From Acholoe squamosa (taxonomy: Eukaryota > Annelida > Polychaeta > Phyllodocida > Polynoidae): a DNA stretch of 64,000 nt. Both the position numbers and the translations under genes were made by a program. The stretch is from NCBI GenBank assembly GCA_949317995.1, contig OX439040.1, positions 28,622,030-28,686,029 of the forward strand. Direction: 5' to 3'. This document shows positions 1-64,000 of this stretch, piece after piece. Within the stretch, counting starts at the first letter, position 1; every line of letters starts with the position of its first letter. The notes under the pieces are model-generated. The model was not told the origin of the DNA, did not search any database, and was given only the letters and a program-made list of their open reading frames with translations.

Positions 1-575
1 TTGTCAAAATGATGCCGGCAAGCCGGCTTTTGTCAGCGTAGAATCTTAATGGCTGGCACAGGCCCTCTGGACGGAGGCCATTCAGGCCTGCCATGATCTC
101 AGCTTTCTTATGGTGAATGAATTTTATTAAATCTGCCTATAGGAAGTGAAGATGGCCTGCATGAAAGGGAAATGGCCAGCGTAATACGGCCACCTTGGCC
201 TGCGTCTATAAACGTTTTTTGGCAACACTGCCCATATGTTGTGCAAAGAATTTGAGATGATTTAGGAAGGACACTCAATACTTTGTTAGAAATAGGGCTA
301 GATGCACTTCACATTTGAAATTTGATTTACTCCTAGTACTGCCCGGTCGGCGCCTCATGGGTAGTAAGACTGTTGCACAAACTGGTTTGTTATCACAGTA
401 CTTCCCACATAAAGACAAATTCGTTATGTGTTGTGTTCATGATTTGCTGCAAAGTTCAGTTCTTAAGAAATCACTTCGAAAATTTGATATTCTGTGTCCC
501 ATTCATGAGAAAATGCAGGCGTTTTTCTTTTTCTTATTAGTTTTTCTCCTTATGTATGTAACAACGTCATATTGA

Positions 576-6490
<5,915 letters not shown>

Positions 6491-7344
6491 CCAGGCAGCG
6501 TGCGGAGATGCGACAACTGGGGATATATCCAGGCACTGCTGGGAGACCACCGGGGATAACCAACCACCAGGGAGCGCCGCCATGGGTTGAGCAGCAGGAG
6601 TCCACATGGAGTGTGTGTGCTCATCGAGAAGCCGTTATGTATGGGAGTACGGTGCCACTGTGTGGCATATGCAGGCTGTAATACAGATTGCCAAATGTAG
6701 GCGGATATGATGCAAGAGGAAAGGAAGAAAGCCTGGTTCCATGATAGCGAGTGCATGCAACTCATTTATATGTCCTATTATCTAAACTCTAGATACTGCA
6801 TAGTGGAGACAGTTGCAATAGGGAGAAAACATGAGATTTTTGTTTGTTGTACAGAGGAGCGGACGTGCGGGTGGTGACAAGATGAATATACTGCTATGTT
6901 TATAAGTTATTTTGAATAGAGCAAACACTGGAAGAATATATTGCAGTACCCTAGATTTCAATGGACACGTGAATATGGTAAATATTGTCTCAATTGAATG
7001 CTGTACATATAACTATATATACACACATAGCGATACCAAAATATTGGATGTTCCGATTATTTATGTGGATGACGGTTGTTATTGCGATTAATCCTAAGCG
7101 GTGTTTCCTGTTTACGTCTACTGGGTAGTACAGTACCAAATTTCTTCACCTCCATTCTCCCTCTGTCTGCAGACAAAGTTGTGCTTATCATTTCAGATGT
7201 GTTCAGTGTTCATGAAAAAAGAATTACAAATAATTGTGAATCAGAACAAATGTTTTCTGTGATGAGTTTTATGGTAGATTCTGTTACATCAAAGTGTAAT
7301 ATATATTGATTTGCTGGGAATCTGTCTGATAGTATTGTCAAAGA
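6491..7344 (+). other. Probable Miro 3' UTR / 3' flank
   Basis: This non-coding stretch follows the Miro stop codon and is interrupted at 7345-7348 by the E1 insertion. No AATAAA was noticed before the insertion. The nearest downstream candidates, after the 13.4-kb element, are AATAAA at 21,223-21,228 and 23,547-23,552. If either is the real polyadenylation signal, E1 sits inside the Miro 3' UTR. Confidence 0.4.
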
Positions 7345-7348
7345 ATAG

Positions 7349-7766
7349 TGTAGGGGTATGGTATTTTACACTTTAACGTTCATGCACCCGTGAGACTCAG
7401 ACCTAGGTCCTTCGGGTGTGGTGGGGGAATCCGGATGGCAGGTGGCAGCACCTGCCTCTGGGTTCGTATCCACTACACCAGGGGGCCTACCACTCGTCCG
7501 CCACACGTCACGTGGCCGGTCTGAGTTTCGCGGGCTTTTCCCCTATATAAGGCTGGTCCTAGCCCTAGGTTCCTCAGTAGTGGTTTACCCACTGCTCAAC
7601 CAGGTTGTTACCCGAAAGGGTAACCGAATGCACTAGCAGCATGTAGTCCTCTGAGGCTGTGATCGTATGTAACGCAAGCTCTGAAATAAAAGCTCGGTTG
7701 CCTACCCGGAAACTTTTCTCTCTCTTCGTTATGATTTAATCTAACTTAACGAGACGAACCACTACA
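7349..7766 (+). repeat. E1 5' LTR
   Basis: TG...CA ended, 418 bp. TATA box TATATAAG lies at 7544-7551 and the polyadenylation signal AATAAA at 7685-7690, giving an R region of roughly 120-140 nt. A CACGTG E-box lies upstream of the TATA at 7509-7514. In R, GTTACCC-GAAA-GGGTAAC (7607-7624) forms a perfect 7-bp hairpin closed by a GNRA-type tetraloop. A 72-codon open frame across the LTR is present in both copies but is probably fortuitous. Confidence 0.95.
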
Positions 7767-7767
7767 C

Positions 7768-7785
7768 TGGTGCCGTGACCAGTTG
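7768..7785 (+). other. Candidate primer-binding site of E1
   Basis: TGGTGCCGTGACCAGTTG starts one base after the 5' LTR, where the minus-strand primer tRNA should anneal. TGG matches a tRNA 3' CCA end. I cannot name the tRNA from sequence alone. Confidence 0.6.
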
Positions 7786-7809
7786 GTCTTCGGGTAAGCG
7801 CAGTCAGAA

Positions 7810-10551
7810 ATGACTGAGCTGAGCCCAGTTAGGGGAAATGGCTCAAATCGTGAGCTAGACTCCCCGATGGAGGATGGTGAAATCAAGTCACCACCCCAAG
7901 GTACGGAGTGGAGGGATCCACTAGAACACTACCCTGATGGGTTAGAAGATGTAAGAAGAAACTTACATCATGAACTGGATGAATTTGGAGACTCCTTATT
8001 CATGCCAGGAGGTACTTCGAAACCTGCACCAATGCATAAAAGTACTGCTCAATTTGGTAAATTACCATTTGAGGTACCAAAGCCTAGTGCAGGTATGTTT
8101 GAAACTCCATACAGTTCTCGAATTAAACACCAAAAATGTGGATTCGAAAAGAACAAAATGGACGAGCTTGAAGACATGAGAGCTGAATACGAGAAGATCC
8201 AGAAGGATCTTATTACACTGACCGGAACCCGAGACAAGATTCTGACTGAAAACAAACAGTTGATATCGGAACGTCTCGATTACGATCAGAGTTGTAGACG
8301 CCAACAACAATTGTTGTTGGATCAGATGGAGAAAGAAAAGCAAGATTTTCAACTCCAGCACGAACAGTATCGTGATGCACTATATACGGCGGATCTGGAA
8401 TACAGAGCCTCGTATGATGAGTTGAATAGAACTAAACAAGAGTTAAATTCAACTCAATCGGCCTACGGCAAGTATCAAGAAGAGCTGAAGAAAATAGAAT
8501 CAGCCTTCAAAGATGCTCGGGAAACGTACCAAAAACAGACCGATGAGCATGAAAAACTCAAAGATCAATTGATACGCGAATCCACAGATTTGGCTGTTAA
8601 ACAGACTAAAATGATGGATGATTATTCCGAACTGGAGGCTAAAGCTATCCAGATGTCAAAGTATCTAGAAGATACTGGTCGTGCAGTAGGCACTCTTGAA
8701 TCAGACTTCACTGTTTCAGGAATTGCCCTAAACACGACAAGTAACCAGATGTTCTCTTTGAGGGGCAATGACGGGGTAACAGAGACAACTGTACCTCGTT
8801 ATGAAGGAGTAAAGAGTCATCAGGTTAGATTTACAGATAATACCTCTATACCTCTTGGTCTAGGTACGGGAAATAAAGGGGATAATTCTGCGAGTGGAGC
8901 TAAACAAAGCCGCTCGGCAGGAAGCTCCACCTTTGACGGCGGATGGCCACAACAGTCACCTTTAGGGGGACCAAATGGCCCGTATGCCCAGTATGGATGG
9001 AATCAGTCCCAAACAGGAACGAATCCGTCCAATGGTAACACCCGGAACACGTCCGGAGGAACAACCGGACGAGCACCCGGAGGTTCCAGTACAGCTGGGG
9101 GGCAATCCGGATGTGATCAAGGATCCGGACCCTCAAGCGATCGTTCCAGGAGCAGACCCTCTGCCAGTGGGACTGGTTTCAATAATGGAAATCAGTCGTA
9201 TGGAACAGGAGGAAACACTAATCCCAATAGTGGTTTCTTTAGCTTTGGTGGAAATACACAACCCACCAATGGTCCAGGGCCGGCTCCCCAAACCAGTGGA
9301 TACACCTTTTCACAGGTGCCTCCATACGGAGCAGGGGGATCAGGAGGTGGAGGAGGACCACCATCCGGAGGCTTTGGAAGTACTTATGGTACGAATCCTC
9401 CAAGGAAAAAGAGACTCAGTCGCCGAGTATCTCTTTCTCCAGGGTTACAAGCGCTGCATGATTCTAATGCAGCGATTGCTAACTTAGGTGTTGATTGTTA
9501 CAATCAAGGTCTGGACGATACGGAGATCATGGAATGGAGTAAGGGTTTAACCCTTACTGGATCCACGAATCCGGCTCGTAGAATAGCTAAGATACCTACC
9601 CCCTTTAATGCCAAGAACCCTTGGAAGGAGGAGTATCAAGGCTGCGCGGATGTCTTTAACTGCAATGGATGGGGTAAAGCGGAAGCTCTGCCTTATTTAG
9701 TATGCTGGTTAAAGGAAGGCGACGGAAAAGGAGCCGTGGAACAATGGAGAGATTCTCAAATAACAGGACTCTCAGCCCATATGAAGTATGATGAACTCAT
9801 AGAGATTGCTTCATATTTATATGGGAATATAGTTGGAGAAGACCCTTGGCTGACGTTCACTAAAAGAACACAGAAGCCCAAGGAGTCTGCCAAAGTGTTC
9901 GGCTTAGAATGTCAACGACTGTTGCATAAAGCCAGACCTCAATGGAGACTAGATGATGAATGCTTCCTAGATGAGATGTTTAAACAATTCATTGAAGGAT
10001 TGCGGAATCAAGAACACAGGACAGTAGCCTGTGAAGCTTGGAAGAATGATGCCTCTTTGACAGATTTGTTCCAGTCCCTAGATCATTATGATCGAAAGGC
10101 CTGTATCTTTGCCGGGAAGGTACCCCAACGGATGTCAGCAATGATAATCCCGGAGGGAATACCCGAAACCGATTCATCCGAATCAGGGGAACCTGACGAA
10201 GATGAAAACGTTGGGGCCATTGGCCAAGGGAACCCCCGGTACAACCGGAACTGGGGAAAGAAACCGGGTTACGTCAAGGAGAAAGTGATCACTTCTAAAC
10301 CTCCTGTGACTCAACCCGATACCAAACCCACGACGGGTCCTTCTTTATCAGAGGACCTGGTTAACAATTTGGTAAAGAAGATTACTGAAAATCTTAGGAG
10401 GCCTAAGCCTGATAGGACTGTTGTGACATGCTTCCGATGTCAGGAAACTGGGCATTATGCTGCCGAGTGTGAGGCAGATAAGCCAGTTTATAGAAACACT
10501 CGTTACCGGAGCAATCCGGGTAAGGAGGACTCAGTGAAGAAGGAAAACTGA
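7810..10551 (+). CDS. gag: E1 Gag polyprotein (913 aa)
   Basis: This should be the structural protein of the E1 particle, binding the genomic RNA. ATG at 7810 is the first start after the primer site. The N-terminal ~110 residues are unstructured. Residues ~115-285 are rich in heptad-like E/K/L/Q and look like a long coiled coil. Residues ~340-530 are low-complexity Gly/Asn/Ser/Gln/Pro, followed by a basic patch (PRKKRLSRR). A capsid-like helical region comes next (~545-790; GLDDTEIMEWSK, PWKEEYQGCADVFNCNGWGK). Near the C terminus lies one CCHC zinc knuckle, CFRCQETGHYAAEC. The frame ends TGA at 10549-10551, directly after GGAAAAC. The long coiled coil plus disordered segment before the capsid makes it about twice the size of many Ty3 Gags. 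The capsid and knuckle region is matched by the broken Gag of E2, which supports the reading. Confidence 0.9.
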   Translation: MTELSPVRGNGSNRELDSPMEDGEIKSPPQGTEWRDPLEHYPDGLEDVRRNLHHELDEFGDSLFMPGGTSKPAPMHKSTAQFGKLPFEVPKPSAGMFETPYSSRIKHQKCGFEKNKMDELEDMRAEYEKIQKDLITLTGTRDKILTENKQLISERLDYDQSCRRQQQLLLDQMEKEKQDFQLQHEQYRDALYTADLEYRASYDELNRTKQELNSTQSAYGKYQEELKKIESAFKDARETYQKQTDEHEKLKDQLIRESTDLAVKQTKMMDDYSELEAKAIQMSKYLEDTGRAVGTLESDFTVSGIALNTTSNQMFSLRGNDGVTETTVPRYEGVKSHQVRFTDNTSIPLGLGTGNKGDNSASGAKQSRSAGSSTFDGGWPQQSPLGGPNGPYAQYGWNQSQTGTNPSNGNTRNTSGGTTGRAPGGSSTAGGQSGCDQGSGPSSDRSRSRPSASGTGFNNGNQSYGTGGNTNPNSGFFSFGGNTQPTNGPGPAPQTSGYTFSQVPPYGAGGSGGGGGPPSGGFGSTYGTNPPRKKRLSRRVSLSPGLQALHDSNAAIANLGVDCYNQGLDDTEIMEWSKGLTLTGSTNPARRIAKIPTPFNAKNPWKEEYQGCADVFNCNGWGKAEALPYLVCWLKEGDGKGAVEQWRDSQITGLSAHMKYDELIEIASYLYGNIVGEDPWLTFTKRTQKPKESAKVFGLECQRLLHKARPQWRLDDECFLDEMFKQFIEGLRNQEHRTVACEAWKNDASLTDLFQSLDHYDRKACIFAGKVPQRMSAMIIPEGIPETDSSESGEPDEDENVGAIGQGNPRYNRNWGKKPGYVKEKVITSKPPVTQPDTKPTTGPSLSEDLVNNLVKKITENLRRPKPDRTVVTCFRCQETGHYAAECEADKPVYRNTRYRSNPGKEDSVKKEN

Positions 10552-13500
10552 GAGGGGGTGTCCACAATGGCAACCGGATTACCCCCAGAGTGAGTGATTG
10601 CCATGACTGCCAGCCTATCGCAGCTTGCGGTACTGGCAAGAATCCTCTAGCGATTTCGCCCAGCAGTGAAGCTAAGGAGCCTGATCAGTTCCTTACTCAT
10701 GAGGCTGGGGAGACTGATAGTACACCAGGTGTCAAGAACCGGCAGAAGAACACAGAGGGGAAACCCGATATCAGTCCAGAGGGAGCGGCCAATGAGTTGG
10801 CCAGGGTGGGGTGTGCCCAGTTCCCCCCGGGTCATCCTTGTCTCGAATTCTTAAAGGGATGTGGATTTGACCTCGGCGCTAAGACGGAACTTGCTAAGTA
10901 TGCAAGTAGTCCTACCTACTTGAAAGGTAGGAGGTGGTACGCAGTTGTATCTGTGAGTGGTAGATCCGCTGAGTTTCTTGTCGATACGGGTGCTAGCCAC
11001 TCCTGTATTGCTAAGAGATTCTACGATCTTTTGCCTACGAATCATGAAACTTTCACAACGGAAGGAAATGCTCGTACGGCCGACGGTAGCATGATACAAA
11101 CGTTCGGTAGAACATGTATGAGGTTCAGTCTACAGGAAGATAAGGACTTCATCCTTACCCCTACTGTGGCGAACATCGCGGATGATGGTATACTCGGTCT
11201 GGATTTTGCTACATTATACGGAGCAAGGTTAGATTCCCAGAGGGGAATATTGGAAGTGAGAGACCCGTACCATCTCGAAGTACAATGTGTACTTAGGCAA
11301 GTAAGCAGTGTAGCCAGTGTAGCCCAGACTGTTAAGATACCACCAGGCACAGCCTGTGATGTCTTATGTCGAGCGGACAGACAGTTTTCAGGAAAAACTG
11401 GAGTTGTAGAGCCAGACATGGCCATGTTGTCAAGTATCGGATTGGAATCCGCTGATGTTCTAGTAGCTAACGCTGCTTGGACGGTGGTTCCTATATCCAA
11501 TACCGGTAACAAGACTGTCTATGTACAGAAGGATACGATCCTTGGATCGGTTGTCTTATCCGAATTGATAGAAGACTGTAAACATGTTTCGGCACCCGGA
11601 GCCCCTTCCTCACCCGAAAGGAGCCCGGAACTAGACACTCTAGTAGCCGAAAGCCATGTAGAAAGTGATGAACAACGTGAAGCTCTAACTGACTTGTTGT
11701 ACAAGTACCGTAAAGCTTTTGCAGCACCGAGTGAACAATTGGGGCGTACCGATAAAGTACTGCATACGATTGACACTGGTGAGAATGAACCTTTTAAGAT
11801 TCCTTATAGAAGACTCCCACTAGCCAAAAAAAAGGTAGCTGAGGAGGAGATAGCTAAAATGCTTGAACAGGATGTAATAATTCCATCAACCAGTCCTTGG
11901 TCTAGCCCTGTGTGCATGGTGACCAAGAAAGATGGTAGCATCCGTTTCTGCATAGATTACCGGAAATTGAATGGTATGACCAAGAAGAATTCATATCCCT
12001 TACCACGGATCGATGAGACTATAGACTCCCTTGGAGGTAAGCAATGGTATTGCTCTCTAGACTTACAATCCGGGTACTGGCAAGTGGGTATGCATCCGAA
12101 AGATATGGAGAAGACGGCCTTTTCCAGTCATATTGGATTATTCCAGTATAATGTGATGCCGTTTGGATTGTGCAATGCACCGGCGACATTTGAAGCCATG
12201 ATGGAAACTTTATTAAGTGACCTTTTATGGAAGAAATGTCTCGTCTATCTAGACGATGTGATTGTCTTTGGAAAGACATACGAAGAATGCTTGGAAAATT
12301 TAGGTATGGTCCTGGAAAGGATCATAACTAATGGTTTGAAGCTGAAACCCAAGAAGTGCGATCTTTTCAAAAGATCTATTAATTACTTGGGGCGAATAAT
12401 CTCGAATGAAGGGATTAAAGCCGATCCGGAGAAACTGGATGCCGTGTCAAATTGGCAAGCACCCACGAATGCGAAAGAAGTTAGGTCCTTCCTCGGATTC
12501 TGTTCCTACTACCGGGACTTTATCCCAGGATATTCAAGGGTTGCCTTTCCTATCCAGAGTTTGTCCCACTGGACACCCGGGATCAGAAAGGAACGATTCC
12601 CTTGGGGACCCGAGCAAGACGAGGCCTTTATGAAAATAAAGGATTTGTTTGCTATCACACCTGTGTTGAGATACCCCACGGAGAATGATCATTTCATTCT
12701 AGATACTGATGCTAGTAATGAAAGCATAGGAGCCGCCCTTTCTCAGGTCCAGGATGGGGTCGAAGTTCCTATAGCCTTCGCTAGTAACACGTTGAGTAAA
12801 TCTCAAAGAAACTATTGTACCACTAAACGTGAGTTGTTGGCTGTGGTGGTCTATACGAAGAAGTTCAAGCACTTTTTGTGGGGGAGTGATTTCACTCTAC
12901 GGACTGATCACTCTTCCCTCAGATGGTTATTGAACTTCAAAGATGCAGAGGGGATGATAGGTCGCTGGTTAGCGCACCTATCCGAATTCGGTCTAAATCA
13001 CAGCCAGATTGAACACCGAGCCGGGGCAAAGCATTTGAATGCAGATGCTTTGTCTAGAATCCCAGTGAGGAAATGTGCAAATGCTGAGTGCACTGATTGT
13101 GGAGCACACAATGCTGTGTTGGCAGGGGTTCGAGTTCCATTCGAAACCCATCCGGAACATGTCTTGAATTGGTCCTTGGAGACCATCAGGCAGTTCCAGA
13201 AGTCTGATGCAGTCACATCACGTTTGATTAAATTCCTTAATCAGGGTATCTGTCCCCCAAGACCCGTAGTGTCATTGGAGAACAGAGAGATGAGACGATT
13301 CTTAGCTCAATGGGCCGAGCTAAAAGTCCGGGATGGTATTCTGTTTCGATGGAAGAACCATTCTAATAGGAACAAAACCTTGCAAGTTGTCATACCTAGT
13401 GCTATGCGACGAGATATTATGTATTTCTGTCATGGACATAGAACTAGTGGGCACTTTGGAAAGAAAAGGTCTCTAGAACGTCTGACCAGACGATACTATT

Positions 13501-14783
13501 GGCCCGGCATGAGTACAGATCTCACCCGATGGGTGGAGACCTGTCCCGAGTGCTGTAAGAACAAACCAGGACCCGGGTTAGGCAAGCTGCCATTATCCCA
13601 GGAACTGTTTGGTGTAAGGTTTGCTAGAATAGCTGTTGACATTATTAGTGGAATTCCCCCCACTCCTAGTGGCAACACGTGTATGATGGTCGTGTCTGAT
13701 TATTATACCAAGTACACCCGAGTGTTCCCTTTACCGGATCATAAGGCTGTTACTTGTGCTATGGCCTTTGTAAAAGGGTGGGTGCTGCACCTAGGTGTCC
13801 CACTCATGTTACATAGTGACCAAGGCAGAGAATTTGAGTCTAGTCTGTGGCAGGAGATGTGTAATTGTCTGGCGATCTGCAAGACAAGAACTAATCCCTA
13901 CAGACCACAGAGCGATGGACAAGTAGAGAGATTCAATAGGACTTTGATCCAAGTATTGAAGTCTCTAGTAAATGAGCAGATGGATGATTGGGATGAACAA
14001 TGTGAATTCGTGGTACATGCCTATAATGGCACTGTGCATTCGAGCACAAACTGTTCTCCTAATCTCCTCGTTTTTGGAGAGGATTTGATTATGCCAGCCG
14101 ATTTGGTGTTCGGCGTAATAAGAATGAATCCGGAAGCCCCTTGCCAGGTGATGTTTGTAGAATCCCTACGGGATAATTTCAAACAAGCCTATGAGAGGGT
14201 TAGAGACGAGTTGCAGAAAACTGCGCGTTGGCAGAAAGTTGGCTATGACACAGGTCTAAAAGCTAGATTTTTTAATCTAGGGGATAGAGTACTGCGTCTA
14301 CACCAACCTCTAGCTAACTTGAAATTAGCCAGTAATTGGGATGGACCTTTCACTATAACTCAGGTTATTAGTGATTGCACAGTGATTATTAAATCACAGC
14401 TTGGTAAATGTTACAAGTCAAATGTAGCGAGACTACGCCCATGGAGGGGGAGGGATACCTCCACCGAAATGTACGGCGATGGTCTATTGGAAGTAATGGA
14501 ACAGAGTCGTGTTAAGCAACTCGAAGTGGTACCGACCCGAAAGCGAGGACCCGGGCGGCCACGGAAGGTTGCAGACCCGAAGAGGGTGGTGCCCCCTGTC
14601 GTAACATCCGGAAAGCAGGGGAAGATACAAAAAGTCTCGGCAGGCGCAGGTAAAAATAAGAGGAAAGGTCCCTCTAAGGCTAAGAAGACCTTGGAAAAGG
14701 CTCTTATGGATACCAGGTCAATAAAAGAGGCCTCAAAACCTCTTAGACGCAGTCCAAGGTTGCTACAGACTGCCGTAACCTAG
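10524..14783 (+). CDS. pol: E1 Pol polyprotein: protease, RT, RNase H, integrase with AT-hook tail
   Basis: The frame opens at 10524, overlaps gag by 28 nt and has no in-frame ATG before the protease, so it should be made as a Gag-Pol fusion. Domains in order are aspartic protease (FLVDTGASHSC, GILGLDFA), reverse transcriptase (IDYRKLNGMTKKNSYPLPRID, catalytic YLDDVIVF) and RNase H (ILDTDASNESIGAAL, RTDHSSLRWLL). Integrase follows, with an HHCC zinc module (GHRTSGHFG ... CPECC), DDE core (AVDIISG, LHSDQGREFE, QVERFNRTL) and a GPF module (WDGPFTITQV). A basic tail of about 100 residues contains RKRGPGRPRK, an AT-hook core, and SKAKK repeats. It ends RRSPRLLQTAVT. Catalytic residues are all present. 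There is no chromodomain; the AT-hook may take that targeting role (inference). RT and integrase order is that of Ty3/Gypsy. Confidence 0.95.
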   Translation, partial: GGLSEEGKLRGGVHNGNRITPRVSDCHDCQPIAACGTGKNPLAISPSSEAKEPDQFLTHEAGETDSTPGVKNRQKNTEGKPDISPEGAANELARVGCAQFPPGHPCLEFLKGCGFDLGAKTELAKYASSPTYLKGRRWYAVVSVSGRSAEFLVDTGASHSCIAKRFYDLLPTNHETFTTEGNARTADGSMIQTFGRTCMRFSLQEDKDFILTPTVANIADDGILGLDFATLYGARLDSQRGILEVRDPYHLEVQCVLRQVSSVASVAQTVKIPPGTACDVLCRADRQFSGKTGVVEPDMAMLSSIGLESADVLVANAAWTVVPISNTGNKTVYVQKDTILGSVVLSELIEDCKHVSAPGAPSSPERSPELDTLVAESHVESDEQREALTDLLYKYRKAFAAPSEQLGRTDKVLHTIDTGENEPFKIPYRRLPLAKKKVAEEEIAKMLEQDVIIPSTSPWSSPVCMVTKKDGSIRFCIDYRKLNGMTKKNSYPLPRIDETIDSLGGKQWYCSLDLQSGYWQVGMHPKDMEKTAFSSHIGLFQYNVMPFGLCNAPATFEAMMETLLSDLLWKKCLVYLDDVIVFGKTYEECLENLGMVLERIITNGLKLKPKKCDLFKRSINYLGRIISNEGIKADPEKLDAVSNWQAPTNAKEVRSFLGFCSYYRDFIPGYSRVAFPIQSLSHWTPGIRKERFPWGPEQDEAFMKIKDLFAITPVLRYPTENDHFILDTDASNESIGAALSQVQDGVEVPIAFASNTLSKSQRNYCTTKRELLAVVVYTKKFKHFLWGSDFTLRTDHSSLRWLLNFKDAEGMIGRWLAHLSEFGLNHSQIEHRAGAKHLNADALSRIPVRKCANAECTDCGAHNAVLAGVRVPFETHPEHVLNWSLETIRQFQKSDAVTSRLIKFLNQGICPPRPVVSLENREMRRFLAQWAELKVRDGILFRWKNHSNRNKTLQVVIPSAMRRDIMYFCHGHRTSGHFGKKRSLERLTRRYYWPGMSTDLTRWVETCPECCKNKPGPGLGKLPLSQELFGVRFARIAVDIISGIPPTPSGNTCMMVVSDYYTKYTRVFPLPDHKAVTCAMAFVKGWVLHLGVPLMLHSDQGREFESSLWQEMCNCLAICKTRTNPYRPQSDGQVERFNRTLIQVLKSLVNEQMDDWDEQCEFVVHAYNGTVHSSTNCSPNLLVFGEDLIMPADLVFGVIRMNPEAPCQVMFVESLRDNFKQAYERVRDELQKTARWQKVGYDTGLKARFFNLGDRVLRLHQPLANLKLASNWDGPFTITQVISDCTVIIKSQLGKCYKSNVARLRPWRGRDTSTEMYGDGLLEVMEQSRVKQLEVVPTRKRGPGRPRKVADPKRVVPPVVTSGKQGKIQKVSAGAGKNKRKGPSKAKKTLEKALMDTRSIKEASKPLRRSPRLLQTAVT
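10542..10586 (+). promoter_or_regulatory. Probable -1 ribosomal frameshift site, E1 gag-pol
   Basis: The heptamer G GAA AAC (10542-10548) lies directly before the gag TGA. The pol frame is -1 relative to gag and opens at 10524. Five bases downstream, GGGGGT (10554-10559) can pair with ACCCCC (10581-10586), giving a hairpin at the usual stimulator distance. The identical G GAA AAC TGA sits at the gag end of the diverged element E2 (32,811-32,820, - strand). The heptamer is not a perfect X XXY YYZ site, so the exact slip is uncertain. Confidence 0.65.
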
Positions 14784-15337
14784 CCTGTTAACACAACGAG
14801 TGTGTTGTCCTGTACTGTGTACTGTTATATGTTGTAACCTAGTTCAATGTATATTTGAGCCGGTCAAGAGTCTCTGGAAAAGGTCCTATGACAATGAACC
14901 CATGGTTTTGGACGGATAATCCGGTGGATATGCTTATGCTATCCATAAACTCCAGAATACCTAGCGAATTGTCATAGTCGAACCCTGAGTACGGACGGAC
15001 GACCGATCGGGTATTGTATTGTTTTTATGTAAGGGCGCGTGACCTAATTAAGGGCACGCGGGAAAGTTGTTGACCCATTTTCGAATGGTCACGTGAGGCG
15101 CCGGTTTGATCATGCGCAGCGATTCAAGTTCGAGTATCCCGCCATATTGTCTTATTCCTGCGAAGGAAGAAGACGTGGCCGAGGGTGGTCTTGCTCTTGT
15201 TGGAGTCTGATAGCCCGTGACAGCCATATTCCGAGGTGTGCCCTCGTTAAAAGGCACCCGCCTTTCACTGGGTAAGCAGTACTCACTGCTTATCCGGTGG
15301 ATTGGGATATTTTATCCCCGAACAGCCACTTCTGTCG
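14784..15337 (+). promoter_or_regulatory. E1 pol-ORF3 spacer, candidate internal promoter
   Basis: A 554-bp gap separates pol and the third ORF. Around 15,085-15,240 it becomes GC-richer and holds an E-box (GTCACGTGAG), an NRF1-like CATGCGCAG and two CCATATT words resembling YY1 sites, typical of TATA-less animal promoters. The equivalent gap of E2 also carries CCATATTG, a CACGTG E-box and a full TGACGTCA. The alternative is a splice acceptor for a subgenomic RNA. I saw no decisive polypyrimidine-AG next to the start. Confidence 0.4.
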
Positions 15338-18300
15338 ATGGCAGAAGAGGCCGTCCGTCTTGGCGGCGGTGCCGGTGCCAGCACCCCGCCAGAGTATGGA
15401 AGTGGTTCTCCCAAGAGTCCCACTTATACATACGACGATCAGCAATACGATGCTGATTGTGATCAAATGGATCAACAAATGAATGTTGATCAGTACTTCT
15501 CTGGAGTAGACGATAGCGACGTAGAATCGTTCTACGACGCATCCGACAACTCCAGACAAGTTAGTCCTGAACGCCGCGGCGTTCAACAACAAATTGATGT
15601 AGGTGAGCCTTATGTAGCCCCTCCATCCGAAGGTTTGAGTGGAGAACCGGCAGGAGCCCAGTCTCTTGACAGGGCTCTGATGCCACCTCCCCCTCAACTG
15701 CCGCCCCGTCTTGGTGGGAGTACCTCATTCGGTGCTTTGGGACCTGCTTCTCCGGTTGACAGGCCAATGCACCTAGAGCTGCCCTTCCCAGACAGTCCCG
15801 AATGGCATGATGTAGCCGGTCCATATGACGGACGGATGTTAGCAATTTCCGAGGAAATGCTGATACCCACCTGTTATGGGACGCCCAGAGAGGTTGACGA
15901 GCGTGTTGTCAACGCAATCTGGGAATGTGCTCATCCGCAGTGGGCTAATACCTTTCCGGAGTCCTGGTTGATGGATTACCATCAGATGGCCAAAGGATTG
16001 GTAGTCCACTTATGGTTTCGTAAAGCCGTCTGGGACGCAGAAATGGCTTTCCGAAGGAATACCTCTTATAGGCCTTCCTATGTGTCTGACAAAACGGGTT
16101 ACACCGGTGTCAAGGCAGATGAGGTCTCTAGATACATAGACAGAGACCAGATCCTACTGTTAAGCACAGCGGATGAGTATGAAGCAGCAGGTAACGCTGT
16201 TGTGGATTACTGTCCAGGGGTCCCTATTACGTCTCAAACCATTGAGGCAGAAGAGGCCCGTATTGGTGTGTCTCCACTAGACAGACTCGGGGTAATACAA
16301 GACCTCGTAGTACGTCTATTGGAGAGACAGTATGCACTGGCGCATCCGGAGTTAGTACCCGGACCCGCACCCGTGCAAGTAACAGCCAAGATGGCCGATC
16401 GGATGGACCGTCTCATGTCTCCTGCTGAAGCTCCCACCTTGGGAGGCGCAGCAGTAGTACCTGAGAAGGCCCTACCTGATGCAGATGTTTCCCTTAAAAC
16501 TGCTCAGTCTACCCCTACGAAGACTGAGCAAGTAAAGGAGAAAGCAGCTGGTGGAAAGGGTAAAACAACCCCCACCAAAGGTAAGGGTAAAGGGAAGCGG
16601 TCAAGAACCGAACCCTCTACCAGCACGAGTGTGGACGACAGTACCCGAACCCGTCGGGTGTCTCCACGCTCGGCCAATAAGAAGGGCGCTAAGGCTTCGG
16701 ATGTCTCCGGTAATGAGACGGACGCATCCGAGCCTGGCACTTCTACTAACGGCAGATCCCGCAGGAGGAATAAGAAGAAGGTTGACCAACGCAAACCTGA
16801 ACCTATCGAGGTAGACGTTCAAGCTGATAATACAGAAGCTGAACCGGCTGTCCCAACCGTAAAAGTTGAGCTCGGTGTGCCAATCGTCAAGCTACACGAC
16901 GTAATGGCCGATTTGAGTGGAGACGCTCAAGATGCTGCAGCCCAGGTCCTCGCGGGTCAACAACCCGTTGTGCAACCTGTGGATGTACCATCCGACCCGG
17001 AGGGAGAGGAGCCGGTTGACCCAGTTGTGGATGTCACTCCGACTGACGAGCAAGAGGCTGCTATCTGGGCTAACGCCAATAGCAACTTTGCCGACTTCAT
17101 TCCTCTACACAGGGGACACCTGAAGGGGAGTAAATCCGTATGGAGACTGCCCCCTCGGATCACCTGTGAAAGGCAGGAAGATATGGAGGAGTGGCTTCGC
17201 AAGAAGCTCTCTGATAGAAAGCCGGCCAATATGTACTGGATCTATTGGGAATTCGTTAAGAATTCGCCCAATGGTCTGTACAATTATGACCAGAAGGGCA
17301 AGCTCAAGTTTGCTCTAGATGAGTACTACGGGGAGGATCGTAAGGATTGTCCCTTCCAACGTTGTACTCAAAGTGAGGGTGAGGTTGAATTCTTCATCGA
17401 GAAAGACGCGTTCCTTCGTCATCTCGTGGAGGTTCATATGCACCAGAGGCCGGAATATGTCTGCGACCGAGAGGTTGGCAAGAAATGTGCTAAATGCACA
17501 GGATGTGTCACCCCCCGACGCGGAGACATGGTCCGGCACTATGTGACTTCGCATGGAGAGGGCCTGGAGGCAGCCATAGATCGGGTGATGAAAATTCACT
17601 CCGAACTCTATGGCAACCTTAGGGGCCTCAATGCAGAGAAGTTGGCTTCCCTCACACCGAGTACGAAGCAGTTTGCGCCTACGGTTCCTGGTACTAACCA
17701 GAAACTAAAGGCTCGGTTTGCCCAGACTCCCGGGTCCGGCAAACTAGAGTACGCTCAGGAGGAGTACGATCTGTTAAACGAATGGAGAAGCAACAAGGCC
17801 CGCCGTCGTGGTGGGGCTTATGTAACTCCATCCGGAGAACAGGTCCGAAGCCGCAGGGATTACCGCCAGGGACCCTCTGTAGCAGATAGGAAGAGACAGG
17901 CGTCTGAATCTCCAAGCCGAGCCAGGTCACCACTGGAGGCGCTGGAGAGACAGACAAATGGGGGAAGGAAGAAGCCACATCTTCCATCTCCTACTGGAAC
18001 TCCTTCCCATTATGGGCGAGCACCAACTCCACGAGGTGCACAGAACCCGACATTCTTTGGTGTCAGTGGACCGAGTGGCCAGTCCGCCCGGAAACACGCG
18101 CCTTTGAATGTCAAAGACCCGAAGCAGTACCCTGCTATGGGCCCACCCGGACCAGAGATGCAAATCTTTGATCAGTACGGGAGGGTCAAGCAGGAACTGC
18201 CGACAGTAGGAGGTCAAGCTCCCCGACCTACAATGAGTGCTGTGGTGAGACAACGTCCACCCGCACCATTGTTGACGGCCAAAGACCTTAGAAGGGAATT

Positions 18301-19015
18301 GTCACGGTTGCCCCTGGTTCAGGGATTACCAACTCAAGGCCCTTCTTCGACCACTGCTAGTGCGGTTACTACTGCGGTTGCTTCTTCGCACACGCAGGTA
18401 GCTGTCACTGCGAGTGGGTCTGGAGCACAGCCGAAGCCTCAGGGTCAGGTACCCCCACCTGGTGCTGTGGTTCATCGGCCTAAGCTGATCCAGACAGTGG
18501 AGACCTTCTTCAAGAAGGAGGACAAATTGTCTTGCAATATCCAGAGCAAACAATTTGAGACGCTACAGCACCATCTGGAAAACCTCCACCTGGACATGTA
18601 TCGTCGGACCGTGTCGAGCACTCTCCAGTGTATTGACGCGATCCAGAAGTCAGAGATCAACCGAATCTCGACTCAGATCAAAGCGGATGTTGCCAAAGAT
18701 AAGCAGGAAGCTGCTAATCTGCGGCAGGAGGCCCTATCCGAGAAGGAAACAGCTTCTCAGATGCTCGACCTAGAACGAGCAACGAACATGAAGAACCAGC
18801 AAAAGTTCTTCAAGGTCTTCGGAGTTATCATGGATAACTGGGACGGTACACCTGAGCATGCTTTGAAGCTGTTCGAAGCACGCCAAAAGGTGAAACTTAC
18901 ACCTGCTGTCCCCGCATTGGCACCTACGGATGGAACTGGTATGAACCCCCCTGTTCAGCCACTGGCTCAACAACCGGGTCCAAACCAGCCACCCGAGGAG
19001 AACATGGAACAGTAA
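15338..19015 (+). CDS. E1 third ORF: large zinc-finger/coiled-coil protein of unknown function (1,225 aa)
   Basis: It has no recognised family. ATG 15338 is chosen because both E1 (MAEEAV) and the diverged E2 (MAEESV) start alike; the open frame itself extends slightly upstream without an ATG. Residues ~155-345 form a module conserved with E2 (GPYDGRMLAI; W/F-rich helices; LDRLGVIQDLVVRLLERQYAL). A long basic, low-complexity stretch with nuclear-signal-like KGKGKGKRSR follows. A second conserved patch lies near residue 577 (AAIWANANSNFADFIP). Two C2H2-type fingers occupy ~670-740 (CPFQRC...HLVEVH; CTGCVTPRRGDMVRHYVTSH). Next comes a Pro/Gln-rich region and a probable coiled coil at ~1065-1170. 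There is no signal peptide, membrane segment or furin site, so it is not an envelope despite occupying the env position. Nucleic-acid or chromatin binding is an inference from the fingers and basic tracts. Confidence 0.85.
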   Translation: MAEEAVRLGGGAGASTPPEYGSGSPKSPTYTYDDQQYDADCDQMDQQMNVDQYFSGVDDSDVESFYDASDNSRQVSPERRGVQQQIDVGEPYVAPPSEGLSGEPAGAQSLDRALMPPPPQLPPRLGGSTSFGALGPASPVDRPMHLELPFPDSPEWHDVAGPYDGRMLAISEEMLIPTCYGTPREVDERVVNAIWECAHPQWANTFPESWLMDYHQMAKGLVVHLWFRKAVWDAEMAFRRNTSYRPSYVSDKTGYTGVKADEVSRYIDRDQILLLSTADEYEAAGNAVVDYCPGVPITSQTIEAEEARIGVSPLDRLGVIQDLVVRLLERQYALAHPELVPGPAPVQVTAKMADRMDRLMSPAEAPTLGGAAVVPEKALPDADVSLKTAQSTPTKTEQVKEKAAGGKGKTTPTKGKGKGKRSRTEPSTSTSVDDSTRTRRVSPRSANKKGAKASDVSGNETDASEPGTSTNGRSRRRNKKKVDQRKPEPIEVDVQADNTEAEPAVPTVKVELGVPIVKLHDVMADLSGDAQDAAAQVLAGQQPVVQPVDVPSDPEGEEPVDPVVDVTPTDEQEAAIWANANSNFADFIPLHRGHLKGSKSVWRLPPRITCERQEDMEEWLRKKLSDRKPANMYWIYWEFVKNSPNGLYNYDQKGKLKFALDEYYGEDRKDCPFQRCTQSEGEVEFFIEKDAFLRHLVEVHMHQRPEYVCDREVGKKCAKCTGCVTPRRGDMVRHYVTSHGEGLEAAIDRVMKIHSELYGNLRGLNAEKLASLTPSTKQFAPTVPGTNQKLKARFAQTPGSGKLEYAQEEYDLLNEWRSNKARRRGGAYVTPSGEQVRSRRDYRQGPSVADRKRQASESPSRARSPLEALERQTNGGRKKPHLPSPTGTPSHYGRAPTPRGAQNPTFFGVSGPSGQSARKHAPLNVKDPKQYPAMGPPGPEMQIFDQYGRVKQELPTVGGQAPRPTMSAVVRQRPPAPLLTAKDLRRELSRLPLVQGLPTQGPSSTTASAVTTAVASSHTQVAVTASGSGAQPKPQGQVPPPGAVVHRPKLIQTVETFFKKEDKLSCNIQSKQFETLQHHLENLHLDMYRRTVSSTLQCIDAIQKSEINRISTQIKADVAKDKQEAANLRQEALSEKETASQMLDLERATNMKNQQKFFKVFGVIMDNWDGTPEHALKLFEARQKVKLTPAVPALAPTDGTGMNPPVQPLAQQPGPNQPPEENMEQ

Positions 19016-19332
19016 AAAAAACTGTTGCATGAAGATCGGACATAATTGTGTGTCCCGGGGTTCTATTACCCATGCATTGTTGGATAAGAAACCATTTTTT
19101 TATCCAACCCGTATTGATCCGGGTACCAAACTGTACCCTAATCCGGAAACTGAAAACAGAAGAAGAAAACAAACAAGTCACTCTGGAGGAGGAGTACGAA
19201 TGCTGTAAACACCATAATTGTACTGTGCCACAATGTAATGACTGTGCCTATTATAAAATCATGGACAATTTACACTAATATGGACTTTTGAACTACAAAC
19301 CGGATTTACTACTACACCACTACTATTTGTGA

Positions 19333-19502
19333 GCTAGCACTACAGGCATCAGGGTTTAGCTACGCCCATAGAGTCCATCAACAATCTACAACTGGATCTA
19401 CTATAACCTCCAGTTAGCTAGCACTACAGGCATCAGGGTTTAGCTACACCCACCAACAAGTTTTACTATAGCACTTCAGGCATCAGGGTTCAGCTCGCCC
19501 AT
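19333..19502 (+). repeat. Three imperfect repeats after E1 ORF3
   Basis: The unit GCACTACAGGCATCAGGG + TTTAGCTACGCCCA recurs at about 19,333, 19,417 and 19,470, separated by unequal spacers. It lies in the non-coding 3' part of E1 and could be an RNA-structure or packaging element; function unknown. Confidence 0.7.
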
Positions 19503-19559
19503 ACCAAGCCATCAGCAGCATCCGACTCCTGTTACATCCTCCAATCATGAAAACAAGTA

Positions 19560-20311
19560 ACTTTGTTGATATTATTATATTGTATGTAAAATTGTATTTA
19601 TAACTATATAATATCTTTTATAAAGATATATTATTATATAAGGGTACCTATAAATATACTGGATCTGCGAATCCTAAAAGTTATTTAAGGTAATCCTAGA
19701 CCTATAACTGTCTATATAGGTCATTCCTGGTCTCAATATATTAAGAGACTATAATTCTTCTGTAACTTGTAAATATAAAACACTAAGGTATAAACTGAGC
19801 TGCGTCTCAAAAGTATAAATATTTTTCTATAAAATAAGAGAAGGTCCAACGGATTTCTCTAAACTTAGTATTGTATTACTCAGGTTAATACCTAATTGTG
19901 TTCATATAGTATCAGATTAATTGTCCATATCTGATCATTAATATTTAATTCACTCTGTAAAGTAGACAGAGCTGTTAATTTAAAAAGTCGAAAATTTTTT
20001 TTCCGGGTTCAATAACCATAATACGATCATTGTTAACAACCACCGGTCCTTTTCAGGACCCTACTGTTGTCAAAACGTTACTATAAATCTGTGATAATTG
20101 TATATTTATCATTTATGGTTGTTATAAGCTAGTGATGGAAATAACATGAACGACACTCGATGCTATTATTGTATAATTTTTCAGAAATAGGATAGTCTTA
20201 TACTATAGCCTATTTCACATCGAGCAAGTGTAATTAATACCCCTTTTTATTATTGTAAACAATCACTTACTAGGTTATTAATACACTGCGGTTTAATTAC
20301 CCCCAAGTTAT
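19560..20311 (+). other. AT-rich non-coding 3' region of E1 with a long hairpin
   Basis: No coding frame was seen. At 20,156-20,224 the outer words CTCGATG/CATCGAG enclose GAAATAGG-ATAGT (20,184-20,196) facing ACTAT-AG-CCTATTTC (20,202-20,216), a nested stem-loop near the 3' LTR. This resembles placement of retroviral export or reverse-transcription elements, but no homology was recognised. Confidence 0.5.
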
Positions 20312-20313
20312 TG

Positions 20314-20327
20314 TCTAAGGGGGGCAG
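20314..20327 (+). other. Polypurine tract of E1
   Basis: The G-rich purine run (TCTAAGGGGGGCAG) directly precedes the 3' LTR TG, the expected position of the plus-strand primer. Confidence 0.7.
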
Positions 20328-20745
20328 TGTAGGGGTATGGTATTTTACACTTTAACGTTCATGCACCCGTGAGACTCAGACCTAGGTCCTTCGGGTGTGG
20401 TGGGGGAATCCGGATGGCAGGTGGCAGCACCTGCCTCTGGGTTCGTATCCACTACACCAGGGGGCCTACCACTCGTCCGCCACACGTCACGTGGCCGGTC
20501 TGAGTTTCGCGGGCTTTTCCCCTATATAAGGCTGGTCCTAGCCCTAGGTTCCTCAGTAGTGGTTTACCCACTGCTCAACCAGGTTGTTACCCGAAAGGGT
20601 AACCGAATGCACTAGCAGCATGTAGTCCTCTGAGGCTGTGATCGTATGTAACGCAAGCTCTGAAATAAAAGCTCGGTTGCCTACCCGGAAACTTTTCTCT
20701 CTCTTCGTTATGATTTAATCTAACTTAACGAGACGAACCACTACA
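20328..20745 (+). repeat. E1 3' LTR
   Basis: 418 bp, same length and, by eye, same sequence as 7349-7766. TATA is at 20,523-20,530, the GNRA-loop hairpin at 20,586-20,603 and AATAAA at 20,664-20,669. It is followed by the ATAG target duplication at 20,746-20,749. Confidence 0.95.
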
Positions 20746-23700
20746 ATAGCAATAACCTTATGGTCAAACCTTTTTTATATCATGGTCCAGATAGTTTTTT
20801 AATCATAGTATCTTGTCATAAAGTCTAGCGATATGCATTATCTGTCAAACCTGAGGTTGGGCTTATTTGAGATATTTTCGACATATAACTTTTGCCTTTC
20901 TATGCAATACTTCTTCGATAAAAGATACCCTCCTCTTTCTACATTAAGACCCAAATAATAAACCTAGATGTTTAACGGCTGTCAGAACAATGCTCCTACT
21001 ATAATTCAACCCTACCAATTTAAGAACCGCGATAAAATTATTTTTAATATGAGGACGACATGGTCGTGCAAAGTGCTTACATGTGAGCAGATGAATCTCT
21101 GGTGCGGCATCTGTGCCTCATATTGTCCTCAAGTGATTGATACATTCTCAAAGAGTGAACATGATGCAGGAAAACAGTACAGATGTATGGGCTCGCCCGT
21201 GCTGCAATGATGCATCATGACAAATAAACACAAGGCTTTGAGGCATGATGGCATCTCTAATTTCAATCTCTAAAGGATTAATCATATAAGATGCGAGTAC
21301 GGAACTTCAACTTTTGGCCTACAATGATATACTAATAGCAGAGCATTTTAATTGAGGGAGGGCGGCGAAGTTATGGCACCTACTCTGTGTGAATAACTTA
21401 ACTTAGGTGGCTCCATTTTATTAAGAAATATCAACATTGTTTATTTTTGTCTACTGTGGATACTAATCAGTTCAAAACACACAACTGGGTTTTACAATGT
21501 CCAAATTTCACTGTATGAGCAAATTTTGGTTCCAATCCGTCCTTCTAAGGAGTAACTTAAAAAGCGTCCGTGTGCACCATTGTCAAAGTGCTTGTTCTGA
21601 CTTACACTATGTTTTGTTCATAAACCGACAGTCCTCTATGGACTGATGTGTACATGCATTAAAAAAAGAAGAAGAATTCGGCAATGGACCTGTTAATATT
21701 GACTGAACGAAATGGACATGAATTTGAAAAGTTAAGAAAAATTCCCAAGCCAAACATTATGCAGGATTCTTGACGTTTAGGTTATATATGATTATGAACA
21801 CATCTCATGCACTTGTTAGCAATATGCTAGATGTTACAGAACACAACTTATATACAGCGTAACAGCATACTAGCTGTTAAGGTGTGTAATCCCTGTATCG
21901 TAAACATAGAAAACTATCAGAATTCGTGCCAACCAAGCGAATATGTTTGTTTTACGCACATCCCCTGTTTACCCTGTAAGGGTAACATAGTGGTTTAATG
22001 TACTAATTCCTTTGGTGTTACGATGCATAAATGCAGCACCAGCAAGTTACTCACGAGTGCGGCATTGACGCATCATGATTTATACAGGGGTTCTTAAATG
22101 GTTAAACAAACAGAAAGTCAAGTGTAATAAGTTGTGTGTGAGGGTTATTACAGTAAAATCCTGTGTATAAGCCTCACCTTATAGGGGAACCAGGAGCGCC
22201 CTGTAGATTATAGGATGGTCCTTGACTCAAGGTGCGGCTTATAGGCGAGAGTTTACCGTACATGAGTTTCTTTTTCTGCTACTGCTCAGAAGGTGTTGCC
22301 ATGTCAGACACTAGATATCCATGGAAACATGATGCAATTCAATCCACTTATATCATCCATTAATGTTAAAGCAAGCCACTTTTGGAACTTGAACTTATAG
22401 GTACAAACTACTACGTAGGGTTGGTTCATTAAAATGATTCAGAGATTGTATGTGATACAGATTTTTATATGGATGTAAATGTAAATGACTAGGCGTGTGT
22501 GTACAAATTTCAGACATGTCTCTTCCTTTTGGTTCAAGCGGTTGAAGATGACCGTCTCCTTCATTGAACACTGTACATATGACATAGAGTAGACCGTTGG
22601 TCTTGTTCCTGATTCCCAAATGGAGGCAGCCGTGACAGACATTAACCCGTTAGGGACGGCATGATGCTCCAAAGCTTGTCCCTCAACCATCAATTGGTAC
22701 AAGTGCACAGGGTAGACACCACCATTTGGGGCCTTTGACCAACCGGACCAACAGTCTTGTATATAGCAATGTATTACCAAATATTCTATGGGACAGACAG
22801 CCAATTTCTAAGGAAATCTAGCCGTCATAACTACTGGCCAGTAGGCCAGTGTAAGTGTCTAACCCTGACGGCAGCACTCGAAATGCAGTGACCCGCCAGC
22901 TCTCTTCTGTAAATTCCCCGGCTTATACATAGGTGTGGCCTATATGCGGGATTTTCACGGTATTTGTGTACCATGCTGAGCCTCGAGTCACCCAGGATTA
23001 GCATAATTCAGTAGGACAACATCTGGCACAAGGGTTTATAATGCATTAACGCACTATGCCGTCCTTAAAGGGCTTACACCATGCCTGCCTACAGATAACA
23101 TAATGGGAGACACAGTGATGGTCCACATCTTTGTAGCAATACATAAAATGCATGTAAAAAGTTGACTCATTAAATCCTCAAGTTATTTTGACGAGTATTT
23201 CTCACTTGTACTGCAGCGTTTGTAAGAGACAGTGGAGACAATCCATTCATGGTGCATTAACCCCATAGGTACATCCCCTCCCCACTTCCTCCTTGGATGT
23301 ACTCCCGGTACAGTATGTTAGGGCAAAAGGCATACGTACAGAAGATGCATTGTATAGTGTATGTGTGTTCGGTTCATGTACATGATCTTGTTGCCGACCC
23401 TAAGTTATTCAAATTCATGTACCCAGACTGCCTGTAGATTACGCTGCATCAAATATCTCCGCTTACTCGGGTCTCCCTGGGGAGCAGTAGCACCATTCCG
23501 TACCCGAAAACCCCCATATTAAACATTCTGTACATAGTCCTTTATAAATAAAGTTTTTACATTGAACCATGTATATCTGACTTGTTATCCATTAATTATG
23601 TTTACCCATTTCATTAACCTTGTTGTACCATATACGCCCAGGAGGAGAGCCCAGTGCTTAGGCGCCACCTTGTAGCAGACTAGAGTATGACCATGTCTGA

Positions 23701-24984
23701 CAGAGCTAGAAGGCAAGGAAATGGTCAAAGTATGACACAGTGGAGACATCATGTGAGTGGCATGGGAACTAAGCAAACATGAAATGTACCAGAAATGACT
23801 TCACTGAGCTCATATTAGTGGTAATTGAAATATCTTTCTCACTCTCTAGGAATGGTGCTCCAATGTTCTCTACTGCACCCCCTCATACATGAGACATTGA
23901 AATAATTTTCACAAAAAGTATATTTAATGGATCTCAACTCAATTATTTTTATGAAATGCTCAAAGTTGACCTTTAGAACAGCCCATTATCAACTGAAACA
24001 GGATGGATTTCTCCATACTGATACATTGAAATGCAGCTAACCTGGACCCATTACATAGAGTGAAGTATATGTGATGTAAATGTATCATAGGATATTTGAC
24101 ACATGTGTTAATATAGCAGAATTGAAGTATTTCCTCAGGCATACTGAGCTATGCACACAAACATGAATGTTACAGTTGCTACAAGATGGCGCTGAAGCAC
24201 TGGTCACCCCCCCTGATATACACCTAGATGAACAGATAGTGCATGAGTATGCCACTAGGCGTTTATAGCCCGAGCTACCTGCCACTCAACGTGGTGAATG
24301 TACCATTAGCACCTGGTGGCTAAAACTCAAACCATCTGTTCATCATGGCAAATTGGGACTAACCCGGCCCGCCCCCTGCAATGGCAAAGGGAGTGAGTGA
24401 GTAATAGATGTTTAACGCCATTTCGACAGCTAAGGTCATATTCATGGCGAGAACTACATTACACAATTTCACAGAGGAATGTGTCAGTGCCCACGCATAT
24501 GTGCACCACACACATCCTGAGAGAATAGGAAAGAGAAGAAATAGACCCTTTTAAGTGGGCTAGGGAAGCCCAATGGCAAAGGGGCGGTGGTACATCAACC
24601 TGATAGGGTCTACACAAATACAGTACATGTTATTGTAACTGAAAACTACAATGCTCCTGAATTACTTAGAGAAATGTGTTAAAGGTTATTCAAAAAAATA
24701 TAATCGGGAATGTGTTTAATATAACATTTATGACCCTGAACTTAAGATTCCAAAATAGTCTTAATTAGCCCCAAAATTGGGTACACCAAAATGGCAGCAA
24801 CCCCCCCCCTCATTCCATTTGTATGTATTCCCCCCCACCCCCTTTCGGGGGTGTAATAGCTATATGGCTGACCCATAAAGGCATCTGGTAAGAAGGCAGG
24901 AGCAGAGATGCTTCTTTTCCTGATTTTCTTCCAGAGAATTGTGTATAGAATTGTAATCTTCTTAGGGAGCGTTCATTATTTATG
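20746..24984. other. Intergenic DNA, no gene recognised
   Basis: Only short fortuitous frames are present. AATAAA occurs at 21,223-21,228 and 23,547-23,552 (just after a TGTACATA Pumilio-like word), which could mark a long Miro 3' UTR on this strand. Two MITE copies are listed separately. Near 24,800-24,850 a run of C tracts mirrors the G tracts after 24,985. Confidence 0.5.
22149..22260. mobile_element. 112-bp MITE with terminal inverted repeats
   Basis: It begins TACAGTAAAATCCTGTGTATAAGCC and ends with the imperfect inverse GGCTTATAGGCGAGAGTTTACCGTA. A related single end (CCGGCTTATACATAGG...ATTTTCACGGTA) lies at about 22,918-22,962, so the family is present at least twice here. It has no coding capacity. 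Confidence 0.6.
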
Positions 24985-25142
24985 GTAGGGGAGGGGGTGG
25001 GGTCATTTTTTTTTTGGAGGTATTCAGAGAGGGGGGGGCATTTTTTTCTCAACCTATTCTTAGAGGGGGGGTCATTTTTTTTTCAACCTATCCTTAGAGG
25101 GGAGGTCATTTTTTTTCAACCCATTTCCGAGGGGTGGGGTAG
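24985..25142 (+). repeat. G-rich tandem repeat, ~34-bp unit
   Basis: Roughly three and a half copies of a GAGGGGGGGTCATTTTTTTT-CAACCTATCCTTA unit. Each unit carries a long G run followed by a T run, so it could form quadruplex or slipped structures. It lies next to the 3' side of the LINE fragment. Confidence 0.75.
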
Positions 25143-25344
25143 TTTGCTGTTGGGGAGTATTTTCCAATGTGATGCAAATTTTATGACAAAGAACAATTTT
25201 TTTTCGCAACATGTCGCAAATTTTAACTATTTAGTTTTCAGTAATAATTATAGCTATAATTCTGCCCAACATTTTTTACCAACTACCTCTAATTCATATC
25301 CATTTAATTATGTTATATGATTGGGAGTCTTACGCTTTTGAGTG

Positions 25345-26715
25345 TCAAAGGGCAGCTAGCACGGATAAGACAAATCTAAACAGTCTATGGCTTACTTTTG
25401 AATTAAGATCCTTTAATGCACTATTAAAGCTCAAGGTCTTATCTATTTTTAGGCCTAGGTAACAATAGTTCTCAATCACCTCTAATTCAGTAGTACCAAT
25501 TTTAAGTGAAGGTACTTTCATCTTCTTTAACTTATGACTACTACCATACCAGACCACTTTGGACTTATCAATATTTATTGTCAATCTTTTTGATATAAAC
25601 CAGGACAGTATACTATCTAAAGCACTCTGCATTTTTCCTTGGGCCCTATCAGCACTGCAACCAGAAGTTAGTAAAACTAGATCATCAGCATACATATAAA
25701 AATCACAATTTTGTAGCACAGTACCAATATCATTTACAAAAAGAATAAACAACAGAGGTCCTAACACGGACCCTTGTGGGACTCCAAAACGAACTGGCAT
25801 TACTTGTGATGTATAATTTCCCATTTTTGTAAATTGACTTCTTCCCGTCAAATAGCTCATTAACCAATTGAGGTTACAATCATCCAGTCTCAATTCCCCC
25901 AGAGTTTCAATAAGATATAAATGATGCACAGAGTCAAATGCCTTTCTAAGGTCAATATAACTGGCACAAGATAAGTGTCCTCTATCTCTATTTTCATATA
26001 ATTTGTTTAAAAAGGCAAATATAGCGTCTCCTGTTCCTAACCCTTGTCTGTAACCATATTGACGCACTGACATTGTACCAGCTCTGTTAGTAACATCTGT
26101 TATATGACCATGCATAATTTTTTCAGCAATCTTTCCTGGCACCAGGAGAAGAGAGATAGGCCTCCAGTTTTTGATTAGTTTGTTGTTTCCATCCTTTGGA
26201 ATAGGACTTACCCTAGCAATTTTCCAGATATCAGGAAAGATCCCTGAATCAAAGCTTAACTGATACAGCCAAGTCATTGGTGTTAAAAGAAATTTTAAAG
26301 CCGCCTTTAAAATATCACATCTGATGCCCATTATACCGGATGTTTTATGAACATTAATCTCTTCAATGTAGATTGAATCAAGCTCCTTTTCAACTCTAAG
26401 CTTAGGTACAAATGCATCCTCTGCTTCCTTGAAAACAACGCGTTCAGGATAACCTTTTACAGTCATATCATTAGATAGCTGCTTACCAATACTGGAAAAA
26501 TATGTATTCATGTAATCCACAGACTCTTGCTGTGATATGATTATATCATTATCATCAATCAATTCGGGTGGTTCAACATCAACTTCAGGTTTCAATATAC
26601 CATTCACAATTCTCCAAAATTTCTTTGGATTATTTTTACAATCCTCCAAGGCTAGCTTGGACTGATCTGCTTTCGAGTACTTTATAGCCCTATTGATTCT
26701 ACAACCTAGCTACAA
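25345..26715 (-). pseudogene. Truncated non-LTR (LINE) reverse transcriptase
   Basis: The fragment encodes a LINE-type RT: NWRPISLL, YIDLRKAFDSVHH, FGVPQGSVLGPLLFILFVND and catalytic YMYADDLVLL are in the expected order. The overall style is that of CR1/Jockey-like elements, but the clade is not certain. No endonuclease domain precedes it. The open frame begins without an ATG, with upstream residues (NRAIKYSKADQSK) read to about 26,710, and stops at 25,345 before the usual C-terminal region. It is therefore truncated at both ends. Its 5' edge fuses directly to the third ORF of element E2 (junction about 26,705-26,720), so either the LINE inserted there or a rearrangement joined them. Confidence 0.85.
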
Positions 26716-28185
26716 TTAGATAGTGTTCATCTCTAGTCTTTAGAAACAAACCAACATTATTTTCTCTTTCATGAATAAGGCTCATTATTTCAGGCGTCAT
26801 CCACCTATGCCGCCTGGTAGTATAGGGACAGGCATACAGAGTAGAACCGTCCTTCTTTACTCCGTATGCACAGTCTGTGAAACACGTTGGGATCCGGGTC
26901 TTATATCCGGATTTGGCGTTAGCCCAACACTCGGCCTCAGTTTGAGTAGATGGAGCGGCCTTCTCATCATACTCTACCGAGGACTCGTGTACCGATTCCT
27001 CGTCCGAGGAAACCACATCCATGGCGGTGCTTGAACCGCTGGTAGCTGAGGTGCTTGCTTTCGGGTCGGCTCTAGCAGAATCCGGCAGATTCTTGAGCTG
27101 TCGAGAAGCAGACCTCCTGTTTTTACTGACCTTCCAGTCTTCCGGTTCTTTAGTTCCGGATTCACTGGAAGTACTCGCTTCTAACGGATCTGCAGTTTTA
27201 CCGGTAGTACTGCTAGAGATTGATTTAGAAGTGTCCAAACCTCTAGCACCTAGTTTCAGTTCTGGAATTGGAGGTGCGGGTGCCTCCGCTTCCCTTCGAG
27301 CTTGCTCCAGGGCTTCCTGCTCAGCAGTCAGGCGACGGACGAGAATCGTCCGAAGGGCTGCGCTCCTGTCCAGTCCTGTGAGAGAGGAGTTCTGGACTTC
27401 TGTTAATTCGGCTTCGGCTATGTAATAGCCATCGTCCCACTGCTCGAAGTTGGCAGCGGCTTCCCGGTACTCCCTCATGGTTCGGTACTCCGGCCGGACA
27501 GCACTAGGGCGTGGGTAGGTCTGGCCTTCGGCTTCCGAAACGCAGCCTACCCAGTCAATGTTCGACTTGGTCACATTCCACAGAGACCTATCAGGCTTGG
27601 GATAAGCTCCTAGCAAGAAGGCTCTGTTAGCTTCATACACTACCTGTCGAAAGGCAATGTCTACCATGAGTCCGCGTTGGAACCATGGCCAGTCTCGGAG
27701 CCATTCTGGTGGCGTCCTCTCGCGCTGTTCCGGGTGCATAACACCCTCGATAGCCATCCTCACCTTTGGGTCCAGTTTAACTGGAGTACCGTCCGGTTTA
27801 CGACCTGTGCCTGTAAGTCCTGGTGGACATACAAGTACCGGCCATCATAGGCCGCTGGAAACGGGTCATCCATGGCCGGTTTCCATTGATCCTTAGATCC
27901 ATCTACTTGAGTAGTATCGGATCCAGTTGCTCCAAGCAGTACTTCGGGGTTCGAAGCGTCTCCAGATCCATCAGTAGGAAGTGGTGATATCAGCTTGTCA
28001 GGCTCATTCAGTGAAAATGAAGCCAACTTCTCTTCAAACGAGCGATCAGAGGATTCCTCCACTTCCATCAACTCGCTTTCCGCCTGTGTGACAGGTGACA
28101 ATGCTTCCGGGAAAGCATCTGCGGTCGGAGTCAGCTTATCCAGGTCACCGGATAGCTTGGCTGCTGCTACGGATTCCTCAGCCAT
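26699..28185 (-). pseudogene. E2 third ORF, frameshifted and 3'-truncated
   Basis: It begins ATG at 28,185 (MAEESV, compare MAEEAV in E1) with an acidic N terminus, then FPAAYDGRYLYVHQDLQ, equivalent to GPYDGRMLAI of E1. Near 27,765 the frame shifts: the first part stops at 27,760 and the remainder continues in another frame to 26,699. That second part keeps the conserved module (GLMVDIAFRQVVYEANRAF; SLTGLDRSAALRTILVRRL) and the EAECWANAKSGYKTRIP patch matching EAAIWANANSNFADFIP in E1. The zinc fingers and coiled coil are absent because the sequence runs into the LINE. The similarity is restricted to two modules separated by variable low-complexity sequence, which suggests that the modules are under selection (inference). 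Confidence 0.8.
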
Positions 28186-28760
28186 GGCTGGAGGAATCTC
28201 CTCTGGAGGTCGACACTCCTTTTCCCGGCTTTCACGGCGCCGGGGCCGACAAGGGACGGAGACGCCTACTAGAGGACCGACTCTGGAGGAACAGCTAGAT
28301 TGCTTAGAGGCAGTAAATCAAAGAAGGGCGATCGCTCGCCTGTCCCGAAAAACAATATGGCGACAAGCCAGCTTTCGTGATGTCATTTCCTCGCTAGCTA
28401 GCGGGGTCACGAGAGGTCAGCCGAGACTGGACACTGTGACGTCATGCGGAAACGCACGTGCTACAAGCAGAACATAAACAAACTGATTGTTTTTAGGTAA
28501 TTATCGCTCATGCCATTGACTCGTCTGGGGATTTAAGTGGAGTTTATGGAAAGCTTAAGCAAATCCACCGGATTATCCGTCCACTACCCACTGGTACATC
28601 ATACGGCGACGACAAATAAGCCTTTTGGGTCAGTTGCCATCCGTTCCTCTAAATGTAAACATTACACTCGTTGTGTATACAGGTTAGGTCACTGCAGTCC
28701 TCTGGGCAATTCGAGGGCTGCGGCGAACGTATATCCCCTTCTTGGATAGTTCCTTTTCGG
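28186..28760 (-). promoter_or_regulatory. E2 pol-ORF3 spacer with promoter-like motifs
   Basis: Between the end of pol and the third-ORF ATG are a full TGACGTCA CRE (about 28,438-28,445), a second TGATGTCAT, a CACGTG E-box (about 28,456) and CCATATTG on the - strand (about 28,353). The E1 spacer holds a similar E-box and CCATATT words. These motifs suggest that the third ORF has its own promoter. Confidence 0.4.
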
Positions 28761-31700
28761 ACCTGACAGTTCTCTGGGTGTTTCTTGGCCTTCGAAACAC
28801 CTTTCCTCTTCTTTTTGTCTTCAACCACCGAGACTTTCTTAACTCCCCCACGCCTAATCGGTGTTGGCGTGGGTGGCACTGATTCAGATATCTTTTTAGG
28901 CCTACCTCGGCCTCTCTTCGCTATCGGGTTCTTTGCCTGGTCTACTATCCGATTTAGATTCAAAATCTTTCCGAATCCTTCACCGTACATTTCTGTGGAG
29001 ATCTCTCTCCCAGACCATTTTCTCAGTCTAGCCACATTTGACTTATAAAGTCGACCGAGGTCTGATTTAATAATTATGGTACAATCACTAATAACCTGGG
29101 TTATTGTGAAAGGACCGTCCCAATTAGACGCTAATTTTATATGTCTAAGTGGTTCGTGCAGTCTTAGCACTCTATCTCCGGATTTGAATTTCTGATGCTT
29201 TAGATCGGTATCATATCCAACTTTCTGCCATTTGGCACTTTTCTCTAAATCAATTCGGACAGACTCATATGCTTTTTTGAATCTGTCCCTTAAACATTCA
29301 ATGAAAACTACATGACAAGGTAGCTCTGGGTCCATACCTACGACTCCAAATACTAAGTCTGCAGGCATTATTAGATCCTCTCCGAAAACTAGAAGATTTG
29401 GAGTACAGTTGGTACTCGAATGTACCGTACTGTTGTAAGCATGTGTCACAAAATGACATTGCTCATCCCAATCATCCATGTTTCCATTAACAAGTGACTT
29501 TAGGACCTGAATAAGGGTTCTATTGAACCTTTCAACCAATCCGTCACTTTGTGGCCTATACGGATTGGTTCTAGTTTTGCAAATAGCCAAGTATTCGCAC
29601 ATACCTTGCCAGAGATTCGATTCGAATTCTCTGCCTTGGTCACTGTGTAGCATAAGTGGTACACCGAAAGTCAGTACCCAACCTTTTACAAAGGCCTCGG
29701 CACAAGTGACTGCTTTGTGGTCCGGTAGTGGAAATACTTTGGTGTATTTCGTATAGTAATCACACACTACCATCATACAAGTATTATCATTAGCGGTTGT
29801 ATTGAATCCACCAATAATATCTACTCCGATTCTCACGAATCTAACTCCGAAAAGTTCCTGAGATAGGGGAAGTTTGCCCATCCCGGGTCCGGGTTTGTTT
29901 TTGCAACAGTCCGGACAGGTGGTTACCCATCTTTGCAAGTCTCGTGACATGCTGGGCCAATAGTATTTTTTAGAAAGTCGTGCTAATGAGTGTTTCATTC
30001 CAAAATGACCACTGGTCCGATGTCCATGACAGAAATACATAATTGCATGTGGTATAACCACTTGTATGAGTTTCTCACCATTATTACATGGCTTCCAACG
30101 GTATAACATGCCTTTCCGGACTTCAAGCTCGGTCCATTGAGCAAGAAACCTTCTCATTTCTCGATTCTCCAGGGAGACCTCTGGTCTAGCTGGACATATA
30201 CCCTTAGGTACTAAGTGCAGTAGCTGTGCAGTTATCGAGTCAGCTTCCTGGAACTGTCGTATGCGATCCATAGACCATTCCAGTACACTGGCAACTAGGG
30301 GTTCGAAGGGTCTTTGAATCCCTCCTAAAACTGCTCTGTGCGCTTCACAATCAGTACAATCCGGATTATCACATTTCCGAATTGGTATTCGAGACAAGGC
30401 ATCAGCATTTAGATGTTTCACTCCGGGTCTATGCTGAATTTGGCGATGTTTGAGCCCGTATTCGGATAAATGGGCTAGCCATCGACCTAACATACCTTCA
30501 GCATCTCGGAAGTTCAATAACCATCTTAAAGAGGAATGATCCGTACATAAAGTGAAGTCCGTCCCCCATAAGAAATGTTTGAACTTCTTTGTATATACAA
30601 CTACTGCTAACAGCTCTCGTTTGGTAGTGCAGTAATTGCATTGAGTTTTACTCAGTGTATTGCTAGCAAAAGCAATTGGTACCTCTCTTCCATTTTGGAC
30701 TTGCGAAAGGGCAGCACCAATGCTGTCATTACTAGCATCCGTATCCAGTATGAAATGATCCGTCTCATTCGGATATTGCAATACGGGAGTACTCTTGAAC
30801 AGATTTTTTAGCTTTTGAAAAGCAGATTCCTGTTCATGCGTCCAAGGAAATTTTTCCCTGGTGCCTCCTGGAGTCCAGTTAGCTATTACTTGTAATGGGT
30901 AACTGACTCTAGAATAATTCGGAATAAATTCCCTGTAATAGGAACAGAAGCCTAAAAATGATCTCACTTCTTTAGGTGAGTTAGGTCTATTCCAATTCGT
31001 AACTGATTCGATTTTATCGGGATCAGCCTTTATTCCTTCATCTGAGATGATACGGCCCAAATAATTTATGGACTTTCTAAACATGTGACATTTTTTAGGT
31101 TTCAATTTGAGACCATTGCAAATAATACGTACTAATACCAATTTGAGATTGTTAGAACATTCTTCGAATGTTTTTCCGAAGACTATTACATCGTCAAGAT
31201 ATACTAAACATCTTTTCCACAATAAATCACTTAATATAGTTTCCATCATTGCTTCAAATGTAGCTGGTGCATTGCACAAGCCAAAAGGCATTACGTTATA
31301 TTGGAATAGTCCAATATGACTCGAAAATGCTGTTTTTTCCATATCTGATGGGGTCATTCCCACTTGCCAATATCCTGATTGCAAGTCTAGGGTACAAAGC
31401 CAACTGTTACCTCCTAAGGAGTCAATGGTTTTGTCTATTCTCGGTAATGGATACGAGTTCTTTTTCGTAACTCCATTCAACTTTCTGTAGTCTATGCAAA
31501 AGTGTATAGTACCATCTTTTTTTGTTACCATACATACAGGACTACTCCATGGACTATTGGATGGGACTATTACGTCTTGTTCCAACATCTTGTTTATTTC
31601 CTCTTCAGCTACTCTTTTCTTTGCTAAAGGTAACTGTCTATACAGTATTTTAAAGGGTTCCGCTTCTCCAGTATCTATTTTGTGTACTACCTTATTTGTC

Positions 31701-32820
31701 ATACCCAATTTTTCACCGGGTTTGGCAAAGGCAGTTTTATACTGACAGAGCAAATCATGAAACTCTTTCCGATGTTCCGGATCTTCTAATAAGTTTCTTC
31801 ATACAACTTTGGTTATCCGAAATTTCATCGTTATCTGTTACCTTGGGTAAGTTTAACTTACTATCCGTTACTGTTTCTGAAAGCGTTACGCTCCCAAAAA
31901 CTTGTCCTTTCTTTAGGTAGATAGTAGCGTTTCCAGTATTGGAAACAGGTACTACCGACCAGGATGCATTCGCTACTATAGTGTCTACGGAAATTAATCC
32001 GATACTTGACAAAGTAACTACATCCGGTTCTATCACTGCAGGCTTATTGCGCATTGCAGGATCACTTCTCAAAAGCACATCACAGGCTACACCTGCGGGA
32101 ATTCGCACAGTGTATGCAACGCTAGCCATACTGCTTACTTGCCTTAGTACGCACCTAACCTTTACAGGATACGGGTATTTCACACTCAACACTCCTGATT
32201 GTGGTTCTAAAACCACCCTGTACAGGGATGCGAAATCCAACCCGAGTATCCCCTCATCTGCTATATCCGCAACGGTGGCACTCATGACATAGTCATGTAT
32301 TCCATCCAATTGCAACTTCACACAAGTTCTTCCATACGTCTGCATGGTACTGCCATCGGCCGTCTGAGCATTTCCTCCCGATATGAGAGTATCGTGTTCA
32401 TTCGGAATAAGATCATAAAACCATACAGGAGTGGCTAGCACCTGTATCCATAAGAAATTCGGCAGATCTTCCGTTTAGAACAGAGGGCGTGTCCGTGACG
32501 ATTGGGACGTCATTGTTCACACCTGGAGTCAATCCACATCCTTTCAGGTATTCCAGACAAGGATGACCCGGGGGTAGGTGGGCACTACCAATCCTGGCTA
32601 AAAAATAGCCGCCTACCTCGTCACTGATATTGGGTTTCCCCTGTGCTCCCTGGGCACCCGTTATATCGGCTTCCCTGACCTTCCGGGTGTCTACAACCAC
32701 TCAAGTGTTAGGCGAGTTTGTTACTACATGCGAACTATCGTCATGGATGGCGATATCATGGCAAGATTTGTCATCGGGATCCCCTTCTCTGCCCATAGGG
32801 GGACCCCGTCTCAGTTTTCC
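28649..32820 (-). pseudogene. pol: E2 Pol, broken
   Basis: The reading runs from the gag-stop heptamer at 32,814-32,820 to about 28.69 kb. The longest open piece, 31,753-28,649, holds RT (IDYRKLNGVTKKNSYPLPRID, YLDDVIVF), RNase H (ILDTDASNDSIGAAL) and integrase (HHCC, LHSDQGREFE, DGLVERFNRT, WDGPFTITQV). Its basic tail contains the canonical AT-hook KRGRGRPKK. Upstream, the protease (LMDTGASHSC) lies at 32,700-32,413. Breaks are an in-frame TGA near 32,701, a frameshift near 32,430 inside the protease, one near 31,800 before RT, and one near 28,800. In the last case another frame restores an RRSPR...TAVT ending like that of E1. It is not functional. Confidence 0.9.
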
Positions 32821-34210
32821 TCTGTTGTTAATCCAGAGATTCCTTCCTGTGTACGAGGGACAAGCTTCTCAGCCATACATTCAGATGCATAGTGCCCTAA
32901 TTTCTGGCATCTGAAGCATCTTCTCTGGGATTTATCCACTCGAGGTCTTCTCAGAGCCTCTGTCAATCCAGCTATTAATGTCTCTACCATATTTGCTGGA
33001 GGAGCAGCTGCTGCTACATTAGGAACAGCTGTCGTATTACTAGTTTGAATCGATCCGGCAGCTATTTTATTCGCAACAGATCCTCCTTTTCCTTTCGGAT
33101 ATACTTTTCTGTACCGTTTCTGACGGTAATACTTTCCAGCTACCTGGACTGAGTCAATATATTCCCAATTTTCATCGGAGACATATTCGGCTTCCTGGTC
33201 AGCCTCTTGTAAGTCAACAGGGGCCAATTGGGAAGTCTCATATACTTGAGCAGGTGCAGCTCCATATTGTAATGGAGATGCTCGTAGTGGGTTAAGTCCT
33301 AGACCCACTAGCCTTTTTTTCATATCGTATCCATCGATCGATATAAAAAGGTCACTGAAAGAAGTTTCATCCTTCCAAGAATCCCAAACTACTTGTTTGT
33401 GATCCGGATCCCGCAATCCACTGTAGAATTGTGTAAATAATTCTTGCAGATAGCAATCATCATCATGAGCCCAATTAGGACGTGCCTTTGATAGCAAATC
33501 CTGTAGCTCCAACCCAAAAAATTTATGAGATTCCTTAGCTTTCTGGGTCCTTTTCTTGAAGCTTACCCATGGATCTTCTCTTACGATCAAACCAAATAGG
33601 TACGCGGCACATTCGACCAATTGGTCATAGGTGCCATATATTCCGTATGCTGCTCTCCATTGGTTGAGGGCTACTTTTTCGCCTTTGTTTAACCAACAGA
33701 TTAGGTAAGGCAGAGCTTCTTCTTTCGTCCAACCACTACAGTTGACTTCATCGACAAAAGCCTGATACCTATCCTTCCATGGATCATTCGAATCATAGGG
33801 AGGGGATATCCTTGCCTGTCTGTGAGCCGGATTATTACATCCTCCGATCTGTCTGCTTCTCGCATGCTCCAGTTCATAACTTCCATGCCATCTGCGCCCT
33901 TCCGGTAGCAGTCAATGCCCAAATTTTGGATACATTGGCTTCTATCAAAGATGTTTTGCATCCCTGCTGGCATGGATGTTCTCCTATTTGGTTTCCTACC
34001 ATCTCCTCCAGATCCTGATCCTCCGGATCCAGAACCACCAGGACCACCTGGGGGATCACCTCCTGGGGGTCCATTATTGGGATAATTCCCGGACGGACCG
34101 TTAGAGTACCCGCCTCTATAACCAGTATTTCCAGTTGTTCCGGAAGGCACATACCCGGGGTAGGAATTATTTTGATTCCCTCCCTGGTTATATGTACTTG
34201 GAATTGGAAT
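32811..34210 (-). pseudogene. gag: E2 Gag, 5'-truncated and frameshifted
   Basis: The first readable part (about 34,200-33,840) is Gly/Asn/Pro-rich and continues into GMQNIFDRSQCIQNLGIDCY, matching the capsid entry of E1 Gag (GLQALHDSNAAIANLGVDCY). A frameshift near 33,840 moves the capsid into other frames. The piece 33,620-32,811 (KKRTQKAKESHKFFGLELQ) ends with the zinc knuckle CFRCQKLGHYASEC and the stop TGA directly after GGAAAAC. The N-terminal coiled-coil half found in E1 is missing. Sequence upstream of about 34.21 kb no longer resembles Gag. Confidence 0.85.
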
Positions 34211-35145
34211 TGGAATTTGAAGGATTTGCCCGTGCGTCATTGATGGAGCGCAGAATGGGCTGGGGATCAGCCAGAAAAGGCCAAATGATGGAAAAAGAAC
34301 ACAAGACAAGAAGATTGGCACATCAGCCTTAGTGGTAGTATATGGACGGTAGTGAATAATCACAATTGAGACAGACGTCCCAGAGATCAGGCTTACCGGA
34401 AGCCGTCAGAGCGTCAATGTCAGTGAATTAGAATAAGAGTCTTGAGTACCAACTCATGGCTGGTTGTCCACATCTGGAAGTGGTGGAGTGGATGGTACAG
34501 CAGAGAAATAGACCCTTTGAAGACGGCTAGGGAAGCCAATTTTGAATTTTCAATTTGAATATTGAATTTTCATTAAAGTGGGGGGGGACAATTTTGAATC
34601 TCTCTTCTCTTTGGTATCAAAGAAACAGTAGTTTGTCACACTTTTTCTAAGTATTATGTTGTCAAACCCACCACACATAGTTATCTATACTTCGATAAGA
34701 TAGTACAACTTTCTTGCCATTGTTTAGAATACATGTCATTTTGGGCAAGTTTCTATCAATGTCTTTTCCCGAAAACAATTTAGAAGTTGCTTTCTTTGTG
34801 GTTAGTTCCTATAAGTGTTATTCTTCTCTTATATTCTCATAATCAATGTCCGTTGATTAATGTCTATCATTTTACACCAGTTCATTTGTACTCTTGCTGT
34901 GAGCACGCTTGGGCGTCGACGAGTTTTTTCATATCAATCAGTATAGGTATACTGCTATATATCACACGTCAGTCCTACATATGTTATATGTATTTCTTTT
35001 TGTTTTTGTCTCTTTTTCCACGAGAATAAAGAGTTAGGCAGCTGGTGCCAACGAAAGTTTTCTGGTAAAGTTTTTTTCATCAACTTCTGTCTGTGATGCG
35101 GCTGTGCGCCACAGAACCTCACAAGGTGCAGCCAATCAGAACACT
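34211..35145. other. Unassigned DNA between E2 and element L
   Basis: No gene or LTR was recognised here. A word AAATAGACCCTTT-GAAG..GGCTAGGGAAGCC (about 34,505-34,540) is shared with 24,537-24,571 on the other side of the E2 block, probably a dispersed repeat. I searched by eye for the L element's LTR sequence here and did not find it. Confidence 0.4.
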
Positions 35146-35706
35146 TCATCCTTCCGTAATGTCATTGTAGATGTTTTCGTTCATCCGACCTGTCCCTACT
35201 TCAACGGGGACAGCGGCCGGAGAGGTGCTGGCATTGTTTGTCCGTCTGTGCATGCGTAGTGCCTGTCTGCCGAGGTCATAAAGCAATCGTTCGTCGGCTA
35301 GATCTCCCCCGATGCGGGTCCACCCGGCCTCAGCCAGTCTAGGCATGGAGAATGGAACAGGTGTGGCTAATCCGCCAGTGAAGCGGAGGAGCTGAGTCAT
35401 TGTCGATAACTTCCCTTCTCCTACAAGGGTGGCCGCCAGTCTTTTCGACACTTTCAGCGAGTTTGGGAGGGGGCACATGACCAGGGTGGGTTGCGGCTGC
35501 ATAGACGCTCATGCCCCAGGTGATGCGGGCTCGTGCACTCAGGAACAGGTGATCGATTGATAGGTCTCTTATCAGTGCCTCTCCCTGGGTGTACAGATGG
35601 TCGAAGGGCATAGTCAGTTCACCCAGGAAGATGGTTTCCAGGACCAACGATGCCGAGAACTGTAGGTAGATCCCGTCCGGTGTAGACCGTCGAGCGGCCT
35701 GTCATA
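35146..35706 (-). pseudogene. ORF after env, unknown, apparently frameshifted
   Basis: I do not recognise this protein. Two overlapping frames share it. One runs from the env stop to about 35,339 and reads GIYLQFSASLVLETIFLGEL ... LFLSARARITWGMSVYAAAT. The other, 35,502-35,146, reads LLRFTGGLATPVPFSMPRL ... RNENIYND-type sequence to a TAA. Each looks protein-like in a different half, so an indel near 35,450-35,480 probably split one gene. An ATG overlaps the env stop as ATGA (35,702-35,705), a layout that favours termination-reinitiation, but the frame it opens is short here. Copy R ends before this point, so there is no second copy to compare. Confidence 0.45.
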
Positions 35707-37756
35707 GTCTCCACACTAGGTAGAGTGCGAACAGCATCACAATCGTTAGCAGCAGGGCAAGGACGGCGGTAGGTGTCGAGCAAGCCAGCCGTTCAGTCGG
35801 GCACTCTGGTGGGGGGCCGTAGCACCTGATGGTTTGTGCTGTAGCAGCCGATGTCTGAGATGCCAGGGCTGACGTAGCTAGAGCACGTCTGTGTCTCCAA
35901 CAGAGAACAATCAGTGCAATAATGAGTACCACCGAGAGAGCCGACGAACCCCACGCTGAATACTGTCCATTTTTGTAGGCCACCGGTCTCAGAATGAGCT
36001 TCTTCTTGTTAATCCTGTCAACCAAGTCTTTTAATGGCATGTGAAACGGCTTCCCGTCCGCTTCCTGTTCCATTGATTGCCGTAGTTCCTGTGGGATAGG
36101 GTCGTATACAACGTCCAATTTAGTATCATGGACCTCTGTGGTGACCCAATGAGCCATTTGCATTCCCCTTACAATCAGGTCATTGGTAGGATATGTGATG
36201 GGCTCACGGTCCCTGTGCTTTGCGCATCCTTGAAGACTGTATGGTATCCATGACTTTTCCGTCATGAAGGCACAGTCGCATCCCAGACTTATCACAGCAT
36301 AGTTACTTATGGTTTTAATTTCAGGTGGTCGATTTCCGCAAATCAGCTGTCCCTCAGTTTCAGATGTTACAATAAGGACGGTTTCAGAGTCCAGTTGCAC
36401 TGCCATTTCTTCAAAGTGTCGCTTTATGATATAGTCGACGATACACAATTCATCAATGGCAGATTTGTCATCTCTGATTAGGGCTGCCACGCACTCGTCA
36501 TCGGTGATTTTCTTCATGTGAGGTACGTCCTAACATAAAGTCACTGTGCTCCCGTAGCAACTAGCCCAGTCGATGATTGGGTTCGGTATGTAGTACCTCT
36601 GGCTCATAGACAACGCGATAGCATTTGGTATGTTGCTGACCATCGCGCCATCTGCCTTCTGTCCTGCGACTCTGACTGGTACAGGGAATTTCAGGACCTG
36701 GTACATCCTGAACAGGTGTTCTTCTGAGATGACTGGTATGCGCAGGGTCACAACTATTGATGAGCCGTCGCGAGTGCACTGAGGGCGAGCATTCTCATAG
36801 TAAAATGCTGGTGATTTAAAGGCAGACCTGAACCTTGAGTATTTCTGTCTCAGGTATACGTCTGTCCGTCTCACAGCCTTTATTATGGCTTGAGGTGGAA
36901 TAATCTTAGGTGATAGTCTATGATGTGTCAGCTGGTGTATTTCAGATGTAAAAGTCTCAAGGTGTCTTAAATTGTTCACGTAGTGTAATATCAGGCCTAG
37001 TTTTACCCTATTTAGGTATCCAAGGTATGTGAGATAGGCCCTGTTTGCTTCTATCTTTAGACGATTTCTGACAGAGCGTTTGCTAAGGTTCAACATTTTG
37101 AAGTTGGTAGAGTCAGCTACAGCTTTAAGTCCTGATAATTTGAGTTCTATACTTGTCAACATGACGTTTGTTTTCAGCACTAGGTCCTTTGTAATGTCAG
37201 TAAGTTCATTATGTGCTTCGGTCAGGACTTCTATATTTTTTGCATTGTATTCAATGTCCGAAGCACGGCCGGTTCCGAACACATGATATCCAAATTCAGA
37301 TATTAGATTTAGCACAGGTATTCCTGCACGTATGGTGCGATTAAGTCCGTTGTCTTGAGGTACACTTTCCAATAGCTTAGCTATCATCTGATGACGTTCA
37401 ATACGGAGCTTGGCAATGAGCTCGTCCAGCCATTGTTCAAACACATAAATTTGATTGCACACTGCTTCATACTCTTCTGTTCCATTGCCTATTCTTACTT
37501 TTTCACGGTTGAGTCGACTTATGCACATGTTCGTAACGTTTACATCTTGGTTTAATCCAACATCAGGAGGGATGGTGACAGTCAGCTGTTGCACCACGTG
37601 GCTGGTGTCTGCTATTGATATCACACGTCCGGGTTTTAGGACGACCCCGAGCTTTTCCCTGTGTATAGTCTCTTGGGTAGTCACGTGATGGAGCGTGTAA
37701 ACTATCAGCAGTATTGTCAGGGTTGCAACTTGTGCAACAGGTATCCCGACAATCAT
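35702..37756 (-). pseudogene. env: Envelope glycoprotein, baculovirus F / errantivirus Env-like, interrupted by one in-frame TAG
   Basis: This would be the membrane-fusion surface protein of the element. ATG at 37,756 is followed by a hydrophobic signal peptide (residues ~5-27). N-glycosylation sequons lie at ~73, ~91 and ~139. An RTIR furin-type motif at 140-143 directly precedes AGIPVLNLISEFGYHVFG. This layout, followed by a long heptad-like helix (NIEVLTEAHNELTDITKD), is that of baculovirus F and insect errantivirus Env proteins. An in-frame TAG at 36,530-36,532 splits the frame, and the same frame then continues to 35,702. The distal part holds paired cysteines, a transmembrane helix (ALSVVLIIALIVLCW) and a second hydrophobic segment at the extreme C terminus. 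No other break was seen. The assignment rests on motif layout and not on a search. The TAG is probably a disabling mutation; programmed readthrough is less likely. Confidence 0.7.
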
Positions 37757-38289
37757 TTTAGTGTAGTGAATCGGGCGACGTTGCCCGTTTTAAAGTTTCC
37801 TAGATGTTGGTAGGGTGACTAGTATTTCTTTATGGTTCGTATATAGTTATCCAGGTGGCGTCTGGGTGACTGCCAGATTATAGCTCCCAGAATGCACTGT
37901 AGGGGGCCCTGCTGGAGCAGTGGACGTTTAGTTCACCCGCTCACCACAGGGGCGCTAGGGTAGGCGCCGGGGCGTTGGTTTCACCACTACTGTGTAGATG
38001 GCGCCACCCGCTGGAGTAAGGTGATCAGCTCACTGGTAGCCTCACTGTAGCATCTGGTCAGCATCTGGTCACTGAGTTTTATTTAAATTCGAGTCACTCA
38101 GGCCTACAAGAGATGAGAACATAGGTCCCTGTAGTATATACAATTGTAGCCAATTCCATATGTTAGGGGAGGGGAAGGCCTCTAATTTAGTTCAGTTTTA
38201 CATCTGCTATCAGGGTAATCAGTCACTAGAGTACATCACACCAGTTCAGACACATAACCCTGTTTTTAAGAGTTTATGATTGCACGATC
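37757..38289. promoter_or_regulatory. Divergent env / antisense-ORF spacer with CTCF-like words
   Basis: This 533-bp region lies between env (left, - strand) and the antisense ORF (right, + strand). It contains CCAGGTGGCGTCTGG (about 37,850), CACCACAGGGGCGCTAGG (37,942-37,959) and TAGATGGCGCCACC (about 37,995), all close to the core bound by CTCF (CCACNAGGGGGCGC). Nothing else coding was seen. Joint control of the two genes is an inference. Confidence 0.4.
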
Positions 38290-38643
38290 ATGGAATATAT
38301 TCCTTGCTCCATCGGCCAATCAGTCGTCCTAGTCAGACGAAAGTATTTTAAGCCAGGCATGGTGTACGTATTGGTTGGAGGGGAGGAGTTAGATGACCCG
38401 TCACAGGGTCAACCGTGTATGTTGGTGCAGGCTGGGCCGTATATGCCCCAGGAGCAATACCTGCGGAATCTACTGAGCGGATCACTATTGAGGGCGGGCG
38501 CGACACCCAGTCATCGGCAGAATGCTGTATTGTCTCTACAAGCTGCCGCCATTTCACAAACTCATTGTCCTGTTCATGCGGTGCCGACTGCTCCGTCGTT
38601 CTTTTGTGAGGTAGATGCACCTAATTCACACGTGTCCCAATAG
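38290..38643 (+). pseudogene. Antisense ORF, copy L, 3' part deleted
   Basis: ATG 38,290 opens MEYIPCSIGQSVVLVRRKYF, the same N terminus as the 412-aa antisense ORF of copy R. After about 100 codons the sequence jumps, relative to R, over roughly 1.2 kb (R 62,253-63,455), removing the Ser/Arg-rich and acidic parts. The frame ends at 38,643 in unrelated residues. Four substitutions separate the two copies in the shared part. One is silent in this frame and three change residues, so coding constraint cannot be judged. Confidence 0.55.
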
Positions 38644-38827
38644 GGCGTGGCAGAGGATGTGGTGGTGCCGGCAGAGGCCTATTATCATGCACATACTGCG
38701 TTCCCAGGTATACTTTGCGTAGGGGTCTCCTGGTAGTGGAGTACCTGGCAGACCGAGGGCTTAGTGCTACCTTGTGCATCTGTACGGCCGGGGGCGGGCG
38801 CGCCCTAGCTCCAAGACAGGCACCCAT
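38621..38827 (-). CDS. Small protein with MGACLG acylation-type N terminus, copy L (68 aa)
   Basis: The first ATG (38,827) gives MGACLGARARPPP. Gly2 and Cys3 fit N-myristoylation plus palmitoylation, as on small membrane-associated viral and signalling proteins. The rest is basic and Pro-rich (RRPLRKVYLG, PAPPHPLPRPIG). It is the partner of 62,029-62,235 in copy R, with conserved length and N terminus despite several substitutions. Its function is unknown; inner-membrane association is inferred from the motif. Confidence 0.6.
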   Translation of the reverse strand: MGACLGARARPPPAVQMHKVALSPRSARYSTTRRPLRKVYLGTQYVHDNRPLPAPPHPLPRPIGTRVN

Positions 38828-38854
38828 TGTATGTCCCAAGTTTAATGTGTCTTA

Positions 38855-39272
38855 TTAGAGTGCGCTACTTGCTCCTACTTCCGATGAACTGAAGGGGGAG
38901 GGAAGGACGAGGGCGTATTTATCTTTTATTGCAGCTACTCTGTCCCAGCCTTTATGACTTGCCTCCGATGCTGTTTCATTTATGCAGGTAGGGCAGCAGC
39001 ACAAATTGGTTAATGAATACATCCTTGTCACGTTGTCCAGTCTCCCGAAGTAGAATGGGATGGTGATAATGGTGCGGTCTACAGAGTCAAGGGGAAACAC
39101 ATTGAAATAAATACCAGCTGTTTTACATTGTCCATTTCGTACAGCGAAGAAGTATTCCCTTGTTATCACAGGTATATAGCAAATACTCAAACAACTGTCG
39201 ATATCATAAATGTGAATCCCTGATGCATGTGCACATGGTTCAGCTGTGCCCTATGTAGCAGCCATGTTGGTC
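38855..39272 (-). pseudogene. Cys-rich 139-aa protein, copy L, early stop
   Basis: It is equivalent to 61,582-62,001 of copy R. Here the fifth codon is TAG (TTG in R), so the native start is followed almost at once by a stop. Translation could resume only at an internal ATG near 39,190 (MSICYIPVITREYFF). The remaining frame is open and keeps LTNLCCCPTC. Copy R has the longer C-terminal sequence. Confidence 0.6.
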
Positions 39273-39372
39273 GTATTGTTTTTCCAACACAGAATTAACT
39301 CAACAGTCTATTGTCTATAATAACATGTGCAAACGATATATGAGCTGTGGCAATATAGCAATTTTATATGAG

Positions 39373-39435
39373 TCATTCCTCATCGTCGGACTCTATTATT
39401 ATGACGATTATGGGCATAGCAGGTCCCTCAGCCAT
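39373..39435 (-). CDS. 20-aa micro-ORF with SUMO-interacting-motif-like core, copy L
   Basis: It reads MAEGPAMPIIVIIIESDDEE. A run of branched hydrophobics followed by Ser and acidic residues is the signature of SUMO-interacting motifs. Copy R (61,412-61,474) encodes the same peptide with one Val/Ile exchange in the core. It lies between the acidic ORF and the Cys-rich ORF in both copies. It may be a free peptide or an exon. Translation is unproven. Confidence 0.45.
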   Translation of the reverse strand: MAEGPAMPIIVIIIESDDEE

Positions 39436-39460
39436 ATTTACTATCACAATGGCAAAATGA

Positions 39461-39697
39461 CTAGGCACGTGCATTTCTCCTAGATGTGCGCTGGGCCTGG
39501 ATGAATCTTGCTAGGAGTTCTTGTATTTCCTCAGGAGTGGGGTAATCCTCGTCCCTGATATCGTCATATTCTTCATCAGATAAGTCTTCCATTATCTCCG
39601 CGGTAATTGGATCATTTTCGTAAGTGTAATCAAATGTGTCCAATGGTTCGCGTGTTGGCCGGCTGTCCTCATTCATCATGACAGTTTCAATATTCAT
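39461..39697 (-). CDS. Acidic 78-aa protein, copy L
   Basis: I do not recognise this protein. It is strongly acidic in the middle (MEDLSDEEYDDIRDEDYPTP), followed by a short amphipathic helix (EEIQELLARFIQAQ) and an Arg-rich end (RTSRRNARA). Length and frame are the same as 61,150-61,386 in copy R, with only a few exchanges, so the frame survived divergence. It begins about 26 nt after the stop of the C2H2 ORF, suggesting one polycistronic or alternatively spliced RNA. Confidence 0.65.
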   Translation of the reverse strand: MNIETVMMNEDSRPTREPLDTFDYTYENDPITAEIMEDLSDEEYDDIRDEDYPTPEEIQELLARFIQAQRTSRRNARA

Positions 39698-39722
39698 GAT
39701 TGTATTTCTTCCAATTAGAATA

Positions 39723-39962
39723 TTATTCCGTGACTAGATCAGCGTATCTGCTGCGCATCAAGGCAACGCGGTGTGCGGCGGTGCCGTAGTGGATTTTCAA
39801 TTTAATGGTAGAAGCATATGTTACATTGCATGTGTCACAGTGTGTACCTAGGTAGGGGTGGCATAACTGAAGATGCCACACGACTTCCTGTCTAATATTA
39901 AATATGTCTCTACATACACTGCATATGTGTGAATGTCTCGTTGTGTGGACCGGCGGTGTCAT
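39723..39962 (-). CDS. Two-finger C2H2 protein, copy L (79 aa)
   Basis: It carries two C2H2-type fingers: CSVCRDIFNIRQEVVWHLQLCH (here in halves, CSVCRDIFNIRQEV and VWHLQLCH) and CDTCNVTYASTIKL followed by IHYGTAAH. Spacing (C-x2-C-x12-H) fits nucleic-acid-binding zinc fingers. Copy R (60,885-61,124) has the same length with only a few substitutions and all zinc ligands kept. In this copy its start overlaps the end of the upstream zinc-ribbon ORF, because that stop has been lost. A small regulatory or nucleic-acid-binding protein is likely; the target is unknown. Confidence 0.75.
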   Translation of the reverse strand: MTPPVHTTRHSHICSVCRDIFNIRQEVVWHLQLCHPYLGTHCDTCNVTYASTIKLKIHYGTAAHRVALMRSRYADLVTE

Positions 39963-40506
39963 TATAAGTCATTGAGCGCACCAGTTTTGTTTTTTTTTGC
40001 ATTAAGATTTTCTTAAGTATTTCTACTGTCCACTTATCAGGGTAAGGGGGAGGTGAGGGTTCACCTAAGGGTCCAGCCTCGTATAAGTACTTTTTGCCAA
40101 TTTCCCTCTTCAAATTAAATGTACTTTTCACTTTGTCCCCAAAGAGTTTTTCCAGGTTGTGCAGATATCTTAATTCATATCTTTTAAGACACGTGCGACA
40201 ATCTCTGCCTGGTTTCTCATTGCTATGACAATAGAAACACAGATTGTCCCAGAGAAGGTGCGAAGTTAATTTTCCAACAGTGTAGGTGGCGTGATGCTGA
40301 TTGACTAGAGTCTGTAGTGATGTAGGCAAATTGTAAATCCTCAGGTGAGATTTAGAAACAGCATCTACCGCCAAACCCAGTAAAGTGGCTTTAGTTTTAT
40401 CAAAAGTTTCTATTTTATAATAGTAGTTTCCCCACCAAGAGTCGGTGGAGTAATCGCTGACACTTTCATCCAATATTCTCCTGCCGCTTCTTGTGTAGAT
40501 GCTCAT
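39910..40506 (-). CDS. Zinc-ribbon protein with PPPY motif, copy L (198 aa, extended)
   Basis: It starts MSIYTRSGRRILDESVSDYS. The centre has four cysteines arranged CFYC ... CRTC (CxxC-x8-CxxC), fitting a zinc ribbon. Near residue 150 lies GEPSPPPYPDKW, containing PPPY, the core of retroviral PPxY late-budding motifs that bind NEDD4-type WW domains. Copy R (60,349-60,858) ends at residue 169. In L an A-run change removes that stop and adds 29 residues, overlapping the C2H2 ORF. A GTAAGT donor lies just upstream in both copies. No known family was recognised. Confidence 0.7.
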   Translation of the reverse strand: MSIYTRSGRRILDESVSDYSTDSWWGNYYYKIETFDKTKATLLGLAVDAVSKSHLRIYNLPTSLQTLVNQHHATYTVGKLTSHLLWDNLCFYCHSNEKPGRDCRTCLKRYELRYLHNLEKLFGDKVKSTFNLKREIGKKYLYEAGPLGEPSPPPYPDKWTVEILKKILMQKKTKLVRSMTYNDTAGPHNETFTHMQCM

Positions 40507-40574
40507 ATCACAGTATAGTCACAATTTCTAAACTTACTTGAATAAATAATGCGCCCCAGGCACTAATGTTTTTG

Positions 40575-40745
40575 TTATCCTGGGTGAGTGTTAGATGCTC
40601 TCTGTAGTGGTATTATTTCCTCACGAGCGGCTTGTAACTGTTCAAAAGTGTGTCTGCAGCAGGCAAGCAGACATCCTAGAGTAAGGCCTCCAAAGATTGC
40701 AAATAAAATACAACATTCCAGATATGCAGAGCGTTCTGTCTGCAT
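40575..40745 (-). CDS. Single-pass membrane mini-protein, copy L (56 aa)
   Basis: It reads MQTERSAYLE, then a hydrophobic helix (ILFAIFGGLTLGCLLACC), then a polar tail RHTFEQLQAAREEI. Two juxtamembrane cysteines could be palmitoylated. The same 57-codon frame is present in R at 60,110-60,280; the stop is TAA here and TAG there, and two residues differ. It is the first gene downstream of the divergent promoter on this strand. It could be a viroporin-like or accessory membrane protein; function unknown. Confidence 0.55.
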   Translation of the reverse strand: MQTERSAYLECCILFAIFGGLTLGCLLACCRHTFEQLQAAREEIIPLQRASNTHPG

Positions 40746-40901
40746 ATTAGCAGAAACTAGACAGAGACGGCTAACTCAGAGGTAAGTCCAATATTCTAAT
40801 GATGGCATGACTCCTGTGTAGAGTAGAGTTATAGTATGGTGCAGAGCAGCTTGCTGAGTAGTGATCTGGTGCAGGGTATGGTACTCCAGTGGTGTCTTCA
40901 T

Positions 40902-41220
40902 CAAGACTGCAGGGGGAGGAGCGCCATTGCTGCTATATATACAGGGGGCAGGCGGAAGTCAGTCACAATACAGCCGTCCCACAGTGCATTGCGCGCCTTC
41001 CCACAGTTCTCTCTGGCATAAACAGAGCGCTGCTGGCTTCCTGTGCAGCCAGGAAGTCGGCTCCTAGCACAGCAGGCTCCTTACTCAGCTGATCCTGATC
41101 GAGCACCTCCTATATAAGTAGCGTCCCTAGCAACGATCCCTGCTCACTGTAATACAATCATTGGATCTGTTACCATTAGGGCGCCGTCCCCATGCACCAA
41201 CCCGCACCCAGTGTAAGTAC
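40902..41220. promoter_or_regulatory. Divergent (two-TATA) promoter, copy L
   Basis: TATATATA at 40,934-40,941 reads toward the accessory genes (- strand) and TATATAAG at 41,111-41,118 reads the other way. Between them is TTCCCACAG, the core of Su(H)/RBPJ sites, plus TCCCACAGTGC. Downstream on the + strand an ATG-led leader (MHQPAPS) runs into a consensus donor GTAAGT at 41,213-41,218. Copies X and R keep both TATA boxes and the donor. Confidence 0.6.
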
Positions 41221-41398
41221 CGTCCTTTGTTCCAGGTTGTCATGAGCTTACAGATTTTCACAGATAGCTATTTTCGTGGAAATTTTAGTATGATACTGTC
41301 AGTTTGAATTGTGCTTTTCATTGCTATAGTCATATCCATACAATGTTTACTTTTCTGCTAAAAATGTTATCTGGGTATCTGCAGTTTGCCCAGTAATA

Positions 41399-41735
41399 TA
41401 TAAGCAAATGTCAACGACCATGGAATATTTTTGCATCGTATTCCCCGAAGTGAGTCTGCCGTATTCAACGAGGCCTTATAGGCTGAGTTGAATGCGGGCA
41501 GACTCACCGAGGGGAATGCGATGCAAAAATATTCCATGGGAGTTGACATTTGCATTTATGTCATGGCCCTACGGGGTTAATTTGCTTTAAAATAGAGAAT
41601 CACAGCTCAAATCTGTTCAGAATCCAAGATGGTGGACACCCATTGAATACGGACACATTGTATTCAATGCCCCCCATTGAATACGGCAGTTCTAGTACTA
41701 ATCTATAGTGACGTTCATATCAGCCATGACATAAT
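41399..41735. mobile_element. Foldback/MITE insertion specific to copy L
   Basis: About 337 bp are absent from the corresponding place in X (about 49,190). At 41,405-41,552 the sequence folds into a hairpin with roughly 70-bp arms (CAAATGTCAAC...GGCC / GGC...GTTGACATTTG). The rest includes two GAATACGG-type repeats. This is probably a non-autonomous insertion. Confidence 0.6.
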
Positions 41736-42059
41736 TTCGTTTTCCTTATGGCATATACATTCCAAAATCGTGTTTCTAGGCCTTTTTCTCAGTATTGTAC
41801 CTGGTCATATATATATAGATAGATTTTTGCCGTGCATTTTGGCATTATAAGTCAGTTCATATCATTCCATTTCTAATGTATAGTGCATACTCCAGATTGC
41901 ACACCTATAACCATATTATTAGGGTTGAAGATATCATAGTCACAGCTGTTCATCTGTAAGTATGTCGTACTAGATAGCGCATATGCAGTGCAGTAAGGCT
42001 TAGTAGGAGTGGGAGGGCGTTCTCCCTTCCCTATGCAGAGCTGCAGGCTCTAGTCATAA

Positions 42060-42235
42060 TGTTTCACACCAGATGGCGTTGCTGCGCCGTGTATCAGTCT
42101 TTAGTTCCTTTGTTTGCCGTCAGGTGGCGCCACTGCGCCTGTGTCACGTATAGTACCCAATATGCACGTCAGGCGGCGCCACTGCACCGTCCTGCTGCGT
42201 GGTTCCTAATCCGCACACTAGGTGTCAGCCTTGTT
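42060..42235. promoter_or_regulatory. Cluster of CTCF-like GGCGCC words, copy L
   Basis: Within 170 bp, same orientation: ACCAGATGGCGTTGC (about 42,068), TCAGGTGGCGCCAC (about 42,120), TCAGGCGGCGCCAC (about 42,169) and ACTAGGTGTCAGC (about 42,218). These resemble the CTCF core and recur in X (49,520-49,680) and R (59,280-59,440). They lie between the pol end and the divergent promoter. Insulator function is an inference. Confidence 0.4.
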
Positions 42236-42741
42236 TTACTGTTAGTATAGAGTGGAGTGGTCCACGTTTTAGTCCTGCCTTCTGCTTCCTATATTTCTTT
42301 TAGAGTATGTTAGATCCTCTGAGGATAATTATTCATTACTCTCATTTCGTAATAGCTTGTGTAGTGTCTTAGTGGTGACGTTCAATGATAACTATAGAGC
42401 GTTGCTTTCATGTTTAATGTTTTATGGGCTAGTTGTAGCGCGTATTGTGCGGGGCACATATTTTTTCATTGTAGTATTTTATAAGTATCCTTTTCATTCT
42501 TCGTTAGTAGTACATATTATCCTTGTTACTTTTCGTTGTATTTCCATTATAGTTTCCATTTATCATTCATATAATCATGTGATAAGCCAGGGGTTTCATA
42601 TACATTTTTCATAACCTCGGGGGTTTAAATAGTAATAAGTCCTAATAGTTGAAACCTGTGGAACCCGGGACACGGTGTTCCCCTACCCGCTGGCCTCTGT
42701 ACCAACTCCCAGCCATTGGGATTACCAGGTCAATTCAATAT

Positions 42742-45700
42742 TTATATCACAATAAAATCACATTCATCGTCCTCCCCGTCTGTATCGGTCCAGTGCGTAG
42801 GGGGACGGGCTTCGGCCCTGGGGCGACTACTCCTCAGAGAAGGTTTCTTGCAACTTTCCTGAGCCGGGGGCATCGAGGAAGGGGTGCGGGCATGCGCCGC
42901 CGATTGCTTCTTTTCAGTGGCGTCATCACTGGCAGACCGTCTGTCCAGGCTAGCCTTTTCTTTACTTTTCTTATTCTTTCCCACCAAGCCTAGCGCCCGA
43001 AGCGCGTCAGCATTTTCTTTGTCATTTTTGCCCACCTTGCATAGTGCCCGAAGCACGTCAGCGTCCTGATTCTTTGTCCCAGGAGGGTCCTCTTGTGTCG
43101 GGACCTTATTTTCTTCTATAGTTTCTTCATGTATTTCATTTCCTTCTTCCATTTCTTCAGGAATTCCTCCATTTCTTTCTTCTTCTTCTTCATAATTTTC
43201 ATTTTCTTCATCTACTTCTTCATCAGGATTTTCATTTTCTTCTTCATCTACATTGTCTTCCTCTGCTATCGCTGGTGCCCAAGTTGTGTAACACCTTTTG
43301 AGTTTCTGTATGTTCACGAAGTGTGGTATTTTAACACCAGTTGCTACAGATGCCACGCGCACTAGGTGGTCATCCTTCACTTCTTCTATGCGGTAGGGCC
43401 CTTTGTAGCGGTCCGAGAATTTAGAGACTCGGTTTGCAGAACACGTAGGGTCATACACGTACACGAGATCTCCTTCATTGAAGTCACAGGTCGTTTTCCT
43501 GCATCCAATCTTTTCCTAAGATTTTCCTCGTATTCGTCTGTGTGTTTTAGCCAGTTTCTTGAATTGTTCTATGTTGTCCTTCATTCTTAGGAACCATTCT
43601 GATTCTGAGAGAGTTGTAGGCGTTGGTCGGTTGTCAGGTAGGCCCATGGCTTTTGTGTCATTTCCAAACAACAGTGTGTAGGGGGAAAATCCCGTTCTAC
43701 CACTGATAGTGGATCGGATCGTCCATAGGGCTACTGGAACCAAATCTGGCCACATGTCATGTCCATCATCGATGTAGCATGCAATAATGTTTTCGAGGCT
43801 TTTGTGCATCCTCTCAACTCTCGCATTCCCGGTAGGCATTCTCGCACTTGTCATGCTGTGGCGGCAATTAAGTCTAGTTGTTATTTCATGGAAGATTTTT
43901 TATATGAAAGTCGGGCCTCTGTCCGAGTGTATGCGTTCCACTTTTCCATATCTGCATATGATGTTCTTCAGAAACAGGTCTGCTCCTGTTGCTGCTGTCG
44001 AATCTTCTGTGCAAAATGCTTCTGGGTATCCTGTCAGCAAATCCATGAATGTCATTATATATTTTGACTTGTCTGCTGCTGGTTTCAACGGTCCTATGAA
44101 GTCCACTTGTACTTGCTGCCACGGGTAATCCGGTGTATCCCAGCTTTTGGCAGCTGCTTTGAAGTGAGGAGCTCTTTTTCTCAGAGCACAGGTTTCACAT
44201 TTCCTGACATATTCTGCAATGTCCTCGTGTAGGTTCTTCCAGTAGTACTTGACCGTCACTTTGCTGCATAGAGCAGCTGTGCCTACATGTCCGCCAGTTA
44301 TTATATCGTCATGTAAAATCTTCAGTACGCTTTGCTGTAATTCCTTTGGCACGACGATTTTGCCACTCACCTCAGTGAATTGTCCTCTTTTCTTTCTACG
44401 TGGAGCTGAGAATTTTATTAAGAGTCCTGGTTCTATCATTCCCATGAATTCTGATTTAATCATGACAGCTTTGGCTTCTTCCCAATCATCTGGGAATACT
44501 TCGTCTTCCAGGTATTCAATCATCTGATTGCAGGTTGGATCGTCACGCTGAGCACTGATCATTCTCTCAGTGCTTATCTCCTGGTTGGGTTCAATGTTGA
44601 ATATTTCACATCCCACGTCTGGTTCGAATTCTTCCTCGTCACTGTTTTCCTCGTCTTCTTGTACACGAGACAGATAGTCTGGTAGGTAATGAGTGGCTCC
44701 TGGTTCATACGTTATTTCCAGATCAAAGTCCGATAATGATAACGCCCATCTTTTCAGACGTTTCGAGGGCGCCTTGTGAGCTTGCATCAGTAATGATACT
44801 AATGGCTTGTGGTCTGTTACCACAGTCACTTTTCCTCCTTGCAACATATCTTCATATGTTTTCAGTGCTTTTACTACGGCCAGGGCTTCCTTTTCAGTCA
44901 CAGTGTAGTTGAGTTCTGCTCCATTCATGGTGTACCCAAAGTACAGGATGGGTCTGTATAGATCATCGATTTTGTGGCAGATTGCAGCGCCACAAGCACG
45001 ATCTGATGCATCTGTTAGCACTATGAAATGTCCACCTATCTCTGGGTGTATCAGCAATGGTGGTGAAGTCAGTTTTGTCTGAATCTCCTGGAATGATGCT
45101 TCACACTTGTCAGTCCATTCAAACGTTGCATATTTTTGTAACAACTTGTTCAGAGGAACAGCTGCCTTGGCGAATCCCGGGATGAAGGAACGGTAGTAAT
45201 TGCACAGTCCCAGGAACGATTTGACAGCTTTCACATTCTTTGGTCTTTTCACTGCCTTGACCTTTTTAATGATCCTAGGTTGGGTTTCAAGACCTTCCTT
45301 GCTGATAATATGTCCCGAGTAGTTGATTCTGTCTTTACACCAATCACATTTTTCGGGCTTGATTTTTAAGTCCGCTTTGGCTAGTGCTTTCAGAACAAGT
45401 TGAACGTTTTTCTGTCTCCCATTTTCATATCTGCTTGAAGTGCTTCTAGTAGATTCCTACCAATCATGACATCATGGCAAAGATTTTCCATGACATGGAA
45501 GTTGAAATATAGTCGTGCTCCTTCCACCATGAATTTTAATCTTGCAGTTTCTGAAATAATTTTGCTGTTACCATCTGCCATATTTACCTTCAGATTTGCA
45601 TCAAAAGTTTCAACTATGCATTCTTCTGGTAGTGATTGTTTGTACCTTTTTGAGATGAAGCAGTCACTGGCTCCTGTGTCGAGAAATGCTGATTTCTCTC

Positions 45701-45818
45701 TTCCACATAAGTTGATGGTCAGAAATAATGGTTCACTGCTAAGTTTGTCATTAGCTGATCCGCCCATAGGATGCAGTGTTGTTGTAATAGGCGGCACAGA
45801 CCAGCCTTTTAGTTTCCC
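42742..45818 (-). pseudogene. pol: Pol, copy L, reverse-transcriptase core deleted
   Basis: It starts after GGGAAAC at 45,812-45,818 with an aspartic protease (FLDTGASDCFIS). At about 45,420 it jumps straight to the end of RT: relative to R, about 1.1 kb (54,979-56,093) is missing, joined at a GAAAA microhomology, so the YLDD active site is gone. RNase H (LTDASDRACGAAICH), the integrase zinc module, and the core with HSDRGPTF remain from 45,252. A further break lies near 43,880. The C terminus reads GPYRIEEVKDD, a Glu-rich tract, a duplicated LRALGxVGKN unit, a basic Ser/Lys stretch and the end DGEDDECDFIVI. It cannot reverse transcribe. Confidence 0.9.
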
Positions 45819-47770
45819 TGCTGATTGTTTCCTGACGGGCCGCCTCGTGCTCCAGGTGCTTGTCCTGTCGCTCTCATTTCACCTATCTTATTTTGAAGCC
45901 AGCTACAGGCATCAGCACTGTGTCCATACATTTCATGCACTGAGCAATATTTGCGATTATCTTCTCCTATCTCTGCTCTATTACCTGGGCGATATTGATT
46001 TCCCTGTCCTGTTTTTCCTACATTCCTTTGTTGATTTGGCTGTTGTGTGGCAGGCTGTTGCATGTAGGGTCTCCCAGATTGAGGGTAAAAACGTGGGCGT
46101 TGGAAAGGCTGGTTTCTTGGACCGTTCTGCCATTGTCCTTTATTGGCCCATCCTTGGTACCCAAAGGACTGTTTATTTGGATAAAATGGTCGTGGTCCCT
46201 GGTTTCTTGGATTTCTATCTGCATTGTAGTTTCTGTTAGGCTGGTTGTAGTTCTGGTAGTTCTGGCGCATGGGTGCATTTTGCTGTTGCTTGTCACCAGC
46301 AGCCTCCAGGGCGGCTAACAGTTGATCGAGACGATCATCTGGATGTGCCGGTGGAGATGCTTCTATAACAGCAGCTGAGGCTTTTGGTGTTTTCTTATCC
46401 AGGGATTCAAGCCATGATGCTACTTTAATTGCATCCTCGATGGTTTTCACGTCTGTTCTGGCCAGTTCTCTTGATATTGCCGGAGAGGTTCCACCAATAA
46501 AAACTGCTAACACTAGTTCTGGTGCCACATCGCCAGCTACTTGATGTTTTCTCAATATTCCAGCAAAGTCCAATACAGATTGGTCCTTTTCTTGTTTGAG
46601 TGAGAAGAAATCCCTATGTTTCTGCCAAGATGTCCGTTTGTCTTCAAAGATGTCTATAACGGCAGCTTTCAAATGTGCATAAGTGTCTTTCATGTCGTTT
46701 GCTAGAGTTTTTACCCAATCAGCAGCTATGCCTTTTAATCCATGCTTTGCCATCAACAACTTTTTATCATCGTTCCATTCATACAGTGTGGCAACTGCAT
46801 CTAGTTCGTCGAAATAGGTTTCAGGATTTTCTCCAATTGAACCATTGAAAACAGGGGGTTTTATGGGTGGTACTGCCGCCATATTGATTGGTGGGTTGAT
46901 TGGTTGAGCAGGAGATGGTGGATGTTGATTCTGAATATTCAACTGACCTTGATTTTGTAGATTTCGTTGATCCTGACTATGATCCTCTGGCTCTTTTTGT
47001 TCCTCTATATCTGACAAATCCTGTAGATGTCTGTCCAAATCCTGAGAGACAGATTTATGATATTCCAATTTTCTCCTGGTATTGTGTAAATCCTGAGAGT
47101 TTATAGAGTGATCCAATGGTGTTTCATCAAAATCAATAGCAGACCGATCTGCAACCGCGGTTAAACTGGTATTTTCAGGGAGAAGGTTTACTTCATCCTG
47201 ACTGCAATCTTCTCCATTGGTATCACTAGCTACATCGGGGTGTAGTCGTACTGTGAGGGCTGGTTCCGATGTAGCGCCACTGGGGCCCGCGACGTCGGTT
47301 GGAGATGCCACGCCAGGCTGGTCAGACCTCTCTGTCAAGGCCGCTGGATGGATTGATTCCTTGCCTGACCTGGCCGGGCTTAGAATTTCCGAATTGAGCG
47401 CTCGTGGGTCCTCTAAGTCGGTTTCACCTGTGCTTGACTCCTCAAACTGACTAGGTAATATGGAGTCAATGTCGCTGGGGGTGGTAAAATTCCACCTGTA
47501 TGCACCATGTATCCTTTCGTTAATTATAGGTCTGTTACGATTGTCCAATGCTATAGGGTCAGCTTGCCCACGGGAGCGACTTGATCTGCCAGACTGGCCA
47601 AATCTAGTGAGCAAATCGTAGTCCCCGGCGTTTTCTAGTGATCCTCCTACAGCTTGTTGACTCGATGCATCAGTCCTACCTTGCAGCACACGACAGGAGG
47701 TATCATCCAACTCATCCGGATTTTCAGATGTCAGCGGTGCCGGAGGAATGGGAAAAGGTACACCACTCAT
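45809..47770 (-). CDS. gag: Gag, copy L (653 aa, intact)
   Basis: ATG 47,770 gives MSGVPFPIPPAP. The first ~290 residues are acidic and disordered, ending in Gln-rich heptads. A retrotransposon-Gag capsid domain follows at ~300-460 (KPPVFNGSIGENPETYFDEL, WNDDKKLLMAKHGLKG, FFSLKQEKDQSVLDF). A Gln/Asn-rich basic stretch then leads to one finger-like motif, CSVHEMYGHSADAC, in place of a classical CCHC knuckle. The stop TAA (45,809-45,811) directly follows G GGA AAC. Copy R has a frameshift and a stop in the same gene, so L preserves the full-length version. Confidence 0.9.
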   Translation of the reverse strand: MSGVPFPIPPAPLTSENPDELDDTSCRVLQGRTDASSQQAVGGSLENAGDYDLLTRFGQSGRSSRSRGQADPIALDNRNRPIINERIHGAYRWNFTTPSDIDSILPSQFEESSTGETDLEDPRALNSEILSPARSGKESIHPAALTERSDQPGVASPTDVAGPSGATSEPALTVRLHPDVASDTNGEDCSQDEVNLLPENTSLTAVADRSAIDFDETPLDHSINSQDLHNTRRKLEYHKSVSQDLDRHLQDLSDIEEQKEPEDHSQDQRNLQNQGQLNIQNQHPPSPAQPINPPINMAAVPPIKPPVFNGSIGENPETYFDELDAVATLYEWNDDKKLLMAKHGLKGIAADWVKTLANDMKDTYAHLKAAVIDIFEDKRTSWQKHRDFFSLKQEKDQSVLDFAGILRKHQVAGDVAPELVLAVFIGGTSPAISRELARTDVKTIEDAIKVASWLESLDKKTPKASAAVIEASPPAHPDDRLDQLLAALEAAGDKQQQNAPMRQNYQNYNQPNRNYNADRNPRNQGPRPFYPNKQSFGYQGWANKGQWQNGPRNQPFQRPRFYPQSGRPYMQQPATQQPNQQRNVGKTGQGNQYRPGNRAEIGEDNRKYCSVHEMYGHSADACSWLQNKIGEMRATGQAPGARGGPSGNNQQGN

Positions 47771-47808
47771 GAACTAAGCAGCATACACCACTGATATTCT
47801 CCACCAGG

Positions 47809-48701
47809 TGAACGGATGGAGGTTGAAGGAATGTTGATAAACGGTTGTGGAAGGAAGGATGTTGTAGGTTGTTGTGGGTTAGCTAGCTCAAATTTTTTGA
47901 TGGTTGTGATGCTTGTTTGCTGGTTACTATGGTATTAATTCAGGGGTTTAATTCGTTGTTCTAAAGAAAGTGGTAGAGGAAGGGCAAGAAGGCGTTCATC
48001 TCTCCATGACCTTACAACACTCGCAATCCGCCGATTAAAGTTCCAATATTTATTGTAATATCCACTTCAAATCACAGAAGTCTTGTTCACAGGTAGTTGG
48101 TTCGATTGAGCAAGGATGGTAATAGTCACAAGTACAAAGTAGAGTTGCAATCTAACTGGTCACAAGTACAACTCCAATATGATGAGTATGAACCAACCCT
48201 AGGTGTGTGCTGCAGCAAGATGACTAAGTCCAAAGGTTAATACTTACACAGTCCAACCCTGTGTATCCCAGCAGTAAGTATGGTCAGTCCTCACAGGAAG
48301 AGCATTACATTCTATCTCCTGCCTGCTTGGTCAGCTCATCTGCTTATATACAACTCAGACGCCTCCAACCACCAGTCCCGTGGCCTTAAAAGGCCACTTC
48401 CTGTGGAGCCTTCCCACAGTTCTTTGCACCCTTCCCACAAAGTATTGCAACAGGAACTGCAGCACTTCTAGACCAATCAGAACGCAGCTTTTCAGCTGCA
48501 TGATGGGAATGTTTACAATCAGGGTGCACTGTGGGAAGGTTTACTCGCAGAGGCTGCTGGGAAGGGGATCCCTATGCCTTGTCTGGAGTATAGGTGGCTG
48601 GAGTAACTATGTTTCATGCAGAGACTAGGCGTCTGCTGCAGAGTTGGGATAAACGTGTTTTGACTCGATGTTTTGACTTGATTTAAAGTGGCTACAGCAC
48701 A
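47809..48701 (-). repeat. 5' LTR of copy L (893 bp)
   Basis: It begins TGTGCTGTAGCCACTTTAAATC at 48,701 and ends ...CCGTTCA-type at 47,809, with the primer-site candidate TGGTGGAGAATATC just inside. Architecture matches the R LTR at 51,698-52,584: TGTGGGAA words, GGCCTTTTAAGGCC palindrome, TATATAAG and AATAAA. The outer end abuts fragment X within the divergent-promoter sequence (GGCGCTCCTCC). Confidence 0.8.
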
Positions 48702-51697
48702 GGAGGAGCGCCATTGCTGCTATATATACAGGGGGCAGGTGGAAGTTACTCACAAAACAGCTGTCCCACAGTGCATTGCGGGCCTTCCCACAGTTCTCTC
48801 TGGCATAAACAGAGCACTGCTGGCTTCCTGTGCAGCCAGGAAGTCGGCTCCTAGCCCAGCAGGCTCCTTACTTAGCCCATCCTGATCGAGCGGCTCCTAT
48901 ATAAGTAGCGTCCCTAGCAACGATCCCTGCTCACTGTAATGCAATCATTGGATCTGTTACCATTGGGGCGCCGTCCTTATGCACCAAATTGCACTCAGTG
49001 TAAGTACTGTCTTCTGTTCCAGGTTATTATAAGCTTACAGATTTTCACAGATAGCTATTTTCGTGGAAATTTTAGAATGATACTGTCAGTTTAAATTGTG
49101 CTTTTCATAGCTATAGTCATATCCATACAATGTGTACTTTTCTGCTAAAAAATGTTATCTGGTTATCTGTAGTTTGCCCAGCAATATTTTCATTTTCCTT
49201 ATGGCATATACATTCCAAAATCGTGTTTCTAGGCCTTTTCCTCAGTATTGTACCTGCTCATATATATATAGATAGATTTCGCCGTGCATTTTGGCATTAT
49301 AAGTCAGTTCATATCATTCCATTTCTAATGTGTAGTGCATACTCCAGATTGCACACCTATAACCATATTCTTGGGGTTGAAGATATCATAGTCACAGCTG
49401 TTCATTGGTAAGTACGTCGTACTAGATAGCGCGTATGCAGTGCAGTAAGGTTTAGTAGGAGTGGGAGGGCATTCTCCCTTCTCTATGCAGAGCTGCAGGC
49501 TCTAGTCATAATATTTCACACCAGATGGCGTTGCTGCGCCGTGTATCAGTTTTTGGTTCCTTTGTTTGCTGTCAGGCAGCGCCACTGCGCCTGTGTCACG
49601 TATAGTACCCAATATGCACGTCAGGCGTCACCACTGCGCCGTCCTGCTGCGTGGTTCCTAATTCACACACTAGGTGTCAGCCCTGTTCTGCTGTTAGAAT
49701 AGAGTGGAGTGGTCCACGTTTTAGTCCTGCCTTCTGCTTCCTATATTTCTTTTAGAGTATGCTAGATCCCCTGAGGATAATTATTCATTGCTCTCCTTCA
49801 ATAATAGCTTGTGTAGCGTCTTAGTGGTGACGTTCAATGATAACTATAGCGCGTTGCTTTCATGTTTAATGTGTAATGGGCTAGTTGTAGCGCGTATTGT
49901 GCGAGGCACGTATTTTCCATTGTAGTATTTTATAAGTATCCTTTACATTCTTCGTTAGTAGTACATATTATCCTTGTTACTTTTCATTGTATTTCCATTA
50001 TAGTTTCCATTTATCATTCATACAATCATGTGATAAGCCAGGGGTTTCATAGACATTTTTCATAACCTCGGAGGTTTTAAATAGTAATAAGTCCTAATAG
50101 TTGAAACCTGTGGAACCCGGGACACGGTGTTCCCATACCCGCTGGCCTCTGTACCAACTCCCAGCCGTTGGGATTACCAGCTCAATTCAATATTTATATC
50201 ACAATGAAATCACATTCATCGTCCTCCCCGTCTGTATTGGTCCAGTGCGTAGGGGGACGGGCTGCGGCCCTGGGGCGACTACTCCTCAGAGAAGGTTTCT
50301 TGCAGCTTTCCTGAGCCGGGGGCGTCAAGGAAGGGGTGCGGGCGTGCGCCACTGATTGGTTCTTTTTAGGGGCGTCGTCACTGGCAGACCGTCTGTCCAG
50401 GCTAGGCTTTTCTTTACTTTTCTTATTCTTTCCCACCAAGCCTAGCGCCCGAAGCGCGTCAGCACTTTCTTTGTCATTTTTGCCCACCTTGCCTAGTGCC
50501 CGAAGCACGTCAGCGTCCTGATTCTTTGTCCCAGGAGGGTCCTCTTGTGTCGGGACCTTATTTTCTTCTATAGTTTCTTCATCTATTTCATTTTCTTCTT
50601 CCATTTCTTCAGGAATTTCTTCATTTCTTTCTTCTTTTTCATAATTTTCGTTTTCTTTATCTACTTCTTCATCAGGATTTTCGTTTTCTTCTTCATCTGC
50701 CTCGTCTTCCTCTGCTATCGATGGTGCCCGTGTTGTGTAACACCTTTTGAGTTTTTGTATGTTCATGAAGTGTGGTATTTCAACACCAGTTGCTACAGAT
50801 GCCACACGCACTAGGTGGTCATCCTTCACTTCTTCTATGCGCTAGGGCCCTGTGTAGCGGTCCGAGAATTTGGAGACTCGGTTTGTAGAACACGTAGGGT
50901 CATACACGTAGACGAGATCTCCTTCATTGAAGTCTACATGTCGTTTTCCTGCGTCCAATCTTTTCCTAAGATTTTCCTCATATTCGTCTGTGTATGTTTT
51001 AGCCAGTTTCTTGAATTGTTCTATGTTGTCCTTTGTTCTTAGGAACCATTCTGATTCTGAGAGAGTTGTGGGCGTTGGTCGGTTGTCAGGTAGGCCCATG
51101 GCTTTTGTGGCGCGTCCAAACAACAGGGTGTAGGGGGAAAATCCCGTCCTACCACTGATAGTGGATCAGATCGTCCAAAGGGCTATTGGGACCAAATCTG
51201 GCCACATGTCATGTCCATCATCGATGTAGCATGCGATAATGTTTTCGAGGCTTTTGTGCATCCTCTCAACTCTCGCATTTCCGGTAGGCATTCTTGCACT
51301 TGTCATGCTGTGGCGACAATTAAGTCTAGTCGTTATTTCATGGAAGATTTTTTATATGAAAGTCGGGCCTCTGTCCGAGTGTATGCGTTCCACTTTTCCA
51401 TATCTGCATACGATGTTCTTCAGAAACAGGTCTGCTCCTGTTGCTGCTGTCGAATCTTCTGTGCAGAATGCTTCTGGGTATCCTGTCAGCAAATCCAGGA
51501 ATGTCATTATATATTTTGACTTGTCTGCTGCTGGCTTCAACGGTCCTATGAAGTCCACTTGTACTTGCTGCCACGGGTAATCCGGTGTATCCCAGCTTTT
51601 GGCAGCTGCTTTGAAGTGAGGAGCTCTTTTTCTCAGAGCACAGGTTTCACATTTCCTGACATATTCTGCAATGTCCTCGTGTAGGTTCTTCCAGTAG
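48702..51697 (-). mobile_element. Fragment X: third copy of the element, pol end to divergent promoter
   Basis: Read on the - strand it starts inside integrase (YYWKNLHEDI-equivalent, 51,690) and runs through the integrase core (HSDRGPTF, about 51,355) and the GPY/acidic tail (50,829-50,194). It continues through the CTCF-like cluster and both TATA boxes (48,898-48,905 and 48,721-48,728), ending at GGCGCTCCTCC. It lacks the hairpin insertion of L and has its own stops and frameshifts (e.g. TAG near 50,842), so it diverged separately. It is cut on both sides by the outer ends of the L and R LTRs, consistent with both having inserted into an older copy. Confidence 0.8.
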
Positions 51698-52584
51698 TGT
51701 GCTGTAGCCACTTTAAATCAAGTCTAAACATCGAGTCAAAACACGTTTATCCCAACTCTGCAGCAGACGCCTAGTCTCTGCATGAAACATAGTTACTCCA
51801 GCCACCTATACTCCAGACAAGGCATAGGGATCCCCTTCCCAGCAGCCTCTGTGAGTAAACCTTCCCACAGTGCACCCTGATTGTAAACATTCCCATCATG
51901 CAGCTGAAAAGCTGCGTTCTGATTGGTCTAGAAGTGCTGCAGTTCCTGTTGCAATACTTTGTGGGAAGGGTGCAAAGAACTGTGGGAAGGCTCCACAGGA
52001 AGTGGCCTTTTAAGGCCACGGGACTGGTGGTTGGAGGCGTCTGAGTTGTATATAAGCAGATGAGCTGACCAAGCAGGCAGGAGATGTAATGCTCTTCCTG
52101 TGAGGACTGACCATACTTACTGCTGGGATACACAGGGTTGGACTGTGTAAGTATTAACCTTTGGACTTAGTCATCTTGCTGCAGCACACACCTAGGGTTG
52201 GTTCATACTCATCATATTGGAGTTGTACTTGTGACCAGTTAGATTGGAACTCTACCTTGTACTTGTGATTATTACCATCCGTGCTCAATTGAACCAACTA
52301 CCTGTGAACAAGACTTCTGTGATTTGAAGTGGATATTACAATAAATATTGGAACTTTAATCGGCGGATTGCGAGTGTTGTAAGGTCATGGAGAGATGAAC
52401 GCCTTCTTGCCCTTCCTTTACCACTTTCTTTAGAACAACGAATAAAACCCCTGAATTAATACCATAGTAACCAGTAAACAAGCATCACAACCATCAAACC
52501 ATTTGAGCTAGCTAACCCACAACAACCTACAACATTCTTCCTTCCACAACCGTTTATCAACATTCCTTCATCCACATCCGTTCA
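51698..52584 (+). repeat. 5' LTR of copy R (887 bp)
   Basis: U3 carries TGTGGGAA (Su(H)/RBPJ core) at 51,862-51,869 (inverted), 51,960-51,967 and 51,981-51,988. It also has an inverted CCAAT (GATTGG), a palindromic CArG box CCTTTTAAGG at 52,006-52,015 and TATATAAG at 52,049-52,056. AATAAA at 52,340-52,345 gives R of about 270 nt, and U5 runs to ...CCGTTCA. A GTAAGTAT donor-like word lies after the start site (about 52,148). Confidence 0.8.
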
Positions 52585-52586
52585 CC

Positions 52587-52604
52587 TGGTGGAGAATATC
52601 AGTG
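52587..52604 (+). other. Candidate primer-binding site of copy R
   Basis: TGGTGGAGAATATCAGTG lies two bases after the LTR end; TGG would pair with a tRNA 3' CCA. The tRNA is not identified. Confidence 0.5.
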
Positions 52605-52622
52605 GTGTATGCTGCTTAGTTC

Positions 52623-54583
52623 ATGAGTGGTGTACCTTTTCCCATTCCTCCGGCACCGCCGACATCTGAAAATCTGGATGAGTTGGATGATACCTCCCAT
52701 CGTGTGCTGCAAGGTAGGACTGATGCATCGAGTCAACAAGCTGTAGAAGGATCACTAGAAAACGCCGTGGACTACGCTTTGCTCACTAGATTTGGCCAGT
52801 CTGGCAGATTAAATCGCTCCCGTGGGCACGCTGACCCTATAGCATTGGACAATCTTAACAGACCTATAATTAACGAAAGGATACATGGTGCATACAGGTG
52901 GAATTTTACCACCCCCAGCGACATTGACTCCATATTACCTAGTCAGTTTGAGGAGTCAAGCACAGGTGAAACCGACTTAGAGGACCCACGAGCGCTCAAT
53001 TCGGGAATTCTAAGCTCGGCCAGGTCAGGCAAGGAATCAATCCATCCAGCGGCCTTGACAGAGAGGTCTGACCAGACTGGCGTGGCGTCTCCAACCGGCG
53101 TCGCGGGCCCCAGTGGCGCTACATCGGAACCAGCCCTCACAGTACGACTACACCCCGATGTAGCTAGTGATACCAATGGAGAAGATTGCAGTCAGGATGA
53201 AGTAAACCTTCTCCCTGAAAATACCAGTTCAACCGCGGTTGCAGATCGGTCTGCTATTGATTTTGATGAAACACCATTGGATCACTCTATAAACTCTCAG
53301 AATTTACACAATACCAGGAGAAAATTGGAATATCATAAATCTGTCTCTCAGGATTTGGACAGACATCTACAGGATTTGTCAGATATAGAGGAACAAAAAG
53401 AGCCAGAGGATCATAGTCAGGATCAACAAAATCTACAAAATCAAGGTCAGTTGAATATTCAGAATCAACATCCACCATCTCCTGCTCAACCAATCAACCC
53501 ACCAATCAATATGGCGGCAGTACCACCCATGAAACCCCCTGTTTTCAATGGTTCAAGTGGAGAAAATCCTGAAACCTATTTCGACGAACTAGATGCAGTT
53601 GCCACACTGTATGAATGGAACGATGATAAAAAGTTGTTGATGGCAAAGCATGGATTAAAAGGCATAGCTGCTGATTGGGTAAAAACTCTAGCAAACGACA
53701 TGAAAGACACTTATGCACATTTGAAAGCTGCCGTTATAGACATCATTGAAGACAAACGGACATCTTGGCAGAAACATAGGGATTTCTTCTCACTCAAACA
53801 AGAAAAGACCAATCTGTATTGGACTTTGCTGGAATATTGAGAAAACATCAAGTAGCTGGCGATGTGGCACCAGAACTAGTGTTAGCAGTTTTTATTGGTG
53901 GAACCTCTCCGGCAATATCAAGAGAACTGGCCAGAACAGATGTGAAAACCATCGAGGACGCAATTAAAGTAGCATCACGGCTTGAATCCCTGGATAAGAA
54001 AACACCAAAAGCCTCAGCTGCTGTTATAGAAGCATCTCCACCGGCACATCCAGATGATCGTCTCGATCAACTGTTAGCCGCCCTGGAGGCTGCTGGTGAC
54101 AAGCAACAGCAAAATGCACCCATGCGCCAGAACTACCAGAACTACAACCAGCCTAACAGAAACTACAATGCAGATTGAAATCCAAGAAACCAGGGACCAC
54201 GACCATTTTATCCAAATAAACAGTCCTTTGGGTACCAAGGATGGGCCAATAAAGGACAATGGCAGAACGGTCCAAGAAACCAGCCTTTCCAACGCCCACG
54301 TTTTTACCCTCAATCTGGGAGACCCTACATGCAACAGCCTGCCACACAACAGCCAAATCAACAAAGGAATGTAGGAAAAACAGGACAGGGAAATCAATAT
54401 CGCCCAGGTAATAGAGCAGAGATAGGAGAAGATAATCGCAAATATTGCTCAGTGCATGAAATGTATGGACACAGTACTGATGCCTGTAGCTGGCTTCAAA
54501 ATAAGATGGGTGAAATGAAAGCGACAGGACAAGCACCTGGAGCACGAGGCGGCCCGTCAGGAAACAATCAGCAGGGAAACTAA
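52623..54583 (+). pseudogene. gag: Gag, copy R, frameshift and nonsense
   Basis: It has the same protein plan as copy L. A single G is missing near 53,808 (GAAAAGACC against GAAAAGGACC in L), ending the first frame at 53,840 inside the capsid domain. The next piece (to 54,178) ends at a TGA where L has AGA. The last frame resumes with the CSVHEMYGHSTDAC finger and reaches the TAA at 54,581-54,583. Otherwise it is very close to L. Confidence 0.9.
54574..54583 (+). promoter_or_regulatory. Canonical -1 frameshift heptamer GGGAAAC at gag stop
   Basis: G GGA AAC (54,574-54,580) in the gag frame is followed at once by TAA (54,581-54,583). The pol frame is -1 and is open across the site, with no ATG before the protease. 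The same site is present in copy L at 45,812-45,818. Confidence 0.8.
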
Positions 54584-57500
54584 AAGGCTGGTCCGTGCCG
54601 CCAACAACACTGCATTCTATGGGCGGATCAGCTAATGACAAACTTAGCAGTGAACCATTATTTCTGACCATCAACTTATGTGGAAAAGAGAAATCAGCAT
54701 TTCTCGACACAGGAGCCAGTGACTGTTTCATCTCAAAAAGGTACCAACAATCACTACCAGAAGAATGCATAGTAGAAACTTTTGATGCAAATCTGAAGGT
54801 AAATATGGCAGATGGTAACAGCAAAATTATTTCAGAAACTGCAAGATTAAAATTCATGGTGGAAGGAGCACGACTATATTTCAACTTCCATGTCATGGAA
54901 AATCTTTGCCATGTTGTCATGATTGGTAGGAATCTACTAGAAGCACTTCAAGCAGATATGAAAATGGGAGACAGAAAAGTGGAAATCTTCAAAGGAAATC
55001 CAATATCAAGCACAGAAAACGAGAAATTGCTCCCTATGCAGGAGAAAATTATATCAGTCTCACCATGGAGACAGGTACAAGGAAAACAAGGAGATACTGT
55101 ACTCTGTGAACCATCAGGACTTGCACCACTATGTGTAGAAAGCAGTGTCAACCAACTAGGAAAAACATGGTGGATAAAAATCATGAATTGCTCAGATAAA
55201 CCTATCATTCTGGGAAAGAATGATGTCCTAGCATATGCCAGTAAAGGTGAAGCACCTGGACTGGACCCTGAAGATCTAACAGACTTCCTTAGAGTAGACC
55301 ATCAACAGAAAATGGGAATACCAGCCGAAGTGTGTCAAATGGCAATAGATTTTGTAAAATCATTGACAGCTGACCAGTTTGAAGAACGAAGTAAAACAAC
55401 ACCAAAGGAAGAAAAGATAAAACAGATCGACCTAAGTGAATCTTGTCTGGATGAAACACAAAAGGAAGAATTCATAAAGATGCTATTGGACAATCAAGAC
55501 AGTCTTGCATTTGACATGTCTGAGCTCGGTCATTGCAAAATTTCACCAATGAAAATTAGAGTGGATGAATCTAAAGGAATAGCCTGCACAAGACCCTACA
55601 GATACTCACCACAGAAAATGGAAGTAATAGATGAGCAAGTGAAACAGCTTCTGGACATAGGAGTGATAGAACCAAGTGAATCAGCATGGCGAAGCCCTCT
55701 TGTAGTGGCTTATAAAAAGAATGGAAAACCCAGGCTCTGCACAGACTACAGATGGCTTAATTCCATCACGTACAAGGACAAGTTCCCCATGCCTACAGCA
55801 AGATCTCTATTCCTCTTCATGGCATACAAGAAACCCACTATGTTCACAGCACTCGATCTTCTCAGTGGATATCATCAAGTTGAGATAGACAAGGATTCAA
55901 GACACTACACAGCATTTGAAACACCTACAGGAGTCTACCAATATCGACGTGTAGCATTTGGCCTTTGTGGAGCGCCATGGCAGTTTACCAAGGTAATGTC
56001 CACTGCTTTAAATGGCCTCATACCGAGGACATGTCTGGCATACCTAGATGATGTAATAATCTACGACCAGACATTTGAGGATCACCTGAAAAACGTTCAA
56101 CTTGTTCTGAAAGCACTAGCCAAAGCGGACTTAAAAATCAAGCCCGAAAAATGTGATTGGTGTAAAGACAGAATCAACTACTTGGGACATATTATCAGCA
56201 AGGAAGGTCTTGAAACCCAACCTAGGATCATTAAAAAGGTCAAGGCAGTGAAAAGACCAAAGAATGTGAAAGCTGTCAAATCATTCCTGGGACTGTGCAA
56301 TTACTACCGTTCCTTCATCCCGGGATTCGCCAAGGCAGCTGTTCCTCTGAACAAGTTGCTACAAAAATATGCAACGTTTGAATGGACTGACAAGTGTGAA
56401 GCATCATTCCAGGAGATCCAGACAAAACTGACTTCACCACCATTGCTGATACACCCATAGATAGGTGGACATTTCATAGTGCTAACAGATGCATCAGATC
56501 GTGCTTGTGGCGCTGCGATCTGCCACAAAATCGATGATCTATACAGACCTATCCTGTACTTTGGGTACACAATGAATGGAGCAGAACTCAACTACACTGT
56601 GACTGAAAAGGAAGCCCTGGCCGTAGTAAAAGCACTGAAAACATATGAAGATATGTTGCAAGGAGGAAAAGTGACTGTGGTAACAGACCACAAGCCATTA
56701 GTATCATTACTGATGCAAGCTCACAAGGCGCCCTCGAAACGTCTGAAAAGATGGGCGTTATCATTATCGGACTTTGATCTGGAAATAACGTATGAACCAG
56801 GAGCTACTCATTACCTACCAGACTATCTGTCTCGTGTACAAGAAGACGAGGAAAACAGTGACGAGGAAGAATTCGAACCAGACGTGGGATGTAAAATATT
56901 CAACATTGAACCCAGCCAGGAGATAAGCACTGAGAGAATGATGAGAGCTCAGCGCGACGATCCAACCTGCAACCAGATGATTGAATACCTGGAAGACGAA
57001 GTATTCCCAGATGATTGGGAAGAAGCCAAAGCTGTCATGATTAAATCAGAATTCATGGGAATGATAGAACCAGGACTCTTAATGAAATTCTCAGCTCCAC
57101 GTAGAAAGAAAAGAGGACGATTCACTGAGGTGAGTGGCAAAATCGTCGTGCCAAAGGAATTACAGCAAAGGGTACTGAAGATTCTACATGACGATATAAT
57201 AACTGGCGGACATGTAGGCACAGCTGCTCTATGCAGCAAAGTGACGTCCAAGTACTACTGGAAGAACCTACACGAGGACATTGCAGAATATGTCAGGAAA
57301 TGTGAAACCTGTGCTCTGAGAAAAAGAGCTCCTCACTTCAAAGCAGCTGCCAAAAGCTGGGATACACCGGATTACCCGTGGGAGCAAGTACAAGTGGACT
57401 TCATAGGACCGTTGAAACCAGCAGCAGACAAGTCAAAATATATAATGACATTCGTGGATTTGCTGACAGGATACCCAGAAGCATTTTGCACAGAAGATTC

Positions 57501-58760
57501 GACAGCAGCAACAGGAGCAGACCTGTTTCTGAAGAACATCATATGCAGATATGGAAAAGTGGAACGCATACACTCGGACAGAGGCCCGACTTTCATATCA
57601 AAAATCTTCCATGAAATAACAACTAGACTTAATTGTCGTCACAGCATGACAAGTGCGAGAATGCCTACCGGGAATGCGAGAGTTGAGAGGATGCACAAAA
57701 GCCTCGAAAACATTATTGCATGCTACATTGATGATGGACATGACATGTGGCCAGATTTGGTCCCAATAGCCCTATGGACGATCCGATCCACTATCAGTGG
57801 TAGAACGGGATTTTCCCCCTACACACTGTTGTTTGGACGTGACACAAAAGCCATGGGCCTACCTGACAACCGACCAACGCCTACAACTCTCTCAGAATCA
57901 GAATGGTTCCTAAGAACAAAGGACAACATAGAACAATTCAAGAAACTGGCTAAAACATACACAGACGAATACGAGGAAAATCTTAGGAAAAGATTGGACG
58001 CAGGAAAACGACCTGTAGACTTCAATGAAGGAGATCTCGTGTACGTGTATGACCCTACGTGTTCTGCAAACCGAGTCTCGAAATTCTTGGACCGCTACAA
58101 AGGGCCCTACCGCATAGAAGAAGTGAAGGATGACCACCTAGTGCGTGTGGCATCTGTAGCAACTGGTGTCGAAATACCACACTTCGTGAACATACAAAAA
58201 CTCAAAAGGTGTTACACAACATGGGCACCAGCGATAGCAGAGGAAGACGATGTAGATGAAGAAGAAAATGAAAATCCTGATGAAGAAGTAGATGAAGAAA
58301 ACGAAAATTATGAAGAAGAAGAAGAAAGAAATGAAGAAATTCCTGAAGAAATGAAAGAAGGAAATGAAATACATGAAGAAACTATAGAAGAAAATAAGGT
58401 CCCGACACAAGAGGACCCTCCTGGGACAAAGAATCAGGACGCTGACATGGTTCGGGCACTAGGCAAGGTGGGCAAAATGACAAAGAAAATGCTGACGCGC
58501 TTCGGGCGCTAGGCTTGGTGGGAAAGAATAAGAAAAGTAAAGAAAAGTCTAGCCTGGACAGACGGTCTGCCAGTGACGACGCCACTAAAAAGAAGCAATC
58601 AGCGGCGCATGCCCGCACCCCTTCCTCGACGCCCCAGGCTCAGGAAAGCTGCAAGAAACCTTCTCTGAGGAGTAGTCGCCCCAGGGCCGCAGCCCGTCCC
58701 CCTATGCACTGGACCGATACAGACGGGGAGGACGATGAATGTGATTTCATTGTGATATAA
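54574..58760 (+). pseudogene. pol: Pol, copy R: full domain set with one stop and one frameshift
   Basis: Protease has FLDTGASDCFIS, and RT has FTALDLLSGYHQVEI and catalytic YLDDVIIY. RNase H has LTDASDRACGAAICH and TDHKPLVSLL. Integrase has HHCC (DDIITGGHVG ... CETCALRK), core DFIGPL, HSDRGPTF, ARVERMHKSL and module KGPYRIEEV. A long Glu-rich tail, a basic Ser/Lys segment and the end DGEDDECDFIVI follow. A TAG at 56,458-56,460 (GAG in L) lies between RT and RNase H. One A is missing near 58,476, shifting the last ~90 codons, which resume at about 58,500. Domain order is Ty3/Gypsy. It is the only copy in the window with the RT active site of this element. Confidence 0.9.
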
Positions 58761-59700
58761 ATATTGAATTGACCTGGTAATCCCAACGGCTGGGAGTTGG
58801 TACAGAGGCCAGCGGGTATGGGAACACCGTGTCCCGGGTTCCACAGGTTTCAACTATTAGGACTTATTACTATTTAAAACCTCCGAGGTTATGAAAAATG
58901 TATATGAAACCCCTGGCTTATCACATGATTATATGAATGATAAATGGAAACTATAATGGAAATGCAATGAAAAGTAACAAGGATAATATGTACTACTAAC
59001 AAAGAATGAAAAGGATACTTATAAAATACTACAATGGAAAATACGTGCCTCGCACAATACGCGCTACAACTAGCCCATTACACATTAAACATGAAAGCAA
59101 CGCGCTACAGTTATCATAGTACGTCACCATTAAGACACTACACAAGATATTATTGAAGGAGAGCAATGAATAATTATCCTCAGAGGATCAAGCATACTCT
59201 AAAAGAAATATAGGAAGCAGAAGGCAGGACTAAGACGTGGACCACTCCACTCTATACTAACAGTAAAACAAGGCTGACACCTAGTGTGCGGATTAGGAAC
59301 CACGCAGCAGGACGGTGCAGTGGCGCCGCCTGACGTGCATATTGGGTACTATACGTGACACAGGCGCAGTGGCGCCGCCTGACGGCAAACAAAGGAACTA
59401 AAGACTGATACACGGCACAGCAAAGCCATCTGGTGTGAAACATTATGACTAGAGCCTGCAGCTCTGCATAGGGAAGGGAGAACGCCCTCCCACTCCTACT
59501 AAGCCTTACTGCACTGCATATGCGTTATCTAGTACGACATACTTACAAATGAACAGCTGTGACTATGATATCTTCAACCCTAATAATATGGTTATAGGTG
59601 TGCAATCTGTAAGCTCATAATAACCTGGAACAAAAAAAAAACAGTACTTACACTGAGTGCAATTTGGTGCATAAGGAATGGTAACAGATCCAATGATTGT
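58761..59700 (+). other. Non-coding region after pol, copy R, with CTCF-like cluster
   Basis: No credible gene was seen. GGCGCC-containing words (AGTGGCGCCGCCTGAC twice, and AGCCATCTGGTGTG) at 59,280-59,440 mirror those of copy L. A block of about 0.6 kb present in L (41,245-41,880) is missing at about 59,610. On the - strand the leader ATG (MHQIALS) and donor GTAAGT lie just inside 59,640-59,680. Confidence 0.5.
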
Positions 59701-59945
59701 ATTACAGTGAGCAGGGATCGTTGCTAGGGACACTACTTTTATAGGAGGTGCTCGACCAGGATTGGCTGAGTAAGGAGCCTGCTGGGCTAGGAGCCGACTT
59801 CCTGGCTGCACAGGAAGCCAGCAGCGCTCTGTTTATGCCAGAGAGAACTGTGGGAAGGCGCGCTAAGCACTGTGGGATGGCTGTATTGTGAGTAACTTCC
59901 GCCTGCCCCCTGTATATATAGCAGCAATGGCGCTCCTCCCCCTGC
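59640..59945. promoter_or_regulatory. Divergent (two-TATA) promoter, copy R
   Basis: TATATATA at 59,913-59,920 faces the accessory genes, and TATAAAAG (inverted at 59,736-59,743) faces back toward pol. They are about 170 bp apart. TGTGGGAA at 59,849-59,856 and TGTGGGAT at 59,871-59,878 lie between them. This is the third copy with the same design (also 40,902-41,220 and 48,702-48,990). Confidence 0.6.
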
Positions 59946-60109
59946 AGTCTTGATGAAGACACCACTGGAGTACCATACCCTGCGCCAGATCACTACTCAG
60001 CGAGCTGCTCTGCACCATACTATAACTCTACTCTACACAGGAGTCATGTCATCATTAGAATATTGGACTTACCTGTGAGTTAGCCGTCTCTGTCTAAGTT
60101 TCTGCTAAT

Positions 60110-60280
60110 ATGCAGACAGAACGCTCTGCATACCTGGAATATTGTATTTTATTTGCAATCTTTGGAGGCCTTACTCTAGGATGTCTGCTTGCCTGCTGCA
60201 GACACACTTTTGAACAGTTACAAGCCGCTCGTGAGGAAATAATACCACTACAGAGAGCATCTGACACTCACCCAGGATAG
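60110..60280 (+). CDS. Single-pass membrane mini-protein, copy R (56 aa)
   Basis: The first substantial ATG after the internal TATA. A ten-residue polar N terminus is followed by CILFAIFGGLTLGCLLACC (membrane helix with palmitoylation-type cysteines) and a Glu/Gln/Arg tail. Copy L has the same frame with two substitutions and a different stop codon, so the frame is preserved. It is too short for homology by eye; function unknown. Confidence 0.55.
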   Translation: MQTERSAYLEYCILFAIFGGLTLGCLLACCRHTFEQLQAAREEIIPLQRASDTHPG

Positions 60281-60348
60281 CAAAAACATTAGTGCCTGGC
60301 ACGCATTATTTATTCAAGTAAGTTTAGAAATTGTGACTAGACTGTGAT

Positions 60349-60858
60349 ATGAGCATCTACACAAGAAGCGGCAGGAGGATATTGGATGAAAGTGTCAGCG
60401 ATTACTCCACTGACTCTTGGTGGGGAAACTACTATTATAAAATAGAAACTTTTGATAAAACTAAAGCCACTTTACTGGGTTTGGCGGTAGATGCTGTTTC
60501 TAAATCTCACCTGAGGATTTACAAATTGCCTACATCACTACAGACTCTAGTCAATCAGCATCACGCCACCTACACTGTTGGAAAATTAACTTCGCACCTT
60601 CCCTGGGACAATCTGTGTTTCTCTTGTCATAGCAACGAGAAACCAGGCAGGGATTGTCGCACGTGTCTTAAAAGATATGAATTAAGATATCTGCATAACC
60701 TGGAAAAGCTCTTTGGGGGCAAACTGAAAAGTACATTTAGTTTGAAGAAGGAAATTGGCGAAAAGTACTTATATGTTGCTGGACCCTTAGGTGAACCCTC
60801 ACCCCCCCCTTACCCTGATAAGTGGACAATAGAAATACTTAAGAAAATCTTAATGTAA
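60349..60858 (+). CDS. Zinc-ribbon protein with PPPY motif, copy R (169 aa)
   Basis: MSIYTRSGRRILDESVSDYS opens an N-terminal half rich in aromatic and basic residues. CFSC ... CRTC forms a four-cysteine ribbon at ~90-110, followed by a helix (LKRYELRYLHNLEKLFG). GEPSPPPYPDKW near residue 150 holds a PPxY late-domain core. It ends TAA at 60,858. It is the most complete version, as L reads through this stop. A GTAAGT donor at about 60,316 precedes the ATG, so a longer spliced RNA could skip it. Confidence 0.7.
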   Translation: MSIYTRSGRRILDESVSDYSTDSWWGNYYYKIETFDKTKATLLGLAVDAVSKSHLRIYKLPTSLQTLVNQHHATYTVGKLTSHLPWDNLCFSCHSNEKPGRDCRTCLKRYELRYLHNLEKLFGGKLKSTFSLKKEIGEKYLYVAGPLGEPSPPPYPDKWTIEILKKILM

Positions 60859-60884
60859 AGAACTGGCGCGCTCAATGACTTATA

Positions 60885-61124
60885 ATGACACCGCCGGTCA
60901 ACACAACGAGACATTCACACATATGCAGTGTATGTGGAGATATATTTAATATTAGACAGGAAGTCGTGTGGCATCTTCAGTTATGCCACCCCTACCTGGG
61001 TACACACTGTGACACATGCAATGTAACATATGCTTCTACCATTAAATTGAAAATCCACTACGGCACTGCCGCACACCGCGTTGCCTTGATGCGCAGCAGA
61101 TACGCTGATCTAGTCACGGAATAA
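60885..61124 (+). CDS. Two-finger C2H2 protein, copy R (79 aa)
   Basis: ATG 60,885, 26 nt after the previous stop. It has two zinc fingers (CSVCGDIFNIRQEV..HLQLCH and CDTCNVTYASTIKL..HYGTAAH) that fill most of the protein, and the short termini are polar. All ligands are conserved with copy L. Compact two-finger proteins of this size usually bind nucleic acid or protein partners; a regulatory role for the element is an inference. Confidence 0.75.
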   Translation: MTPPVNTTRHSHICSVCGDIFNIRQEVVWHLQLCHPYLGTHCDTCNVTYASTIKLKIHYGTAAHRVALMRSRYADLVTE

Positions 61125-61149
61125 TATTCTAATTGGAAGAAATACAATC

Positions 61150-61386
61150 ATGAGTATTGAAACTGTCATGATGAATGAGGACAGCCGGCCAACACGCGAG
61201 CCATTGGACACATTTGATTACACTTACAAAAATGATCCAATTACCGCGGAGATAATGGAAGACTTATCTGATGAAGAATATGACGATATCAGGGATGAGG
61301 ATTACCCCACCCCTGAGGAAATACAGGAACTCCTAGCAAGATTCATCCAGGCCCAGCGCACATCTAGGAGACATGCACGTGCCTAG
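61150..61386 (+). CDS. Acidic 78-aa protein, copy R
   Basis: It begins MSIETVMMNEDSRPTREP, then the acidic centre MEDLSDEEYDDIRDEDYPTP, an amphipathic EEIQELLARFIQAQ helix and a basic tail. Frame and length match L. The acidic-amphipathic composition would suit a partner-binding or activation segment, but no family was recognised. Confidence 0.65.
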   Translation: MSIETVMMNEDSRPTREPLDTFDYTYKNDPITAEIMEDLSDEEYDDIRDEDYPTPEEIQELLARFIQAQRTSRRHARA

Positions 61387-61411
61387 TCATTTTGCCATTG
61401 TGATAGTAAAT

Positions 61412-61474
61412 ATGGCTGAGGGACCTGCTATGCCCATAATCGTCATAGTAATTGAGTCCGACGATGAGGAATGA
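61412..61474 (+). CDS. 20-aa micro-ORF with SUMO-interacting-motif-like core, copy R
   Basis: MAEGPAMPIIVIVIESDDEE lies between the acidic and Cys-rich ORFs. The hydrophobic IIVIVI run followed by ESDDEE is a textbook SIM layout, including a phosphorylatable Ser. Copy L differs only by Val to Ile in the core and one silent change. It is unproven as a translated product. Confidence 0.45.
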   Translation: MAEGPAMPIIVIVIESDDEE

Positions 61475-61581
61475 CTCATATAAAATTGCTATATTGCCAC
61501 GGCTCATATATCGTTTGCACATGTTATTATAGACAATAGACTGTTGAGTTAATTCTGTGTTGGAAAAACAATACGACCAAC

Positions 61582-62001
61582 ATGGCTGCTACATTGGGCA
61601 CTGCTGAACCATGTGCACATGCATCAGGGATTCACATTTATGATATCGACAGTTGTTTGAGTATTTGCTATATACCTGTGATAACAAGGGAATACTTCTT
61701 CGCTATACGAAATGGACAATGTAAAACAGCTGGTATTTATTTCAATGTGTTTCCCCTTGACTCTGTAGATCGCACCATCATCACCATCCCATTCTACTTC
61801 GGGAGACTGGACAACGTGACAAGGATGTATTCATTAACCAATTTGTGCTGCTGCCCTACCTGCATATATGAGACAGCATCGGAGGCAACTCATAAAGGCT
61901 TGGACAGAGTAGCTGCAATAAAAGATAAATACGTCACCAACGCCCTCGTCCTTCCCTCCCCCTTCAGTTCATCGGAAGTAGGAGCAAGTAGCACACTCTA
62001 A
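61582..62001 (+). CDS. Cys-rich 139-aa protein, copy R
   Basis: MAATLGTAEPCAHASGIHIY starts a protein with beta-like alternating segments (ICYIPVITREYFFAIRN, TIITIPFYFGRL), a cysteine cluster (LTNLCCCPTC) and a Ser-rich C terminus (LPSPFSSSEVGASSTL). No signal peptide and no known family were recognised. Copy L has an early stop, so R is the reference. Confidence 0.65.
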   Translation: MAATLGTAEPCAHASGIHIYDIDSCLSICYIPVITREYFFAIRNGQCKTAGIYFNVFPLDSVDRTIITIPFYFGRLDNVTRMYSLTNLCCCPTCIYETASEATHKGLDRVAAIKDKYVTNALVLPSPFSSSEVGASSTL

Positions 62002-62028
62002 TAAGACACATTAAACTTGGGATATACA

Positions 62029-62235
62029 ATGGGTGCCTGTCTTGGATTTAGGGCGCGCCCGCCCCCGGCCGTACAGATGCACAAGGTAGAACTGAGCCCT
62101 CGGTCCGCCAGGTACTCCACTACCAGGAGACCCCTACGCAAAGTATACCTGGGACCGCAGTATGTGCATGATAATAGGCCTCTGCCGGCGCCACCACTCC
62201 CTCTGCCACGCCCTATTGGGACATGTGTGAATTAG
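62029..62235 (+). CDS. Small protein with MGACLG acylation-type N terminus, copy R (68 aa)
   Basis: ATG 62,029 gives MGACLGFRARPPPAVQ; Gly2/Cys3 suit dual myristoyl-palmitoyl anchoring, and the Arg residues that follow favour binding to acidic inner membrane. The remainder is basic and Pro-rich, ending PLPRPIGTCVN. The upstream in-frame codons have no ATG. The L counterpart keeps MGACLG and the length. A membrane adaptor role is an inference. Confidence 0.6.
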   Translation: MGACLGFRARPPPAVQMHKVELSPRSARYSTTRRPLRKVYLGPQYVHDNRPLPAPPLPLPRPIGTCVN

Positions 62236-62329
62236 GTGCATCTACCTCACAAAAGAAAGACTTCACACAGGATAACTACTAGTATCAAAATTATGCAATA
62301 TTTTGAGGAAACTGTCAGATTCTAATATG

Positions 62330-62338
62330 TATAAATAG
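62330..62338 (+). promoter_or_regulatory. TATA box upstream of a sense ORF in R accessory region
   Basis: TATAAATAG is a strong TATA match, facing 62.36 kb onward. It lies within the segment deleted from copy L. A donor-like AG|GTATGT follows at 62,565-62,572. Confidence 0.45.
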
Positions 62339-62481
62339 GGGATATATTGCTCATTGCGTAGTACATCAGGATCTACTCACTATACACCTTCACTGGGCCC
62401 AATAGACCTGAATAACCCCGCCAGCACCCGGCAGATGGAGGCAGTGGTAGAGAGGTATACCGTGTCCAGCCCTAACTGGAA

Positions 62482-63480
62482 ATGGGCAATGTCTGCTACA
62501 ATACGACGTCCACTGCCTCATGGCATTACTCATCGTCTGACAACGATGGGTCAGCGGATGGTTTAGGTATGTCCGGCAGATGCGGAGCCTTGCCAGACCT
62601 GATCCCTGTGGACGTGGACGGGGCACAGTCTATAATCGTGCCTGGTGGGAATATACTAAGGTCAAACTCCAAATCAGGATCATCAGCCGGTATCTGCACT
62701 GGTCCCTCCAACGCCGAGGCTCCAGTGGCCGACATGGACGACATTGCTGCGGGACTTCCGGCGCCTCCCGACCGACTAGAAGTCGCGCTATCCCTACGCG
62801 GTCGGCTGGAGGCTATGCTGTCCCTGCCGCCCGTTGACACTAAGTCGGACGGACAGGCAGCAGAACGAGGAGAGTTGCCGCTGTCCTGGCGGCCTACAGT
62901 GGAACTACCGACAGGGGTGGTCGAAGCGTTCGAACCTAGAGCCTGTCCACTGCTGTCTGACGACGAACCTACGGCGGCTGATGACGTGCAGTCGCTGGGA
63001 CCGGGTGTCTTGACCATCCCCCCGCCATCAGAACTCCGCGCAGGAGACGAGCTCCTCGACGGAGAGGTGGACGACGACCGCGGCATACTGTCCAACTCGG
63101 TACTGATGGACCGAAGAATTGTCAGACCCGGGGTGGACATCTTAACTAACGGGATGGCACGCGTCCTTGGCGACGGCGACGGCTGGCGCACCGGAGGAGT
63201 CCGAACCACCTTACTCACTGCGACAACCCGCGGAGCAGGGGACGGCGACTCCCGACGTGGACTATGTAACCTAGTGCGTCCCGCTCCGGCTGCAACGTTG
63301 TCTCGAAGAATGGTTCGCGCAGCCGTGGGATTGACAACCGTCGTAGAGGATCGAGACGGCGAAGTCGCGGCCGCGAATCTGTTATACGGCCCGCCTTGCC
63401 GCCAGCCCGACCCGCCTTCTCCCATGGACCGCTGCATCGCAACGGGCGACATCATCGGAGGAGCAGTCGGCACCGCATGA
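62482..63480 (+). other. Sense ORF overlapping the antisense gene (332 aa), doubtful
   Basis: Open from ATG 62,482 (MGNVCYNTTSTASWHYSS) to 63,480, GC-rich and Asp/Gly/Arg-rich, with no domain. It lies downstream of the TATA box at 62,330 but is almost wholly antisense to the 412-aa ORF, which has more protein-like features. One of the two is likely a shadow, and I favour the antisense ORF. A further short + frame (about 63,400-63,706, KWRQLVETIQHSADDWVS) also looks protein-like and is kept open in copy L, so a spliced sense gene remains possible. Confidence 0.3.
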
Positions 63481-63764
63481 ACAGGACGATGACTTTGTGA
63501 AATGGCGCCAGCTTGTAGAGACAATACAGCATTCTGCCGATGACTGGGTGTCGCGCCCGCCCTCAATAATGATCCGCTCAGTAGATTCCGCAGGTATTGC
63601 TCCTGGGGCATATACGGCCCAGCCTGCACCAACATACACGGTTGACCCTGTGACGGGTCATCTAACTCCTCCCCTCCAACCAATACGTACACCATGCCTG
63701 GCTTAAAATACTTTCGTCTGACTAGGACGACTGATTGGCCGATGGAGCAAGGAATATATTCCAT
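62526..63764 (-). CDS. Antisense Ser/Arg-rich protein with acidic C-terminal segment (412 aa)
   Basis: It is opposite in sense to all other genes of copy R. The ATG at 63,764 (MEYIPCSIGQ) is the first in frame; codons before it lack ATG. The N-terminal ~100 residues look folded (VVLVRRKYFKPGMVYVLVGG, QPCMLVQAGPYMPQEQYLR). A long disordered Ser/Arg/Pro region with many SPxR, SRSS and RRDS units follows. The C terminus holds DDPDLEFDLSIFPPGTI, an acidic-hydrophobic pattern like activation domains, and ends DPSLSDDE. This arrangement suggests a nuclear regulator (inference). No homologue was recognised. Copy L keeps only the N-terminal third. It converges on the MGACLG gene and is divergent from env in copy L. 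Confidence 0.55.
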   Translation of the reverse strand: MEYIPCSIGQSVVLVRRKYFKPGMVYVLVGGEELDDPSQGQPCMLVQAGPYMPQEQYLRNLLSGSLLRAGATPSHRQNAVLSLQAGAISQSHRPVHAVPTAPPMMSPVAMQRSMGEGGSGWRQGGPYNRFAAATSPSRSSTTVVNPTAARTILRDNVAAGAGRTRLHSPRRESPSPAPRVVAVSKVVRTPPVRQPSPSPRTRAIPLVKMSTPGLTILRSISTELDSMPRSSSTSPSRSSSPARSSDGGGMVKTPGPSDCTSSAAVGSSSDSSGQALGSNASTTPVGSSTVGRQDSGNSPRSAACPSDLVSTGGRDSIASSRPRRDSATSSRSGGAGSPAAMSSMSATGASALEGPVQIPADDPDLEFDLSIFPPGTIIDCAPSTSTGIRSGKAPHLPDIPKPSADPSLSDDE

Positions 63765-64000
63765 GATCGTGCAATCAAAAACTCTTAAAAACTCCAAACA
63801 GGGTTGTGTGTCTGAACTGGTGTGATGTACTCTAGTGACTGATTACCCTGATAGCAAATGTAAAACTGAGCTAAATTAGAGGCCTTCCCCTCCCCTAACA
63901 CATGGAATTGGCTACAATTGTATATACTACAGGGACCTATGTTCTCATCTCTTGTAGGCCTGAGTGACTCGAATTTAAATAAAACACAGTGACCAGATGC

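Follow-up and report, generated by a model that had tools for sequence, protein, structure and literature searches.

Introduction

Errantiviruses, the envelope-bearing Ty3/gypsy elements of insects, are normally compact, with gag, pol and env in 5–9 kb and no accessory cluster. Selected accessory genes, an antisense one among them, are a mark of complex vertebrate retroviruses. HTLV-1 carries, besides its accessory genes, the antisense gene HBZ (PMC10186651), with antisense transcripts beginning in the 3′ LTR. In plant Retand elements, pol is followed by a long region containing antisense ORFs that are thought to be regulatory (PMC11963269), and in the LTR elements of bdelloid rotifers captured extra ORFs are common to several element types (PMC5408684).

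Here we describe a family of elements (family 1) present in a 64,000-nucleotide stretch of DNA from the annelid Acholoe squamosa (the window). Like errantiviruses, family 1 has a Ty3-type pol followed by an F-like env, but it is about twice their length and has some eight accessory ORFs grouped in a block. Accessory and antisense genes are shared with HTLV-1 and complex retroviruses, which differ in having a Retroviridae pol; the antisense gene of family 1 presumably starts from the stretch before env and not from the 3′ LTR. Family 1 and Retand both have the long post-pol stretch with antisense ORFs, but Retand elements belong to plants and have the TRP28 domain as a feature, and the abstract of that report names no env. 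The bdelloid elements carry an ORF3 of varying type in place of a block of about eight. We favour, with a probability of roughly 0.8, a complex envelope-bearing endogenous retrovirus family of the Ty3 lineage, 17.6–17.8 kb long, with accessory genes and with putative promoters, functions and steering of integration. An earlier note on this DNA had proposed an undescribed complex retrovirus-like lineage, which our results support; none is described in the literature searched, which was largely outside subscription journals. About eight such genes in Ty3-lineage elements would mean that complexity also arose outside the Retroviridae.

Overall structure of the element

Two copies in the window start at their own LTRs, R on the plus strand (LTR start 51698) and L on the minus strand (LTR start 48701), and share 95–98% identity from the LTR through gag, pol and the non-coding stretch to the small ORFs, in agreement with the shared order claimed in the earlier note (Table 1). 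About 1.2 kb corresponding to R 62262–63459, most of the antisense ORF, is absent from L. The additional ORF that had been placed after env in L proved to be the C-terminus of Env itself, with the same last residues as the intact R env, a single 876-aa frame at L009:305–2935 (L009 being the stretch just past the window edge). Neither copy has a 3′ LTR in the window, as had been reported, and 3′ LTRs are present in other copies; beyond the window, R meets the end portion of an LTR at L009:4161, after which comes the gag of another copy.

Table 1. Features of family 1 copies R, L and M (window positions unless stated)
Feature	Position	Strand	Remarks
5′ LTR of R	51698..52584	+	887 bp with TG..CA ends; a TATA-like box lies at position 352 of the LTR
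Primer site of R, TGGTGGAGAATATCAGTGG	52587..52605	+	begins two bases past LTR; first 11 bases common to family 3
gag of R	52623..54583	+	frame broken; 405-aa and 84-aa ORFs
pol of R	54595..58760	+	protease, RT, RNase H, integrase; frame broken; conserved tail at end
Integrase tail of R	58608..58760	+	conserved, ..LRSSRPRAAARPPMHWTDTDGEDDECDFIVI
Non-coding stretch of R	58761..60109	+	internal promoter presumed here, with a TATA-like sequence at 59913 and TGTGGGAA at 59849
Accessory ORF 1	60110..60280	+	56 aa with a single hydrophobic segment; family 4 counterpart 41% identical across 34 aa
Accessory ORF 2 (acc2)	60349..60858	+	169 aa, CxxC..CxxC
Accessory ORF 3	60885..61124	+	79 aa, C2H2-like
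Accessory ORF 4	61150..61386	+	78 aa, acidic
Accessory ORF 5	61412..61474	+	20-aa micro-ORF, end PIIVIVIESDDEE
Accessory ORF 6	61582..62001	+	139 aa, CCCPxC
Accessory ORF 7	62029..62235	+	68 aa, MGACLG start
Accessory ORF 8	62526..63764	-	antisense, 412 aa
Stretch between antisense ORF and env of R	63765..64000 in window		540 bp in full; env ATG at L009:305
Partial copy M	48702..51697	-	3′ pol and promoter region; sits between L and R
5′ LTR of L	47809..48701	-	893 bp
gag of L	45809..47770	-	653 aa, open
pol of L	43516..45797	-	frame broken
Sense accessory ORFs of L	38621..40745	-	56, 198, 79, 78 aa, micro-ORF, broken ORF 6, 68 aa
Antisense ORF remnant of L	38290..38643	+	
env of L	35146..37756	-	in three ORFs: 36530-37756, 35702-36517, 35146-35502

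A genome search with the LTR, as the earlier note had proposed, scored the best 40 of 154 candidate matches. Two complete copies outside the window, on C5 and C8, were traced from LTR to LTR in pieces. Their LTR pairs are 0.5% apart (4/854 and 4/879 sites) and are flanked by 4-bp duplications (GTTC and GCAC), and the order is LTR, gag, pol, promoter region, eight accessory ORFs, env and LTR. TG..CA LTRs with 4-bp target duplications are found in these and in the family 3 copies. No polypurine tract was seen upstream of the 3′ LTR, and gag and pol are broken in most copies examined.

A 3′ LTR directly after pol would have spoken against this plan; nine of the 30 excised LTR loci (1.5 kb of flank per locus) have the 3′ side upstream, and all nine show the env 3′ UTR. 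Parts of the accessory and env block do occur apart from LTR-gag-pol in two minor cases, namely an LTR element of 5.4 kb from a different lineage, which has acc2 and env without gag-pol, and an array on C2 with eight acc2 matches at a period of 4,146 bp, which on positions only appears to be an amplified accessory stretch (best 150 of 407 acc2 matches). The main linkage stands, since the C5 and C8 copies run from LTR to LTR and family 3 repeats the plan.

Accessory genes

The eight or more accessory genes of the earlier note correspond to about eight ORFs between pol and env, one of them antisense. Pfam gave a weak C2H2 match alone, and the two accessory proteins searched, acc2 and ORF 6, have no relatives in a large protein collection. 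A predicted structure of acc2 (pLDDT 44) was discarded. Family 4 has an integrase 83% identical to that of family 1 and accessory proteins 33–55% identical; seven ORFs and the micro-ORF follow one another as in family 1, with acc2 partly kept (45 aa). Family 3 (17,087 bp, LTRs differing at 1/725 sites) has the same plan with a pol about 50% identical, and is present in at least 150 near-identical copies (best 150 of 279 antisense matches, one analysis drawing on part of the 150). Its acc2 and env are clear homologues of those of family 1, and the antisense gene is matched mainly by position: homology is weak (E 0.026), and in neither antisense search was the other family among the matches listed. 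Family 2 (best 40 of 69 LTR matches) is an 8.8 kb gag-pol-env element of ordinary errantivirus type.

Between families 1 and 4, synonymous change far exceeds amino-acid change in five accessory genes, with Fisher p-values between 2.6e-19 and 9.7e-8 in four sense ORFs and of 5.1e-9 over the N-terminal 100 codons of the antisense gene, the latter in its own frame only. Judged by these substitutions, the five tested ORFs are under purifying selection. Together with the order kept across families, this argues that the accessory genes are real, and the synonymous to non-synonymous comparison rules out chance ORFs. A sense frame of 332 aa at 62482–63480 was not counted as a gene; over the 100 codons tested, selection is seen in the antisense frame only, but these codons are the antisense N-terminus and have little overlap with the sense frame, at its end.

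Nested copies abound in the region, and this, with the poor Pfam yield, could fit an ordinary errantivirus-like element with nested junk as its long pol–env interval and small ORFs arising by chance. We consider this highly improbable, as copies are complete from LTR to LTR and family 4 keeps the order at the identities given above, and selection in five ORFs largely refutes it. Capture of the block as a cassette from a different virus, for instance a small DNA virus that brought its own promoter, is unlikely, though the presumed internal promoter, the small genes on both strands, the presence of acc2 alone in the 5.4-kb element and the differing ages of pol and block in families 1 and 4 would fit it; against it stand acc2 and ORF 6, being without relatives in the protein collection, and a Gag-derived mini-gene inside the block of family 3.

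Under the favoured reading of a complex Ty3-lineage retrovirus family, genomic and gag-pol RNA would come from the LTR promoter and the accessory mRNAs from an internal promoter lying about 0.2 kb upstream of the first small ORF, and env and the antisense gene would both start from the stretch that separates them. Regulation of transcription may fall to the acidic, zinc-finger and antisense products, and the membrane and acylated products may act at membranes; the start of ORF 7 resembles an acylation signal, and the end of the micro-ORF resembles a SUMO-interacting motif. The sequence TGTGGGAA, which is CSL/Su(H)-like, occurs 10 times in the window against 3.17 expected, nine of these within family 1 LTRs or promoter regions. 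As a switch it was rejected, with none in the family 3 LTR and none in the fetched part of family 4.

Envelope protein

The baculovirus-F layout suggested for Env agrees with Foldseek matches to chu-related glycoproteins and baculovirus F, obtained with a poor model (pLDDT 48.7, TM-scores ≤0.26). Family 1 Env has no Pfam match, and the Env of the related family 2 matches Baculo_F (E 4e-19). Family 1 Env is F-like by predicted fold and via family 2, and particles may spread through F-type fusion. A search for viral contigs carrying Env turned up two stretches, neither confirmed.

Pol and the integrase tail

Pfam on the R frames gives the domain order protease, RT, RNase H and integrase. The closest solved structures are those of Ty3 (RT 3.6e-52, RNase H-IN 4.1e-38), and the RT is not nearer to retroviral RT, matching foamy and MLV-like structures at 3e-27 and 1e-20. 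By best structure matches, pol is Ty3-type, with features of Metaviridae.

The integrase ends in a conserved tail with the pattern LRSSRxRAAARPxxHW and an acidic DFIxI end, which are reminiscent of a CENP-C motif and a SUMO-interacting motif, respectively. A PDB search with the tail gave one unrelated match (E 8.9), and the CENP-C_C profile found no host CENP-C in this genome; the likeness to CENP-C is therefore a putative one. The conserved tail is a candidate tether that may steer integration to special chromosome places, perhaps centromeres. In plant CRM elements, chromosomal place has been linked with the integrase C-terminus; these are chromoviruses of 5.1–10.2 kb with a CR motif or chromodomain (PMC3059260), whereas a Pfam scan of the family 1 and family 4 integrase ends found no chromodomain, and a centromeric place of family 1 is a putative one.

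Chromosomal distribution

Family 1 gave 115 matches (40 of 44 for the LTR, 37 for acc2 and 38 for the antisense gene) in 16 places on 14 chromosomes, with a second place on C2 and C3 and a single copy on some chromosomes; 115 is not a copy number, because one element can yield several matches. Clusters lie, for example, at 52.7–54.0 Mb on C2, 28.56–28.72 Mb on C6, 37.37–37.49 Mb on C10, 20.02–20.14 Mb on C11 and 39.86–39.95 Mb on C12. This gathering suggests that the element may be directed to particular chromosome regions, for instance centromeres, the identity of which is presumed.

The gathering could also arise without targeted integration, if copies survive and are locally duplicated in quiet parts of the chromosomes, and we put this somewhat short of an even chance. 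Local amplification is evident in the C2 array, on C10, where three LTRs are spaced 8,415 bp apart, and in mirror copies on C16, and several chromosomes have one copy each, where a single place says little. However, flanks differ among most copies (L040 excluded, L035 and L036 excluded for their 3′ flanks, the two C16 copies counted as one, and the C10 and C12 pairs assumed to be single insertions), and LTR pairs are just 0.1–1.2% apart. The LTR 3′ end is a short repeat with a unit beginning CC, and the LTR end chosen shifts the count of CC in the flanks.

A more far-reaching reading, which we hold to be doubtful, is that of an infectious-type, complex enveloped Ty3-lineage animal retrovirus integrating into centromeres, with HBZ-like antisense control, as a counterpart of plant centromeric elements. 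The CENP-C-like stretch and SUMO-interacting-like end of the integrase tail would act here with a second such motif in the micro-protein, and a sister family, akin in its accessory genes but different in its tail, would have gone genome-wide. Gathered and dispersed families with different integrase tails offer an animal system in which to test the homing of retroelements to centromere-like regions.

Two further distributions also stand against survival and local duplication. Of nine copies of the diverged relatives, families 4 and 1b, seven are no more than 300 kb from a family 1 place (P 6.6e-14), while family 3 (85 of 150 matches) and a neighbour element (best 40 of 1495 LTR matches), both young, are dispersed.

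Family 1 copies in the window and genome

The window (C6:28622030-28686029) holds two copies of one LTR element (family 1), R on the plus strand and L on the minus strand, with part of a third copy, M, between them. R and L diverge and are 95–98% identical, confirming the earlier note's two copies of the same element, each starting at its own LTR. The env gene of R lies just outside the window as an 876-aa frame, followed by a 3′ untranslated region; at L009:4161, in the stretch that continues past the right edge, R reaches an LTR tail and then gag belonging to another copy. An additional ORF claimed beyond env in L proved to be the broken C-terminus of Env.

The genome (1.48 Gb in 63 contigs) gave 44 matches to the family 1 LTR, with the best 40 of 154 candidates scored. 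From the 30 LTR loci cut out, 14 led only into the gag leader, seven followed only the env 3′ untranslated region, two did both and seven neither. The earlier note had called for a genome-wide LTR search for two-LTR copies with target duplications, and these were found on chromosomes C5 and C8 as same-strand LTR pairs ∼17 kb apart. Followed in pieces, both read LTR-gag-pol-accessory-env-LTR (17,620 bp, duplication GTTC, on C5; 17,762 bp, GCAC, on C8), with gag and pol broken in both and env open on C8. The paired LTRs differ at 4/854 (C5) and 4/879 (C8) sites and by 0.1–1.2% across eight pairs; the insertions are young. The primer site begins TGGTGGAGAAT, two bases past the LTR, as it does in the related family 3.

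Gene content and Env

Family 1 is most likely a complex endogenous retrovirus. Its reverse transcriptase and integrase match Ty3 best, and its accessory ORFs are listed in the table; among these, weak C2H2 hits were the sole Pfam matches of note. The function of each accessory protein is putative.

Features of family 1, family 3 and the neighbouring element
Feature	Position	Length	Character
Copy R	window, from 51698		LTR start, runs rightward
Copy L	window, from 48701		LTR start, runs leftward
Accessory ORF 1 of R		56 aa	hydrophobic segment
Accessory ORF 2 (acc2) of R		169 aa	CxxC..CxxC
Accessory ORF 3 of R		79 aa	C2H2-like fingers
Accessory ORF 4 of R		78 aa	acidic
Accessory ORF 5 of R		20 aa	micro-ORF
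Accessory ORF 6 of R		139 aa	
Accessory ORF 7 of R		68 aa	MG start
Accessory ORF 8 of R		412 aa	antisense
Env of R	L009:305-2935		
Family 3 copy	C1:115563802-115580888	17,087 bp	duplication GTAT
Family 3 mini-Gag	L047:6325-6666	113 aa	separate ORF
Neighbour LTR element	window, 7347-20745	13.4 kb	LTRs 420 bp, identical

Env has five relatives at 32–41% identity and one at 21%. AlphaFold gave a poor model of it (pLDDT 48.7), for which Foldseek returned a myriapod virus glycoprotein, an abalone herpesvirus protein, chu-related glycoproteins and baculovirus F (E 3e-18 to 6e-14, TM-scores ≤0.26), as well as RSV F (E 3.6e-5). Entry would follow an F-type route. The second-best fold match of this poor model is the abalone herpesvirus protein, which is uncharacterised; glycoprotein exchange with mollusc herpesviruses may have occurred.

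Within the literature searched, the closest published systems are errantiviruses, the Retand elements of plants, which carry antisense ORFs (PMC11963269), rotifer elements with additional ORFs (PMC5408684) and HTLV-1 with HBZ (PMC10186651). Judged by title and abstract, the papers searched yielded no animal Ty3 element with a comparable accessory block.

Related families and selection

Family 4, seen in one copy from integrase to antisense ORF (L055), keeps the family 1 gene order, with integrase 83% and accessory proteins 33–55% identical; its acc2 is reduced to 45 aa and fused to the finger ORF, and the micro-ORF is conserved in it, with an ESDDE end. Between the two families, four sense ORFs (ORFs 3, 4, 6 and 7) differ at 76–84% of synonymous against 27–32% of non-synonymous sites (Fisher p 9.7e-8 to 2.6e-19), and the N-terminal 100 antisense codons at 81% against 43% (p 5.1e-9); the other five frames of those codons gave p 0.025 to 0.89, the 0.025 being in the opposite direction. 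Five accessory ORFs are thus under selection, in keeping with their earlier description as genes. Integrase dS is only 0.60, so pol and the accessory block differ in age, which points to recombination between modules.

The family 3 copy has LTRs differing at 1/725 sites, a 1373-aa pol frame and an env carrying RSKR|AGIPGLNII. Between pol and env lie a 195-aa one-finger ORF, acc2, mini-Gag, a 61-aa MG-start ORF and an antisense 418-aa ORF. Identity to family 1 is 46–51% in pol, 31% in acc2 (E 5e-11) and 32% in env (E 1e-127), and mini-Gag matches family 1 Gag (E about 1e-9 to 1e-10); it might act like the short Gag limiting yeast Ty1. Between the antisense proteins of the two families there is a weak alignment (23%, E 0.026), and neither family's antisense search retrieved the other family (for family 3, among the best 150 of 279 candidates); the link through antisense, MG and finger ORFs is mostly positional. 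Those 150 family 3 antisense domains are all at least 98% identical, with a frame of at least 403 codons in 147. Among the matches listed, an antisense frame lies 2.8–3.0 kb from acc2, on the opposite strand, in at least 52 of 75 acc2 rows.

The family 2 element carries gag, pol and env in 8.8 kb. In a 5.4-kb derivative, acc2 replaces gag-pol and env is kept (L046:4413-9781, C6:69.81 Mb; L051/L053, C14:15.96 Mb, the latter with two identical LTRs). An accessory gene seems to have been transferred between lineages.

LTR junctions and putative promoters

By hand count over flanks L012–L041, GG precedes the LTR at 9/20 sites (P 1.3e-6) and CC follows it at 8/12 (P 9.2e-8), the CC side being blurred by a repeat at the LTR 3′ end. 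Since GG ends the sequence preceding the 3′ LTR and CC sits between LTR and primer site, they look like two-base viral DNA ends, probably retained unprocessed in place of half of the target duplication. Both flanks agree at all seven sites with one duplication half readable (C5, C8, L027, L028, L031, C12 and C10), C10 having a single mismatch in the other half. The C5 and C8 junctions show no polypurine tract before the 3′ LTR, which in most copies examined is preceded by ..CCGCCCGCGGG; plus-strand priming may therefore be unusual.

Transcription would be driven by the LTR promoter and by a putative internal promoter, TATA-like at 59913, while a divergent stretch would serve env and the antisense gene. 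The motif TGTGGGAA, which we take to resemble a CSL/Su(H) site, occurs 10 times in the window against 3.17 expected, including the LTRs of both copies (48411, 48432, 48530, 51862, 51960, 51981) and the promoter region of all three (40998, 48785, 59849).

Chromosomal placement

Among the matches listed, 115 family 1 rows (LTR, acc2 and antisense, with several rows from one element) occupy 16 places across 14 chromosomes, some of which hold just one copy. Twelve of these chromosomes have a single place, and C2 and C3 each have one extra single LTR. The picture is the same for the antisense gene, for which every one of 51 candidates was scored. For the diverged families 4 and 1b, 7/9 copies lie at most 300 kb from family 1 places (P 6.6e-14), the remaining two being on C13 and C16. 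For family 3, 1/85 listed places is within 1 Mb of them (2.0 expected).

The neighbour element is likewise dispersed (best 40 of 1495 candidates). It encodes a 913-aa gag, a 1397-aa pol and a 1237-aa third ORF with no Pfam match, and looks very active because its LTR-leader stretch is 100% identical in those 40 copies.

The pol C-terminus reads LRSSRxRAAARPxxHW..DGEDD..DFIxI in family 1 (six stretches, one from copy L with E for A) and family 4 (one), with 27/34 positions identical between one family 1 sequence and family 4; the family 3 tail differs. The family 1 and 4 tail may resemble CENP-C and SUMO-interacting motifs, a likeness that a PDB search left unsupported. In plant CRM elements, chromosomal place correlates with the integrase C-terminus, with exceptions (PMC3059260), resembling the gathered families 1 and 4 against the dispersed family 3. 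Family 1 integration may be targeted.

On C2 (53,901,723–53,934,158), a tandem array of the accessory stretch contains at least eight acc2 rows with a period of 4,146 bp and 419-codon antisense frames in its units; it looks like a satellite derived from a piece of the retrovirus.
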